Below are positions 1-64,000 of a DNA stretch of 64,000 bases, piece by piece. Under the pieces are notes generated by a model, which had not been told where the DNA came from, ran no database searches, and saw only the letters and a list, made by a program, of their open reading frames with translations. A program made the position numbers and the translations under genes. This DNA comes from Aureococcus anophagefferens (Eukaryota > Sar > Pelagophyceae > Pelagomonadales > Pelagomonadaceae), in assembly GCF_000186865.1 (NCBI RefSeq), contig NW_008705568.1, forward strand, positions 1,525,506 through 1,589,505, read 5' to 3'. Within the stretch, counting starts at the first letter, position 1, and every line of letters starts with the position of its first letter.

Positions 1-2
1 CG

Positions 3-164
3 TCCGCTTCCGACGTGTCCTTCAAGGGCTGCGGCAAGTCGATCCACCACAGCTTCAACACGTCCGCGCCCGTGGCGCACCCGCAGCCCATCAGCCCGGC
101 GGGCTACGGCGGCAACGCGTTCCTCGCCTACCACATGGCGCTCTCCCCGTCGGGGGAGAAGTAG
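3..164 (+). CDS. C-terminal end of an unidentified protein (partial)
   Basis: An open frame enters from the left edge and ends at a TAG at 162-164, giving 53 residues (ends SPSGEK). Composition is that of a folded protein rather than low complexity, with one Cys, several aromatic residues and a Pro/His-rich middle. No family is recognisable from this fragment. It could be the last exon of a gene lying mostly outside the window. Confidence 0.5.
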   Translation, partial: SASDVSFKGCGKSIHHSFNTSAPVAHPQPISPAGYGGNAFLAYHMALSPSGEK

Positions 165-335
165 GTCGTCCGGTCCGCCGCGGCGGGTTCGCGAGACGCG
201 GGCCCGCGCTGCCAAGGTAACTCTTCGACTCGCGGGGGCTGCCGCGCACGGGGCGGGGGTCGGATGGCCATGGCGACGTGACGGGGCTGCGCGCGTCGGA
301 TGAAGCCGACCTTGCATTCAACGGAGCACTTGTAA

Positions 336-441
336 TAAGCTCGGGCAGCCTCTAAGCCTCCCTTCTTTGCGAGGCGGCCCGCCGAGCACGTGTAAGCTCG
401 GGCAGCCTCCGATGGCACCCGTCTTTGCGAGGCGACCCGCC
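336..441 (+). repeat. Two-copy 57-bp direct repeat just upstream of the methyltransferase start
   Basis: TAAGCTCGGGCAGCCTC occurs at 336-352 and 393-409. A second block, TCTTTGCGAGGCGRCCCGCC, occurs at 64 bases into the first unit (364-383) and again at 422-441, so the unit is about 57-58 bp. The second copy ends directly at the ATG at 442. It is probably a duplicated promoter or 5' UTR segment. Confidence 0.7.
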
Positions 442-1503
442 ATGCGTCGCGCCGCGGCCGCCGCGCTGCTCCTCGCACGACTCGACCGCGCGCAGGACGA
501 CGGCTGCCTCGCGCAGCGGAGCGCGTTGGTAGCAGACTGCGACTGGGCGCAATATGCCCTCGACAACCCGGACGTGGCCGCCTCGCCCGAGTTCCGCGAC
601 GACGCGCGGCGCCACTTCCTCGGCTACGGCTTCGCCGAGGGCCGCGCGTGCCCGCCGCGGGACCGCGCCGCCGACGGCGCCGAGGCCTGCTTCTACGTGG
701 ACCACGCCGCGGGCGTCGTCGCGGCGGTGCCGGCGTCGCTCGCGGCGTGGGCGGACCCGGACCCGGGCCGCTTCTGGGTCTCGAGCCGCGTCTGGCGCGT
801 CTTCGCCGCCATGTGGGACCTCGAGGGGCTGACGCTCCTCGACGTCGGCGCCGGCGACGGCTCCATGGCCGAGATCGCGCGGCGGATCTACAGGCTCGGC
901 GCCGTCAAGGGCCTCGAATTCCGGGACCCGGGCGCCTCGACGACCATGTACCGCGCCGGCGCGGCCTGGGCGGACGTCGAGCTCTACGACGCGCTGCCCC
1001 TGCCCGCGGCGTCCGAAACCTTCGACGTCGTGTCCTGCATGTTCGTGCTGCACCACGTGCCGCGCGAGCGGCAGCCGGCCCTGCTCGCGGAGCTCGCGCG
1101 CGTGTCGCGGGACTGGGTGCTCGTCAACGAGGAGCTCGACGCGGACGGCTTCCGCCGCTACAACGCGGAGCACGCGCGGGACACGGGCGCGCCGGCCGAC
1201 GGCTACCGCGACGAAACGGGCTGGCGCGCGGCCTTCGAGGTCGCGGGCCTCGACGTCGTCGCCTCGGGGCCGGCCTTCGGCGCGGACCACAACGCGCGCT
1301 ACTTCGCCCTCCGGAAGCGGCGGCCGCCGCCGGCCGCGTGCGAGCCGCCGGCGACGGTCGACGCCGAGCGGACGCGGTTCCTCGAGGGCATGTACGACGG
1401 CTTCGAGCGCGGCCGCGCGGCCGCGCGGTTGCCCCACGTCCGCGAGAACCCGGACGGCCCGCTCCCGGCGCCCCTCGGCCACCTCATGGCCAACTGGGGG
1501 TGA
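442..1503 (+). CDS. Secreted or organellar class I SAM-dependent methyltransferase
   Basis: The 353-residue protein has a Rossmann methyltransferase core. Motif I is LLDVGAGDGS, and the post-motif II region FDVVSCMFVLHHV is typical of the methyltransferase-11 group, which uses S-adenosylmethionine. The start at 442 is preferred over an in-frame upstream codon at 367 because it begins a short hydrophobic leader (MRRAAAAALLLARL), suggesting a signal peptide. A domain of about 90 residues rich in Cys and Asp lies before the core (contains YALDNPDVAAS). The substrate cannot be told. No intron is seen. Downstream the sequence enters a run of unknown bases. Confidence 0.75.
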   Translation: MRRAAAAALLLARLDRAQDDGCLAQRSALVADCDWAQYALDNPDVAASPEFRDDARRHFLGYGFAEGRACPPRDRAADGAEACFYVDHAAGVVAAVPASLAAWADPDPGRFWVSSRVWRVFAAMWDLEGLTLLDVGAGDGSMAEIARRIYRLGAVKGLEFRDPGASTTMYRAGAAWADVELYDALPLPAASETFDVVSCMFVLHHVPRERQPALLAELARVSRDWVLVNEELDADGFRRYNAEHARDTGAPADGYRDETGWRAAFEVAGLDVVASGPAFGADHNARYFALRKRRPPPAACEPPATVDAERTRFLEGMYDGFERGRAAARLPHVRENPDGPLPAPLGHLMANWG

Positions 1504-1585
1504 ATTTAAGCGCTCGCTTGGTGCCTCAACGCGCCGGTCGGTGTTGACATTTAGTTGACATCGCAGCGCAACAAGCATCAAGGAA

Positions 1586-2563
1586 NNNNNNNNNNNNNNN
1601 NNNNNNNNNNNNNNNNNNNNNNNNNNNNNNNNNNNNNNNNNNNNNNNNNNNNNNNNNNNNNNNNNNNNNNNNNNNNNNNNNNNNNNNNNNNNNNNNNNNN
1701 NNNNNNNNNNNNNNNNNNNNNNNNNNNNNNNNNNNNNNNNNNNNNNNNNNNNNNNNNNNNNNNNNNNNNNNNNNNNNNNNNNNNNNNNNNNNNNNNNNNN
1801 NNNNNNNNNNNNNNNNNNNNNNNNNNNNNNNNNNNNNNNNNNNNNNNNNNNNNNNNNNNNNNNNNNNNNNNNNNNNNNNNNNNNNNNNNNNNNNNNNNNN
1901 NNNNNNNNNNNNNNNNNNNNNNNNNNNNNNNNNNNNNNNNNNNNNNNNNNNNNNNNNNNNNNNNNNNNNNNNNNNNNNNNNNNNNNNNNNNNNNNNNNNN
2001 NNNNNNNNNNNNNNNNNNNNNNNNNNNNNNNNNNNNNNNNNNNNNNNNNNNNNNNNNNNNNNNNNNNNNNNNNNNNNNNNNNNNNNNNNNNNNNNNNNNN
2101 NNNNNNNNNNNNNNNNNNNNNNNNNNNNNNNNNNNNNNNNNNNNNNNNNNNNNNNNNNNNNNNNNNNNNNNNNNNNNNNNNNNNNNNNNNNNNNNNNNNN
2201 NNNNNNNNNNNNNNNNNNNNNNNNNNNNNNNNNNNNNNNNNNNNNNNNNNNNNNNNNNNNNNNNNNNNNNNNNNNNNNNNNNNNNNNNNNNNNNNNNNNN
2301 NNNNNNNNNNNNNNNNNNNNNNNNNNNNNNNNNNNNNNNNNNNNNNNNNNNNNNNNNNNNNNNNNNNNNNNNNNNNNNNNNNNNNNNNNNNNNNNNNNNN
2401 NNNNNNNNNNNNNNNNNNNNNNNNNNNNNNNNNNNNNNNNNNNNNNNNNNNNNNNNNNNNNNNNNNNNNNNNNNNNNNNNNNNNNNNNNNNNNNNNNNNN
2501 NNNNNNNNNNNNNNNNNNNNNNNNNNNNNNNNNNNNNNNNNNNNNNNNNNNNNNNNNNNNNNN
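1586..2563. other. Assembly gap (978 N)
   Basis: Unknown bases. The minus-strand menorin/FAM151-like gene continues into it from the right, so its C-terminal part is missing. Confidence 0.99.
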
Positions 2564-3143
2564 GCCGCAGCAGGTCGAGCATCGCGTCGACGTCGCCGTC
2601 GCCGTAGGCGTCGCCGAGGCCGACGTCGACGGCCCAGCCCAGGCTCAGCACGGCGCCGCGGATGGACGAGCAATTCCGGCAGAACGCGTCCGCGTCGAAG
2701 TCGCAGCGCGACCGCCCGGGCCCCGGCAGCACGTCCGCGTTCAGCCAGAGGGCCATCTTCTTCTCGAGAAACGCGTCGGCGTAATACTTGTCGATCGACG
2801 CGACGCAGGGCGCGACGATGTTCGGCATCTTGAAGTCGAGCTTGACGTGCGCGGGCCGCGCGGCGTCGCCGCAGACCGCGTCGAGGAACGCGTCGAAGGG
2901 CAGGTCGGACGCCGTCGCCGGCGGATGCGCGTGGACGACGGCGCTCTGCGACTCGCTCCAGACGAGGTCCGTCTCGATGGCCGAGATGGAGGCGTCGCCG
3001 AGGGCCGCCGCGAGGGCGGCCCGGGAGCAGCAGCTGTGGGCCCAGGTCTGGTCCCTCGAGGGCGCGTAGCGGAGCGCCGGGCGCCGGTCGGGCCTTTTGA
3101 GGCTCATCAGCTTATTGATGACGTTCGGGCTGGCCATCGACAT
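2564..3143 (-). CDS. Menorin/FAM151-family (DUF2181) protein, truncated by gap
   Basis: The N-terminal 193 residues are readable from ATG at 3143. The pattern WAHSCCSRAALAAAL, then ETDLVW, then AHPPATASDLPFDAFLDAV and KLDFKMP matches the FAM151/menorin family, a TIM-barrel relative of glycerophosphodiester phosphodiesterases: W-H-x-S near the start, an acidic strand, the AHPP..SDL block and K-L-D-F-K. The family's biochemical role is poorly known. No signal peptide is evident at the chosen start. The gene runs into the gap at 2563 and is transcribed divergently from the gene starting at 3331. Confidence 0.7.
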
Positions 3144-3160
3144 CGACGATGGCGCTCAAA

Positions 3161-3265
3161 CGCTACAAAACCGCTCACACTGAGAGGTGCGAAAGTCCGC
3201 ACTGGGAGGTGCGAAAGTAGATGGCAGCAAGACGCTACAAAATCGCGCACCGTGAGGTGCGAAAG
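3161..3265 (+). repeat. Imperfect short repeats in a divergent promoter
   Basis: GAGGTGCGAAAG occurs three times (3184-3195, 3206-3217, 3254-3265). CGCTACAAAA followed by YCGCKCAC occurs at 3161-3178 and again near 3234. The repeats fill the spacer between the divergent genes starting at 3143 (-) and 3331 (+), so a shared regulatory role is plausible. Confidence 0.6.
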
Positions 3266-3330
3266 GCGGCTCCCATGCTCAAAGTCCTCGGCTGCGGCAA
3301 GCCTGCTCGCTGTCTGGTTGAAGAGAGAGC

Positions 3331-4158
3331 ATGGCGACCTCTACACGGCGAGTGCTCGCGCTCGCGTGCCTCGGCGTTTTCGCGGCCTCGGGCGCGGTCC
3401 GCCCGGCGCCGCTCCGCCTGGCCGTGCGCGGCGGCGCGGAGGAGGCCGACCCCACGTTCGCCGTCGGCAAGGCCTTCTCCGCCGGGCTCAAGGCCTGCGA
3501 GTCCGCCGTCGGCGGCCTCGAGGCGGAGCTCGGCGCGGGCAAGGCCGTCGAGGACCTCGGCGCGAAGCTCGGCGCGGCCTACGACAAGGCTTTAGCCGCG
3601 GCGGGCCCCATCGACGACGCGGCCGCGGCCGCGTCGCTCGAAAGCGCGATCGACGCGGCGCTCGAGAGCCTCTTCGTCAAGCAGCTCGCCGTCGTCCGGT
3701 CCGCCCTGATCGCCGGCGGCGGGAGCCCCGCCGAGGCCGACGCGGCCTTCGAGGCCGCGGCCGCCGCCGCCGCGCGGCCCGGGAGCTCCTGGGACGCGTC
3801 GTCGGATCGCGCGTCGCTCGCCGCCGTCCTCGGCGAGATCGCGTCCCGCCAAGCCAAGGTCGGCTCCGTGGGCGCCAAGGCCGCGAGCCAGCAGCAGGCC
3901 TACGTCCAGCTCTTCCAGCTCTACCAGGCCCAGATCGCGCAGCTCAAGCAGGCGCTCGGCACGCAGCCCGCGCAGCTCGTCGCCGCGTACCGAGTGCCGG
4001 ACACGGACCTCGCGCTCTCCGCGAGCCGCCAGAACGACCGCACGACGCTGACCCTCGGCTGCGTGCCCGACGACAGCGCGCCCCTCCTCGGGCCCCAGGG
4101 CTTCGTCCGCGGCGTCACGCCCCTCAACGTCGGCCTCACGGTCAACGTCCACGTCTAG
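3331..4158 (+). CDS. Unidentified secreted or plastid-targeted protein
   Basis: A 275-residue protein with a hydrophobic N-terminus (LALACLGVFAASGA) followed by AVRPAP. This resembles a signal peptide plus the start of a plastid transit peptide in algae with secondary plastids, although the classic Phe after cleavage is absent. The middle (residues about 45-220) is Ala-rich and predicted helical. The last 60 residues alternate hydrophobic and polar residues and end LTVNVHV, resembling a beta-rich terminal strand. No family is recognised. The gene is single-exon and lies tail-to-tail with the PARP-like gene, 21 bp apart. Confidence 0.6.
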   Translation: MATSTRRVLALACLGVFAASGAVRPAPLRLAVRGGAEEADPTFAVGKAFSAGLKACESAVGGLEAELGAGKAVEDLGAKLGAAYDKALAAAGPIDDAAAAASLESAIDAALESLFVKQLAVVRSALIAGGGSPAEADAAFEAAAAAAARPGSSWDASSDRASLAAVLGEIASRQAKVGSVGAKAASQQQAYVQLFQLYQAQIAQLKQALGTQPAQLVAAYRVPDTDLALSASRQNDRTTLTLGCVPDDSAPLLGPQGFVRGVTPLNVGLTVNVHV

Positions 4159-4179
4159 GACCGCGGCGTAAGGACACAC

Positions 4180-7006
4180 TCACTGGCCCCGCGGCCCCGC
4201 GCGGACCTGGAGGACGTACTTGATCTTGTGGCGCGCCTCCTCGTAGACGATGAGCTCGTTGTGGCCCATGAACCGCTGCTGCGGGGGCGCGTCGGCCGGC
4301 GGCGCGAAGGCCACGGGCGCGCCGAGCGGGATCTTGGCGCCGCCGTGGTCGAGGTCGCCGGCCGCCGGGTCCGGCACGAGCCTGCCCTGGGCGAAGACGG
4401 AGTCCTTGGAGTTGAGGCGCCGCGTGTTGTTCGCGTTGACGTCCGGCGCCGTGACGCGGTGCTGGCGGCCGACGGCGACCTCCGCGAGGCAGAGCACGGC
4501 CGGCGCGCCGTCGTCCGCGCGGCAGTACTGGGCGCTCTTGGACGCGTAGTCGGCGAAATAGAGGCCCTTGTCGAAGTTGTAGCCGTTCGCCGGCGCCTCG
4601 GGCGGCGCGATGCGCAGGCCGCCGTTCAGGATGCCGCACCAGTTCGCCAGCGACGACCCGTGCCAGAGGAGCCGGCAGTCGTCGGTCCGGTGCGGCGCGA
4701 AGGCCGCCTCCTGCTTCGGGATGCGCGCCTCGAACAGCGCGTCGAGCCGCGCGCGCGGCCAGCCCCGCGCGAGGTAGGCGGCGATCTCCGCGTAGGCCCG
4801 CGTGCCCCGGTCGACGGGCGTCAGCTCGCAGCCGAGGGCGTCGTACTGGCGGCGCGCTTCGTCGCGGGGGTCCGCCGCGGGCGCCGCGGGCGCCGCGCCG
4901 GAGCGGTCGAGGCGGAGGCGCACGAGGACCTGCTCGAGCGCCGCGACGAGGTCGAGCTTCTCCCGGATGACCGCGCGGGAGTCGAGGCGGAGCGCGGCCA
5001 TGGCGCCGCGGCCGACCTTGTGCGGGATCGCGCGGAGGAAGTCGTTCGTCGCGGACGTCACCGCGGCGGCGTCGCGCGCGCGGTCGACGTCGGACTGCCG
5101 GGCCGCGTCCGTGGCCTCGGCGCGCTCGACGGCGGCGGACGCGGCCGACAGCGCCGCGTAGGCGCGCTTGACGCACGCGAGCGAGATCTCGCCCAACGGG
5201 AACTTTTTCACGTCGACGTCGCGCTTCGAGAGGTCGTCCTCGAGGTTCTTCTTGTCCATGATGCAGCGCACGAAGGCCTCGACGGACGTTTCGAGGGGCG
5301 CGAGCGACGCCGGCGGCGGCGCCGCGGCCGGCGCGGCCGGGAGCGCCGCCGCGACGGCGGCGACGAGGTCGCGCTTCTCGAAGCACGTCGACACGTCGAC
5401 GCCGCGCTCCGCCGCGAGGCGCTTCAGCTCCTTGATGCCCAGGCCGCCGAGGTCCGCCGCCGGCCGCGAAACGGCCGGCGCCGCCGGCCCGTCGTCGTCG
5501 CCCGCGAGCTCCGCGTCCGCGTGGCGCACGACGTCGTAGCAACCGGGCTTCTGCTCGAAGGCGCGCGTCGCCGCGAAGACGGGCCAGTCGTTGAGCGTGT
5601 GGCGATTGAAGTAGTGCGAAAACTCTTGCTGCGCGTCGGCGAGCGTGGGATGGAAGTGGAGCATGCACTTGTTCGCCCGCGAGCCGCCGTAGGCGCTGTA
5701 GACGCCGCGGCCGTCGTCCTGGCCCACGCGGCCCCAGCGCGAGAAGACCGCGTAGCGCTCGCCGAAGTTGAGGCACTGGAGCCGGTAGAACTTGTTCGCC
5801 TCGTGCGCGCTGTCCACCTGTGTGCAAATCAAATCTTCAAACCGACTTCAATGTGCGTGTATTCGAATGTTTCGACACAAGCTCTTCGGCTGTGCTTCGA
5901 GAACTCGATGAGAGAAATCGATCCATCCAAAAATCAGCCGAATCGACTTTGAATTGGCTGAGATAGAGAATTTCAAAGTTTGGTCGGGACGTCCCAAAGC
6001 AGTGGTTGATTTGCACACAGCTGTCCACGAGCACGAGCTGCACGTTCATCGCCGTGCGCCCGCCGTGCGTGACGACGACGGAGACGCGGCCGCCCGCCGC
6101 GCCCGCCGCGCCCGCCTCCTGCAACGCGAGCGAGTCGACGACGAGGAGCCGCGAGTCCGGCGGCACGGCCTTGAGCTTGGGCGACGGCGGCGGCGGCGGC
6201 GCCGCCGCGGCGGACGTCCGCGCCTTCTTCTTCGGCGGCGGCGACGCGGCGGACGGATCCGGCGCGCCGCGGCCCGCGCGGCCGTCGGCGTCCTCGAGCA
6301 GCGCCGCGAGCGCCGCGCGCGCCTTGCCCTTGCGGAGCGCCGCCGAGCCCTCCCAGGCCTTGGACTCGCGCGGCGGCGGGTCGCGCGAGACGAAGGCGCA
6401 GGCCGTCGACGCCGACGCCCAGCCCGTGCACCACGTCAGCGCGTGGCCGCCCTGGCCCGCGCCCGCGTGGCGGAGCGCGCGCGACCCGCACGCGCCGCAC
6501 GCGGCGAGTTTCCCGAAGCAGAGGCCGTCGGCGGCGACGTCGAGGAGCGTGTCGAGCGGGATGGGCTTGGGCCCGCTGACGAGCGCGTAGCCGTTCTCCT
6601 CGCAGAGCTGCTTCACGTCCTTGGGCTTGACGTCGTTCGCGAGCGCCTTCCGCGTCTCGCTCAGGAGCTCGCTCGCGCGCTGCGCGTCGGGATTCCCGCG
6701 GAGCGCGTCCTTCTGCGCGTCGTCGCCGGAGAAGTTCAGCTGGTCGCGCCAGGGCAGCGCGAGCACGCACCGCGGGTCGAAGCCGCGCGGCGGGCTCTTG
6801 AGGCACTCCGCGTGGTAGTGCGCGGCGTCGTAGCCGTCGTGGTGCGCGGAGCGCACGAACTTGGTCGCGCGGAGGCCGCCCTTGGGGATGGCGCCGCCGC
6901 AGCCCTTGCAGGACGCGCGGCCCGTCGGCGCGAAGCCGAGCGTCGACAGCGGCGGGCCGCCGTCGCCCTGGCCGCCGGCGCGCGCGATCTGGTCGAGGTA
7001 GGACAT
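4180..7006 (-). CDS. PARP1-like poly(ADP-ribose) polymerase, split by an introner
   Basis: Exons are 7006..6029 and 5817..4180, joined in phase 0 to give 871 residues. Domain order is that of PARP1. A PARP zinc finger (CKGC, then H-A-E-C 28 residues later) is followed by a PADR1-type zinc domain (CGACGS ... CTGW) and a Lys/Ala-rich linker. Then come a WGR domain (SRWGRVGQ) interrupted by the intron, a SAP-like stretch (GIKELKRLAAERGVD), the PARP regulatory helices (KKFPLGEISL) and the catalytic domain. The H-Y-E triad is visible as LLWHGSS, YFADYASKSA and HNELIVYEE. It should transfer ADP-ribose from NAD+ to proteins at DNA breaks in the nucleus. No BRCT domain was seen and there is only one zinc finger, so it is shorter than animal PARP1. 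Confidence 0.9.
5818..6020 (+). mobile_element. Introner A1 (type A, 203 bp) forming the PARP intron
   Basis: The 15-bp TIRs CTGTGTGCAAATCAA are perfect. The 8-bp TSD CTGTCCAC is at 5810-5817 and 6021-6028. The host gene is on the minus strand, where the TSD reads GTGGACAG. The intron is 5818..6028: its donor GT is the first two bases of the TSD copy and its acceptor CAG is the element end. Splicing restores ..QLVL-VDSAHEANK. The element is antisense to the host. Confidence 0.95.
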
Positions 7007-7277
7007 GGGTCGGCGTCAAGGGGAGCCGGTGTGTTCGCGATGCGCGTCCGGGGTTTGGGGATTTTGCGCGGGATGCGCCGCCGGAACGCTGCGATGCGCG
7101 GAACCCGATGCCCGCACGCGATGCGCGTTGCCAGCCGACGGCGTCTGAGTGTTCGAGCACAGAGATCGATTCGCCTCTGGAGGCGGAGCCGGCCGTGCCT
7201 GCTCCTCGGCGGCATCCAGCTCCTCAACGTCTCGATCAACCTGCTTGCCGTTTCAGTAGCCTAAAAGGCAGCCCGCC

Positions 7278-9450
7278 ATGGGCGCCGCCGTGAGCACGGC
7301 GCAGCAGCCCCTGGCGGAGGTCGACATCAAGAACGAGATCGGCGTGCTCTACGGCGAAGAGGCGCAGCAGGCCTTCGCTGCGGCCAAGGAGGACGACGTC
7401 GTCGCGTGGCCAAAGGTCCAGGCCTACGCCGAGGCGCACGGCCTCCTCAACCGAAAGAAGGCTATATTATTTACGAACCTGAAGCAGTTCAAGATCGCCC
7501 GCGACCAGATCGAGGCCGTCTACGACGAGCACTTCACGGGCACGGTCTGCGAAATCGCGTGGCGCGGCAAAGGCCTCGGCGACGACCGGCGCCAGTGCGG
7601 GCTGCACGGCGCGCCGGCGACGACGCTCGATGAGCTGTACGCGGTCGCGGAGAAGGCGTTGCTCAAGTACGGCGAGGTCATGACCGCCGCGTGCCCGGAC
7701 GGCGCGGTCCTGAAGCTTGCGCCGCTCAAGGGGCGCGCGCGCGCCGAGGCCAAGGCGCGGAACGAGTACGCGAAGAATACGGCGCCGGCCACGTCCTGGC
7801 TCTTCGACGTCGTGCGCGGCTCCGTCATGTGCGCGACCGAGGACGAGATCGTGCGGCTCTACGAAGCGCTCGACGAAGACCCGCGCGTCGACATCGTGCG
7901 GACGAAGAACCGGTTCAACCCGCCGTGCTTTAACGGCTATCGCGACATTCTCATGAACGTGGCGGTGCGCGTCGAAGGCGCCGCGGGCGAGGAGGTGTTG
8001 CATCTCTGCGAGCTCCAGATCCACCACGCCGCGATCAAGCAGTCGGAGCCCATGCACAAGAGCCACGTGACCTACGAGTTCTTCCGCGAGTACTTCCTCG
8101 GCAACGCGGACGCCGTCGAGCAGCGCCTCAACATGCTCTGCGCGTTGCCCGTCGCCGATGCGGAGAACGTCGACGACCTCGTGGATCGCGTGCTCGGCTC
8201 CGACCGCGCGACGGACGAGAGGCTGCTCGGCGAGCTAGAGGTGCTTCTCTATTCGATCGCGGAGCACGCGAGCGCGGTGCGCGTCTTGGAGAAGATTCTG
8301 GAGATCAAGGAGCGCGAGTTTGGGCCCGATCACCGCGAGGTGGTCTTCGCGCTGAAGCATCTCGGTGGCACGTACGGCTCCCTCGGCGACTACGCCAAGT
8401 GGCGCGACCTCCTCGAGCGCGCGCTCGCGATCCAGGAGCGCGAGTACGGCCGCGACCACAAGGAGGTTGCTGGGACGCTGATGGGCCTCGGGAATGCGTA
8501 CGGCTCCCTCGGCGACTACGCGAAGAAGCGCGACCTCCTCGAGCGCGCGCTCGCGATCTTGGAGCGCGAGTACGGCAGCGAAAACGTGGTGGTGGCCTTG
8601 GCGCTGGGGAACCTCGCGAACGCGCACGGCTCCCTCGGCGACTACGTCAAGCAGCGCGACGTCCTCGAGCACGCGCTCGCGATCTTGGAGCGCAAGTTCG
8701 GCCGCGACCACACGACCGTGGCCAGCACGCTGTCGGACCTCGGGGACGCGCACGGCTCCCTCGGCGACAACGCCAAGGCGCGCGAGCTCCTCGAGCGCGC
8801 GCTCGCGATCCAGGAGCGCGAGTACGGCGGCGACCACGTCTATGTGGCCAGGACGCTGAGGAACCTCGGGAACGCGCACTACAAACTCGGCGATAACGCC
8901 AAGGCGCGCGGTCTCTCTCGAGCGCGCGCTCGCGATCTTCGAGCTCGAGCACGGCAGCGAACACAGCGAAGTAGCCATCACGCTGACGAATCTCGGGAGC
9001 GCGCACATCGCCCTCGGTGACGCGGCTAAGGCGCGCGACGTCCTCGAGCGCGCGCTCGCGATCCACGAGCGCGAGTTTGGCCGAGGCCACGTGAAATCGG
9101 CCGAAACGCTGATGAATCTCGGTGTCGCGCACGGCGAGCTCGGCGATGCGACGAAGAAGCGTGGCCTCCTCGAGCGCGCGCTCGCGATCTTCGAGCGCGA
9201 GTACGGCCGCGACCACCCGCAGGCCGCGCTCTGTCGAAGGAGGCTCGAGCGCCGAGAAGCGCACGACATATCCCGCCGTCTTCGTCTTCTTCTTCTTCTT
9301 CGCCTTCTTCGTCTGCATCGTCATCATCTTCTTCGTCTTCAGCGGGCTGCAGCTTCGACGCGCGCAGGCCCACCATCCGCCCCCACGGCGTGCTCATCGA
9401 CGCGCGCGCGGACTGCCTCCTCGCCTCCTCGGGTCCGGTCCCCGCCTTAA
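7278..9450 (+). CDS. TPR-repeat protein (kinesin-light-chain type) with RelA/SpoT-like N-terminal region; apparent frameshift
   Basis: The first frame runs 7278-9020, but the last 37 residues are out of register. The TPR pattern continues in the +1 frame to a TAA at 9448-9450. The shift lies at about 8911-8920 (GGTCTCTCTCGAG), where one extra CT-repeat base would explain it. Residues about 1-335 form a globular region in which VVRGSVMCATEDEIV, KNRFN, GYRDI and ELQIH recall the RelA/SpoT nucleotidyltransferase fold (weak similarity). About eight 42-residue TPRs follow (LLERALAIxEREYGxDH). The MGAAVS start suggests N-myristoylation. The end is Leu/Arg-rich from a CTT-rich tract (9281-9330) and may be unreliable. 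Confidence 0.7.
8280..9220 (+). repeat. Tandem 126-bp coding repeats (TPR units)
   Basis: About seven to eight units of 126 bp, each encoding one 42-residue TPR. The blocks CTCGAGCGCGCGCTCGCGAT and GGCTCCCTCGGCGACTACGC are nearly identical between units. Such similarity favours unequal exchange and may also cause assembly error, which fits the frameshift near 8915. Confidence 0.85.
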
Positions 9451-9457
9451 CCCCCCG

Positions 9458-11974
9458 TTACGCCCCCGCTCGTCGCCGCGAGGTCCAGGGCACGCGCGGC
9501 GGCCCCGGCGTCGCCGTCTCCGCGGCGATGGCCGCGTTGAGCGCGTCGTTGAGCCGCAGGAGCAGCGCGCGGTTGCGGTCGCGGTAGCGCGGGTGCGCGA
9601 GGTTGACGAGCTCGTAGGGGTCGTCGAGCGTGTCGTAGGCGACGACGTCGTTGGCCTCGAAGAGCGCGTCCCACGTCTCCGGGAGCTGGTGGTCGCGGGG
9701 CGAGAAGAAGCGCCCGAACTTGTGGCGGCCCGTGACGACGCACTGGCCGAGGGCGCGCAGCTCGAGCGTCCGCGCCATGACGGTCACGGAGCGGCGCACG
9801 CAGCGCTGGGGCACCATGTTCGCGCGCCGCGCGTCCGAGATGACCTCCATGCCCGCGCGCATGCGAATCTCGCCGTCGAGCAGCGACCCGCCCGGCGTCG
9901 ACCCCTCGCCGTCGGACCCGCCCAAGCTCTCGCCCGACGACGACCGCCGCGTGTCCACGAGCATGGGCTGGGCCAGGGCCTCGGACGCGAGCGCGGCCGT
10001 GTCGACGACCCAGCCGCCGAGGTGGGGCTGCGGCGCGCCGGCCTGGGGCGACGACGCGTGGCGGCTCGCCGCGACGCGCCGGAAGAACTTGCCGTAGTCC
10101 AAACCGAACTGCACGAGCGCCGCGGACCGCCCGTGGCGCGGCGCGGCGCCGTCCAGAAACGGTTTCAGCGACGCGCCCGGGAGGTCCGCGGGGATTCGGA
10201 CGCCCGCGTAGTCCAAGATCGTCGGCAGCACGTCGACGGCCGAGACGACGTCGCCGACGGCCGCGCCCGGGGCGAGCGCCATGCCCGGCGCCCGAACCAA
10301 AAAGGGCGTCGACACGTTCTCGCGGTAGAGCACGTTGCCCTTCTGGCGGCACTGGTGCGCGCCGAGCATCTCGCCGTGGTCCGACCTGGGCAGGAAAAGG
10401 GTGATTCAAGTTCTCTTCAACATGAGTGTTCCGCGCGCGCGCGTTCCGGAAAAAGCATCCATGCTTCGAGACCGTTCCGAGAGATGATCGCTCGTCCAAA
10501 AATCAGCCGAAACGAGTGGAAAACGGCCGAGATCGGAGCCTTTGAAGTTGGGAATTTCGCTCTCTTTTCCTGCCCTGGGTCCGACGCGAAGACGACCACG
10601 ACGCCGCGGCCGTCGCGGCGCTCGAGGTCGTCGACGGCGTCGAGCACGGCCCCGAGCTGCGCGTCGCTGTCCCGCAGCGCGTTGAGGTAGTAGTCCAGGA
10701 AGCGCTCGTACTCCGCGTTCGACGCGAGGTGGCCGAAGCGCGCGTCGACGACCGCCTGGTGCCTGCGTGGAACTCAAATCTTCGACCCGACTTCAATGTG
10801 CGCGTGTGCGAAGGTTTCGACGCGAGCGCTTCCGCTGTGCTTCGAGAAGTCGACGAGAGCGATCGATCGGTCCAAAAATCAGCCGAATCGACTTCGATGT
10901 GACCGAGAGAGAGAGGTTTGAAGTTTGGTGGGGATCCCACAGACCAGTGGTTGATTTCCACACGGCCTGGTGCATGAGCACGGAGTTGGGCAACAACTCC
11001 TCGTGGTCCGCGTGGAGGCTCAGCGGCAGCGCGCGCCAGCGGCTGCCGTAGGGCTCCGGCAGGCCGTCGTCGTACTCGTCGGCCGCCGCCGGCTTGTCTT
11101 CGTCTCCGAAGTCGTCGCGTTCGCCGCCCGCCGCGAAGCCCTTGAGGTCGCGCGCGCGCGCGAAGGGCATCGTCTCCAGGAACAGGGGCCGGCGCCGCGT
11201 GCGCTCCTGGCCGTCGCCGGCCTCGTAGAACATGATGTCGTGCGGGTTGACGAAGTTGCAGGCGAGGAAGAGGGGCTCGGACGCCGGGCCCGCGCGGCCG
11301 AGCGCGGCCGCGGCCTCCTCCGCGGTGAGCGGGTCCTCCGCGTGGCCCTCGAGCGCCCAGCCGGGCAGGTCGCCGACGGACGCCCACGGCTCCGAGAACC
11401 CGTAGCGCTCCAGCGCTCCGGAAAAGTCGACGCCGAGCCAGGGGTGGGGCTTCTTCGCTTTCCGCGCCGCCGCCTCGTCGAGGAGCGCGCGGACCAAGCC
11501 CCGGCTCCGGTCGCCGTCCAAGAGCCGCGGGTCGTTGCGCGTCGCGTCGCGCTCGAACTTGGAAAACAACGTCTCGTCGAGGTGGAACTTGCCCGCGTAG
11601 CACGTCGCGTAGCCCGCGCGGCGCAGGTGGTGGCCCACCGTCTCGGCCTTGTCGCCGAGCGACGCGCAATTGTCGAAGACGCCCGTGTGCTGGAAGTGGC
11701 GCCCCGTGTAGAGCGTCGCGCGGCTCGGCGTGCAGGGGCTCGCCGCCGTGACGAAGTTGGCGAAGGACGCGCAGGCTTTCTTGAGGCGGCAGCGGTTCGG
11801 GAGCTCGGCGAGGGGGAAGGTCACGGGCAGCCGGTCCCAGGGCAGCTCCTGGTCCGTGACGATCAGGACGACGTGCGGCGGCCGCCGCCGGCGCCGCCGC
11901 CGGGCCCAGAGCCGGTACGCAACGTAGGCCGCGGCGGCCGCGGCGCCCGCGGCGACGAGGCCGCGGCGGCCCAT
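9458..11974 (-). CDS. Membrane-anchored type I sulfatase, two introner introns
   Basis: Exons 11974..10974, 10762..10586 and 10385..9458 give 701 residues. Splicing both introners (10763..10973 and 10386..10585) keeps the frame and rebuilds LMHQAVVDARFGHL and VFASDHGEMLGAHQ, the latter being the conserved sulfatase metal-site block. The formylglycine motif C-T-P-S-R starts at residue 81. HVVLIVTDQ (residues 34-42) supplies the N-terminal metal-binding strand. A hydrophobic segment (residues 5-20) followed by Arg-rich sequence suggests a type II membrane anchor. It should hydrolyse sulfate esters, probably on glycans, in the secretory path or at the surface. The start at 11974 is chosen at the anchor; 11980 is also possible. 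Confidence 0.88.
10386..10577 (+). mobile_element. Introner B1 (type B, 192 bp), sulfatase intron 2
   Basis: The ends are CTGGGCAGGAAAAG and the inverse of CAGGGCAGGAAAAG. The TSD GGTCCGAC is at 10378-10385 and 10578-10585, which is GTCGGACC in host sense, giving a GT donor. The intron is 10386..10585. The element is antisense to the host and its core contains CGTCCAAAAATCAGCCGAA. Confidence 0.95.
10763..10965 (+). mobile_element. Introner A2 (type A, 203 bp), sulfatase intron 1
   Basis: The left end is CTGCGTGGAACTCAA and the right end TTGATTTCCACACGG. The TSD CCTGGTGC is at 10755-10762 and 10966-10973, which is GCACCAGG in host sense. The donor is therefore GC and the acceptor CAG; the intron is 10763..10973. 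The element is antisense to the host. Confidence 0.93.
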
Positions 11975-12089
11975 ATGCATCGTATGCGCCGGAACCGTTG
12001 TTGAGGACAATGTTGACATGAGCTCTGTGTCGTGGCGCGCTCTCTGGACAGGGCTGCCCCGGCTCGAGGCGCGGATCCGGCCCGGCATC

Positions 12090-12461
12090 ATGGCTCACGC
12101 GAGCTCGTCGTCCTTCATCACCATCGACACGTCCGAGGCCGCGGAGGCCGCGGAGGCCGCGGCGGAGCTGCCCGAGCCGCTGACGCCGCCGGCGCGAGCC
12201 TGGGACGCGTCCTGGATCGCCCAAGTCTTCCGCGGGGACATCGTCGACGGCATGTCCGAGTCGCGCCGCCGGGGCTCCTGGCTCTGGAAGGAGGCGCCGG
12301 ACGGGACCTTCCGCGTCGACGACCCGGACGACGCGGCGCCCGCGCCGCCCGCAGAGCCGACGCCCGCGGAGCTCTCGCGCGAGGGCCTCGCGTCGCGGCT
12401 CCTCCGCTGCGGCTGCGTGCCCATCTGCGACCCCCGCGCCAAGGGGACGTTCAGCGTCTAA
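12090..12461 (+). CDS. Small unidentified protein
   Basis: A 123-residue protein from ATG at 12090; an in-frame upstream codon at 12018 is less likely. The N-terminus is Ser/Ala/Glu-rich (MAHASSSSFITI), and the middle has a Trp-rich block (ARAWDASWIAQVF, GSWLWKEAPDGTFRVDD). The end is Cys-rich (LLRCGCVPICDP). No signal peptide or membrane segment is seen. It lies divergent from the sulfatase and convergent with CAP, and no family is recognised. Confidence 0.55.
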   Translation: MAHASSSSFITIDTSEAAEAAEAAAELPEPLTPPARAWDASWIAQVFRGDIVDGMSESRRRGSWLWKEAPDGTFRVDDPDDAAPAPPAEPTPAELSREGLASRLLRCGCVPICDPRAKGTFSV

Positions 12462-12497
12462 CGTCTCACGTCGCGGGGCGGGGGGCGCGGCGGCGGC

Positions 12498-13913
12498 TCA
12501 GTGGGAGTAGAGGTCGGACACGTCCGTCGTGAGGCTGGGCTTGCCGTCCTTGAGGCAGGCCTTGTGCTGGAACTGCTCGGGGATGGGCGCCTCGACCATG
12601 TCGTCGTTGTCGTCGGGGAAGGAGACCTGCATGTCGCTGGACTTGGACGTGAGGAAGGACGTGATCGGGAGCGTGTCCTTGCTCAGGTACGTGAGGATGC
12701 CGTCGGTCTTGTCGATGGCGACGGAGGGGCAGGTGCCGCGGACCTGGACCTTCATGGACTTGGAGTTGACGACCTCGAAGGACGAGATGCACGAGTCGAA
12801 GACGACCTGGCACTTCGCGCACGCGTCCACCGTGACGGAGTTGCACTTGCCGTTGACGACGATCGTCGCCTCGTAGCACGCCACGACGTAGATCGTGAAC
12901 TTGTGGCCCTCGGCGGCGTCGAGGTCTACCGTGACGACGCCGCAGTCCTTGGTCTGGTTCTCGACGAGCCACTTCTTGCCCACGAGCGTCTTCTTCGGCT
13001 CGCCCTTGGTCACCGTCTGCTTCCGGGCCACGACCTTGGGCTTGGCCTTGGGCGCCGGCGCCGCGCCGCCGGCGTACTCCTTCTTGTAGGTCTTCTGGTC
13101 GTCCGTGACCTTGCGCAGGCCCTTGGACTGGAGGTCGTTCGCGCCCTGGAGCCCCGCGAGCGCCGCGCCCAAACCCGCCTTCGCGCCGCCGCCGGCCGCC
13201 GCCGGCGCCGCCGCGGGCGCGGCGGCCGTCTTCGGCGCCGGCGCGGGCGCGCCCGCGAAGGCCGCGAGGTCGCCGCCCTTGGGGTTGAACGTCACGCCGG
13301 CCATGTGGTGCTCCTTTACGTAGGGCATGAGCTCCTGGATGAGCTTCTTGAAGGTGTCGCAGAAAGCCGTCTGCGCCGGCGCCGTCTTCTTGTACTTGAC
13401 GCGGATCTTGTTCGCCCAGAAGTCCTGGCCGCCGATGTAGCTCTCGATGACGTCGCGCGGCGCCGGGACGACGACGAGCCAGCTCAGGCACTGGAGGCCC
13501 TCGGAGACGGTCTTCTGGTGGCACTCCCAGTCGCCGCGGCCCACGGCCTTGGACGCCTTGGCCATGGCCTCCTGCGCCGGCTTGAGCAGGGGCATGCAGT
13601 CCGCGGGGAAGTTCGCCGGTTTTTTCGACTGGGACGCGGCGACGAGGAACGCGCGCATCGCGGCCCAGCCCTCGGCGACGACGTCGCCGCAGGCCGCCGC
13701 CTCGGGCGACCCGAGGGCGCCGCAGGCCGCGACGAAGGGGTCGAGGTAGGCCGCGCAGTAGGCGTCGAAGGCCGCGATGGACGGCGCCTCGCCGCCGCCG
13801 CCGCCGCCGGCCGCCGGCGGCGCACCCGCCGCCGCGGCGACGCCGAGCTTCCCCTCGACGACGGCGAGGCGGCTCGCGAACGTGTCGAGGAGGCTCTGGA
13901 GCTCCGTGGTCAT
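12498..13913 (-). CDS. Adenylyl cyclase-associated protein (CAP/Srv2)
   Basis: An intact, intronless 471-residue protein. It has a short N-terminal coiled-coil start (MTTELQSLLDTFASRL), an N-terminal helical-folded domain (SIAAFDAYC ... FWANKIRVKYKK) and a Pro/Ala-rich linker. A WH2-like actin-binding segment (LRKVTDDQKTYK) precedes the C-terminal CARP beta-helix (GKKWLVENQTKD, CNSVTVDACAKCQVVFDSC), and the protein ends DLYSH. CAP recycles cofilin-bound ADP-actin in the cytoplasm. It diverges from the TrhO-like gene; the two starts are 116 bp apart. Confidence 0.93.
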   Translation of the reverse strand: MTTELQSLLDTFASRLAVVEGKLGVAAAAGAPPAAGGGGGGEAPSIAAFDAYCAAYLDPFVAACGALGSPEAAACGDVVAEGWAAMRAFLVAASQSKKPANFPADCMPLLKPAQEAMAKASKAVGRGDWECHQKTVSEGLQCLSWLVVVPAPRDVIESYIGGQDFWANKIRVKYKKTAPAQTAFCDTFKKLIQELMPYVKEHHMAGVTFNPKGGDLAAFAGAPAPAPKTAAAPAAAPAAAGGGAKAGLGAALAGLQGANDLQSKGLRKVTDDQKTYKKEYAGGAAPAPKAKPKVVARKQTVTKGEPKKTLVGKKWLVENQTKDCGVVTVDLDAAEGHKFTIYVVACYEATIVVNGKCNSVTVDACAKCQVVFDSCISSFEVVNSKSMKVQVRGTCPSVAIDKTDGILTYLSKDTLPITSFLTSKSSDMQVSFPDDNDDMVEAPIPEQFQHKACLKDGKPSLTTDVSDLYSH

Positions 13914-14029
13914 GGTCGAGAACGCGCGGCCAAAGCCGATGGTTGGGAGAAAGGCGCGCGGCTTGGAGGCGCGCTGCTTTGTGCCGGCAAAGTGCCACAG
14001 CTTCGGCGATCGCTCTCCGGGCCATCCGT

Positions 14030-16051
14030 ATGGCGGCCGTCGCCGACCTCGCCCAGGCGCGGTCGTCGGCCCATCGCGCCCTCCCGCCCGCGGAGGACCC
14101 CGGCGCGGTCAGCCTCCTCCTCTTCTACGCCTACCGGGAGCCCGCCTGGACCGACGCGGAGCACAAGAAGGCGCTGGCGGAGGTGCTGGCCATCGGGGCG
14201 CGCCACAAGATCACGGGCCGGGGCCGCTGCGCCCCCGAGGGCCTCAACTGCACGCTCACGGGCCGGGGCGGCGACGTGCGCAAATTCTGCGCGTCGCTAA
14301 GGGCCTGGGACGGCGCGCTCTTCGGCCCCGCGGACTTCAAGGTCACCGACGGCCTCGAGGAGAACCAGCGCTTCAAGGCGCTGACGATCCGGAAGACGGA
14401 GGAGCTCGTGGGCTACGGCCTCGCCAACGACCGCGCGCCGAAGCTGGCGACGAACTCCGCCAGGCACCTCGAGGCCGACGCGTACCACAAGGCCTTGGAG
14501 ACGCCGGGCGCCGTCGTCATCGACGTGCGGAACCAGTACGAGACGGAGATCGGCCGCATCGTGCCGCCGCCGGGCGGCGCGGAGCTCCTGGACCCCAAGA
14601 TCCGCAACTCGCACGAGTTCCCCCGGTGGCTGAACCTGCCGGAGACGAAGAAGAAACTCGCGGGCCGGTCCGTCCTCATGTACTGCACGGGGGGCATCCG
14701 CTGCGAGCGCGCGTCGGCCCTGCTCCACGACATGAACGCCGCGCCGACCTGCGAGAGCCAGGAGGACTGCGCGAACAAGGCCGCGGCCGCGGCGCTCCTC
14801 GAGGGCGCGGACCCGCCGAAGGAGATCTTGATGGTCCGCGGCGGCATCGAGCGCTACCTCCGCACGTTCCCGGAGGGCGGCTACTGGCGCGGCGCCAACT
14901 ACCTCTTCGACAAGCGCTTCGAGCAGCGGCCCGAGAAACAGGCCGACCGGCGGCCGCTCGGGAGCTGCGCCGCGTGCCTCGCGCCGTGCGACGAGTACCG
15001 CGGCAAGTTCGCGTGTGGAAAACAAATATTCAACCCGACTTCAATGTTCGTGTATTCGACGGTTTCGACGCGAGGCTTTCTGCCGTGCTTCGAGAACTCG
15101 ACGAAAGCAATCGATGCGTCCAAAAATCAGGCGAATCGACGTCGATTTGACCGAGATAGAGAGTTCTGAAGTTTGGTGGGGACCCCCCAAACCAGTGGTT
15201 GATTTCCACACAGGCAAGTTCGCGTGCGCGGCCAAGGACTGCCGCGTGCCCGTCGTCGTCTGCGCGGCCTGCCGCGACCCCGTCTTCGCCGACGCGGCCA
15301 AGCGGCCCGCGCTCGCGGCGAAGCTCCGGTGCCGCCTCTGCCGGGAGAACCACGCGGGCGCGCGCGCGACGCCTCTACCGGACTGCGTGTTGAAGGGCGG
15401 CGCCGACGACGTCGCCCGCAAGGCCGCGGCGAAGCGGCAGCGCGACGACCGGGCGACGGCCAAGGCCGCGCGGCCACCCGCGCGCTTCGTCTTCGTCGGG
15501 AATTTGCCCTTCACGGCGGAGCGGTCCGAGGTGCTCGACGCGCTGAGCCTCGACCGCGCGACGCCCCTGACCTGGCTCCTGGACCGGACGACCCGGCTGT
15601 TCTACGGCTCCGCGGTGATTACCTGCGCGGACGTCGCGGCGGCGTCCAAGGTCGTCGACGCCGCGGGCCGCCGGCCGCGGCGCGTCCGCGGCCGCAAGCT
15701 CCGCGTCAACTTCGGCGCCGGCGGCGGCGACGGCTGCGACGGCCCGCGGCCGCCCTGCGCGCGGCCGCGTCCGTTGTTTTTTTCCACGCATCGCCGTCCG
15801 AGAGGAAGAAGCTTTGGGCCGGGGCTTAGCCGCCCGGGGAACGATCGCGCCGCTCGGAGAGCCGGAGTCAAATACTCTCCGTCGGTCGTTTTACCGCGAA
15901 TGAAGACGTCGGCCGCGCACGATCGGACACGCCCCGCGGCCCCCGCCGCCGACCGCCCGCCCCGCCGCGGCCCACGCGCGCGCGCCCCGCAGGCGTCGCC
16001 GTCCTCGAGGCGCCGGCGGCCAAGCGCGCGAAGAAGGGGAACGCCGCGTGA
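14030..16051 (+). CDS. TrhO/TSTD2-type rhodanese fused to an RNA-recognition motif
   Basis: Inferred exons are 14030..15002, 15214..15768 and 15993..16051 (528 residues). The first part is a UPF0176/TrhO protein: an acylphosphatase-like N-terminal domain (SLLLFYAYREPAW) and a rhodanese domain with the signature YCTGGIRCERASALL, where Cys is the active site. Bacterial TrhO hydroxylates tRNA uridine-34. A Cys-rich zinc-like segment (CAACLAPC ... CRVPVVVCAAC) follows, then an RRM with FVFVGNLPF as RNP2. The first intron is introner A3. The second (GT at 15769, AG at 15992) is inferred from matching phase and a Lys-rich end (AAKRAKKGNAA); without it the frame reads low-complexity sequence to 16067. 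Confidence 0.8.
15011..15213 (+). mobile_element. Introner A3 (type A, 203 bp) in the TrhO-like gene
   Basis: The TSD GCAAGTTC is at 15003-15010 and 15214-15221. The intron is 15003..15213. The donor is GC in the context G|GCAAGT, which is the classic strong GC donor, and the acceptor is CACACAG. Splicing restores CDEYRGKFACAAKD. The element is in sense orientation. Confidence 0.95.
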
Positions 16052-16078
16052 GGCCGCGCGCACATAATGGTGTTGTTG

Positions 16079-17478
16079 TTACTTTGGCCGCGCCCGGTCG
16101 CGGACGACGATGGCCGCGGCGCGCGCGGACGCGAAGGTGCCGAGGAAGGACGACGTCGTGCAGTAGTCGCCGCAGAGGACGAGGTTCGCGGTGCCGTGGG
16201 GCACGCAGGGCGACGACGCGGAGACCGGGCTCTCGGGCGCGAGGGCTTCGGCCGGTCTCGCGACCTGGGCCACGTCCCAGGGAACGGTCTTCGTGTAAAC
16301 GACGCGGAGGCGCTCGTCGTCGCCGAGCGCGGCGAGCACGGCGGCGGCGTCGACGGGCGGCGCCGCGCCGCGCGCCGCGGGCCCGTGCGCGACGACGGCG
16401 GCCGCGCCGCGCGCGCGCGCGACGAGCTCGAGGCCCGGCGCGTCGAAGGCGTCGAGCTCCGCGCGGCCCCGGAAGATCGCGTCGAGCGCCGCCGTCGCCG
16501 CGCCGCCTGTGTGGAAATCAAATCTTCAACCCGACTTCAATGTGCGCGTATGCGACGGTTTCGACGCAAGCTTCTGCTGGGCTTCGAGAACTTGACGAGA
16601 GCAATCGATTCGTCCAAAAATCAGACGAATCGACGTCGATTTGACGGAGCTAGAGAGTTCTGAAGTTTGGTGGGGACCCCCCAAACCAGTGGTTGATTTG
16701 CACACAGCGCGCCGCCGGCGTCGTCGAAGAAGAAGGCCGCCGCCGTCCGCGCGTCGTAGGCGACGCCCGCGACGACGGCCCCCGCGGGCAGGCCGCCGGC
16801 CGCGCCGCCGATGGCCAGCGCGTCCGGCGCCGCGACGGCGACCACGACGGCGTCGAAGGTCTCCGCGACGCGCTCGCCCGCCGGCCGCTGCGTCGCCGAG
16901 ACGACGATGCCGCGGTCCGACACCGCGACGGCGTCGACGCGGCGGCCGAAGCGCACGTCCGCGGGCCGCGCGCGCGCGAGCACGTCTTCGAGGACGTCGG
17001 AGAGCGACGTCGCGGCGCGGTAGTGGCGCCAGAGGCCCGGCCAGTTGAGCCGCTCCTCGGTCCCGGCGAGCGCGCCGTCGTCCGCGGGGACGAGGAGCCC
17101 GGCGCGCGCGAGCCGGGACGCCTCAGCGAACGCGGCGATGGAGGCCTCGGCGCTCACGCCGTGGCCCGGCGCGGCGCGCGCGTCGCTCGGGTCGACGACC
17201 GAGAGCACCTGGCTCCCGAGGTCGACGGCGCGGCCGCCGTGGACCGCGCGCGCGCCGAATCGCCCCGCGCAGTAGGTCGCGCGCTCCCAGACGCTCAGGC
17301 GCAGCGTCGGGCCGCCGTCCTCGAAGCGCTTGCGCAGCTCCGACGCGCAGACGCAGCCGCCCAGCCCGGCGCCGACGACGAGCACGCGGAACTCGTCGTC
17401 TTGGTGGCGCGGCTGCTGCTGCGACCGCGCGGCCGCGGCGGAGCCGGCGAGCGGGAGCGCTGCGACCGCGCGCCGCAT
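16079..17478 (-). CDS. Renalase-like FAD-dependent oxidoreductase
   Basis: Exons 17478..16716 and 16506..16079 give 396 residues. An N-terminal hydrophobic, Ala-rich leader precedes the FAD dinucleotide fold VLVVGAGLGGCVCASELRKR. A Gly-Arg-rich block (YCAGRFGARAVHGGRAVDLG) follows, and the C-terminal FAD-contact segment is LVLCGDYCTTSSFLGTFAS. The arrangement matches the renalase/amine-oxidase-like family, which oxidises dihydronicotinamide isomers or amines. The substrate here is unknown. The leader suggests secretion or organelle import. The two exons join at FFDDAGGA-ATAALDAIF across introner A4. Confidence 0.8.
16507..16707 (+). mobile_element. Introner A4 (type A, 201 bp) in the renalase-like gene
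   Basis: The left end is CTGTGTGGAAATCAA and the right end TTGATTTGCACACAG. The TSD CGCGCCGC is at 16499-16506 and 16708-16715, which is GCGGCGCG in host sense, giving a GC donor. The intron is 16507..16715, phase 1. The element is antisense to the host. Confidence 0.93.
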
Positions 17479-17554
17479 TCAGCGGATGATCAGCGCTACC
17501 TCGTCATCGTCGCAGCTGAGCTCATCACACATCTCCGAGTCGGGTCACAGGCAA

Positions 17555-17607
17555 GTTGAACGTCAAGCAATCGACGCGGCACCAAATGGCATGTTGAACG
17601 TCAAGCA
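17555..17607 (+). repeat. 15-bp direct repeat downstream of the ASCC2-like gene
   Basis: GTTGAACGTCAAGCA occurs at 17555-17569 and 17593-17607, in the spacer between the renalase-like start and the ASCC2-like stop. Its function is unknown. Confidence 0.7.
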
Positions 17608-17612
17608 GGCTC

Positions 17613-19444
17613 TTAGTACATCGCCTTCTTGAGCGCGCGGTCCTTCCGGTGGTGGTTGGCGACGGCGGACTTGTTCTTGTTGTTCCGCTTGCGCTGGATG
17701 GCGACCTTCTTCGCGTCCGGCGGCGGCGCGGGCGCGGGGCCCGCGGCGGCGCCGTCCTCCGCGGCGGCGGCGGCCGCGGGCGCGAAGGCCGGCGCGGCGT
17801 GGTTGAGGTTGCGCTGCCCGGCCCAGTAGGCGTCCTCGGCCTCGTCGGCGCGCGCGACCCTGTTGGCCTTGCGGACCGCGTCCTGGTCGCCTGTGTGCAA
17901 ATCAACCAGTGAGCTGGGACGTCGGGGCCAAACTTGAGAATTCTCTAGCTCGGTCAAATCGAAGTCGATTCGGCTGATTTTTGGACGAATCGATTGCTCT
18001 CGTCGAGGTCTCGAAGCACAGCCGAAGAGCTTGCATCAAAATTGTCGCATACGCGCACATTGAAGTCGGGTTGAAGATTTGATTTGCACACAGCTGGTCG
18101 CCGAGCGCGGTCGCGGCGACGATGGGGTCGTCGGGGCCGTCGTAGCGGTCGTCGTAGTCGTCGTCGTAGAGGCCGCCGGCGAGGAGGCGGAGCTCCTCGG
18201 CCTCGCGGTCGTCGCGCTCGAGGCGCCGCGCGCGGGCCTTCTGCCGCGCCGCGAAGGCCGCGTCCGGCGGCGCCGGGGCCGAGCGGAGCGTCCGGGGCTT
18301 GGCGAGCGCGACGTCCGCGAGCTGGGGCGACAGGTGCGCGACCTCGGGCGGCGGCCGGCCGTCGAGGAGGCGCGAGACGACGGCGTTTGTGTCGAAGGCG
18401 AGCGCGGCGAGGCACGCGGCGACGTAGCCCTCGCCGAAGCCGTCGCCTAAAATCGCGCGGCACTCGGCGACCTTGGCCTTGAGCGCCGCGAGGGAGTCGT
18501 CCCGCGGGGCCGCCCGCGGCGGCGCCGCCGCGGGCGCCGCCGCGGGCGGCGGCGGCGGCGGCGGGGCAGNNNNNNNNNNNNNNNNNNNNNNNNNNNNNNN
18601 NNNNNNNNNNNNNNNNNNNNNNNNNNNNNNNNNNNNNNNNNNNNNNNNNNNNNNNNNNNNNNNNNNNNNNNNNNNNNNNNNNNNNNNNNNNNNNNNNNNN
18701 NNNNNNNNNNNNNNNNNNNNNNNNNNNNNNNNNNNNNNNNNNNNNNNNNNNNNNNNNNNNNNNNNNNNNNNNNNNNNNNNNNNNNNNNNNNNNNNNNNNN
18801 NNNNNNNNNNNNNNNNNNNNNNNNNNNNNNNNNNNNNNNNNNNNNNNNNNNNNNNNNNNNNNNNNNNNNNNNNNNNNNNNNNNNNNNNNNNNNNNNNNNN
18901 NNNNNNNNNNNNNNNNNNNNNNNNNNNNNNNNNNNNNNNNNNNNNNNNNNNNNNNNNNNNNNNNNNNNNNNNNNNNNNNNNNNNNNNNNNNNNNNNNNNN
19001 NNNNNNNNNNNNNNNNNNNNNNNNNNNNNNNNNNNNNNNNNNNNNNNNNNNNNNNNNNNNNNNNNNNNNNNNNNNNNNNNNNNNNNNNNNNNNTCGCTCT
19101 GAGGATCCCACGCGGCGCGCCAACTCGCGCGCGCGGCCGCCGAAGACCGCCGCGACGCCCAGGAGCCGCGCGGCGTCCGGCGGCGCGCCGCCGGGCGCGG
19201 CGCAGCGCGCGAAGACGCAGAGCGCGGCCTCGTCGAGGGCGCCGAGGCCCGCCGCGGCGCCGGGCCGCTCCCAGGGCCGCCGCCGGTAGGCGAGGTACGA
19301 GTCCAGCAGGCGCGCCTCGCCGGCGACGGCGGCGCCGAAGGACGCGTCGCTCTCGCGGAGCAGGCCGTCGAGGCGCGATACGAGCGGGGGTATCGCAGCG
19401 TCGCTGTCGTTGTCGCCCGGGAGGAAGGCGAGCGACGCGGCCAT
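17613..19444 (-). CDS. ASCC2-like protein with CUE domain, interrupted by a gap
   Basis: The N-terminal part starts at 19444 (MAASLAFLPGDNDSD) and reads about 117 residues before the gap. The part after the gap is Pro/Ala-rich, then has a CUE ubiquitin-binding domain (ECRAILGDGFGEGYVAACL ... VVSRLLDG). An acidic Tyr-Asp segment (LYDDDYDDRYDG) and a basic tail (NHHRKDRALKKAMY) follow. This order matches ASCC2, the ubiquitin-binding subunit of the ASC-1 complex in ribosome rescue and alkylation repair. The reading frames on the two sides of the gap differ, so the gap length is approximate or hides an intron. The last intron is introner A5, with the final exon 17890..17613. Confidence 0.75.
17891..18093 (-). 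mobile_element. Introner A5 (type A, 203 bp) in the ASCC2-like gene
   Basis: The TIRs are CTGTGTGCAAATCAA at both ends. The TSD CTGGTCGC is at 17883-17890 and 18094-18101, which is GCGACCAG in host sense, giving a GC donor. The intron is 17891..18101. The element is in the opposite plus-strand orientation to A1-A4, so it is sense to its host. Confidence 0.95.
18570..19093. other. Assembly gap (524 N)
   Basis: Unknown bases inside the ASCC2-like gene. The sequence on the left edge is a GCC/GGC-rich low-complexity tract encoding Pro/Ala, a likely cause of the break. Confidence 0.99.
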
Positions 19445-19520
19445 CGTCTGAGTGAGAGGTTCACCGTGCTTTGTTGCCTTCAAGAAACTGCGCAAACTTG
19501 CGAATGCCTCGACGCGTACG

Positions 19521-20312
19521 ATGGTTCGCTCGACCATTCTGACGGCTCTCCTCGCGTGCAATGCGCACGCCTTCGTCGCGCCGCGCCGCGCATCGACGCA
19601 GCTCAATGCGCACGCCTTCGTCGCGCCGCGCCGCGCATCGACACAGCTCGCGCCGTCGCGCCGCGCCGATCGTCGCGCGCCGACGATGGCCGCGCGCGTG
19701 CCCTGGCGCACGGTCTTCCTCGCGGAGTACGGCGGCCCCATCGCCATCTTCCCCGCGGTCGCGGCCGCCGCGAGCCCCGCGCCGAGTCGGGCGCTGGACC
19801 TCGCGACGGGCCTCTGGACGCTCCACTTCGCGAAGCGGTTCCTCGAGACGCTGTTCGTCCACTCCTTCTCCAAGGCGACGATGCCGCTCTCGAACCTCTT
19901 CAAGAACTGCGGCTACTACTACTCCGCGGCGGCGCTCGTCGCCTGGGACGTCGCGCGCCGCGGCGACGTCGCCGTGTGGCGGCCCGCCGTCGCCGCGTTC
20001 TTCCTCTTCGAGGCGCTCAACGCCTACACGCACCTGCACCTCGCGGGCCTCCGGGCCGACGGGTCGCGCGAGGCGAAGATCCCCACGGCCTGGCCGTTCC
20101 GGTACGTGTGCTCGCCGAACTACACCTTCGAGATCCTCGCGTGGGCGTCGTTCGCGGCCGCGTTCTCCTCGCCCGGCGCCGCGGCCTTCGCGGCCGTCGG
20201 CGCGGCGCAGATGGCCGTCTGGAGCCGGGGCAAGCTCAAGCGCTACCGCCGCAAGTTCTACCAGGAGGACGCCTTCACGGCGACGAAGGCGCTCATCCCC
20301 TTCGTCTTTTAA
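19521..20312 (+). CDS. Steroid-5-alpha-reductase/enoyl-CoA-reductase-type membrane protein with plastid-like leader
   Basis: A 263-residue protein. The C-terminal half matches the TECR/steroid reductase family: LHFAKRFLETLFVHSFSKAT, NCGYYY, AWPFRYVCSPNYTFEILAW and a basic end KLKRYRRKFY. Several hydrophobic segments indicate an integral membrane enzyme. Family members reduce enoyl-CoA or enone double bonds with NADPH. The leader is unusual: signal-peptide-like (TILTALLACNAHA), then FVAPRR, resembling the AxAFxP plastid cleavage motif, and it is duplicated in tandem. The start at 19521 is the first ATG of this leader. Plastid targeting is inferred; ER location is the alternative. Confidence 0.75.
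   Translation: MVRSTILTALLACNAHAFVAPRRASTQLNAHAFVAPRRASTQLAPSRRADRRAPTMAARVPWRTVFLAEYGGPIAIFPAVAAAASPAPSRALDLATGLWTLHFAKRFLETLFVHSFSKATMPLSNLFKNCGYYYSAAALVAWDVARRGDVAVWRPAVAAFFLFEALNAYTHLHLAGLRADGSREAKIPTAWPFRYVCSPNYTFEILAWASFAAAFSSPGAAAFAAVGAAQMAVWSRGKLKRYRRKFYQEDAFTATKALIPFVF
19560..19649 (+). repeat. 45-bp tandem duplication in a targeting leader
   Basis: Units 19560-19604 and 19605-19649 differ by one base and each encode NAHAFVAPRRASTQL. The duplication doubles the putative plastid-cleavage motif of the reductase-like protein. Confidence 0.95.
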
Positions 20313-20409
20313 GTCCTCACGTTGAAGTTCAATGTCGGTTCAAACGACACAACCGCCGCGCTAATTATGGATCGCGCCGTAAACCTTGCCTAAGTTCCCG
20401 CGCTCGACC

Positions 20410-23020
20410 ATGGCCGCCTCGAAGAACCTCGCGCCGCCCGCGGCGCCGCGCCACTTCTTCGGCGTCGACATGAACGGCGACGACGTCCTGGCGCCCGTCG
20501 CGTCCGTGTCGAGCCTCTGCGGCACGTTGTGGACCATGCGCGCCGCCGCGCCGCCGCGCGGCGCGTCGCGCGTGCGTCCATCGTCGCTCCGTAGGTACAA
20601 GCTCTACACGGAGCTCGACGCGGCCTGGCAGCTCTCCGGCAACGTGAGCAGCCACTGGAGCGACGTCCAGGGCTTCGCGCTCTACGTCGCCGTGAGCGTG
20701 CCCGCGGGCTTCGTCTGCGGCCTCAGCGGCGCGGGCAACCAGCCGCGGGCGCCGCGGTCCTGGCGCCTGGCGTCCCTGGCCGCGGCCGGCGGCGGCGCCG
20801 CCTACGGCGCGCAGGACGTGGTCCGCATCCTGCGGCACCCGCGCATGAGCCTCGAGGAGCGGCTGCTGGCGCTGCCCTGGGCCGAATTCAAATCTTCAAC
20901 TCGACTTCAATATGGGCGTACGCGACAGTTTCGACGCAACTTCTTCGGCTGTGCTTCGAAAACTCGACGAGAGCAATCGATTCGTCCAAAAATCAGCCGA
21001 ATCGACTTCGATTTGACCGAGATAGAGAGGTTTGAAGTTTTTGCTGGACGGGGCGTTCCACTGGTTGATTTGCACACAGGCGCTGCCGTTCGCCGTCGTG
21101 GGTTTGGCGTCGTGGGGCGCGGCCGTCGCGGCGCTCGCGGCGCTCGCGGCGCGCGACCCGGAGGAGGCGACGGCCTACGAGCGCGCGCGGGACGCGCAGC
21201 GCGTCGCCCACGTGCGGCGCGCGCTCCGGCCGCGGCCGCGGCCGCCGGCGGCCGCCGCGCGGGTCCGGCGGCTCCGGCTCCACCCAGGTTATACGCTCGA
21301 GCGCGACGACCGCGGCGACCTCGTCCTGTCGTCGGCGACGGGCCACTTCCCGGCGCGGCTCGGCGACGTCTTCCACGACCTGTCGCCCGAAGCCGCGGAA
21401 GGCGCGGCGACGCCGGAGCCGTTCGCCGCGTCCGCGGCGAAGCAGGTCAAGGCCTTGGTCGCGAGGCTCGCGGGCGCGTTGCGGGGCGCCGTCGCGGGCC
21501 GCGCGGCGCCCAAGGTCGCGCCGGAGAGCGACGCGGGCTGGGCCGGCGCCGCGGAGGCGGGCCTCGAGGAGCTCAAGCGCAAGCTGCTGCGGTCGCGGCC
21601 GCCCGCGCTCGTCGTCGCCGTCTACCTGACGGCGTTCGTCGCCGTCATCCTCACCGTCTACTTCATCCACACGGGCGTCGTCCCATCGTCCTACTGGGGC
21701 ACCGTCGACGACGTCAAGGAAGTGAAGCACGAGATCCACGACCAGAAGCGCCAGCTCGAGACGTACCGCGCGCTGCTGTCGGCCGCGCTCGACGCGATCA
21801 ACGCGACGTCGACCGCGCTCGGCGTCGCGGGCAACGAAACGCTGGCGTCCCGCGTCGCCGCGGAGCGGGACGCGGTCGTCGCGGCCTACGCGCCGCCCGG
21901 GGCGACGTGCGGCGACGGCGCCGGCGCGAACGCGTCCGCGGCGGCCGCGGCGTTCGCGCTGTCGTGCGTCCTCGGCGCGCTCGACCCCGCGCTCTCCCAG
22001 CTCGGCGGGGGCGCCTTCTCGACGAATTCGGGCCTCGTCTCCTACGGCACGCTCGACGCCATCGACGACGACATCGCCGCGTGCGACGACATCTGGAAGG
22101 CGTGCGACGGATTGGTCGCGGACATGAACGAGCTCGGCTGGGCCGCGGAGTACGCGTGGGTCGTCGGCTGCTGGTTCGCGTTCTGCTGGACCTTCCCCTG
22201 CATCTTCTACGTGCTCCGCCAGTGGGACGAGGGCCTCGACGCGCTCCAGAGCGGCGACGCCGCGCGGAGCGCCAAGTACGCGCGGTCCTCCATCTCCGCC
22301 GCGCCGTCGCTGCTGGGCAACGTGATCTCGGCCTGGGCCTGGGTCTGGCTCATCCTGGCGCTCCTCGGCTTCGTCGTCGCCGTGAACCTCACCTACCCGC
22401 CGCTCCTGAACTACTGGCTCACGTGGCAGTGGTGGCTCTACTCCATCGTCATCACGACGACGATCAAGTCCGCGATCGTCACACCCTACCTCTACAAGAA
22501 GCGGGCGACGGACGGCGCCGTCGTCCTGGACCGGGGCCTCTACACGCTCTGCTTCGCGGGCTGGCTCGTCTACGGCGTCATCACGGGCACCTGGGGCGCG
22601 TTCATGCGGCTCTGCTACTTTATTATCTGGTCGCTCCAGGCCGTCTTCCTCTTCGACTCGAGCTTGTTGCCCGAGGAGCTGCGGTCCCTCGACTCGGGCT
22701 ACGGCGCCTTCTGCGGCATGCTCTGGGCGCACCACCGCCACTCGAACCCGCACGTCCTCGTCGCGTGCCGCGCGCTCCGCGACACGTCCGACGACCCGCC
22801 CGCGCGGCGCCGCGCGCGGAACCGCTTCGGCCTCGCGCTCACGCTCCTGCGGAACCCGGGCCTCGCGAAGCACCGGCGCCCGGGCGGCAGGCCGCGGCTG
22901 CCCGCGGACGACGACGCCGCGGCGGCGCCCGCGGCGGAGGAGCCCGCGCCGCGCGACGGCGCGGCCGAGCTCCCGCCGCTGCGGCTCTCGCCGAGAGACG
23001 CGGGGAGCGTCGCGACTTAA
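20410..23020 (+). CDS. STRA6-like multi-pass membrane protein
   Basis: Exons 20410..20868 and 21080..23020 give 799 residues. Several hydrophobic segments are visible, for example VVAVYLTAFVAVILTVYFI, WVVGCWFAFCWTFPCIFYVL, WVWLILALLGFVVAVNL and LCFAGWLVYGVITG. Between the first two lies a predicted extracellular region with Asn glycosylation sites and paired Cys. The C-terminal block (LDSGYGAFCGMLWAHHRHSN) and the following RRRARNRFGLALTLLRNPGL resemble the conserved end of STRA6 retinol-receptor family proteins. That assignment is by pattern only; the transported or bound ligand is unknown. The intron is introner A6, in phase 0. Confidence 0.6.
20877..21079 (+). mobile_element. Introner A6 (type A, 203 bp) in the STRA6-like gene
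   Basis: The left end is decayed (CTGGGCCGAATTCAA) and the right end is TTGATTTGCACACAG. The TSD GCGCTGCC is at 20869-20876 and 21080-21087. The intron is 20869..21079 with a GC donor, restoring EERLL-ALPFAVV. The element is in sense orientation. Confidence 0.93.
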
Positions 23021-23113
23021 GGGTCCCGAGTCGTCGGCTGTGCGCTCGCCGCTGCGGCAGCCGCGACTCACAGAAGAACGGACGTCTCTTCGTGCTCCGG
23101 CTTGTGTCGCGAG

Positions 23114-24090
23114 TCAGCGATTAAACACGTTGCTCGCCTTGACCTGCTCCCCGGCGACGGACGCGCGCGCCTCGTCGTTCCCGACGAAGTAGTCCGGGTA
23201 CTGCTTCGCGTCGATGGCGCCGATGGTCCACCCCTTGGCGCGGAGCGCGGCGGCGATGGCGTTGAGGCGGATCGCGTTGACGCCGACGTCCAGCACGCCG
23301 TAGCGCGCGCTCGACCGCACGAGGACGCCGGAGCCGGACGGCGCGAGCGCGAACTCGACGTCGTCGAGCCAGCCGGCCTTGAGGCTCTCGAACTGCGCGT
23401 ACACGTAGTCGTCGCGCGCCGCGAAGATCTTGAAGCCGCCGCCGTCGACGCCGTTCTGCCCCGGCTCGTAGGCCCGGACGACGGCGGCGACGGTCCGGAG
23501 CGGCGTCGCGTCGCCGGCCGCGGGGACCCAGGGCCGGAGCAGGCCGTCGACGCCCTTGACGAGGCGCGACTCCAGGGTGGCGTCGCCCGTCGTGCTGAAG
23601 CAGTGCGGCTTGCCGTCGCACTCCTTGAGGCCGACCTGGGCAGCAAAAGGGTGCGAAATTCCCAACTTCAAAGGCTCCTATCTCGGTCGGTTTCCACTCG
23701 TTTCGGCTGATTTTTGGACGAGCGATCATCTCTCGGAGCGTTCTCGAAGCGTGGGTGCTGTTTCCGAAACGCGCGCGCGCGGAACACTCACGTTGAAGCG
23801 ACGTTGAATCATCCTCTTCCTGCCCTGAGGCCGACGACGGTCACCGGGTCGCCCTCGTCGTCGAGGACCTGCCGCCTCCGCACGCCGAGGTCCTTGGGCT
23901 CCGGGCCCTTGCGCTTCGTGCGGTCCGCGTACTTGGCGCTCTCGGGGATCGCGTTCTCGAAGGCGCCGCAGCGCGCGCCGACGAGCGCCGCCGGCCCGGC
24001 GACCGCGCGCCGCAGCGCGCGCCGCCGCGCGACGTCGAGGGCGCGCGCGACGTGCGCGAGGAGCAGCAGCGCGACGCCGCGGCGCAGCAT
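23114..24090 (-). CDS. DUF1499-family protein with N-terminal leader
   Basis: Exons 24090..23836 and 23635..23114 give 258 residues. The signature DGKPHCFSTTGD, then SAPS-like spacing and the end region WTIGAIDAKQYPDYF, point to DUF1499, a family common in bacteria, plants and algae and often plastid- or membrane-associated. Its function is unknown. The leader MLRRGVALLLLAHVARALDV is hydrophobic and basic, fitting secretion or plastid import. ATG at 24090 begins that leader. Introner B2 separates the leader exon from the domain exon in phase 0. Confidence 0.75.
23636..23827 (-). mobile_element. Introner B2 (type B, 192 bp) in the DUF1499 gene
   Basis: The ends are CTGGGCAGCAAAAG and the inverse of CAGGGCAGGAAGAG. 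The TSD AGGCCGAC is at 23628-23635 and 23828-23835, which is GTCGGCCT in host sense, giving a GT donor. The intron is 23636..23835. The element is sense to its host. Confidence 0.94.
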
Positions 24091-24319
24091 GTTTGCCGTG
24101 TGTTGCAACAATTGGACGGCGCGGTCGACGGCTCGTGACGGCTCGACGACGGCGCGAGCGTGAGCAGGTTCACTTCGATGCCTCGTCGTTCAATACGATT
24201 CAACATCAGTTCAACGAGGGAGCCAAATTGAACTTTCGTAAAGCGCGCTGCCCGAGCGCGCGCTGGTCGCAACCGGGACGACGCGCCGCCTCGCCGGCGG
24301 CGCGGCCCGTCTCGCGGCC

Positions 24320-26225
24320 ATGCAGTCCATGCTCGCCCACGTCAAGGAGCGCACGCGCCTCGACAACTTGGACACGCAGGTGCTGATGCAGCCGTCCCAG
24401 TTCGGGCGGCGCGACGGGTCGAACCTGCACGTGGCGCTGCTCGGGCGGCCCAACGCGGGCACGTCGACGCTCTTCAACGCGCTCGCCGGGCGGCGCACGT
24501 CCGCGAGCCCCTTCCTCGGCGAGACGCGGCGCGTGAACCGCGGCCGCTCGGAACATCGGACGCCCGAGTTCGAGTGGCTCTGCCAGCTCTACATGCCGGC
24601 GACAGGGCAGGACAAGGGTGATTCAACGTCGCTTCAACGTGAGTGTTCCGCGGGCGCGCGTTCTGGAAAAAGCATCCACGCTTCGAGACCGTTCCGAGAG
24701 ATGATCGCTCGTCCAAAAATCAGCCGAAACGAGTGGAAAACGGCCGAGAGAGGAGCCTTTGAAGTTGGGAATTTCGCACTCTTGTCCTGCCCAGGCCGAC
24801 GAGCGCGCGGCCCGTGACCTACGCGCTGAGCGACTGCCCGTCCCACGCCATGGCGCGCCTGCGCTGCCCCCGCGAGGAGGCGCTCTGCGAGGCCGACGGC
24901 GCGAAGGTCTCGGACGAGCCGACGATGGACCCGCACGAGGCGATTTTGGAGCTCTGCCCCGGCGCGGCGGGCGCCGACGTCGTCATGGTCGTGCTCCGGG
25001 CCTTCGAGGGCGACGAGGTCACGCACCAGGCGACGACGGTGGACCCGGCGCGCGACCTCCTCTACGTCGCGAACGCGTGCCGGCTCCACGACGTCTGGAA
25101 GCTCAAGCGGCGCATCCAGGTGCTCCGGGACACGCGCGCGGGCGAGTGGGTCGTCTGCGAGAAGGAGGCGCTGCTCCGCGCGCAGCACTTCCTCACGCAG
25201 CCCGACGCGGGCGGCCGCGGCCCGTTCCACGCGCTCCGCCAGGGCACGTGGAGCGACAACGAGGTCGCGTGGCTCGAGGATTTGGGGCTGCTCACGGACA
25301 AGGCCTGGGTCGTCGCCATCAACGTCGACTGCCGGCCCTGGCTCCGCAAAGCCGTGCCCGCGGACCTCGTCAAGCCCGTCGAGGCCAGGGCAGGAAAAGG
25401 GTGATTCAACGTCGCTTCAACGTGAGTGTTCCGCGCGCGCGCGTTTCGGAAACAGCACCCACGCTTCGAGAGCGCTCCGAGAGATGATCGCTCGTCCAAA
25501 AATCAGCCGAAACGAGCGGAAAACGACCGAGAGAGGAGCCTTTGAAGTTGGGAATTTCGCACCCTTTTCCTGCCCAGGTCGAGGCGCGCGCGACGAAGCT
25601 CGGCATCAACCCGCGGTACTGCGTCGTCTACAGCGGCGCCTTCGAGAAGCGGCTGCAGATCCTGCGGGAGACGCCGACGCCGCCGCCGGTCGAGGAGCAC
25701 ATGCGCGCGCGGCCGCCGCTCGAGGCCTATTTGGACGCGAACGTCGACCACGCGTCCGCGGCGCCGGCGCTCCTCGGCGCGCCCCTCGACGCGCTCCAGC
25801 TCATCCTGCTCTTCACGTGCTCGCCGGACGAGGTCCGCGCCTGGTTCGTGCGCGACGGCACGACGGTCATCGGCTTCTGCGGGGGCGTGCACGAGGTCAT
25901 GCGGCGCAACTTCGAGGTCGCGGAGATCTGCGACTACGCCGACTACGTCGCCTGCGGCTCCGAGGAGCAGGTCCGGCGCAAGGGCAAGGTGCGCCGCCTC
26001 GGCGCCGACGTCGTCCTCGAGCACCACCAGGTCATCTTCGTCAAGTTCAAGATCCCCCGCGAGTCCGAGGCCGCCGACGGCCGCGTCGCGTGGAACTCGG
26101 ACGGCCGCCTCTCGACGCGCGAGATGGACAAGAAGGCCCAGCAGGACATGGCCGTCCAGGAGGAGGCGCGCAAGCAGCTCGACGAGGAGACGGACCACCA
26201 CGTCCGCACGGGGCTCCGGTTCTAA
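24320..26225 (+). CDS. OLA1/YchF-family protein with degenerate GTPase motifs
   Basis: Exons 24320..24594, 24795..25377 and 25578..26225 give 501 residues. The layout is OLA1/YchF: N-terminal G domain, helical insert, and C-terminal TGS domain (FTCSPDEVRAWFVRDGTTV ... DVVLEHHQVIFVKFK). AFEGDEVTH followed by VDPARDL is diagnostic of the family. The P-loop reads GRPNAGTST (residues 42-50), with Thr where the phosphate-binding Lys should be. The G3 motif is replaced by LSDCPSHA. It is therefore probably a pseudo-GTPase. Two type B introners, 583 bp of coding sequence apart, make both introns. The start at 24320 is the first ATG; 24329 is possible. Confidence 0.85.
24603..24794 (+). mobile_element. 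Introner B3 (type B, 192 bp), OLA1-like intron 1
   Basis: The TIR is CAGGGCAGGACAAG at the left, with its inverse CTTGTCCTGCCCAG at the right. The TSD is GCCGGCGA (24595-24602) and GCCGACGA (24795-24802), with one mismatch. The intron is 24595..24794 with a GC donor, restoring LYMPTSARPV. The element is in sense orientation. Confidence 0.93.
25386..25577 (+). mobile_element. Introner B4 (type B, 192 bp), OLA1-like intron 2
   Basis: The TIR is CAGGGCAGGAAAAG with a perfect inverse. The TSD GTCGAGGC is at 25378-25385 and 25578-25585. The intron is 25378..25577 with a GT donor, restoring VKP-VEARATKLG. It is very similar to B3 in the same gene. Confidence 0.95.
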
Positions 26226-26306
26226 CTGTCGAGGGCGCGGCGCCGGGGCCTCCTTAGACGGACCTAGTAGTAACTTAGAGCCGGCCCGCAAGATCGCGGC
26301 ACATGG

Positions 26307-26507
26307 TCAGGCGCGTTTATCAGTGATCGCCATGAACAATATGAAGCCGAAGAATGCCAAAACGGGGGCTAAAGCGAGCGCGAGATCAGCGCGGGCCGCT
26401 GCAGCGCGCACCTGTTTCCCCTGGCGCTTCTTCTCGTAACGCAGCAACTCGCGCGCTTTGATCGTGCCTTTTTTTCGTCCCTTAATTTCGCCCGTAGGTC
26501 TCTTCAT
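26307..26507 (-). CDS. Small tail-anchored membrane protein candidate
   Basis: A 66-residue frame: a strongly basic N-terminal half (MKRPTGEIKGRKKGTIKARE) is followed by one hydrophobic segment (LALALAPVLAFFGFILFMAI) and TDKRA. The layout of a basic cytosolic domain plus a single C-terminal membrane span is coherent. The local GC content is lower than in neighbouring genes. No family is recognised. It lies between the OLA1-like gene and the sulfotransferase. Confidence 0.5.
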   Translation of the reverse strand: MKRPTGEIKGRKKGTIKARELLRYEKKRQGKQVRAAAARADLALALAPVLAFFGFILFMAITDKRA

Positions 26508-26554
26508 ACCAAACTTCCCCGTCGCTTCAGTGTCGACGGCGTGACCGCTAGTTA

Positions 26555-27559
26555 TTACTCGCGGCGCCGCCCCCTCGCGGCGCGGACCACGGCGAGCTGA
26601 GCGTCGAGCTGTCTATTCGCGACGTCGTAGAGGAGACCGTCGAGCGCGTTGAGGCGCATGATCTCGGCCGCGTGCGCCGGCGGCGGCGGGGGGCCGTGGA
26701 GCGACGCGTTGTTCGCGTGGAGGTCGCAGGAGAGGCCCGCGAGCCAGGGGAAGTGGGCGACGAGGACCTCGACCGTCTCCTCGCAGCGCTCAAGGACGCC
26801 GACGACGCAGGATGACGCGCGCGCGAGCGCCTGGCGGAACGCCGCGGCCGCGCCCGGCGCCCAGCCGTCACCGTCGGCGTCCAAATCGTCGCCCGCCGTC
26901 AGCCCGTTGACGGCCTCGCCGCCGCCCGCGTCGCTGAGCACGCGGAGCCCCTCGTTGTTGCAGCCCTCGCCGTAGATGCTCTCGCCGAAACGCAAATAGC
27001 TCGACGCGTTCGATACGGGCAGCGCCGCGAGGTCCCAAGCGTCGCCGCGGAAGAGCTTCCCGCCGCGCTGGCGGAAGCGGTAGTTCCAGCAGGAGACGAC
27101 ACGCGACACGGGCTCCCGGAACCCCGTGTAGCAGTCGAAGGCCGGCCGCGGATGGTCTAGCGTCGGCCGGCGCGTCGCGTTGATGTACAGGCTCTGGACG
27201 ACTGTCGGCCAGCGCAGGTGGCCGCCGAGCACCGTCGCTTTACCGAGGGCGCCGATCTCCGTCGGCGCGACGAAGGTCGCGCAATCGACGCCGTCGAAGC
27301 ACGGGATCCAGCGCGCGAGCCCAGCCCTCTTCGCGGCCGCGGCGACGGCCTTTCTTACGCTCGACCCACCCGCCTTGCGCTGGTGGAAGAATACCCAGGG
27401 CCGCGACGCGCGCGGCAGGGGCGCCGCGGACCGCCAGGTCCGGATTGCGGCGCCGCGGGCGTCGAAGGACGACGCGAGGCGCTCCGCCCACTGGCGCTGG
27501 CTCTCGTTCGCGAGGTGCGCCGCGCGTGTTATGGCAGCGATCAGCAGCCACCGCAGCGC
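26555..27559 (-). CDS. Golgi-type sulfotransferase
   Basis: A 334-residue protein from ATG at 27559. It starts with a short signal anchor (ALRWLLIAAITRAA). FFHQRKAGGSSVRKAV is the 5'-phosphosulfate-binding loop of PAPS-dependent sulfotransferases, and FREPVSRVVSCWNYRFR is the 3'-phosphate-binding segment. Several Asn-x-Ser/Thr sites and Cys pairs fit a luminal catalytic domain. It should transfer sulfate from PAPS to a carbohydrate or protein; the acceptor is unknown. In-frame upstream Met codons at 27586 and 27670 are possible starts. No intron is seen. Confidence 0.78.
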   Translation of the reverse strand, partial: ALRWLLIAAITRAAHLANESQRQWAERLASSFDARGAAIRTWRSAAPLPRASRPWVFFHQRKAGGSSVRKAVAAAAKRAGLARWIPCFDGVDCATFVAPTEIGALGKATVLGGHLRWPTVVQSLYINATRRPTLDHPRPAFDCYTGFREPVSRVVSCWNYRFRQRGGKLFRGDAWDLAALPVSNASSYLRFGESIYGEGCNNEGLRVLSDAGGGEAVNGLTAGDDLDADGDGWAPGAAAAFRQALARASSCVVGVLERCEETVEVLVAHFPWLAGLSCDLHANNASLHGPPPPPAHAAEIMRLNALDGLLYDVANRQLDAQLAVVRAARGRRRE

Positions 27560-27839
27560 CATTTGTTTCACGGGGCTGATGGCCATCTTCGAGCGGTCGT
27601 GGGCGCGGAGGCTACACCCTGAGCCTGAGCGGGTCTTGGCTGGGATAAAGGTGAAGCTGTAACGCAGCACCGTTATATCTTACCTTCTTGCACAGACATT
27701 GATCGCTTCGCCGCGCATTCTCGACGGGCAGCGTTGCTCAGCGACAAGTGCGCGCCGCCGGGTTCTGAGCCAGGCGCCGCGGACACTCGGGCGAGTGCGC
27801 GCGCCGCGGCGCGACGCCCCTCGCGCCACCCGCGCCGCC

Positions 27840-29076
27840 ATGGGCGCCGGCGCGTCCGCGGCGCCGGCGGCGTTCCACGCCCACTTCGCCGACGTGCCCG
27901 ACGACGACGCCATGCTGGAGAAGTACGACATCGACATCAGCGACGCGAACCTCCTCGGCGAGGGCCAGTTCGGCCGCTGCTACCGCTGCGCCCTCCGGGA
28001 CGACCCGAGCCAGAAGTTCGCGGTCAAGGTCGTTCCCATGGTGAATTTTTCAGGGGCACCAGGTCGACAACATCAAGCGCGAGATCATCATCCTCCACGA
28101 GATCCGCGCCCACCCGAACGTGCTCCACCTCTACGACTATTTTGAAGATAAGTGCGAGCAGGTGGCCTACATCGTCACGGATCTCCTCGAGGGCGGCGAG
28201 CTCTTCGACCGGTTGCTCGACAAGGTCATCTACTCGGAGCACGACGCGCGGCAGGTCGTGCTCGTCATGCTCGAGGCCTGCTCCTGGCTCCACGGGCGCG
28301 GCCTCTGCCACCGCGACTTCAAGCCCGAGAACCTGATTTTGGCGAGCAAGGACGACGACACGACGATCCACCTCGTCGACTTCGGCCTCGCGGCGCACGT
28401 CGACGACGAGCGGGCCATGAAGTCGCAGTGCGGCACGCCCCAGTTCCTCGCGCCCGAGATCGTCGAGGGCAACCCGCCCTACGGCCCCAAGACGGACTGC
28501 TGGGCCGTGGGCGTCATCGCGTACAACCTGCTCCACGGGCTCCCGCCCTTCGACCCCTACAACGACATGGACCAGGGCGCGCTCTTCGACGACATCCGCC
28601 GAAACAACTGGAAGTTCGACCCCGTGACCTTCGACCACGTGTCGGACGAGGCCAAGGACCTCATCGCCAAGCTCATGACGAAGGACGTCGAATCGCGGCT
28701 CACCGCGGAGCAGGCGCTCCTCCACCCCTGGTTCCAGATGGGCGAGCACGCCCTCGTCGTCAAGCACCTCGACGAGACCTACCAGAACCTCAAGACCTGG
28801 AACGCGCGGCGCAAGCTCCGCCAGGTGGCCCACACGGTCCGCACGTCGATCCGAATGGAGCGCATGGCGCGCGCGCACGCCGACGCGGCGCCCGCGCCCG
28901 CGCCGGCCTGCGACGAGGCGCCGGCGCTCCCGAAGCAGCCGTCGACGCACCTCGTCGGCTCCGGCGGCGTGACGCCCTACACGACGCCCGCCGCGACGCC
29001 CGCGAACTCGCCGCCGGCGGTCGCGCGCGAGCTCGAGGCGTCGTCGAGCGCGCCCCAGTTAGAAGACCGCTCCTAG
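27840..29076 (+). CDS. CaMK-like Ser/Thr protein kinase, myristoylation start, 13-nt frame break
   Basis: The frame is 27840..28040 joined to 28054..29076 (407 residues). MGAGAS fits N-myristoylation. The glycine loop is LLGEGQFGRC (residues 38-47) and the catalytic Lys is in FAVKVV (K63). HRDFKPENL, VDFGLA and CGTPQFLAPEIV follow, then a CaMK-group C-lobe (DCWAVGVIAYNLLHGLPPF) and HPWF. The C-terminal 100 residues are Ala/Pro/Thr-rich, and no EF-hands follow. Between the catalytic Lys and helix C, 13 bases must be removed to keep the frame. The protein is short there, so a larger intron or assembly loss is possible. Confidence 0.82.
28041..28053 (+). other. 13-nt GT...TTTTTCAG insertion, candidate micro-intron
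   Basis: GTGAATTTTTCAG interrupts the kinase frame. Removing it gives VVPM-GHQVDNIKREIIIL, a sensible lead into helix C. It has a canonical GT start and a polypyrimidine-CAG end but is far shorter than normal spliceosomal introns. The alternative is the remains of a longer intron lost in assembly. Confidence 0.5.
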
Positions 29077-29209
29077 CGGGCCCCGTGCAAGTCCCTATGC
29101 GAACCGTGCCGCTCGAGGTGATCTGAGGTGCAACCTCGATCCCTAGGGCGACTCATGATCTTTCCTTAAAAACGCCGCTGCAAAGAAGAGCATGGACACG
29201 CCCTGAGGC

Positions 29210-29215
29210 TATAAA
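29210..29215 (+). promoter_or_regulatory. TATA-box candidate for the LRR gene
   Basis: TATAAA in the context GGCTATAAAACCCC, 36 bp before the ATG at 29251, in an otherwise GC-rich spacer. The distance allows a very short 5' UTR. Confidence 0.45.
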
Positions 29216-29250
29216 ACCCCGCGACGCACCAAAAAAAAGGAGCCGCCCCC

Positions 29251-32200
29251 ATGTCGTTCATCGCCGGGAGCTTCGTGTCCCTGAAGCGCGCCGAGTCCCT
29301 GAAGAAGGGCTTCGGCGGCAAGGCCCAGGTCGCGTCGGGAGTGGACACGGAGCTCATCAACATGTCGCCGCGCTTCGAGAAGGAGATCGGCGCCGACGTC
29401 GCCGCCGCCGGGCCCGAGCACTACTACGGCAGCGACCAGTCGTCCTTCTACAGCGTCTACCGCGAGCTCACGCGGGCCAAGTGCTACAGCCTGCCCGCGA
29501 ACGTGCCGGGCAGCCCCGGGAAGCTGTCGCCGACCAAAAGCAACGCGAGCCCGACCTACAAGCCGTCGCGCACGGCCCAGTTCGAGGACGTGCTCGCCGG
29601 CGACGAGGTCGAGGCGCGGTACCGGGACCTCCACGAGCTCGAGGCGACGGAGGAGGACGGCGCGAGTTTGGACGAGTCCGACCCGTTCGGACGGCACGCG
29701 GCCGTCGAGGAGGACAAGTACGACCACCCCCAGGCCATCGGCGACGAGGCGGCGGCCGAGAAGCATCCGCTCCGGCGGCGCATCGACGGGCTCCACCTGC
29801 CGCGGCTCCAGGTCGCGGACGCGGCCGACGGCCCGCAGTTCTCCGCGCGGAGCCTCTTCCTGGCCGAGTGCGTCGACAAGGACCTGCAGCCCCGCGCGGG
29901 GTTCCTGCTGCGCAAGATGCGGTCCACGGAGATCAACATGGCCCAGCTCGGCGTCGGCGAGCGCCTCGCGCGCGCGTTCGCGTGCTGCGTGGGGAAATTG
30001 CCGAACCTGCTCCACCTCGACATGAGCTACAACTACCTCGGCGACCGGACCATGGCCGAGGTCCTCGAGGCGCTGTGTGACGTGCCCCAGCTCCAGTCGC
30101 TGAACATCAGCGGCAACGACATCTTCAAGCACTCCGCGCGGAGTTTGGGCCACCTCTTCGCGAACGCGGACCGCGGGGCCGCGAAAGGGTGATGCAACTT
30201 CTATTCAACTTGAATGTTCCACACAAAGCATGCGCGCTTCGAGGGCGCTCCGAGAGATGATCGCTCGTCCAAGAATCAGCCGAAACGAGTGGAACGCGGC
30301 CGAGATAGAGGAGCCTTCGGGAACGTCGCACCCTTTTCGTCGCCCAGGCCGACTGCGCCATCGAGGAGCTCGAGACCGCGGACTGCCACCTCGACGACGA
30401 CGACGTCGCCCTCTTCCTCGAGCGCGCGCTGCGGAACCGGAACCTCGTGCTGAGCCGCTGGAACCTGGCGAAGAACTCCATCGGCTCCGCGGTGGACCAC
30501 GCGCCCGCGGCGTCCGACCGGCCGTCGCTCGCGTCGTGGATCGGCTCCGACGAGTGCACCTGCAAGCGGCTGGACATCTCCTGGAACATGATCCGCGGGA
30601 GCGTGGCCGTGGCCCTGGGCAAGGCGCTGTCGACGAACCACTGCGTGACGCACCTGAATTTGGCGTTCAACTCGCTCGCGGAGGAGGGCGTCGTCTTCGG
30701 CAACTCGCTGTTGAAGAACCGCGTGCTCAAGGTGCTGGACCTGTCGAACAACGGGCTGGGGCCCAAGGCGGCCTTCGCCATGTCCGTCGCGCTCCTGGGG
30801 CGCATGTCGGCGCTCGAGCTGCTCGTCATGGACGGCAACCCCGTGGGCGTCACGGGAGGCCAGGCGCTCCTCCGCGTGCTCACGCGCATGGACCACCGGG
30901 CCCACCTGAGCCTGCGGGACTGCTCATTCCACGGCGGCTCCATCGGCGAGCGCTGGATCATCAACGACGACTACACGCTCGACCTCTCCGTGCCCATTTT
31001 GTACTGCCTCGCGCGCGACATCTTGCAGGGCGACGCGACGCGGCCCTGCCCGCCCATCGACTGCTGCTACCTCACGCCGCCGGGGGGCGCGTCGCAGCGC
31101 ATCCGGACGAAGATCGAGTGGACGGGCGCGCGCGCGCGGCCGTCGACGGGCGACGCGTACGACGAGGCGCACTCGCGCGCGCTCGACAACGTCGTCACGC
31201 GGCTCGCGTCGCTCGACCGCGACGAGCTGCTCGACTTCTTCCCGCACCGCGACGGCGACGACGTGCCCTTCCTCTACCGGCGGGAGCTCGACGCGTTGCT
31301 GGAGCACCTCGGCCTCGTCGAGTACGTGACGGAGCGGACGGCCGACGGGTCGGGCTTCGCGCGGACGCCGCGGCACGCGCTCGCGGACACGCTGCCCCTC
31401 GTCGACAACTGGAGCCAGCTCAAGGCGACGGGGCGCTTGGAGATCGGCGAGTTCATGCAGGTCGCGCTCGCGCTCCGCGCCGTCGCGGGCAGGGCAGCAC
31501 AAGAGAGCGAAATTCCCAACTTCAAAGGCTCCTATCTCGGCCGTTTTCCACTCGTTTCGGCTGATTTTTGGACGAGCGATCATCTCTTGGAACGGTCTCG
31601 AAGCGTGGATGTGTTTTTCGTTACGCGTGCGCGCGGAACACTCACGTTTAAGCGACGTTGAATCACTCTTGTGCTGCCCAGGTCGCGGGCCGCACGCGCG
31701 ACGACGCGGGCGGCCGCTTCGTCGTCTTCGACGAGGCCACGGGCGAGGACTTCGCGCAGACGCTGCCCGAGGCGGGCGTCCTGCGCCTCTGCTTCGCCAA
31801 GGCCGTCGTGAAGCTGGGCATGGACGAGCCCATGACGCAGGCGGGCGTCGGGGCGGGAAGAGAGCGCGAGATTCCCAATTTCAAAGGCTCCGATCTCGGC
31901 CGTTTTCCCCTCGTTTCGGCTGATTTTTCGACGAGCGATCCTCTCTCGGAACGGTCTCGAAGCGTGGGTGCTTTCTTAAACACGCGCGCGCGCGAAACAC
32001 TCACGTTGAAGCGACGTTGAATCACTCTTTTCCCGACGCAGGCGGGCGTCGTCGGCTGGGCGACGTCGCTCGGCGCGATCCAGGACGTGCTCCAGGTCGC
32101 GGAGGCCGCGGACAACCATTTGCTCGTGCTGCAGATGGCGCTGCCGTCGCTCGTGCTCGGCCACGACACGGCCGCGCGCCTCTTCCCCGCGCTCGTCGCG

Positions 32201-34483
32201 GAGCTGCTCGACCCCGTCGCGGCGATCGCGAAGCTGCTGCCGCGGATGGCGAGCCCGCTGCACGTGCAGGCCTTCATCCGCGCCATGCTGCCCAAGTCGA
32301 CGAACCGGAGCCGGCTCCAGCGCGCCATGGGCCAGCGCTTCCAGCTCCTCATCGACATGCCCGCGGGCCACTACACGCTGAGGCTCGACAAGATGGAGGA
32401 GCGCGAGGTGCTCGTCGCGCTGCTCCAGGCGAACCGCTTCGAGCGCCACCGCGTCGTGGCGCGGGCCAAGCGGTCCCTGGAGAGCGGCGCCTTCGACGAG
32501 AACTGCTTCCACTACCCCTACGTGGACACGTCGCAGCACGGCAACCGGTCGGGCTTCCGCAACGAGACGCTCGACGGCTCGGCCGTGGAGATCTGCGACG
32601 AGCTGCTCGACGGGCTGGGCCCGAGCCCCAAGGGCCTGCTCGAGTTCGACTTCGTGAAGATGACGCGGCCGCCGCGGACGGCCGAGCCGATGACGCGCGC
32701 GCACTTCTCGCAGCTGTTGTCCGTCGCGGCCATCTCCGACGACGTCGACGACCGCTGCCTCCAGCTCGCCGTCGAGGGCGCGAAGACGCCGCGCGAGGAG
32801 AAGCGGCCGCCGCGGCCGCGGCCCGCGCCCTCCGACGGCCGCCGGCGGTCGTCCGCGGCGCAGCGCGCGAGCCGCATCTCGAAGATGGGCCTCGGCCTCG
32901 GCGCGGCCTTCGTCGAGCGCACCGTCGACATGGTCGTCGTCGGCGGCGACGCGCCCAAGGAGGACGCCGCGGACCGGGCCATGCGGTCCACGCGCATGTC
33001 CAAGGTCGCGCGCCAGCCCGCGAGGCCGCCCGGCGGCGAGGCCGCGGAGGACGACGGCGACAAGGCGGCCCAGGACTCGCTCATGGAGGCGCAGCAGAAA
33101 CTAGCCCAGGCCATGCCCGACGTCGGCAAGGGCGGCGCGGCCGGGGGCGACCACCGCCGGTCCACGTACAAGCCGCGCATGCAGTCGATCAACGCCGTGT
33201 CGCAGGACACGGCCGAGCGGTTCAAGTCCTGGTTCAAGGGCGAGGAGGGCGGCGTCGAGGCCGCGCGCGAGGAGCAGCGCGCGCGGCACCGCCTGAACCG
33301 CGGCGGGTCGCCGTCGCCGCCGTCGTACGGCCGGCGGCCGCAGTTCCCGGACGACGGCGCGGCGCCGGCGGCCGGCGGCGCCGGCGGGTCGCCGGGCCAG
33401 CGCCGCGCGGCGGCGCGCGACGGCACCATCGCGCGCGGCGGCGAGCGCAACCCCCTCGAGATGCTCAAGCGGCGCAAGCCCGCGACGCCCGACACCGACG
33501 AGCCGACGCCCGACGGCACGCCGTCGGCGACGCCCAAGGCGACGACGCGGTCCGTCGGGAAGAAGCCCGCGAGCCCGGCCCTCGGCGGCGGCTCGGAGAT
33601 GCTGCGGGCGTCGTCCAAGTCCGGCAAGTCGAAGCTGAACAAGCTCAAGACCATCGCGCGGATGATGATCTCGGGCGCGGGCGCGGCGAAATCCGCGGCG
33701 GACACGGAGCTGATCCTGGCGCGCCTCAACGAGTTCCACCTGCTCCTGGCGGGCTGCTGGTTCTCCGCGGCCCAGGCCTGCACGCTCCTGCGGCGCTGGC
33801 AGCTCTTCGACGGCCCGAAGCTCCGGAACCGCGATGTGCTGAAGCTGCTGCGGCCCCAGGTCGAGCTGGTCATCATGCTCCACAGCCGCGTCGTCGATTT
33901 GTACAACATCGACGAGGTCTTCGCGGTGCTGGACCCGACGATGCGCGCCGAGGCCATCTTCCGCCTGGGCACGCTGAACATCTGGTCGCCGCTGAAGCCC
34001 GACGGGCCCTACTCGCTCAACCTGGGGCTCCGCGAGGACCGCCAGGTCGTGCGCATGCTCGTGCACCTCCACGAGGCGGAGCAGGCCGTCTGGCGGAACC
34101 CGACGCTGCGCTGGAAGCTCGACATGCCCCGCGTCGAGGGCTGGAGCCTGCCGACGACGTGGCTCAACCAGGACGGCATCCCCCGGAGCGGCCACGTCGC
34201 CTTCACCTACGACCCCCAGCACGAGGACTGGTCCACGCGCATCGTCCTCGCGGCCCTAACCCTCGCCGGCGTCGACGAGGACGACGACGACCTGTTGTCG
34301 GAGATGCCCCAGAGCGAGCCCCTCGAGGCCATGCTCGCGGCGAGCCTCGACGCCGCCCACATCAAGTGGGTCTACGACGGCATCACCGTCGCCGACCCCG
34401 TCCCGCGGCGGCCCAAGGACCTCCCCGGCGGCCGCGACTCGCTCATCCAGGCCAAGTCGCGGTCCGCGACGCCCGAGGCGTAA
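29251..34483 (+). CDS. Large leucine-rich-repeat protein, three introner introns
   Basis: Exons 29251..30165, 30348..31481, 31682..31840 and 32042..34483 give 1549 residues in one frame. Residues about 230-480 carry ribonuclease-inhibitor-type LRRs (LLHLDMSYNYLGDRTMAEVL, VLKVLDLSNNGLGPKAAFAM). An unassigned middle region follows, then a long disordered Ala/Pro/Arg/Lys stretch. A C-terminal helical region (LNEFHLLLAGCWFSAAQAC, RWQLFDG, LLRPQVELVIMLHSRVVD) may correspond to DUF4476, often found with LRRs in stramenopiles. No signal peptide or membrane span is seen. The role is unknown; scaffold or cilium/cytoskeleton functions are guesses. A TATA box lies at 29210. Confidence 0.8.
30174..30347 (+). 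mobile_element. Introner B5 (type B variant, 174 bp), LRR intron 1
   Basis: The termini are diverged: CGGGGCCGCGAAAGGG at the left, and CCCTTTTCGTCGCCCAG at the right. The TSD is GCGGACCG (30166-30173) and GCCGACTG (30348-30355), with two mismatches, so it is probably older. The intron is 30166..30347 with a GC donor, restoring LFAN-ADCAIEEL. The core CCAAGAATCAGCCGAAACGA is kept. Confidence 0.88.
31490..31681 (-). mobile_element. Introner B6 (type B, 192 bp), LRR intron 2
   Basis: The ends are CAGGGCAGCACAAG and CTTGTGCTGCCCAG. The TSD GTCGCGGG is at 31482-31489 and 31682-31689. The intron is 31482..31681 with a GT donor. The element is antisense to the host. Confidence 0.95.
31849..32041 (-). 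mobile_element. Introner B7 (type B variant, about 193 bp), LRR intron 3
   Basis: The TSD GCGGGCGT is at 31841-31848 and 32042-32049. The direct repeat extends to 17 bp (GACGCAGGCGGGCGTCG), so the left boundary is uncertain. The ends are of the CGTCGGGRMGGGAA kind rather than GGGCAGGAAAAG. The intron is 31841..32041 with a GC donor, restoring MTQ-AGVVGWA. The element is antisense to the host. Confidence 0.85.
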
Positions 34484-34607
34484 CTGAGGGCATCGTGAAG
34501 GCGCGGTGCGGTGATGAAACTCCTCGTCGTAACGAGACGCCACCCGTGATCATGGGCAGCAAGAGTGCGCCAGCCCGCGCCTAGACGCCGGGGCAGCTCC
34601 GCGGACC

Positions 34608-37206
34608 ATGGGCGGCGCGGCCTCGGCGCCGACGTCGCCGTCGTCGGCGAAGGCGGCGTCGAGCGAGCAGGCGTCGGCGCGCGCCCTGCTTCGCCAGCTC
34701 TCCTTCAAGGTGTCGGGCAACACGCTCGCCGGCACGCGCAAGGACCTGGACGAGTGCAACGTCGAGGACGTGGCGCGCTTCGTCGAGAACGTCGACCCCG
34801 CCGAGGCGTCCGAGGCCGTGGGCTTCGGCTCCAAGGCCGAGGCCCCGGGCCTCGACGCCGTCGCGGCCGCGTGCCGGTTCCAGCTCGTCGACGGGCGGCG
34901 CGTGCGCCGGTCCCTCGACGACGAGGCGCCGAGCGTCGCCCCCCTGCTCGCGGAGCTCAACGTCCACGCGCCGCCGCCGACGGTCAAAGCCATCGTCGCG
35001 GCCTTCGACGCGTGGCAAAAGCTGCCCCGGGCCGCGGACAGGCGGCGCGCGAAGAAGCTCCGCGCGCTCATCATGGGCTCGCCGGCCCTCGTCCGCCAGG
35101 CCAACGCCCTGCAGATGGAGCTGAACGCGTTGCCCGAGGGCGACCGCGAGGCGCTTTTGGAGCTCCGGCGCAAGAAGATGCGCGAGCAGGCGGCCCGGGC
35201 CGTCGAGACCTACGCGAACCTGCCCCACGACGAGAAGAACGTCTTCACGGACGGCGCCATCGAGCTCTACAGCGAGGAGAATCAGCGGAAGCGCGAGGCC
35301 ATCCGCGAGGAGCCGAGGATCTGCGAGCTGCTCGAGCCAGGGTCCCGCGGCCGAGACGATTTTCGAGAGATTTTGACCGGGAAAACGACGAGAAATCGTC
35401 ACCGACGCATTTGGTAGGCTCGAGCGCTGGTGGTGGGGGTCGAAGCTCTTCGACGACGCGGACCACAACGAGTGGCTCTCCTTCGACGAGTACAAGACCT
35501 TCCACCGGCGGCTCCTGCGCCTCTTGGACCAGGACACGCTGTCGCCCAAGTCGCGCGTCGCGACGAAACCCGAGGACGAGGACCCGACGGCGTTGGAAGA
35601 TTTCCGGTGCGACGCGGACGGCGAGGGCCGCGTGACGAAGGAGACGTACCTCTTCGCGGTCTTCCAGCTCTGCGACCAGTGGACGGAGACCGTGGAACTG
35701 GACGAGTACGTGGAATTCCTGTCCAAGGGCTTCGACCTCATCTACGGGGATCTCATGGCCGGCGACGCGCCGCAGCTCCCCGAGGCGTGGTCGGGCGGCG
35801 ACGAGCTCCACGACGACCGCGGCGAGCCGCTGCTCCAGACGCCCGCCGCCGCCTGGGGGTCGTCGGACCTGAGCGTCCTCGAGGAGGCCGAGGTCGTGCC
35901 CTTCAAGCCGCCGCCCCGCGAGCCGCGGGCGCCGTCGGCGCCCGAGCCGGCGCCGCTGGCGGACGTCTTCGCCGCGACGGCGCCGGTGCCCGCGCCGACG
36001 GAGCCCGCGGCGCCGGCGCCCGCGGCGCCGGCGCCGGCGAAGGAGGACGAGGTCCTCGAGGCCGAGGCCGCGGCGCCCCCGGAGAAGGCCAAACGCGAGC
36101 CGAAGCGGAAGTCGCGCGCGGCCGCCAAGAGCCCGGGGACACACGACCGCGACGACGGCGTCGCGGGCCGCGTCGCGCTCATCGACGACGCGGGCTTCGA
36201 CACCGTCGATGCCATGATGGACGCGGCCAGGGACGCGCAGGACGCCGGCGCCGTCGGCGTCGTCTTCGCGTCGGGCGACGACGCGCCGCCCCTGCTCTCC
36301 GGCGGCTCCGAGAAGCAGAAGGTCGCGATCCCCGTCGTCGGCATCTCGGCGCCCGACGCGGCGGTCTTCAAGGGCAAGAAGCGGCACCGCCTGCGCGTCC
36401 GCGCGTCGCGATTGCTGGAGCACGCGAAGACGATCACCTCCATGCGCATCCACATGGTCGTCGAGACCATCGCGGAGATCTACCGGGAGAAGATGGTCCT
36501 CGACGGCAAGGCCGACGCGTCGGGCCGGCCGCGGCTGCCCCTGGCGACCTTCGTCCTGATGCACTTCCGCCGCAAGTTCGGCGACAAGCGGACGGTCAAG
36601 AAGAAGTACAAGGCCTTCCTGCTGGGCGTCGTCCAGCGCCTGGAGGGCACGGCGTCGACGCACGGCGTCGAGGAGGACGAGACGGCGCTCCAGTGGATCA
36701 CGCTCTTCGCGCAGCTCTGCTCCATCGACACGGCGTCCGGGCGCCTCGCGGCGCTCCCGCCCGAGGCCTGCGACTACTGCCTCGACCGCGTCCACGAGAT
36801 CGAGCAGGTCGTCCGCGACACGCTCAAGGTGCTGCCCCACGAGTTCTCGTCGACGATGCTCAAGAAGATGGTCAGCGGTCGCAACGCGTTCCTGTTGGGC
36901 TGCGGCTTCGCGGACAAGGTCGAGGCCAAGTTCAAGCGCGAGCTCCGCGGCCACATGAAGCTCCGGCCGCGCGACGACGTCTACGCGACGGCCGTCGGCA
37001 CGTTCCACTCGCTCACCATCGCCGTCACCATCAACGGCGCGCACAAGAAGATCATCTCCGTCCCCGCGCTCATGTCGCTCTACGCCGTCGTCTACACGGC
37101 CTGCGACTCGCCCCACGTCGCCCGCGCGCCGCCGCCGGAGTCGACGGGGGACCAGGCGCACGAGCGCAAGAAGAGCCGCGCGTCGACGGTGAAGCCCATG
37201 TATTAG
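34608..37206 (+). CDS. Large EF-hand-like protein split by an 80-bp introner
   Basis: Exons 34608..35329 and 35418..37206 give 836 residues. The start MGGAAS suggests N-myristoylation. Residues about 60-240 are helical and Lys/Arg-rich. After the intron, WWWGSKLFDDADHNEWLSF and FRCDADGEGRVTKETYLFAV look like two EF-hand-type loops with partial ligand sets. A Pro/Ala/Glu-rich linker follows. The last 250 residues are a conserved-looking helical domain (RASRLLEHAKTITSMRIH, FVLMHFRRKFGDKRTVKKKY, MLKKMVSGRNAFLLGCGFAD). No family is recognised for it. A calcium-responsive cytoskeletal role is only a guess. Confidence 0.72.
35338..35417 (+). mobile_element. Introner D (80 bp, new type) in the EF-hand-like gene
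   Basis: A perfect 8-bp TSD GCTCGAGC flanks it at 35330-35337 and 35418-35425. The intron is 35330..35417 (88 bp) with a GC donor and a TAG acceptor, restoring ICELLERWWWGSK. It has inverted segments inside (GACGATTTTCGAG near the left, and CTCGTCGTTTTC/GAGAAATCGTC near the right). It shows no similarity to the A or B core. Confidence 0.8.
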
Positions 37207-37335
37207 GACGAGCAGCGTCGGTTTTTTGTAGGGCGCGCCGGGTCAGCCAGACCTGCCAGCGTCCGTTTCTTCCTGAAGTGGAGGTCTAGATAGCGCGAAT
37301 CTCCTTACGCGGCGACCTCGGCTTTGGCGAGCGCA

Positions 37336-38166
37336 TTATGATTGACGCACCGATGTCCGCACGGCCTTCAGCGATTCGATGACGTCCCAGCGGCCCGACC
37401 ACCCTTCCGGGAGGACGACGGTGTCGCCCGCGAGGCAGCGGATCGCCGAGCCGTCGACGTTGGTCACGAAGGCCGCGCCCTCGAGGACGAAGAGGACCTC
37501 CGTCGGCGAGTCGGCCACCTCCGTCGAGCCCGGGGCCGCGGTGTAGACGTCGACGGTCGTGAGGCCGTTGCCGTAGACCTTGCCGCCGCTCGACGCCGCC
37601 GGCGTCATAACAACAGGAATGGTCGACGCGCCGGGGACGGCGTCGTGGGTGTGGACGGACCAGACCTTGCGGATGTGCGCGTGGACGTCCCAGCGGCCCC
37701 GGCAGCCCTGCGGCAGCACGACGACGTCGCCCGCGCCGAAGCGATGGCGCGTGCCGTCCTCGTCGACGACGGACCCCTCGCCCTCGAGCACGTAGAAGGT
37801 CTCCGTCGACGTGCGCGGGTTCGGGCTCGGCCAGCCGCCCGCCGTGCAACTCCACGCGCCCGCGGCGACGGCCCCGACCTTGACCAGCGGGCGCGTCGCG
37901 TCGACGGGCTCGCCGACGTCGCAGTTGGCCCGCACGCCCTTGACGGCGAGCTTGTCCTGGAGGAAGTAGGACGGCGGCGCGTGCGTCACCCAGCGGCTGC
38001 TGCCGATGACGGCGCGGCGGTCCGCGTCGACGGCGACGGGCGGCGCGGCGACGGATGGCGCCGTCTCCGGCGCGGCGGGGGCGAGGCGAACGCCGTTCTC
38101 GAGGTACGAGAACTGCTGCAGCGCCGACGTGGCCGCGGCGAGGGCGACGCAGCAGAGCTTGAGCAT
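37336..38166 (-). CDS. Secreted bicupin protein (cupin_3/EutQ-like)
   Basis: A 276-residue protein from ATG at 38166. The signal peptide is MLKLCCVALAAATSA. There are two cupin domains in tandem. The first contains WSCTAGGWPSPNPRTSTETF, YVLEGEGSVVDEDGT, FGAGDVVVLPQGCRGRWDV and IRKVW. The second contains EVLFVLEGAAFVTNVDGS, CLAGDTVVLPEGWSGRWDV. This is the DUF861/cupin_3 type, related to ureidoglycine aminohydrolase and EutQ. The usual metal His residues are scarce, so catalytic activity is uncertain. In-frame sequence continues upstream to 38238, but the leader favours 38166. Confidence 0.75.
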   Translation of the reverse strand: MLKLCCVALAAATSALQQFSYLENGVRLAPAAPETAPSVAAPPVAVDADRRAVIGSSRWVTHAPPSYFLQDKLAVKGVRANCDVGEPVDATRPLVKVGAVAAGAWSCTAGGWPSPNPRTSTETFYVLEGEGSVVDEDGTRHRFGAGDVVVLPQGCRGRWDVHAHIRKVWSVHTHDAVPGASTIPVVMTPAASSGGKVYGNGLTTVDVYTAAPGSTEVADSPTEVLFVLEGAAFVTNVDGSAIRCLAGDTVVLPEGWSGRWDVIESLKAVRTSVRQS

Positions 38167-38312
38167 GGTTGCTCGGAGCATACGTAGGACTCTCCACTGC
38201 GAGTTCAACCCGGCGGCACCGAGGGCAAACGTCTCCAAGTTGCTGCCCGTACACTAAAAGCTTCGTCGATGGGCACTGCCAGGATGCCTCCACCCTAGCG
38301 CGCAGGAAGGAG

Positions 38313-39140
38313 ATGTGGTTCCTCAAGTACGTGGGCGGCGAGTCGTCCGCGCCTTCGGCGGAGGAGTCGCCCGACGAGGTCGAGCTCGACCAGGCGGCGG
38401 CGCCGGCGGCCCGACGAGCCGCGCCGAAGAAGAAGAAGAAGAAGAAGCCCGCCGAGGGCAAGAGAGCGCCGAAGAAGGCGCAGCTGTCGCCGCAGCAGCG
38501 GCAGCTCCGGGAGTCGGCGCGCTGCATGGCCTGCGGCCGCGTCGTGTCGCCGGCGACCCTCGAAGGCTTCGAGGACCACGAGAACTACTGCGAGAAGTCG
38601 TCGGAGTCGTGGCGCCGCGCGGCGGAGACGAACGCGAGGACGCCCGCGGCCCTCGTCGACCGGCACATCGCCCTCGTCGGCGGGCTCACGGCGACCGTCG
38701 TCGCGCTGAAGCCGCGCCTCGTGCGCCGGTGGCTGCCGCCGCGCCACGAGCTCCTCTTCGACAGCGGCCGCCGCGACGACGTCGTCCTCGCCGCGGGCGA
38801 CGGCGGCGGGGCGGCCTTCCGGTTCCTGAGCCCGGCCGAGGCCGCCGAGGCGTCGAAGCTCACGGCCGCGCGGCTCTCGCGCGAGCTCGCGGACGCGCGG
38901 CGGCGCGTCGCGTCGCTCCAGAAGACGGAGAAGACGCGGGCGGCCGAGGCCGTCCGCATGACGCGGACCCTCGAGGACCAGACTCTGTGCGCCGTGTGCC
39001 TCGACGCTACAAAAAACGCGGCCTTCGTGCCCTGCGGCCACCGCGCGTGCCGGGCCTGCGCGGACCGGTGCCGGGCGGGCGACGCGGGCTGCCCCGTCTG
39101 CCGCGCGCCCGTGGTGGACGTCATCCGCGTCTTTAACTAG
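38313..39140 (+). CDS. RING-finger protein, probable E3 ubiquitin ligase
   Basis: A 275-residue protein from ATG at 38313. The N-terminal acidic part is followed by a run of seven Lys (PKKKKKKKPAEGKR), which may be a nuclear signal. An upstream C-x2-C ... H-x3-C cluster (CMACGRVV ... HENYCEK) could bind zinc. A coiled coil (residues about 190-225) precedes a C3HC4 RING: CAVCLDATKNAAFVPCGHRA, CRACADRC, CPVCRAP. This RING type recruits E2 enzymes; the substrate is unknown. Its stop codon overlaps that of the convergent coiled-coil gene. Confidence 0.75.
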   Translation: MWFLKYVGGESSAPSAEESPDEVELDQAAAPAARRAAPKKKKKKKPAEGKRAPKKAQLSPQQRQLRESARCMACGRVVSPATLEGFEDHENYCEKSSESWRRAAETNARTPAALVDRHIALVGGLTATVVALKPRLVRRWLPPRHELLFDSGRRDDVVLAAGDGGGAAFRFLSPAEAAEASKLTAARLSRELADARRRVASLQKTEKTRAAEAVRMTRTLEDQTLCAVCLDATKNAAFVPCGHRACRACADRCRAGDAGCPVCRAPVVDVIRVFN

Positions 39141-40452
39141 CGGTGGAGCTTGCCGGGCAGCCACGCGCCCGCGCGGTCCGCGGGGAACGCGCGCTCGTAG
39201 AGCAACGCGAGGACGCGACTCTGCCAGGTGAGGAGCGCGAGCTCGCTGGACTCGTCGGGCGTGTCGCCGCACTCGGCCTCGAGCTGCGCGTCGTCGAGCT
39301 GCTCGTTGAGGTCCAACAAACGCCGCCGGAGCACGCGCTGGAGCGCCGTGGACTCGTCCGCGCGCTCCGCGCAGCGCCGCCGCTCGCCCAGCAGGTTGCG
39401 CTGGAGGTGCTCGAGCCCCGTCTCCAGGCGCTTGATCTCGTCGAGGCGCTTCTTGCGGTGCTCCGCGGTCACGTCGACCTTGAGGTTCGACGACGCGACG
39501 CGCTTCACGCCGCCCGCGCGGTCCCCCGGCCCGCGCGCGCGCGCGTCGTCGAGGCGGTCGTCGAGCGCCTGCGCCGCCTGGTGGCAGCGCGCCGTGTCCT
39601 TCTTGATCTGCGCGAGCTGGTGGATGAGGTAGCGCCGGTCGTCCTCGCCCGTCTTGAACCGGTCCCGGAGCTCGTCGTTCTGCGCGACCAAATCCTCGTT
39701 GAGCGTCGTCAGCTTCGCGCACAAATTCGCGGCCCAGAGCCGCTCCTTGTCGAGCGCGTCCGCGCGCTGCTTCCACTTGCGCATGCCCGCCTCCTTGTGG
39801 CGTCTTACGCCTGAGAGAGATTCGACATCGCTTCAACGTGCGTGTGCCGCGCGCGCGCGTTTCGGAACAAGCATCCACGCGTCGAGACCGTTCCAAGAGA
39901 TGATCGCTCGTCCAAAAATCAGCCAAAACGAGTGGACAACGGCCGAGATTGGGCATTTCGCGCTCTTTTCCCGCCCCGACGCGCGCCGTCGAGCTCCTTG
40001 GACCAGTCGAGGAGCCGCGCGCGGTGGCTCCGCGTCAGGTCCCGGTGCCGCTCGGCGCGGATGGCCTCGGACCGGCCCTCGAGCTCCTCGAGGGACCCGA
40101 CGATGTCGCGGTGCGTGCCCGCGACGGGCAGCATCGGGTCGACGGCGTCGTCCTCCTTCTCGCGCCAGCGGCTGCTGTGGAAGTCGAGGATGGCGTCCTC
40201 GAGCTCCGTGATCCGCTTCATGTAGCCCTCCTCGCGCTGCTTGTAGGTCCGCGTGCGCCGCTCCCAGTCGCTCCGCAGCACCTCCAGATGCTGGCGCTCG
40301 GCCTGGGCCGCCGACGTCGTCGCCAGGCGCTGGCGGAGGTGCACCGTCTTCTCGCGGATGCGCTTCGCGATGTTCGGGTCCATGATCCCCGTCACGCGCG
40401 CCTCCTCCGCCGGGGGCGTCCCTAGCCGCGCGTGCTGGACGACGGAGCGCAT
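39137..40452 (-). CDS. Coiled-coil protein with one introner-derived intron
   Basis: Inferred exons 40452..39981 and 39810..39137 give 381 residues. It is almost wholly predicted coiled coil with many Arg/Glu/Leu heptads (RIREKTVHLRQRLATTSA, KRLDEIKRLETGLEHLQRNL). It resembles ciliary or centrosomal coiled-coil proteins but no family signature is visible. The join LDGAR-VRRHKEAGMRKW assumes a GT donor at 39980 and CAG at 39811-39813; a GC donor two bases upstream is the alternative. Start codons at 40452 or 40383 are both possible. Its stop codon overlaps that of the RING gene. Confidence 0.62.
39811..39972 (+). mobile_element. Introner B8 (type B, degraded) in the coiled-coil gene
   Basis: The internal core CGTCCAAAAATCAGCCAAAA and CGCTTCAACGTG are clear. 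The left TIR has lost about nine bases (CTGAGAGAGATTC instead of CTGGGCAGGACAAGAGAGATTC-like). The right end is CTCTTTTCCCGCCCC. No clean TSD remains. The intron is probably 39811..39980. The element is antisense to the host. Confidence 0.8.
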
Positions 40453-41587
40453 CGTGGTGGGCAGCGCTGGGGGGTTGGATACGATGTTGAGTGCAACGAG
40501 AGTAGAGGCTCGCCGCCGAGCCCGTTGTGCCACAGGCCGGAGGCAAAAGCTTATGGTTCTGCGCGTATCGGGAGTGCGCGCGCGACGCGTGGCGCACGCC
40601 GACGGCCGGAGACGATTGCAGCAGCATCGCTACGACGTGCGCGACGCGCGACGCGATTGGGGCGACCCCGTTCGACCAGGGGGCGGCGCGCGACGACTTG
40701 CAGGACGGCGACGCCATGAAGAGCACGCCGTCGAGCGCTGGCGCCGCGACCGCCGCGCGGCACCGCTTCGACACCTTCTCCAGCGTCCGCGGGACCGAGA
40801 TGCCCCCCGCTCGGGGACACGGGGCGCCCCCGCGAGCGCCACTTCATTTTTTGGCAAAGAAACGAATGCTCGCACCCACATGACCTGGAAACGAATGCTC
40901 GCACCGAGAGAGGTCCCGCGCGCGCTGCGATCCAGGCGCGCAGGCCGCGCCGGCTCGAGCCATCGTGCTCGCCGGTGCGCCGGTTCGCGCACCTTGGCCT
41001 CTGGTCGAGTGCTGCGCATGCGCGCACTGCATGGCGATGCAGTGCGCATGCGCGCGGTCAGCGGACGCGCAAGCGATGCCTCGCCTGGCTCAACGGTACA
41101 CGCCCCGAGGAGGCTCTCCTCTGCGTTTTCCCTCGTGAGAGGTCTTTTCCGCGCGGTTTCTCGAAAAAGAGTTTCCGCAAATCTACGCGCGTCGTCACTC
41201 CACGACGCGCAAGCTCACGTCGCCTGCCCTGAGGTTGGCCTTCGGGTCTGGGCAGAGTGCGCGACGTCCCGAGAGGCTCCGGGCGTTGGGCTCCCCGCCG
41301 GACTGGGGCCAGCAGCCCCGCCTGCTGCCCTGGCCGCGAAACCCCGTTCGGTCGACCGAGCGAGAGGACGCGGCAGGTCCGGAGGCTTCCCCGGCGTCAG
41401 ACGGCCACGAGGCAGCGAGAGCGCTGGACCAGCGCGCTCTTTGGGGTTCCTCACCCCGGACGCGACGCGCCTAGGCGCTCCTCCCAGCGAGAGTCCGGTT
41501 CCCCCGTGGGTCTCGGCTAGGCCCGGGCTAGCAGTAAGCGACTCCAGGCCAGCCCTGCCCGGTGCCCAGCACCGCCGCCGCGCACCG
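40453..41587. other. 1.1-kb spacer with repeats and a palindrome
   Basis: No convincing gene; open frames here lack domain-like composition. It holds an 18-bp direct repeat GAAACGAATGCTCGCACC at 40859-40876 and 40888-40905 and the hairpin at 41022-41047. The long frame entering the next gene from upstream is a GC-rich by-product. Confidence 0.6.
41022..41047. promoter_or_regulatory. Perfect 11-bp hairpin palindrome
   Basis: GCGCACTGCAT and ATGCAGTGCGC are perfect inverse arms with a GGCG loop. They are flanked on both sides by the self-palindrome GCATGC, so the dyad extends further. It lies 540 bp upstream of the acidic-motif gene. It may be a dimer binding site or a structured RNA stem. Confidence 0.6.
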
Positions 41588-42610
41588 ATGTCGAGCTCCT
41601 CGTCGGACTCCGACGACGTCCCGCTGTCGTCGCTGGGGAAGCAGAAGGTGTCGGCGCCCAAGCTCGCGGCGCCCAAGGCGCCCAAGGCGAAGGCGCCCGC
41701 GCCGGCGAAGCGCAAGGCGCCCCCCAAGGCCGCGAGCGACGGCGAGGCGGAGTTCGACGTCGACGCCGCGCCGCCGCCGAAGAAGGCCAAGGCGCCCCCC
41801 AAGGGCCCGCCGGCCGGCGACCGGAACAACGCGGGCTCGAGCAGCGACTCGTCCGACGACGACGTGCCGCTCGCGTCGCTCGTCCAGGCCAAGCCCGCGG
41901 CCCGGAAGCCCGCGGCCCGGGCCCCGCCGAAGAAGGCCCCGCCGAAGAAGAAGGCGCCGCCGCCGCCGAGCTCCAGCGACGACGACGCCGACGACGAGAG
42001 CTCCGGCGACGGCGGCTCCGACAGCGACAGCGACGACAGCGACGTCCCGCTCTCGGCTTTATCCAAGAAGCGGAAGCCCGCGGCCAAGGCCGCGCCGCGG
42101 GCCAAGAAGGCGGGCCGCCGCACGTCCACGAAGCCGCAGAAGCGCAAGGGCGGCCTCGCGGAGGCCGCGTTCTACGAGACGAGCCGCGGCATGGTGCTCC
42201 AGCAGCTCCTCCGGCGGTGGTGGTACGTCGTCGACTGGCCCTCAAAGGAGGCCAAGGCCACGCCCGTCAAGGACCCGGAGTGCTGGGAGAAGATGGACGG
42301 CATGCCCGGCGTCCACCTCTGCTGGAAGGGCGACGACGTCGGCAAGGTCGTCGACCACCGCGACCACTCGGTCAGCCCGTGCTTCAAGAACTACTACAAG
42401 AAGCCCACGGCGGAGCTCCGGGACCTCGTCCTCAAGGCCTGCGCCATCCAGATGGCCCAGCTCCTCGAGGCGGAGCCGGGCAACGAGCGCTTCATCCGCG
42501 AGCTGAAGAAGGTCATCGCCGACGTCACGCGCGTCAACCCGGCCAAGGCCGACGTCGAGGCGGCCAAGGCCGTCAAGCAGTACGACGCCCACCCCCACAA
42601 GTGCGGCTAG
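41588..42610 (+). CDS. Nuclear-type protein with three DVPLSxL acidic motifs
   Basis: A 340-residue protein from ATG at 41588. The first 190 residues are disordered, alternating acidic Ser/Asp patches with Lys/Ala/Pro linkers. Each patch ends in one motif: DSDDVPLSSL, DDDVPLASL and DSDVPLSAL. The C-terminal 150 residues are globular (LQQLLRRWWYVVDWPS, PGVHLCWKGDDVGKVVDHRD, LRDLVLKACAIQM). Strong positive charge and Ser-Asp casein-kinase-2-like sites suggest a chromatin or nucleolar protein. No family is recognised. Confidence 0.65.
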   Translation: MSSSSSDSDDVPLSSLGKQKVSAPKLAAPKAPKAKAPAPAKRKAPPKAASDGEAEFDVDAAPPPKKAKAPPKGPPAGDRNNAGSSSDSSDDDVPLASLVQAKPAARKPAARAPPKKAPPKKKAPPPPSSSDDDADDESSGDGGSDSDSDDSDVPLSALSKKRKPAAKAAPRAKKAGRRTSTKPQKRKGGLAEAAFYETSRGMVLQQLLRRWWYVVDWPSKEAKATPVKDPECWEKMDGMPGVHLCWKGDDVGKVVDHRDHSVSPCFKNYYKKPTAELRDLVLKACAIQMAQLLEAEPGNERFIRELKKVIADVTRVNPAKADVEAAKAVKQYDAHPHKCG

Positions 42611-42665
42611 GGCCCCCCGGGGGGGGAACCCGCCGTCGTAACAAGCGCGCCGCGCGACTACGACG

Positions 42666-44498
42666 TTAGGCCGGGTCCGCGAAGGCGCCGACGGCGCAGT
42701 CCTCGTCGCCGGGCTTCGCGGGGACGCAGTAGTTGTCGCAGTGGCGGCCGAGCTTCGACTTGCGCGCGCAGATGTGGCAGCAGAGCGCGGCGAGGATGCC
42801 GAGTCCGTGGTCCCCGAGGGCGAGCAGCTCCACGGGCGAGTCGCGGTCGACGGACTCGTCGCTGAACGGGTGCGACTCGTAGTCGCCGGCCTTGGACGGG
42901 TCGACGCGGACGCCGGCCCGCTTCCCCCGCCGGTTGTAGGGGTACTCGGTCTCGCCCCGCTTCAGGTAGCAGCAGGACCCGTCCCGGAGGTCGTCGCCGA
43001 CGGACAGCATCCGCTTCGCGCCGTAGCCCTCGAGCTCGCGCCGCACCCAGCCGCCGCCCGCGCGGCTCGTCTCGCCGAAGAGGTTCCGGTGCCAGAAGTC
43101 GCGCTTCGGCGCGTAGTCGTCCTTGAGCCCGTAGCGGTCGCGCCGGAGCGCCGCCGCGCGCCGCTCGAGGTCCGCGAAGAGCTCGTCGCCGGGGTCCTCG
43201 GGCAGGTTGTGGCCGTAGGACGGCGCGTCGAAGGCCGCGCGGAGCGGCTCGAAGTCCTGGGACCGCGGCACCGCGTTGAGCCGGTGCGGCGTCACGACGG
43301 ACAGCTTCTTCGCGTCCGCCTTCGTCCGTTTCAGCGGCGCGTACAACTTGTGGCGGTGGCGCGCGCGCACGTGGACGACCTGGTCCGCCTCCGTGTAGTG
43401 GACGTAGGCGAGCTGGTCCCAGAGCGGCGTCGTCTCGTTCGTCCACCGCCGCTGGATCGCGCGGACCGTCGCGACGCCGAGGAACGACGGCTTGTTCACG
43501 GGCAGGTGGTCCGGGTCGACCCAGAGGACGTCGTCGATGACGGGCAGGCCCTCGCCCCGCTCGAGGTACGCGCGGTCGCCCGGGTGGAGCGCGGAGACGG
43601 CGACGGCGCCGAAGTGGCACCGCACGGATCGGATCGTGATGTTGAGGTAGAGCGCCTTGGACTCGTAGCGCGTGTGGCCGCTGCCCGCGCCGTGGAGCGA
43701 GTCCTTGTCCGCCTCGCCCGACGCGTCGGCGTGGCCCGCGGCGTAGAGCGGCATGACGCCGACCGTTTTCAGTGCGTCCGTGTCGCGGGCTTGACTCCGC
43801 AGCGCCGGGTCGTCGCCGCCGCACTTCTCCTTGAGGCGCTTCTCGTAGGCGGCGAGGCGGTCGACGAAGGCGCCGTAGACGGCGTCGCCGATGGCCGACG
43901 CCTTGTCCGCGCCCGTCTTCTGCGAGTGGATCATGCGCTCGTACCTGTGGTCGCATGCGATCACATCGAAGTCGGGTTGAAGATGCGATTCGAACGCGGG
44001 CTCGCGCATGCTCAGGTGCTCGACGGCGTAGTCCAGGGCGTCGACGGTGCGCCAGACGTCGTAGGCGCCGCCGGAGCCCATGCTGTGGTAGGACGCCGTC
44101 TCCATGTTCGTGTTTTTGCGGCGCATCTTCTGGGGCGTCACCGGGTTGTCGAGGAGCTGCGCCTTGGACGCGAGGAACGACGCGCTGTACGACGGGCACG
44201 GGCTGCCCACGGTGCAGTGGAACATGCCGTGGTAGCGCGCGTAGGTCGCGGCGCTGCCCGGCGGCGCGTCGCCGAAGGCCGGGGCCGCGGGCGTGGGGCG
44301 CGGCGACGGCCGCGGGCTGCTCCGCGCCTTCTTGGCCCAGGGCAGCCCCGCGCCGACCTTGATCCGCCGCGGCTTCTTCTTGAGCGCGCGCTCGAGGTGC
44401 GCCTCGTCGCGCACGAGGAGCTGGCGGCCCGTGCGGTTCTCCGCACACGTCTGGAGCACCAGCAGCAGCCAGCCCGCGAGCGCCGCGCGACGACGCAT
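42666..44498 (-). CDS. Large secreted protein of unknown family
   Basis: A 610-residue protein from ATG at 44498, beginning with a signal peptide (RRRAALAGWLLLVLQTCAEN). The region after residue 85 is folded, with many aromatic residues and Cys (YHGMFHCTVGSPCPSYSASF, LWVDPDHLPVNKPSFLGV, YVHYTEADQVVHVR). The C-terminus is Cys/His-rich (LCCHICARKSKLGRHCDNYC). TEADQVVHVR recalls acidic metal-site motifs of glycosyltransferases, but this is weak. A segment around 43950-43991 is nearly identical to the 5' part of type A introners and is read as protein. No intron is needed. Confidence 0.62.
   Translation of the reverse strand: MRRRAALAGWLLLVLQTCAENRTGRQLLVRDEAHLERALKKKPRRIKVGAGLPWAKKARSSPRPSPRPTPAAPAFGDAPPGSAATYARYHGMFHCTVGSPCPSYSASFLASKAQLLDNPVTPQKMRRKNTNMETASYHSMGSGGAYDVWRTVDALDYAVEHLSMREPAFESHLQPDFDVIACDHRYERMIHSQKTGADKASAIGDAVYGAFVDRLAAYEKRLKEKCGGDDPALRSQARDTDALKTVGVMPLYAAGHADASGEADKDSLHGAGSGHTRYESKALYLNITIRSVRCHFGAVAVSALHPGDRAYLERGEGLPVIDDVLWVDPDHLPVNKPSFLGVATVRAIQRRWTNETTPLWDQLAYVHYTEADQVVHVRARHRHKLYAPLKRTKADAKKLSVVTPHRLNAVPRSQDFEPLRAAFDAPSYGHNLPEDPGDELFADLERRAAALRRDRYGLKDDYAPKRDFWHRNLFGETSRAGGGWVRRELEGYGAKRMLSVGDDLRDGSCCYLKRGETEYPYNRRGKRAGVRVDPSKAGDYESHPFSDESVDRDSPVELLALGDHGLGILAALCCHICARKSKLGRHCDNYCVPAKPGDEDCAVGAFADPA
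43950..43991 (-). repeat. Introner-A-like fragment inside a coding frame
   Basis: On the minus strand the bases read ATCTTCAACCCGACTTC, then GATGTG and ATGCGAC. This aligns with the type A segment ATCTTCAACCCGACTTCAAT followed by GTGCGCGTATGCGAC. It stays in frame and encodes HLQPDFDVIACD. No TIR or TSD is visible. It is either an exonised remnant or a chance match. Confidence 0.5.
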
Positions 44499-45084
44499 CG
44501 TAATGACGGCGACACGGCCGAGGCGGCACGGTTGGCCTGATGAAGACATCCCGACCCCCGGCGAGCCCAATCCTAACCCTTGCCGTCCTTGCCGTCGGCG
44601 AGCGAAATCGCCCCCCCGGCCTCGTCGATTGTCTCGCTCAAAGGTGCGATGCCCACCCTCTCCAGCCCCAGACGACGCGCGGCGATGACACGATGCGGCG
44701 GCGCGGCGGTGACTTGGCGTTGACGGCGACTGTTGACGCGCGCATGCCGAAATTTCGGGCCGGATCGCGTCGGAGAGCGCTCTCCGCCGCGGTGTCGCCC
44801 GACGACGGCCTGCGCGGTCGGCAGCTCGCGGACGGGACCGCCGCGCGGCGTGCGGACCCCGGCCTTACGGCCGCGGACGTCGTGCGGCGCCGTTTGCGTC
44901 GTTGTTGTTCCCCCGGCCGCGGGGCACGGCGCGTCGCGGTCCGCCGGCCTTGGCCCCGGGCCCGGCCGCCGCCGCCGCCGCCGCCCAGCCGGTCGCCGTC
45001 GACGCCGCCCCCCCGCCCCCCGCCCTCCCCCGATCCGCCCCCGCGCACGCGCCTCACCCGCTCGACGCTGTAGGTCTCGGAACC
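44499..45084. other. Spacer upstream of eL15
   Basis: Divergent spacer of 586 bp between the large secreted protein and eL15. It contains the palindrome CGAAATTTCG near 44748 and a C-rich pyrimidine stretch (about 45008-45060) just before the eL15 ATG, as in some ribosomal-protein promoters. An open frame crosses the region but has low-complexity Pro/Arg sequence. A 5' UTR intron cannot be excluded. Confidence 0.5.
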
Positions 45085-45702
45085 ATGGGCGCGTACAAGT
45101 ACCTCGAGGAGATGTGGAAGCGGAAGCAGTGCGACGTGCTGCGCTACCTCATGCGCATCCGCGCGTGGCAGTACCGCCAGCAGACCAAGGTCTGCCGGTG
45201 CACGCGCCCGACGCGCCACGACAAGGCGCACAAGCTCGGCTACAAGGCCAAGGAGGGCTACGTCATCTACCGGAGCGCCGTGCGCCGCGGCGGCCGCAAG
45301 CGCCCCAACGGCAAGGGCATCGTCTACGGCAAGCCCAAGCACCAGGGCATCAACCAGCTCAAGTTCGCGCGGAACCTCCAGTCCGTCGCCGAGGAGCGCG
45401 TCGGCAAGAAGTGCGGCAACCTCCGCGTGCTCAACTCGTACTGGGTCAACCAGGACGCGACGTACAAGTACTACGAGGTCATCGCCGTCGACCCGAGCCA
45501 CGCGGTCATCCGCAACGACCCGCGCATCAACTGGATCGTGAACCCGACGCACAAGCACCGCGAGTGCCGCGGCCTCACGTCCGCGGGGCGCAAGAGCCGC
45601 GGCCTCCGCAAGCAGGGCCACCGCGCCAACAACATCATCGGCTCCTCCCGCCGCGCGGCCTGGAAGCGCCGCAACAACCTCTCCCTCCGCCGCTACCGCT
45701 AG
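45085..45702 (+). CDS. RPL15: Cytosolic ribosomal protein eL15
   Basis: A 205-residue intact protein, the usual eL15 length. [40 protein letters not shown] and [18 protein letters not shown] are diagnostic, and it ends NNLSLRRYR. It is a structural protein of the large ribosomal subunit. ATG at 45085 fits the family N-terminus exactly. The gene is intronless and convergent with the methyltransferase at 45946. Confidence 0.97.
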
Positions 45703-45945
45703 ACGCCCGGCGGCGGATCCGGCGGGCGGCCCGCCGCCCGCCGGCGCGGCGCGCGCGGCTTGTCCGCGCGCGGCGCGCGGTCCCCTCCTTTATTCTCGCA
45801 CAACCAGCCCGCTCTCTCGGGGGTCGCGGGGATCGCCGGTCTTCCGGCGCCTGGTTCGACGTCCGGTCGCGCCGGGATGCGATCGTCCGAGTCGGGTCGT
45901 TTGGTGGCATCAGCTTGAAGGTTGACATAGACCGACTCAGCGTTG

Positions 45946-46737
45946 TTACTCGTCGTCTCGTCGCCACGCGAACAGGTCCGACGCCAGGTCGATGGTCGCG
46001 TGGCCCTCGTCCGTGAAGTAGAGGGACCCGTCGCGGAGCGGTGTCCAGCCCGCGCCGAACTCGCCGAGGAGGAGCTCCGGCGGGCAGACGCGGGACAGGC
46101 TCACGACCGTCGCGCCCGGCCTGCAGACGCGGCCGAGCTCCGCGACGGCGCCCCGCAGCGCCGCCTCGGACGTGATGTAGAGCACGTCGAGCGTGCCCTT
46201 GTCCAGGACGACGTCGAAGGCGCCGTCGTCGAAGGGCAGGCTCCGGAAATCCGCCTCGACGATCTCGACGCAGCGCCGGCCGAAGAGCGCGGACGCGCGC
46301 GCGACGGCTTCGCCCGAGTAGTCGAAGAGCGACAGGTCCTCGTAGCCCGCGTCGAAGAGGTCGACGTTGCCGCGGTCGTTGCCGCAGCCGGGCACGAGGA
46401 CGCGTCGTCGTTTCGACGGCGGGCCCGCGAGCTCGGCGAAGAAGGGCTCGAGCTCGCGCCAGCCGCAGAACCAGCTGTACTCGTCGCCGTCGAGCTCGCC
46501 GTCGCCCCGGTACATCTCCTCCCAGTAGCTCCTCTCGCCGAAGCGGCAGACGGGCGTCGGCGGCGCCTCCGCGGGCGGCCACTGCGCGGCGAGGGTCGAC
46601 CGGTGCGCGAAACGCGGCGCTCTTCTATGATGCGACCAGGCAACGGCGCGACCGATGATGAGCGCGCTGAGGCGCAGGGCGAACGCTGAGCAGGGCGACG
46701 CCCATGCGACCCCGCTGAGGCGCAGGGCGACGCCCAT
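45946..46737 (-). CDS. METTL13/EEF1AKMT4-like methyltransferase
   Basis: A 263-residue protein. After a leader of about 50 residues comes the family entry SYWEEMYRGDG and EYSWFCGWREL. The SAM-binding motif I is VLVPGCGNDRG, followed by LSLFDYSGEAV, ADFRSLPFDDGAFDVVLDKG and TLDVLY. This matches the METTL12/13 group of protein-lysine methyltransferases; a translation elongation factor is a possible substrate. The leader contains a 17-bp direct repeat GCTGAGGCGCAGGGCGA (46666-46682, 46714-46730), so the true start may be downstream of 46737. It is divergent from the thioredoxin-fold gene. Confidence 0.75.
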   Translation of the reverse strand: MGVALRLSGVAWASPCSAFALRLSALIIGRAVAWSHHRRAPRFAHRSTLAAQWPPAEAPPTPVCRFGERSYWEEMYRGDGELDGDEYSWFCGWRELEPFFAELAGPPSKRRRVLVPGCGNDRGNVDLFDAGYEDLSLFDYSGEAVARASALFGRRCVEIVEADFRSLPFDDGAFDVVLDKGTLDVLYITSEAALRGAVAELGRVCRPGATVVSLSRVCPPELLLGEFGAGWTPLRDGSLYFTDEGHATIDLASDLFAWRRDDE

Positions 46738-46795
46738 GCTGCGCTCGCGCCGTCCTTGCACAGCAAAAAGCCGTCGCTGAATTGCCACACACACG

Positions 46796-47773
46796 ATGCG
46801 CGCGATGCGCGCCGCGTGGCTGCTATTGCTCGCAACCACCCGCGCCGCCGTGGTCCAGGAGCTCAAGTTCGTCGCCGACGCGAAGCAGCTGGAGGCCGCC
46901 GCGGGCGGCGTCGTCGTCGTGGGCCTCTTCGGCGCCGGCGACGGTGCGGAGAAGCGGGGCTTCATGCACGCGGCGAAGAGCGCCGAGTTCCAGGACGAGG
47001 GCTGGGCCGTCGCCTGGTCCGGCGAACCCAAGATCGTCGACTACTTCGGGTTTTCGACGCCGTCCATGGTCGTCTACCGCGTCTTCGACGTCGACGGCAC
47101 GCGGTGCGCGCCGACGCCCGAGCCCTACAACGCGACGATGGGCGGCGGCTGGACCTACCGCGGCCTCAAGTCCTTCATCTTCGCCGTGTCCTTCCCGCCC
47201 GTGTCGCTCTTCCCCGTGCCGCCGCCGCCCAAGGCGCTCGCGGAGCCCCTCGACGACGCCAAAGTCGACGAGGACGCCTACGACGACCTCGAGGAGCGGC
47301 GCGTCGCGGAGCTCGAGGCGTTCCTGGTGCTGCGCAGGGCGGAGAACCAGCGCCTCACGGCGGCGCTGAAGCAGACCACGGTGCCGAAGCTCGTGGTCTA
47401 CGTGCACGACGAGCGCTACTTCGACGTCCACGAGGACGAGCGCGCGGCGCTCCTCTCGTTCGCCAAGCACTCCCTGGGCCGCGTCGTCGTCGTGAAGATG
47501 ACGCTCGACGACAACCCGCTGGCCGAGCCCATCGCGGCCATGGGCGGCTTCACCATGGACGAGATCCGCGAGGGCGCGGGCGGCCTCCGGCCGACGGGCA
47601 TCTTCCTGGGCTCCGAGGGCACGATGCCCTTCGACGGCCTCTACGTCGAGGAGGCGCTCCACTGGGCGCTCAACGACTTCTTCGAGCAGGGCGCGGGCGG
47701 GTCCGACGCCAAGTGGGAGCCCAAGCCCAAGAAGAAGAAGCGCAAGAAGAAGCGCGCCGCGGAGCTGCGGTGA
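46796..47773 (+). CDS. ER thioredoxin-fold (PDI-like) protein without CxxC
   Basis: A 325-residue protein with signal peptide MRAMRAAWLLLLATTRA; the start may be 46796 or 46805. Two or three thioredoxin-like units are visible: VVVVGLFGAGDGAEKRGFMH, PSMVVYRVFD, then after a charged spacer PKLVVYVHDER and PTGIFLGSEGTMPFDG. The cis-Pro-type PSMVVY fits the inactive b and b' domains of PDI proteins. No catalytic CxxC is present, so a chaperone or substrate-binding role is likely. The C-terminus is a long Lys/Arg run (KPKKKKRKKKRAAELR) rather than KDEL, so retention is uncertain. Confidence 0.68.
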   Translation: MRAMRAAWLLLLATTRAAVVQELKFVADAKQLEAAAGGVVVVGLFGAGDGAEKRGFMHAAKSAEFQDEGWAVAWSGEPKIVDYFGFSTPSMVVYRVFDVDGTRCAPTPEPYNATMGGGWTYRGLKSFIFAVSFPPVSLFPVPPPPKALAEPLDDAKVDEDAYDDLEERRVAELEAFLVLRRAENQRLTAALKQTTVPKLVVYVHDERYFDVHEDERAALLSFAKHSLGRVVVVKMTLDDNPLAEPIAAMGGFTMDEIREGAGGLRPTGIFLGSEGTMPFDGLYVEEALHWALNDFFEQGAGGSDAKWEPKPKKKKRKKKRAAELR

Positions 47774-47918
47774 CGGCGCGTGCCTCCCGCCGCGGGTAAC
47801 AATTTTGGACGGGGACTGACCTATCCCGCCGCCGGCGGGTATGAATAGACCCCGAATTCAACTTCGATAAGTGAACTTAACCTTGAATGTTCAAAAACGA
47901 GGCAGCCCAAGGAGGCAA

Positions 47919-49425
47919 ATGCTGCGACCAGCGCCCGCTCGCAGCGCTCGGCGAGCGATGCGCGCGCTGCTCTGGTCCGCATCGCTCGCGCGGGCGACCG
48001 ACACGTGCGTCCAGAACCGGCCGGAGCTGCTGGCCCGCGCGTCGCTCTACTATTGCCCGAACGACGCGTTCCTGGCGCTCGCGCAGCGCGAGTTCCCGTG
48101 CGCGACGACCTTCCTGGACGTCGGCGCCAACAAGGGCTACACGGCCGTCGAGATGCTGGCCTACTGGGCGCCCGGCTCCGTGACGCCGCCCGTCCGCCAG
48201 CGTCGTGATGACGCGCTCGGTGAAGGACTGCGACGCGTCGTTTTCGTACCACGCGACCGTGTCGTCGATGTAGGCACGCGTGGTGGCGGGCGCACGTCGA
48301 CGACGCCGCGCTCCCGGCGTGGTCCGACGAGTTCCGCAAGGGCCGCAACATCGGCTACCAGTGCGGGTCCTGCCACGAATGCCTCGACCGCCCGGCGCCC
48401 AGGGGCACCTGCGAACGCGGCGGCAAGGTCAACGTCCACTCCTTCGACGGCTCGCCGGCGCTCGCGGCCGTCGCGAAAAGGGTCTGGAGCGAGCGCTTCG
48501 AGGCCTCGTCCGAGGCGTCGTGGCGCTACACCGTCGCCGCCGTCGCCGAGCGCGGCGGCGGCACGGTGCGCTTCTCGAATTCGTCCGAGGAGCAGGGCGC
48601 GATTTCGAGGGACGCGGGCGGCGTCGAGGTGCCCGCGACGACCGTCGACGACTACGCGAGAACCAACAACCTCGCCGTCGACGTGCTCAAGATCGACACG
48701 GAGGGCAACGACGGCCTCGTGCTCCTGGGCGCCGCGGAGACGCTGCGATCGCCGAGCCTCAAGCTCGTCTACTTCGAGTACGCGGTCGCGCCGACGTGGT
48801 TCGAGCGCCGCGGCGTCTTCGCGGCCGCGCTCGCCGCGCTCGAGGCCGCGAGCTTCGTCTGCTTCTTTGGCGGCCACCTGCCGCGCACGGTGCGCATCAC
48901 GGGCTGCGCCGACGAGCGCTGGGACATCTTCAACCCGCGGTCGCTGCTGCGCCTCGTCGCCTCCTGCGCGAACGCGAACGTTTTTTGCGCGTCGACCGCG
49001 GCGCGGGACACGGGGCGATGCGACGTCGCTTCAACATGGGTGCGCCGCGCGCGATCGTTCCAAGGACTCGCGCGTCGAGAGCGCTCCGAGAGCTCCTCGC
49101 CCGTCCAAAAAGTCGTGGACACTGACCGAGCTCGGGAGCCTTTAAAAACTTTCGGGCGCGTCGCGCCCGTTTCCCGCGCAGGTCGAACGACAACGCGCCG
49201 GGCCTCGTCGCCGCGCTCGACGCGCTCAGCGTCGCCAACGTCGACTTCTCGCGCGAGACGGCGGCGGACTGCCACATGACCTACCGCATCAACGGCCACC
49301 GCGACGAGCACCGCAAGATGATGCGCCAGTACTACCCCGAGGCGACGGCGACCAACGCGACCTACGACGACGCCCACTGGGACTGGGCGAGCGTGCCGCC
49401 CGTGCCGCGATGGCCCTGCCACTAA
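47919..49425 (+). CDS. FkbM-family methyltransferase, multi-exon
   Basis: Exon 1 runs 47919..about 48180 (alternative ATG 47958, beginning a signal-like MRALLWSASLARA) and holds motif I, TFLDVGANKGYTAVEML. Exon 2 runs from about 48283 to 48990 and includes WSDEFRKGRNIGYQCGSCHE and the FkbM core TTVDDYART, VLKIDTEGNDGLVLLGA and LVYFEYAV. Exon 3, 49182..49425, ends PRWPCH and includes CHMTYRINGHR. The exon 1 donor is not certain; the acceptor GATGTAG ends at about 48282. The last intron is introner C. FkbM proteins methylate sugar or lipid hydroxyls. Cys-rich exon 2 fits a secreted location. Confidence 0.68.
48999..49181 (+). mobile_element. Introner C (183 bp, type B relative with new TIR)
   Basis: The ends are CGGCGCGGGACACGGG and the inverse of CTGCGCGGGAAACGGG. 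The TSD is GTCGACCG (48991-48998) and GTCGAACG (49182-49189), with one mismatch. The intron is 48991..49181 with a GT donor, restoring NVFCASNDNAPG. The interior keeps TTCAACATGGGTG, GTCGAGAGCGCTCCGAGAG and CGTCCAAAAA. Confidence 0.88.
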
Positions 49426-49443
49426 CGTCACGCGCCCTCGCGC

Positions 49444-51961
49444 CTAGAAGCAGACCTTCCCCTTGCATCGCCGCGGCTTCGGCTTCGTCGGCGGGCCGCT
49501 CGGCTTCGGCGCGTCGACGGCCTTCTCCGCGAGCAGCTTCGTCAAGCGGGCGACCTCGTCGCGGAGCTCGGCGACCTCCCCCTGGAGCTTGCCGACGCGG
49601 CCCGCCTCGTCGCGCGCGGCGACCGTCGCGGCGTACGCGGCGCACGCCGGCGGCCACGCGTAGCCGAGCGCGGCGTAGTCGACGGCGAGGAGCTCGCAGA
49701 GCGTGGCCTGGACGCTATCGGGGAGCGTCGCCGGCGTGATGGCGCCGAAGGACTCGAAGGCGACGCGCTTCGCGGCGTTCGCGGCGTCGTACGCGCGCTG
49801 CGAGTAGCGGAAGCGCCGCTGCGTGTTCTCGTCCTGGTCCGCGAGGGCCGCCGCCGTCCGCGCGCCGACGATGGCGCCGGCGTCGTGCTTGTGGTGGAAG
49901 CCCGCGGCCTCGGCGGCCGCCGCGAGGCCCGCGAGGCCCACGCGGGCCTCGAGGAGCCGCCAGAGCGGCGCCGTGCCGTCCTCGAGGGGCCAGACGTAGT
50001 CGAACCGGTGGCCGCAGTTCTGGCCCACGCTCTTGAGCACGGGCGCCTGGAGCGCGAGGTGGCCCGTGAGGAGCCGCTCGCGGCTCGCGGCGAACATGTC
50101 CGACACGAACGCGTGGAACCGCGCGGGCCTGCGCGACATTCTTCAACCAGACTTCAATGTGAGCGTATGCGACAGCTTTGATGCAATCTCTTCGGCTGTG
50201 CTTCGAGAACTCGACGAGAGCAGTCGATTCGTCCAAAAATCAGCCGAATCGACTTCGATTTGACCGAGCTAGAGAATTCTGAAGTTTGGTCAGGGCCTGC
50301 GCGACGTCGACCGCCGGTCCGGGACGTCCCGACCGAACTTGTGCAATGCTCTCGCTCGGCCACATCGACGTCGATTCGGCTCTCTTTTGGACGGATCGAT
50401 GGCTCTCGTCGAGTGTTCGAAGCGCAGCGGCAGTGCTCGCGTCGAACCCGTCGCGCGCGCGCGCGTCGCGGTCGAACTCGAAGGTTCGAGGTCCGCGCGG
50501 GCGCGGGCTCCGTCGCGACGGCGAAGTGGGGCAGGTGGGCCAGGTGGCCGATGGACGTCTCCGTGTAGTAGCCCGAGATGAAGCGGAACGTGGGCTCGCG
50601 CGTCCAGGCGAACGTGATGGCGACCTTGGGCCGGCCCGGCGGCCACGGCGGCGCCGCGCGGTAGGGGCACGTGTAGCAGAGGCGCCGGCCCGCGTCGGGC
50701 CCGGCCGGGTCCGCGGCCGACACGTACGCCAGCACGCCCGGCGCCTCGGCGGCCGCGAGCACGGCCATGGTCGCCGTCGACGACGCCTTGGGCACCTGCG
50801 CGAACCGGAGCCGCGACGCCGGGCCGTCCCAGACGTTGACGCACGACCCCTTGGAGGCGGCGACGACGCGCTTGAACGCGACCCAGAGCGCGTCCGCGCG
50901 GCGCCGCGCCTCGTCCTCGACGGCGTCGACGGCCGCCGCCGCCCACCGCGCGGCCGCCGCGGACGCCTCCGTGTCCGCGTCGGGCGGCGCGGCCGCGGCC
51001 GGCGCTTTCGGGGGCGCGTAGCCGCGCGCGACCGCGAGCTGCGAGACGAGGCGGTTCGCCCGGGCGACGACCTCGAGGTCGCAGAGGTTCGCGAGGCGGA
51101 GGAGGCCCAGCGCTTCGCCGTCGAGGTCGTAGCCCCGCGCCTTCGCGTAGGCCGCCGCCGTCTCCGGCGCCGCGGCGCGCGGGGGCTCCGCGGCTTCGAG
51201 GCCGACGACCGCCCCGAGCACGAAGTACGACTCGCCGGGCAGGTCCGCCAGATTGAGCACGGCGGCGTAGCGGGGCAGCACCGCGAGCGCCGCGGCGAGG
51301 ACGTCCGGCGCGCACGCGTCCGCGGTGGCGTTGAAGCGCGCGCCGGGCAGGAGGTGGCGCGTCGCGAAGTTGCGGAGCTGGCGCCGGTCGCCCTCCGAGC
51401 CGCCGCCGCGGACCGCGGCCCGGAACCCGGCCGCGTCGAGGCCTGCGAAAACGGGGGCGGCATGTCCGGGCGCGCGTCGATGGAGACGCCGCGACGCCGG
51501 TCGAGGCCTCGCGTCTTCGCCGCGTAGGACACGAAGCGCTTGATCGGGTCGCGGACCAGGAGCAGCCACGCGTACGCGGTCCACAGGCTCGCGCCCGCGG
51601 GCGCCGCCGCGGCGGCGTCGAGCACGGCCCGCGCGCCGGCCCCGAGCCGCCGCCCGGGCTCGACGACGACCGCGTTGCACAGCGCGGCGTCCGCGGCCAT
51701 CGCGCGCGCCGTCGCCGCGAAAGTGAGGTTGTGGTCCGCGACGGACCCATTGAGCGCCTTGAGGTAGTGGAACGCGCCGCCCTCGAGCCGGCAGTCCATG
51801 TCCGGACCGCCGTGGAACTGCCGGCAGGCGAGGTCGCAGAGCGTCCCGCCGCCGGACCGCGACACGCTCACGGCGAGGATGGGCCGCGGCGGCGCCTGCG
51901 ATCCGGCGCCGACGACACAGCAGGCGACGAGCAACGCGGCGCACCGAGCGCAGGCCGTCAT
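49444..51961 (-). CDS. Sulfotransferase-like secreted protein with a nested introner intron and an apparent frameshift
   Basis: Exon 1 is 51961..50503 and exon 2 is 50128..49444. The start at 51961 begins a signal peptide (CAALLVACCVVGAG). The first part has ILAVSVSRSGGGTLCDLACR, probably the PAPS loop, and LLLVRDPIKRFVSYAAKTR, the 3'-phosphate segment. Near 51453, in a run of five G, the frame must shift by one to continue (MPPP to VFAGLDAAGFRAAV). Downstream are KVAITFAWTREPTFRFISGY and, after the intron, PARFHAFVSDMFAASRERLL and a coiled coil before RRCKGKVCF. The join TEPA-PARFHAF is exact. The frameshift may be a sequencing error. Confidence 0.7.
50129..50293 (+). mobile_element. Introner A7 (short type A), inserted at the edge of A8
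   Basis: A clear type A core (CTTCAACCAGACTTCAATGT, CGTCCAAAAATCAGCCGAA) has a short left end (CTGCGCGACATTC) and a right end cut back to TTTGGTCAG. It is flanked by a 12-bp direct repeat GGCCTGCGCGAC at 50126-50137 and 50294-50305. It provides the CAG acceptor actually adjoining exon 2. It is antisense to the host. Confidence 0.85.
50297..50494 (-). mobile_element. Introner A8 (diverged type A), sense to host
   Basis: A GC-shifted copy in reverse orientation to A7. On the minus strand TTCGACGCGAGCACTGCCGC, CGTCCAAAAGAGAGCCGAAT and GGTCGGGACGTCCCGG align with type A. The TSD, in host sense GCCCGCGC, is at 50495-50502 (donor, GC) and 50121-50128 (exon 2 side). The whole intron is 50129..50502 (374 bp) and contains A7. 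Confidence 0.82.
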
Positions 51962-52358
51962 GCCGCGCGACACGGGTGCACGCCCGACTAGCGAGCGCAG
52001 CCCAATGATGCCTTGACGCAGGTGCAAGCGCGCATGCAGCCCACCGCCATCGCGCAAAGTCTAGTCCGAGCGGTGCAACAAACATGGTGAGCGTCAAAGA
52101 GCCGCAGGGCGCCAGTCGCGCGCGCGTCCCCTTCAATAACTTGGTCAACAAATGTGTTACAAGAATCACGTGCAACTTCGTATAATCCAACGGATCTACG
52201 TGGACATTCGCATGCATGTATATACCTGATACGGTGAAACTGAACATTTCTGTTTCTACGACAACATCAATCGACGAAGGGCGATTGATTGCGTGTCTAG
52301 GACAGCAATCACACTTCGAAAGCACTATGACAAAAGATCTTCCAGTAGTCCTACAATG
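51962..52358. other. AT-richer spacer between two minus-strand glycan genes
   Basis: 397 bp with markedly lower GC from about 52130 to 52330, including GTATATAC near 52217 and CATGCATGTA. No gene is seen. It is probably the promoter of the sulfotransferase-like gene and the terminator region of the upstream gene. Confidence 0.5.
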
Positions 52359-53733
52359 TCAGATCGTGGCGGATTTCTTCTTGGAGACGTCGCCGGAGAC
52401 CAGCGCGCCGCTGCCAAGGAGCGCGTCGACGCCGGCGTCGACGGCCGTGGCGTCGAGCGGTTCCACCGGAAGTCCGCGGCATACGCCCCGAGCCGAAAGG
52501 CCGCACGCGAATTCGACCATGTTGCTGCACCGCTCGGGATTCTTCTCGGCGTGGTCCGCGGCCATAGCCAGGATCCGTCGCGGCGCCCAGGGCCTCCCGC
52601 ACAAGTTTCTCGGGCCCGAGGAGCAGGTCCGCGGCCGCCATGCAGTGGAGCGCGACGAGCGGGTGGCCCGCGCCGTGGAAGCTCACGTCGAAGTCGTCTT
52701 CGAGGCCGGCCGTGCGGCCGTCGACGAGGCGCGACGCGCCGTCGCGCCGCGCGCCGCCGACGCGTATCCGGACGTCGAGGCCCTCGAGGGTCGCGGCGAC
52801 GGTCTCCGGCGGCGAGTCGCTCAGGATGAGCGCGCGGACGCGGCGGCCGGGGAGCCGCGCTCGCAACGCCGCGACGACGCGGAGCGCGTTCCGGAGGTGC
52901 GCGCCCTCCACCCTCATCGGGCGTTCGTCCGTCGCGGAGACGTTCGGGACCAGGTCGGGGTGGATGAGGTCGCCGAGGCGCACGTGGACGACGACGCGGA
53001 GCTCGCCGTCGGCCGCGCCGCAGTCGACCAAGGCGTCGCGGTCGACGGCCGCGTAGGCCTCGGCGACCGCGCGGCGCGCGCGGCGCCCCCGCGGGCGCTT
53101 TTTGGTCCGCGGGGGCGCGTCGGTCGGCGGGAGCGCGTCGAAGCCGAACCACTCGTCGAGCGGCGGCGCGAGGAAGCACTCGAAGTGGCCCCGGAACAGC
53201 GCGTCGCCCGTGGGCCAGCGGGCCGCGATCTCGTCCTGTAAGCCACCGTTTCCCGGCCCCCAGTTCCGCGCGTGGAGCCAATCTCGTTCGTGGCAGCAGA
53301 GCGACGGCGCGAAGCCGTCGCCAAGGCCATCGACGTCGCGCAGGTAGGCGGACGCCTCGCTCACGTACTCCTGGAAGTAGTGGGGGCCCGGGCCCGGGCC
53401 GCGGCGGTCGGCGATCATCTCGACGATTCTGTATCCGATGTGGCCGAGGCCGTCTTGTCCGCTGACGGGTTTATCCACAACGCCCACGCAGTCTGTCGGG
53501 AAATAGGGCTTGTATCTTTTGTAAATGCGGATAGGTTCGCGCTCGCAGACGTGCTTCGACAGGAGGGCGAAGTCGGGCACGATCGCCGGCGCCGCCAGTG
53601 CGAGGCGCCACCATGACGTGTTCGTCGCCGCCACGCCGGAGATCGCGGGCGCCGCCGCCTTCGTCGCCGCCACGCCGGAGATCGCGAGCGCCGCCGCCAT
53701 GATCATGGCGACCCAGCGGGTCGCCCCGCGCAT
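52359..53733 (-). CDS. Fucosyltransferase-like glycosyltransferase, apparent frameshift near the end
   Basis: From ATG at 53733 a signal-anchor-like leader holds a duplicated AISGVAAT. The domain follows: CVGVVDKPVSGQDGLGHIGY, HYFQEYVSEASAYLRDV, VVVHVRLGDLIHPDL (the Arg-containing loop typical of O- and alpha-1,6-fucosyltransferases), LILSDSPPETV and VALHCMAAADLLLGPEKL. Near 52590 the coherent reading moves to another frame (ILAMAADHAEKNPERCSNMV) and ends at 52359 with GLPVEPLDATAVDAGVDALL. The original frame instead becomes Arg-rich. A one-base error or a recent mutation is likely. Its tail module recurs at 55200-55340. Confidence 0.65.
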
Positions 53734-54227
53734 TCTCAGCACCGGCAGTGGAGTGAAGTGGCCGTCCACAGGTGCCTGTTAGCCGCGTCGCAGGGAGGAA
53801 CCGGAGGGAGAGAGAACAGCGAAGGGAGGCGTAGGGTGCCTCCGGCGTGTGAGACCCCTCTGAGCCTCCCGTCCCCCTGCGGTTCCTCCCGGGGCCCCTA
53901 GGTTTAGAGACGCGTCGAGGCACTGACGGTGAGGCAAATGTGCTGATCGCTAATTTTGATGTCGACAGGGTACCTCGGCGAACCGAGCTAGCCGGGCGCG
54001 AGGCCGCCGACTTGCCGTCGCAGCGGAGCCCTGGTCCGAGTCGCGCTCGCCCCGTAGTTCCCTCGAGCGGCGCGTCCAGGGCCGCGGCGAGCGCGGCGAG
54101 CGCGGCCCTCGCTGGCGCCACGCCGGCGGAATCAAACGAGCGCGCCGCTTCCCAGCAACTCCTCGGCGTTCGGGCTAGGTTCGCATAGCGACTCACCTCA
54201 TCTCCCGCATTTTGTCGCTGAAACACA
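53734..54227. other. Spacer with an inverted repeat
   Basis: 494 bp with no convincing gene. GGGAGGAACCG (about 53789) and CGGTTCCTCCC (about 53880) form an 11-bp inverted repeat separated by about 80 bp in a purine/pyrimidine-rich stretch. Short open frames on both strands look random. Confidence 0.45.
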
Positions 54228-55344
54228 TTAGCAGACGCGCAAGCATAGCGGATGTCTCCCACCCGAATGTCCGCAATCGTCGCGCTTCTTCGTGCTCGAC
54301 AGGAAGTACTGGAGCTTGCAGGGCGCGTAGCCGCGCGCCGCGTCCTCCGCCGTCCATTTTCCGTCCAAGTCGAAGATCGCGGGCGCGCCCCGCGCGTCGC
54401 GCTTCGCTGCGACGAACGCGGCGCGGCCCATGTTCGAGCCCGAGTTCGCGGCGACGACGTCCGCCTCGGCGAGGAGCGCGACTGCGGCGACGAGGAACTG
54501 GCCGAAGGGCAGGCCCGCGCTCCGGAGCGCGGCGTCGACGTGGACGATGCGGACGCCGCGCGCCGCGGACGCGTTCACGACCTTCTCCGCGAGCACGTCG
54601 TCTTGCGTCAACACGACCGCGACGTCGCCGCGCGCCGTGCGCTGGGCGAAGAAGTCGACCCACTCGGCGTCGTCGAACATCGTGAAGCCCGTCCTGTCGG
54701 AAAGGGCGTCATGAACGCGGTCGCCCCGGCGCACGTGGACGCCGAGCGCGACGCGCGTCTCCGCGGGCAGGTCGAGCGCCGAGCGCATCGCCGCGGTCGT
54801 GGCCCGGACCGCCGCGCTCGGGCGCCAGAGGACCTCGGTGAACGCGGCCAGAGCCTCGTACCGCGTCCAGTTTCTCGCGAGCGCGCGCTTCGCGGCCGCG
54901 GCGCTCCGCGGCGCGCGCGCGGCCGCGCACGCGGCGTCGTCGACGGGCGCGTAGAAGCAGCCCATCGTCGCTTTTTTTTTCTTGCGGCCGCAGCCGCGGC
55001 CGTAGTCGTCGGCCGCGTGGACGTGGGGCGGATTATGGACAGGGCTCGACGAAAACAACTTGTCCAGGCGCTTGCCCTTCGTCGCCACGTCGAAGGCGAG
55101 CTGCGTCGCCTGGTTGATCTGCGAGTAGAGGCCGCTTGGGTGGGGTGGTGACTTTTCCCTCGGGGCCTCGCGGAGCGCGCAGAGGATTCCGAGCATCTCG
55201 TCGCCTTGCGACGATAGCTGAGGCCCGCGCGACAGCTCCGGCGCGCCGCTGCCGAGGAGCGCGTCGCCGGCGTCGACGGCCGTCGCGTCGAGCGGCTCCA
55301 CGGGAAATCCGCTTCCCACCAACTGCTCGACGCCGGCGTCGACG
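54228..55344 (-). CDS. FUT8-like (GT23-type) glycosyltransferase, 5' end uncertain at gap
   Basis: The C-terminal and central parts are clear: SGLYSQINQATQLAFDVA, then VALGVHVRRGDRVHDALS (the GDP-fucose-binding Arg loop), WVDFFAQRTARGDVAVVLTQ, DVVAANSGSNMGRAAFVA and an end CLRVC. These fit alpha-1,6-fucosyltransferase relatives. A possible start is ATG at 55196. Upstream, in frame, is GSGFPVEPLDATAVDAGDAL, a copy of the tail of the neighbouring gene at 52359, running into the gap. That piece may be the end of another paralogue or an upstream exon. A Lys run (RKKKKATMG) lies in the middle. Confidence 0.65.
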
Positions 55345-55394
55345 NNNNNNNNNNNNNNNNNNNNNNNNNNNNNNNNNNNNNNNNNNNNNNNNNN
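55345..55394. other. Assembly gap (50 N) next to a repeated coding module
   Basis: Fifty unknown bases, directly beside GACGCCGGCGTCGACG repeat sequence. The true size is probably unknown, since related sequence occurs at 52420-52450. Confidence 0.95.
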
Positions 55395-55407
55395 TGTCCG
55401 ACAATAG

Positions 55408-55554
55408 CTCGACGCGGCCGCGGAGGCGCGGCTCCTCGCCGAGTTCCCGCAGCCCCATATCATGATCCGCAAGCAGCAGCAGGAGGCGGCGGCCGCGAAG
55501 GAGACGAATCAGAAGGCCGGCGGCAAGAAGAAGAAGGGCAAGAAGAAGCGCTAG
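55408..55554 (+). CDS. Last exon of a Lys-rich protein (partial)
   Basis: The frame LDAAAEARLLAEFPQPHIMI, then RKQQQEAAAAKETNQKAGG, then a Lys run, ends at TAG 55552-55554. It is preceded by CCGACAATAG, whose AG fits a splice acceptor, because the upstream frame has a stop. The rest of the gene lies in or beyond the gap. No family is recognised. Confidence 0.5.
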   Translation, partial: LDAAAEARLLAEFPQPHIMIRKQQQEAAAAKETNQKAGGKKKKGKKKR

Positions 55555-56083
55555 GGAGGGGGTACGGCTGTGTGCTCTCGCTCGCGCTCGCGTCGGGGCG
55601 TAGAGAGAGGCAGCATGGCCACGTGTGACTCGGCGTTTGAGCTCGTCGCTGTGGCAATACTCGACGCGTACTTCGATCTTCGGTATATTATAGCGGCGGT
55701 GCCTGCCAAACCGGCGCAGCGCGGCGGGATTGGCGATGCATTAATATTAAATGAATTTTCAACTATCGCGCGTCCACTGATCGATGCCGGTTTGGCGGGT
55801 TTGGCGGGTTTGGCCGCCTCTGCCACAAGCAGCTGTGCTGACTCCACACAAACCAGTATGGCGCCCGCGTCCTAATATCCGCGCGCCCCGCGATGAAACG
55901 GGCTCGGCCGCTCGCCCGACGCCCCCGGCGACCCACCATCCTCCCCGCGCCACCCGGCAACGCCAAAAAGGGCGCCCCCAACCCCGCCGCCCGTCGAAAC
56001 CCCCGGTCGAGCGATGATGAATCCAAACTGAACGACGACCCCGCGCGCCCGCCGCAGCACACACACACACCTCCTTTCACACC
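55555..56083. other. Spacer, partly AT-rich
   Basis: 529 bp without a supported gene. It contains TTTGGCGGG three times (55792-55815) and an AT-rich patch (ATTAATATTAAATGAATTTT near 55740). A 101-residue plus-strand frame (55570-55875) and a minus-strand frame exist but show no domain features. (AC)n near 56060 precedes the next ATG. Confidence 0.45.
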
Positions 56084-56815
56084 ATGGACATCGAGAGCGC
56101 GCACCGGCGTCCCGCGACGACGCCCGACCCGCCGAAGAACCGCGCGCGCGCGCGGAGAACGCGCGCCGTTCTGGAGGCGTCAAGGGCCGGATCGTATGAA
56201 TGACCCCCGCGCCCGCAGGCATCAAGGGCAAGATCGACGAGCTCCTCGTCAAGCTCCCGGAGCCGGCGCAGGCCAAGCTCGCGGACCTCGAGAAGTCCAC
56301 GGGCCAGCCCAAGTCGCTCATCGCCGGCGGCGGCGCGGTTTTCGCGTCGCTCCTCTTCCTCTTCCTCTGCGCGTTTCCCCGCGTCCGTCCCGCCGTCGCG
56401 CCGCGGCGCGGCCGCCCGTCCCTCGCCCCGGCGGCGGCGCCTCGCGGCCCCTCTCTCGCGCGCGCGCGCGGAACGTTCGCGGAACCGCGCGCGTTCCCCA
56501 GGCCCGCCGCAGCTCGTCTTCTCGGCCGTCGGCGTCGCCTACCCCATGTACGCGTCGCTCCTCATGCTCGCCGAGGACACGACGGAGGACGCGGCCATGT
56601 GGATCACCTACTGGTGCACGTTCACGTGCTTCAAGATCGTCATGGGCCCGCTCGACTTCATCCTGAGCTTCCTCCCCTTCTACTTCTACCTCAAGCTCAC
56701 GCTCCTCGTCTGGCTCTTCTCCCCGACGACCAAGGGCGCCGCCATGGTCTACGAGAAGGGCGTCAAGCCCTTCGTCTTCCCCCTCCTCGTCGGCCCGAAC
56801 GAGAAGTCGGACTAG
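56084..56815 (+). CDS. HVA22/REEP/Yop1 family ER-shaping protein
   Basis: Inferred exons 56084..56108, 56219..56386 and 56502..56815 give 168 residues. The TB2/DP1 domain is clear: FSAVGVAYPMYASLLMLAED, MWITYWCTFTCFKIVMGPLD, FLPFYFYLKLTLLVWLF and GAAMVYEKGVKPF. Such proteins form hairpins in the ER membrane and promote tubule curvature or ER-phagy. Both introns (110 and 115 bp) are inferred from GT-AG ends and phase agreement and are not introners by sequence. The first exon codes only MDIESAHR. Confidence 0.78.
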
Positions 56816-57131
56816 GCGCGCCGCGACCCCCCCGGCCCCGCCGACTCGCTCCCGGACGGGCGAGGCGCGGGCCAACCACACGACCCACCACCATACCCCC
56901 GCACGCCCCCCGTTGTATACTAGCTTTTTGCTGCAGCGCGTCTGCCCGGGCCCTCGGCGCGGCGCGTGCGCCGAACGCTCGACCAATGAAAAGCCTGGAT
57001 TTCGGGCTGCGACGATGCAGCCCGGAAGGATGCGTCCGCCATCGGCCATGGGCAGCGGCCTGATGCGACGATAAAGCCTGTAGGCTGTGTCACGATTGCA
57101 GCACGCGCCGACAACCGGGAGCAGCGGATCG
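56816..57131. other. Spacer, no gene seen
   Basis: 316 bp between two plus-strand genes. It starts C-rich, has a short AT-rich segment (GTATACTAGCTTTTTGC near 56915) and no coding-like frame. It probably holds the HVA22-like terminator and the ankyrin-gene promoter. Confidence 0.4.
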
Positions 57132-57698
57132 ATGGCGACGCTGTCCATCCTCCAGACCTACCACCGCCTGTCGTCCTATTTCGTCGGCGCGGAGGACGTC
57201 ATGGACGCCGTCGTCCCGCCTCTGTGGCTCGACGACGTCGATTTTGAGCACCCCGACCTCGTCGCGCGCCACCTCGCGGCCGGCGGCGACGCCGCGCGGC
57301 GGCTCCGCGACGGCGCGACGCTTTTGCACCGCGTCGCCGGGCGGTCCGCGCACGGCGACGCGGCGGTCGCGGCCGCGGCGTCCGCGCTCCTCGAGCACGG
57401 CGCGGACGCGGACGCGGCCGACGCGCAGGGGTGGACGGCCCTCATGGTCGCCGCCGACGCCGGCCGCGCGGCCGTCGTCGCCGCGCTCGCGGCGCGCGGC
57501 GCCGCCGTCGACGCGCGGAATCGCGCGGGCGGCACGGCGCTCATGGTCGCGCGCTACGCGGGGCAGGGCGCGTGCGCGTCCCGGCTGCTCGACGCGGGCG
57601 CTGACGCGGCGCTCGTCGACCGCGCGGGCCACACGGCCGACGACTGGGCCGCGCTGCGGCCCCGGCCGCGGCGCGGCCGGCGGCACCTCGCGAGATAA
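57132..57698 (+). CDS. Small ankyrin-repeat protein
   Basis: A 188-residue protein with about four ankyrin units: LRDGATLLHRVAGRSAHGDA, ADAQGWTALMVAADAGRAAV, RNRAGGTALMVARYAGQGAC and VDRAGHTADDWAALRP. The N-terminal 45 residues are unique. Ankyrin repeats mediate protein binding; the partner is unknown. The gene is tail-to-tail with the RING-ankyrin gene, 9 bp apart. Confidence 0.75.
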   Translation: MATLSILQTYHRLSSYFVGAEDVMDAVVPPLWLDDVDFEHPDLVARHLAAGGDAARRLRDGATLLHRVAGRSAHGDAAVAAAASALLEHGADADAADAQGWTALMVAADAGRAAVVAALAARGAAVDARNRAGGTALMVARYAGQGACASRLLDAGADAALVDRAGHTADDWAALRPRPRRGRRHLAR

Positions 57699-57707
57699 AA
57701 AGACGGG

Positions 57708-58916
57708 TTACGCCGCGGGGGGCGCCTCGGAGAGCGCCGGAGCCCGGGGAGGCGCCACGGCGAGCACCTCCGCGGGGGGCGCCTCGGAGAGCGCCGGAGC
57801 CCGGGGGGGCGCCACGGCGAGCACCTCCGCGGGGGGCGCCTCGGAGAGCGCCGGAGCCCGGGGAGGCGCCACGGCGAGCACCTCCGCGTGGGGGACCGGG
57901 TCGGGCGCTCCGGGCGCTCCGGGGTCCGCGCGCGGCGCGGCGCGCGCGATGGCGCGGATGCGCTGGCGGCAGATGGGGCAGCCGTCGCGGCGCGCGCGGA
58001 GCGCCTCGAGGCACGCGGCGCAGCAGGACACGTGGCCGCAGGGCTCGGCGACGGCGTCGGCGCGCGCCGCCGCGCAGACGCAGCACTCGCCGCGCGCCGC
58101 GGCGTAGAAGACCCTCTTCCGCGCCGCCGCCGAGGCCGCGAGGAGGGACCGGATTTCCGCCGACGTGTCCTCGGCGACGGCCTCGTCCGCGCGCGCGACG
58201 TAGTCGACGTGGTCCGAGAACGCGTTGTTGTCCGGGTCGAAGAGCAGGTCGCGGTCGTCGTCGGCGCGCGCCTTCGACGTCACGGCGAGCGCGCACGTGC
58301 CGTCGTCGTCGACGCCGCCGCGGACGAGCAGCGCGCGGACGAGCGCCGCGTGGCCGCCGTGGCAGGCCCAGTACAGCGGCGTGCGCCCGTCGTAGACGGC
58401 GCCCGCGGAGTCGCGGAGCGGCTCCGGGCCGTTGGGCGACGCGTCGCCGCCGTCGACGAGGGCGACGACGCCGGCGACGTCGCCGCGCTTCGCGAGCTCC
58501 CAGACCGTGGGGTCGCCCGGCGCGTCGGCGGCCGCGCGCGCCGCCGCGACGGCCTCCGCGCGGCCGGCGCCGTCGTCCGGCCGGCGCCGCACGTCGCGCG
58601 GCCGCGTGCCGACCTGCAAGAAGCCGTCCTCCCACAAAATCGTGCAGCCGTCGGGGTCCGCGGACCGCAATTTCCCGTAGCGCCACCGCGTCGTCCACTT
58701 GTAGCGCGCGACGACGCGCGCGCCGGCGCTCCGCGCGTAGGAGCCGTCGACGAACTGCGGCGCGTCGGGGTCCTCCTCGGCGTCGGCGAGCACCGTGGCC
58801 GACGCGGCGGCGAGCGCCGCGACGCCGACGGTCGGGTTTTCGGTGCGGCGCTCCTCAGACTCCGACGGCGCCGCGCCGGAGCTCCGGCGGCACCAGCGCC
58901 AGAGCGCGGCCAGCAT
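57708..58916 (-). CDS. RING-finger protein with ankyrin repeats and a 19-residue triple repeat tail
   Basis: A 402-residue protein from ATG at 58916. Residues about 55-95 (YKWTTRWRYGKLRSADPDGC, ILWEDGFLQVG) look like a small beta domain. Ankyrin units follow (DPTVWELAKRGDVAGVVALV, DGRTPLYWACHGGHAALVRA). The RING is CCVCAAARADAVAEPCGHVS, CCAAC, CPICRQRI, so it is a probable E3 ubiquitin ligase. The tail has three perfect copies of EVLAVAPPRAPALSEAPPA. An upstream in-frame codon at 59045 is less likely. Confidence 0.78.
   Translation of the reverse strand: MLAALWRWCRRSSGAAPSESEERRTENPTVGVAALAAASATVLADAEEDPDAPQFVDGSYARSAGARVVARYKWTTRWRYGKLRSADPDGCTILWEDGFLQVGTRPRDVRRRPDDGAGRAEAVAAARAAADAPGDPTVWELAKRGDVAGVVALVDGGDASPNGPEPLRDSAGAVYDGRTPLYWACHGGHAALVRALLVRGGVDDDGTCALAVTSKARADDDRDLLFDPDNNAFSDHVDYVARADEAVAEDTSAEIRSLLAASAAARKRVFYAAARGECCVCAAARADAVAEPCGHVSCCAACLEALRARRDGCPICRQRIRAIARAAPRADPGAPGAPDPVPHAEVLAVAPPRAPALSEAPPAEVLAVAPPRAPALSEAPPAEVLAVAPPRAPALSEAPPAA
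57714..57884 (-). repeat. Three 57-bp tandem coding repeats
   Basis: Units 57714-57770, 57771-57827 and 57828-57884 are identical except for one or two bases. Each encodes 19 residues of the RING-ankyrin C-terminus. Near identity indicates recent expansion. Confidence 0.95.
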
Positions 58917-59091
58917 CGCCGCGCACCGGTTTGCACGAAAGCTGCGGACCGGGTGCGGCGCCCGACGGCGGACTGCGCTGGTCAGGGGGCTGCCGGAGAG
59001 CGTCGAACGCGACATCATGTTGATGTCAAGTTGCCTCAACAACAAGCAAAAAAGTAGGGTGGCGCCCGGCGAGAGGAAAAAAGGGACACGC

Positions 59092-59563
59092 TCAGGAGAT
59101 GGCGCAGGTCTCGGACCGGTGGTCGCGGAGGGAGTCGTCCCAGGCGACGGCGTCCTCGTCTGCGTTCGCGAACTCGTAGTCGAAGGGCCGCGCCTTGTCC
59201 GCGCGGAGGAACTCGACGACGTCCGCGTCGAAGGCGGCGCCGTGGACGAAGTCCCAGTCGTCGTAGGCCGCCGCGAGCTTGCCCTTGGCGCGCGCGTCCT
59301 TGACGGCCGACGCGAGCGTGCTGCTGAGCGTGTTGTCGCGCTCGATGTTGCTCCACATGTCGGAGTTCACCGCGGCCTTGGGCGCGACGGGCGGCGCCGC
59401 GGCGTCCGCCTCCACGGCCGCGAGGTACTCGGGGAGCTGGAACCAGCCGTGGGCCAGCACCTCGAGGGCGCCGGCCATGGAGCCGAGGCGCCGCGCCGGG
59501 TCCTTGGCCAGCAAGCCGCGGACGAGGTCCCTCGCGACCTCCGACGGTTCGAACGGCGGCTCG

Positions 59564-59603
<40 letters not shown>

Positions 59604-61605
59604 GCTTCTTCGCCGCCGCGTCCTTGGGCTCCGCGGGCGCCGCCGGCTCGACCTTCGCTTCGAAGGTCGGGTCCATGAATCGCGTCGCGAGCATCATGTT
59701 CTCCTTCGGGTCGTCGCCGCCGCGGAACTCCTTCGCCGCGGCGCCGCGGAAGGGGCACCGGCCGTAGAGCAGCTCGTAGAGCACGCAGCCCAGGGAAAAG
59801 AAGTCGACGGCGGGCGTCTGCCGCGCGCCGCCCGCGCAGACCTCCGGCGCCATGTAGCCCACGGTGCCGTTCCGGCCCCGCGGCCGCGCGGCGCCCGCGT
59901 GCTCGCCCGCGCGGCCCGCGTCGGCGACCGCCGCCACGCCGAAGTCGCCGAGGAAGGACCGGCCCTGGCCGTCCAGCAGCACGTTCGCCGGCTTGACGTC
60001 GCGGTGGATGAGCCCCTTCTGGTGCACGTCGCGCAGCGCGAACGCGACGCGGGCGACGTGGTAGCGCGCGCCCGCCTCGCCCAAGGTCCGCCGCCCGCCG
60101 ACGCGCGGCGCGCGCCGCAGCAGCATCTCGAGCGTGCCGCCGGCGTAGTAGGGCACGACGACGCACGCGTGCTCGGGCGTCTGGAACGCGAAGTGCAGCG
60201 TGATGCAGAACCGCGACGCCGTCAGCAATTTGAGGCAGACCTTCTCCATGACGACGTTGTGCTCGCGGCGCAGCGCTTTGCCGATGTACTTGGACATGGC
60301 CTTGACGGCGAAGAGCTTGCCCGTGGCCTTGTGCGCGACGCAGTAGATGGGGCCGAAGGTGCCGCGGCCGACGGGCTTGACGCGCTCGAAGGCCTCGCCT
60401 CTGGGCGGGACGCGCCGCAGCGCGGCGAAGCGCGCGTAGTTGGCGTGCTGGAGGCTGGCGAAGAAGCCCGCGCCGTGCGCGGCCGCGACGCTCGCGAAGA
60501 CGGCCCGCTCCACGGCGCCGACGAGCGACAGGCACCGCGACAGGTCCGTCAGGTCCGCGACGGCCTCCTCCGGGTCCGCGTCGGCGACGACGGACGTCGG
60601 CGACGGCGGCGGCCGGCCGTCGCCCTCGTCGTCCGTCGCGGCCTCGTCGAACGTGTCGGCCCTGCCCGCGCGGCGCTTCGCGGCCGCGCGGCGGACGCGG
60701 CGGCGGCGGCGCGCGCGGTGGAGGAGGAGCCGCAGCTCCTGGCAGACGCCGTCGAAGACCGGGCCCGCGACGTCGAGCACCGCGGGCGACGCGCCGACGC
60801 GCTTGACCTCGGCGTCGAGCGGGCCTTCGACCGTCTTCGACGGCGGCCGCGGCGCGAGCGCGGGCGGGTCCGCGGCCCAGAGGGGCCATTTCTGGCGGCC
60901 GTCGCCGGGCGGCGCCTCGAGCGCGGACGTGCGCCCCGCGGCGTCGAGCTGGCGCAGGTCGAAGAGCTTCTCGCGCCACCACTCGCGGCGCGGCGCCTTG
61001 AAGAGGCGCAGCGACGACCGCCGCGCGGACCGGGGCCGCGCCGCGCGCCACCAGCAGCCCCGCGTGGGCGTCGCCGGCCGGAACGACGGCAGCGTCGGCA
61101 GGCTCGACCGCCGCGGCGCGGCCGCGGGCTCCGGCGCCGCGCCGCGGGGCTCCGCCGCGACGTCCTTCCGCGACCCCAGGAGGTCGGCGACGACGACGCG
61201 CCGCGCGGCCTCCCAGAGCGCCTCGGGGCCGAGGGCGCTCGACGCGAGGCCCGCGGCGCGCCGCAGGAAGGCCGCGCGCTCGGCGGAGCCCCGGTCCGCG
61301 GCGTAGTCCAGAAACAGCTCGAGCCCCAGGATCGTCGAGCAGACGGCCTCCAAGCTTTCCGGGGGGGCGGCGACGCCCGGAGGCGGAGTGGGCCAGCGCT
61401 CCGTCGGCGGCGGCTTGGCGACGAGATACGTGAGGAGCTTCTCGTCGTAGCCGACGTTCAAAATCATGGAATTCACTTCCTGAAAGCCGACGCCCGAGTC
61501 GAGCCACTCGTCGTTCATCCGCCGCTCCATGTCCTTGAAGTGGCCCCGGTTCGCGTCGAGGGCCGCCGCCGCCGCGAAGGCGTCCTCCTTGCACTCCTCG
61601 ACCAT
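59092..61605 (-). CDS. AGC-family protein kinase, GRK-like
   Basis: An 837-residue intronless protein. The kinase domain starts near residue 408: GRGTFGPIY (glycine loop), AVKAMSK (K435), HRDVKPANVL (534-543), GDFGVA (DFG 554-556), and GTVGYMAPEV as in G-protein-coupled-receptor kinases. A 12-Asp run lies in the C-lobe insert. The C-terminal extension (NSDMWSNIERDN, ADKARPFDYEFANADEDAVA) could be the AGC tail. The N-terminal 400 residues include helical segments that may match the RGS-homology domain of GRKs; this is not certain. It would phosphorylate membrane receptors or other proteins. Confidence 0.8.
59566..59601 (+). repeat. (GTC)12 trinucleotide tract coding for 12 Asp
   Basis: A perfect 36-bp tract in the kinase gene; on the coding strand it is (GAC)12. 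It is length-variable by nature. Confidence 0.95.
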
Positions 61606-61692
61606 CGGAGCTGGTCGGCCTTCTCCCGCAGTCGAGGCTGCCCGAGCGAAAACATGGGGGTTTCATCGCGTCACCGTCGGCTTCGTCGAACT

Positions 61693-62625
61693 TTACCCCC
61701 CGCGGGCCCGCGGGCCGCCGGGCTTCCGGCCGCCGCCGCCGCCGGGTTTCGCCGCGGTGAAGTGGTTCGCGCGGGCGGCGTGCATCAGGGACGCGACGTT
61801 GAGGGAGATCGTCGGCCCGCACCAGCGCCGGCGCTGCCACTCGCCCCAGTGGACGCGCGACGCGACGGCGTCGGCGAGGTCCATGCCCAGGTTCTTGAAC
61901 TGGACCTCGCCCCGCGCCTCGTGCGACCTGCGGATGCTCGCCTGGTCGCGGCGCACGTGGACGACGAGCGGCGGGGCCTCGCGCGCGAAGACCTCGGGCC
62001 AGAGGTGGAGCGCCCAGACGAAGCGCGGGTCCTTGAGCACCGCCGGCCGCGGGTAGAGCGCCCAGCGCCGCTTGAGCTGCGGGTGGTCGCTCACGACGCA
62101 GCGGCCGAGCGCGTAGTGGCGCGCGGCGACGTCGCCGCACGCGCGCGACGCGTTCGCGGCGTTGACGTTGACCTTGTCGACGCGCGTCTTCTGGATGAAC
62201 ATGTCGTTGGCGTGGACGACGAAGCCGTCCTCGTGCTTCTGCGTGAAGTGGCGCTCGAAGCCCGCCGTCGCCGTCCACTGCGTCCAGCCGAGCTTGAGGA
62301 TCTCCGCCGTCACCGTGCTCGTCCCCGAGTGGCCCGCGCCGAGGACGAGGATCGTCGGCCGGTGCGACTCGTTGACGCCCGCGTCCGCGAGCATGGCCGC
62401 GACGGACTCGACGCGGCTGCCGTCGGCGTAGACGCGGGCGTAGAAGTCGCGGCCGCAGGGCTCCAGGGCCGCCGGCGCCGGGTTCGCGCAGGCGCGCGGT
62501 TTGAGCTTGCCGATGGCCTGGCTCTTGGCGGCGTTCCCGCCGCCGCCGCCGCCGCGGGGCGGCCGCCGCGGCTGCGCGGCTGCGAACACGACGAGGCCCG
62601 CGAGCAGGCGGGCTGCCGCCGGCAT
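61693..62625 (-). CDS. Secreted P-loop sulfotransferase-like protein
   Basis: A 310-residue protein from ATG at 62625 with signal peptide PAAARLLAGLVVFAAAQ, then a Gly-rich linker. TILVLGAGHSGTSTVTAEIL is a sulfotransferase-type 5'-phosphosulfate loop. RPAVLKDPRFVWALHLW and PLVVHVRRDQASIRRS resemble the second and third conserved segments. The C-terminus is Gly/Pro/Arg-rich. It probably transfers sulfate from PAPS in the Golgi. The upstream codon at 62667 gives a longer leader. It is divergent from the TauD-like gene. Confidence 0.7.
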   Translation of the reverse strand: MPAAARLLAGLVVFAAAQPRRPPRGGGGGGNAAKSQAIGKLKPRACANPAPAALEPCGRDFYARVYADGSRVESVAAMLADAGVNESHRPTILVLGAGHSGTSTVTAEILKLGWTQWTATAGFERHFTQKHEDGFVVHANDMFIQKTRVDKVNVNAANASRACGDVAARHYALGRCVVSDHPQLKRRWALYPRPAVLKDPRFVWALHLWPEVFAREAPPLVVHVRRDQASIRRSHEARGEVQFKNLGMDLADAVASRVHWGEWQRRRWCGPTISLNVASLMHAARANHFTAAKPGGGGGRKPGGPRARGG

Positions 62626-62781
62626 CGCGATGCTTTTCAACCGGTACGCCAATGGTGCAGCATTCAAGCATCGTCATTGACCTTCGGGGCAGCTCTCAGC
62701 TCTCCCGCACTGCGAAGGTCAGACCTTTTCTGGCGGCGGCCATCGGTGGCGCGCGGCGCCGCCGCCGGCGCTCTCGCACGC

Positions 62782-64000
62782 ATGGCGCTCCCCGCGCTCG
62801 ACGGCATCCGCGCCTCCTGGAACGACACCTGCAACTACGACAACCTGAACCGGAGGCGCGTCACGCCGCAGCGCTTCCCCGTCGTCCTCGAGCCCGCCGG
62901 CGACCCGTCGGACCTCGCCGTGCTCCGGGCGCGGCGAAGTGAAATCATGGACCTCATCCACGCCCACGGCGCCGTGCTGCTGCGCCGCTGGACCACGAAG
63001 GAGCTGCCCGCGTTCGTCGAGAGCTTGGAGCGGGTCCTCGGCGCCGAAGCCGAGGGCACGCACTACCACAAGATCTCCATGCTCCGGGGCGAGGGCCGCA
63101 AGGCGACGGCGCATCCCCACGTCTTCTCCGCGTCCGAGGCGCCGGCGACCTTCTTCATCCCGCACCACTGCGAGCAGTCGTACATCAACCTGCGGTGCCG
63201 CTACATCTCGTTCTGGTGCCCCGTGGCCGCAAAGCGGGGCGGCCAGACGCCCCTCTTCGACATGGAGCGCGTCTTCTCCGACCTCGACGCGCGGCTCCAG
63301 GGCCGGCTCCAGGAGTGCGCGTTCAAGCTCGGCAACTGGAGCTTCGAGGCGTCGCAGTACCCGCTCGTCTTCGGCACCGAGGACGCGGCCGAGGTGAAGC
63401 GCATCGTCGCCGACTACGGCATGGACCAGGTCTGGTACACGGACCCGGCCACGGAGCGGCGCGTGCTCGTCGTGGACGGGAAGACGCCGGGCGCCGTGCG
63501 GCACCCGGAGACGGGCGCGTGGTGCCTCACGGACCACATCGACGTCGACAGCGGTTTGATCTGGGCGAGGTTCCTCAACTTCTACGGCGCGGGCTTCTTC
63601 CCGCTGGCGGTCGTGCGCGCGGCGTTCTTCCTTTTCCTCTACGGTCTCATGCGGTGGCGGAACTCAGGGCAGGACAAGAGAGCGAAATTCCCAACTTCAA
63701 AGCCTCATATCTCGGCCGTTTCCACTCGTTTTGGCTGATTTTTGGACGAGCGATCATCTCTTGGAACGGTCTCGAAGCGTGGATGCTTTCTTCGGAACGC
63801 GCGCGCGCAGAACACTCACTTTGAAGCGACGTTGAATCTCTCTTGTCCTGCCCAGGCGGAACTTCTGGTACGCGAACTCGCTGCACGACACGTTGGACAT
63901 GACGCTCCCGCTCGAGGACCGCGTGGCCATCAACGACGCCGTCTTCCGCCACGCGTCCTTCTTCCAGTGGGAGAGCGGCGACGTGCTCATCTGCGACAAC
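62782..64000 (+). CDS. TauD/TfdA-type Fe(II)/2-oxoglutarate dioxygenase, 3' end outside window
   Basis: Exons 62782..63656 and 63856..>64000. It has the TauD fold pattern: a leading GAVLLRRW, the iron motif H-C-E (H129, E131) in FIPHHCEQSY, and FWCPVAAKRGGQTPLFDMER, the usual G-G-x-T-P block. The second His and the 2OG Arg would be further on; the last residues visible (SGDVLICDN) match the start of the distal GDV-x-x-x-DN motif. The substrate is unknown. A hydrophobic stretch FFPLAVVRAAFFLFLYGL lies just before the intron. The intron is introner B9, in phase 2. Confidence 0.8.
63665..63855 (-). mobile_element. Introner B9 (type B, 191 bp) in the TauD-like gene
   Basis: The ends are CAGGGCAGGACAAG and CTTGTCCTGCCCAG. 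The TSD GCGGAACT is at 63657-63664 and 63856-63863. The intron is 63657..63855 with a GC donor, restoring LMRW-RNFWYAN. The element is antisense to the host. Confidence 0.95.

Follow-up and report, generated by a model that had tools for sequence, protein, structure and literature searches.

Introner elements of two families as putative introns in a 64-kb window of the Aureococcus anophagefferens genome

Aureococcus anophagefferens is a brown-tide alga whose introner elements were reportedly described by Huff, Zilberman and Roy in 2016, and later work from Gozashti and colleagues is said to deal with horizontal transfer of introners. Among DNA transposons, hAT-type MITEs possess 8-bp target-site duplications (TSDs) and ends that begin with CAGNG or a similar motif. 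The introner mechanism in A. anophagefferens is already known, and the available parts of later papers citing Huff 2016 bear out an earlier note on this DNA, which had called the mechanism established for Aureococcus. In the accessible text of three of them, the introners of this species are described as having terminal inverted repeats (TIRs), direct repeats, introns of ~210 bp, a co-opted splice site and both orientations (PMC9481584, PMC10228655, PMC7789003).

The window, the whole 64-kb stretch of DNA analysed here, was searched with family profiles derived from five copies of each family, which gave 19 matches (9 A and 10 B). Of the approximately 19 introner elements claimed in the earlier note, 18 were accepted, belonging to family A (~203 bp) and family B (~192 bp), which have a common core and different TIRs; the TIRs are CTGTGTGSAAATCAA or CWGGGCAGSAMAAG, and the TSDs are 8 bp. 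A weak A-like fragment (43929-43999, minus strand, 71 bp, 19.6 bits, E 1.2e-5) was rejected as a nineteenth introner intron because it sits within an unbroken coding segment, and it is either an exonised remnant or a chance match. The 18 copies form 17 introns across 13 genes rather than the 18 junctions previously predicted, since two elements share one intron. An 8-bp TSD with seven or eight matching bases accompanies 14 of the 18 copies, and decayed copies lie at 30174, 39808, 50128 and 50298. The predicted introns are as follows.

5818..6028, minus strand: A element 5818-6020 plus TSD copy, donor GTGGACAG, acceptor CACACAG; WGR-domain (PARP-like) gene, WGR domain crossing the junction.
10386..10585, minus strand: B element 10386-10577, donor GTCGGACC; sulfatase gene, Pfam Sulfatase crossing the junction.
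10763..10973, minus strand: A element 10763-10965 with a decayed donor-side end (CCG), donor GCACCAGG; sulfatase gene, Pfam Sulfatase crossing the junction.
15003..15213, plus strand: A element 15011-15213 with a decayed donor-side end (GCG), donor GCAAGTTC; rhodanese gene, Rhodanese_C crossing the junction.
16507..16715, minus strand: A element 16507-16707, donor GCGGCGCG; NAD-binding/amine oxidase-like gene.
17891..18101, minus strand: A element 17891-18093, donor GCGACCAG.
20869..21079, plus strand: A element 20877-21079, donor GCGCTGCC.
23636..23835, minus strand: B element 23636-23827, donor GTCGGCCT; DUF1499 gene, the domain beginning beside the junction and not crossing it.
24595..24794, plus strand: B element 24603-24794, donor GCCGGCGA, one-base difference in the second TSD copy; OLA1/YchF gene.
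25378..25577, plus strand: B element 25386-25577, donor GTCGAGGC; OLA1/YchF gene.
30166..30347, plus strand: decayed B element, donor GCGGACCG, acceptor GTCGCCCAG; LRR gene, gapless against P0137.
31482..31681, plus strand: B element 31490-31681, donor GTCGCGGG; same LRR gene, gapless against P0137.
31841..32041, plus strand: older B element 31849-32041 with donor GCGGGCGT; in the same LRR gene, the junction showing no gap against P0137 and no difference from P0136.
39811..39986, minus strand: decayed B element, exact splice sites ambiguous (27 frame-consistent choices).
48991..49181, plus strand: B copy, donor GTCGACCG, acceptor CGCGCAG, 28% from the family majority sequence, the greatest divergence among the B copies measured here; FkbM methyltransferase-like gene.
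50129..50502, minus strand: two oppositely oriented A elements forming one composite intron, outer direct repeat GCCCGCGC frame-consistent, donor choice not unique (21 frame-consistent choices).
63657..63855, plus strand: B element 63665-63855, donor GCGGAACT; TauD/TfdA-like dioxygenase gene, P0121 contiguous (337/340 identical).

These introns belong to a large genomic population of similar introns at unrelated gene positions. A genome-wide search, such as the earlier note had proposed, returned 1,477 matches to the A-type core motif (up to 1 mismatch) and 2,191 to the B-type core motif (up to 2 mismatches), with 0 and 1 matches, respectively, in the reversed-pattern controls. Among 46 copies examined, 38 have a scored TSD (6-8 of 8 bases matching; 31 at 8/8, 6 at 7/8 and 1 at 6/8) and 8 do not, and all 38 are flanked by coding sequence on both sides. 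A generic scan for TIRs with TSDs was noisy (69 matches versus 9-11 in three Markov controls), and the evidence therefore rests on family homology, near-fixed length and copy number.

It is almost certain, in our judgement, that the repeats are introners, namely, short non-autonomous MITE-like DNA transposons that insert into exons and are spliced as introns. An element with TIRs would insert into an exon of an A. anophagefferens gene with formation of an 8-bp TSD; a pyrimidine run followed by CAG at one TIR end could then act as the acceptor, and GT or GC opening the duplicated target could act as the donor. The intron would consist of the first TSD copy and the element, so that mRNA length would be unchanged. 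The genomic copies agree with this division of the two splice sites between element and TSD: a GY donor from the TSD and a CAG acceptor from the element were found in 38/38 copies with a scored TSD (37 directly and one, with a GC donor and a CAG acceptor, after a 1-bp boundary correction), with the gene strand taken from coding signal alone, whereas the chance of GY in the coding sense strand is 0.197. GC donors account for 11/19 in each family, a small and non-random sample, and their majority is among the least explained parts of the system.

Coding continuity bears on the alternative that these are ordinary unspliced MITEs, which would leave host frames broken and many pseudogenes in the window. 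The elements do have MITE anatomy, and if retained, they would add stops in most frames; nevertheless, this alternative is very improbable because the GY donor and CAG acceptor lie on the coding strand in all 38 scored copies, decay of the donor-side end has spared the acceptor end, and database proteins (origin from cDNA or gene model not stated) cross the junctions exactly. Blind Viterbi segmentation, using a coding model ignorant of the elements, placed a same-strand coding gap at 17/17 introns. Protein or domain evidence extends across 10 of the 17 junctions (WGR, Sulfatase twice, Rhodanese_C, OLA1 twice, dioxygenase and three in the LRR gene), leaving 7 without protein-level support. After excision of its two introns, the OLA1 product matches P0001 at 454/455 residues, and the six excised OLA1, dioxygenase and LRR junctions are gapless within 25 residues against P0001, P0002, P0121 and P0137; comparison with the more distant P0123 gives one gap column. 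The contiguity of P0001 and P0121, whose cDNA or gene-model origin is not stated, is not proof of splicing. In exact blocks, P0003 and P0135, both named A. anophagefferens, have 343/359 and 1,176/1,187 residues, respectively, in common with the window products. The NCBI gene models P0003, P0135 and P0136 omit sequence at some introner junctions, which is read as annotation error. Three observations of the earlier note thus stand, namely, that TIR repeats with 8-bp TSDs sit at breaks of coding frames, that an element end gives the acceptor and duplicated host bases the donor, and that excision rebuilds conserved proteins such as the WGR, sulfatase and OLA1 products.

The DNA itself displays the anatomy of the elements, their copy number, strand coupling, and restoration of frame and protein. 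We infer that the elements are spliced in RNA, that a transposase drove their insertion and that only splicing insertions survived. Copies with a decayed donor-side end still retain the terminal CAG on the acceptor side, a pattern that selection on splicing would predict.

An RNA-based route in which excised introns spread through reverse splicing, which the consulted part of PMC9860276 gives as a proposal for fungal introner-like elements, would account for copies at exact intron positions. It is exceedingly improbable here because 8-bp TSDs and inverted repeats are present and both core orientations occur, whereas one orientation and no TSD would be expected. Relative to the gene, the core has the same orientation in 9 and the opposite in 10 A copies, and in 13 and 6 B copies, respectively; both orientations had been claimed earlier.

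A DNA transposon already known to be active in this species, the RAG-like AanRAGL (PMC9435367, accessible part), could be considered as the mobilising agent of the introners. Its reported TIRs carry CACACCCAAACCT and its TSDs are 5 bp (same part), whereas the introners possess 8-bp TSDs and other TIRs, which makes mobilisation by AanRAGL improbable in the extreme. A genome-wide search for an autonomous partner with exact A or B TIRs and a non-introner interior gave 12 matches (4 + 4 + 3 + 1), none taken as such a partner: eleven are introner variants, and L032, which has no profile match, is read as chance in GC-rich DNA. The search does not show absence, since exact TIRs were needed and two filters per family pass ~9/16 of random interiors. 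Transposase domains PF05699 (hAT dimer) and PF18758 gave no genome match and were also silent in all 14 control genomes; PF10551 and PF12762 likewise gave no genome match, with positives in 3 and 1 of the 14 controls, respectively. Introners have been reported in mirusviruses, without matches to a eukaryotic introner database in the part of the report available (PMC12768974). The shared core 19-mer has one exact match in IMG/VR, on a contig of 39% GC whose agreement with the profiles is limited to ~20-30 bases; viral horizontal spread was rejected, with this lone match read as chance, in a scan that may omit records near this genome.

The two ends of family B differ. That both TIRs end in CAG, as the earlier note stated, holds for family A and fails for family B, in which one end is CTGGGC (acceptor) and the other CAGGGC (non-acceptor). 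Exactly one acceptor-competent end was found in 50/50 intact B pairs among the matches listed, at either end of the same core, giving mirror-image subfamilies; each subfamily therefore fits a gene in one orientation only, and orientation in B is tied to the competent end. This mirror-image pattern and the covariation of the two TIRs are among the least explained parts. Tentatively, and with considerable doubt, a single T/A change at either end may have given an unspliceable CAGGG...CCCTG parent its acceptor, with a trade-off between jumping and splicing. A requirement of transposition for one unchanged CAGGG end would explain the absence of two-ended acceptor copies, the two mirror-image subfamilies would require opposite gene orientations, and from the matched TIR variants at positions 9 and 11 it would follow that a copy changes at both of its ends in concert. 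A single-inversion origin of the subfamilies was also considered and is not claimed; a tree of 14 full-length B copies hints, with weak support, at more than one origin.

Other joins were also catalogued. There are 24 same-strand joins without an element, of which 13 look like gene boundaries, since a stop closely precedes the join and the segment after it has an ATG near its start. The other 11 comprise seven without a class and the following candidates.

About 35336-35417: short non-introner intron candidate.
About 56437-56512: short non-introner intron candidate.
About 8904: apparent frame shift.
Near 28030-28062: apparent frame shift in a kinase-like gene.

The earlier statement that introners make up nearly all introns of the window is unproven.

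Introners are a clear case of the bulk manufacture of new introns, and the window displays their mechanism at base resolution. Survival of the acceptor CAG in copies with a decayed donor-side end adds an RNA-free test, and the one-acceptor-end rule of B, if confirmed genome-wide, could measure the trade-off between a good transposon and a good intron. The GC-donor majority and the sequence omitted from NCBI models at junctions are relevant to annotating A. anophagefferens.

The window elements share species and traits with the published A. anophagefferens introners, a likeness drawn from descriptions in the available parts of citing papers and not from consensus sequences; Huff 2016 may or may not already include the one-competent-end rule, the mirror-image subfamilies and the composite intron. 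With hAT MITEs they have the 8-bp TSD in common, and the donor-side end of B begins with CAGGG, while A ends begin with CTGTG. Compared with AanRAGL, they lack the combination of a 5-bp TSD and the CACACCCAAACCT TIR, and compared with fungal introner-like elements, for which neither TSD nor TIR would be expected, the window introners have TIRs and a TSD of fixed length. The accessible part of Gozashti 2022 (PMC9860276) describes introners with TSDs and TIRs, one carried and one co-opted splice site, and GC content lower than that of exons, as found here. In its Aureococcus sp. example, the element brings both splice sites and lengthens the mRNA by 12 bp, whereas length would be unchanged here, and it gives rare GC donors at 0-50.0% per family, against the 11/19 of our small, non-random sample in each family.

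Profiles of the two introner families matched nine A and ten B elements in the window, where the earlier note had counted about 19; 18 of these matches were accepted, and the nineteenth, which is possibly an exonised introner remnant, lies where coding sequence is uninterrupted:
43929-43999: A-like match of about 70 bp (E 1.2e-5) within an unbroken coding segment and open reading frame.
A elements possess the terminal inverted repeat (TIR) CTGTGTGSAAATCAA and measure 201-203 bp (six window copies with a scored target duplication, TSD), B elements possess CWGGGCAGSAMAAG and measure 183-193 bp, mostly 192 (eight such copies), and an 8-bp TSD with seven or eight matching bases accompanies 14 of the 18 accepted copies. 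Alignment of the majority sequences revealed unlike ends and a common core (local alignment score 54; the highest score among 500 shuffles was 25). In the searched genome of 49.05 Mb and 86 contigs, in which the window is G000:C8:1525506-1589505, the B core motif has 2,191 matches at no more than two mismatches (reversed control, 1) and the A core motif 1,477 at no more than one (reversed control, 0). A generic TIR-plus-TSD scan of the window gave 69 hits where three Markov controls gave 11, 9 and 9; these hits are mostly GC-rich noise, and the case is therefore not rested on that scan.

The splice sites were assessed in 46 copies. These came from the window, from a 200-kb stretch of contig C1, one quarter of which is N, and from additional small loci, a non-random sample because some of the loci were picked for odd ends. 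In G000:C1:1000001-1200000, 50,046 of the 200,000 bases are N, and transposons there could escape detection. A TSD was scored for 38 copies, matching at 8/8 bases in 31, 7/8 in six and 6/8 in one, and the other eight were without one; the coding signal of the flanks was the sole basis for assigning the gene strand of the 38. At the boundaries first called, the TSD begins with a GY donor (expected by chance in coding sense sequence at 0.197) in 37/38 copies, and the acceptor end reads CAG in 37/38. The single exception, copy 31850, reflects a 1-bp boundary choice, since boundary 31849 gives a GC donor and a CAG acceptor. With this correction, the earlier proposal that the element end supplies the acceptor and duplicated host bases the donor holds for all 38 TSD-scored copies. 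GC donors account for 22/38 (21 at the boundaries first called and one corrected). In background coding sequence 79% of GY dinucleotides are GC; GT is thus over-represented among the co-opted donors, yet remains a minority.

A Viterbi model on codon usage, blind to repeats, was used to divide the window into coding and non-coding segments. Same-strand coding segments with an intervening gap were found at 17/17 intron places, with gap edges lying 1-47 bp (median 8) away from where splicing is predicted. Removal of the TSD copy and element results in open frames, and the 15 introns with settled boundaries have phases 0, 1 and 2 in seven, three and five cases; splice sites are non-unique for 39811-39986 and 50129-50502. 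The latter is a composite intron formed by a pair of oppositely oriented A elements. Its inner direct repeat, GTCGCGCAGGCCC, stands at each acceptor end, and its outer repeat is GCCCGCGC. Introners may make nearly all introns of the window, as the earlier note states. Among 24 same-strand joins lacking an element, 13 resemble gene boundaries, two other introns and two frame shifts, and seven fall in none of these classes. The two intron-like joins have ambiguous splice sites:
35336-35417: plausible non-introner intron of 82 bp.
56437-56512: short segment of a membrane-protein-like gene, plausibly an intron that is not an introner.
A kinase-like gene, so judged by eye, occupies 27829-29076 and has an apparent frame shift near 28030-28062. 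At 8160-9216, coding sequence contains a tandem repeat with a 126-bp unit, a frame change at about 8904 and one spacing that is off a multiple of 126 by one base.

Excision of the TSD copy and element had been said to rebuild continuous proteins, and protein or domain continuity was indeed obtained at 10/17 junctions, including those of the WGR, sulfatase and OLA1 genes. Domains span one predicted junction in the WGR gene, two in the sulfatase and one in the rhodanese gene. The solved structure 2ohf (GTP-binding protein 9, human OLA1) aligns in blocks that cover the two OLA1 junctions, small gaps lying close to the second, and alignment with the relative P0002 has no gaps across them. The OLA1 product spliced in silico is identical to the database protein P0001 at 454/455 residues, and the dioxygenase product to P0121, flagged as encoded by the window itself, at 337/340; for both proteins the sources are silent on whether a cDNA or a gene model underlies them. 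The sole OLA1 mismatch falls at the junction of intron 24595-24794, whose first, intronic TSD copy retains the P0001-type base. A single base distinguishes the two TSD copies within 24595-24802; the residue of P0001 and P0003 is given by the intronic one and not by the exonic one. The LRR protein aligns without gaps to P0137, a 1,568-aa relative, across all three junctions, and the dioxygenase to its relative P0123 with one gap column near the junction. A domain search of the spliced amine-oxidase-like, DUF1499 and FkbM products found no domain covering the junction, and the other four introns are without a positive protein-level test.

Exact blocks of at least 15 residues shared with window products cover 343/359 residues of P0003, 1,176/1,187 of P0135, 1,079/1,128 of P0136 and 955/1,179 of P0138, all named as Aureococcus anophagefferens proteins. 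The best local alignments of these four proteins give lower values, 79-96% across 46-65% of the query, since their gene models omit pieces. In the NCBI gene models P0003, P0135 and P0136, sequence is dropped or altered beside the junctions of 25378-25577, 30166-30347 and 31482-31681, and the published annotation therefore seems wrong there.

The donor-side end of A reads CTG in 14/19 copies and is decayed in 5/19; that of B reads CAG in 15/19 and CGG in 3/19, plus the boundary case, which is CGG once corrected. Counting that case as corrected, the acceptor-side CAG persists in all nine copies whose donor-side end is decayed. Two copies, L033 and L034, have deletions near the TSD-marked acceptor end with the CAG terminus still present. 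Selection for splicing would predict such retention.

The earlier statement that both TIRs end in CAG is correct for A, both ends of which are acceptor-competent; in B it applies to one end only, since one reads CTGGGC (outward GCCCAG) and the other CAGGGC, which is not an acceptor. B ends were paired from the first 100 listed of 1,263 left ends and, in the same stretch, 67 of the 100 listed right ends (795 in all). Among the resulting 56 pairs, the acceptor lies at the core 3' end in 30 and the core 5' end in 20, six have a decayed donor-side end, and none has two competent ends or zero. TIR positions 9 and 11 agree between the ends in 47/56 listed pairs, in four main variants, and disagree in nine. 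Descent from two founder subfamilies, with gene conversion now and then, would account for both the end pattern and this agreement; a constraint keeping one end CAGGG would do so too. Introners were reportedly described in A. anophagefferens by Huff in 2016. The B end rule was not found stated in the consulted passages of later introner papers, and novelty is not claimed for it.

No autonomous partner with A or B TIRs was found genome-wide with filters that need an exact TIR and pass about 9/16 of random interiors. AanRAGL, a RAG-like transposon reported in this species, was excluded as the mobiliser by its 5-bp TSD and other TIR, as given in an excerpt of its description (PMC9435367). Excerpts of published studies describe A. 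anophagefferens introners as introns of about 210 bp (PMC9481584) with direct repeats and TIRs (PMC7789003), which co-opt splice sites, spread by DNA transposition and occur in both orientations (PMC10228655). The introner mechanism in this species, and therefore the finding in the window, is already known. By contrast, the Aureococcus sp. introner family of a wide introner survey, as presented in an extract of it, works differently from the window elements (PMC9860276).
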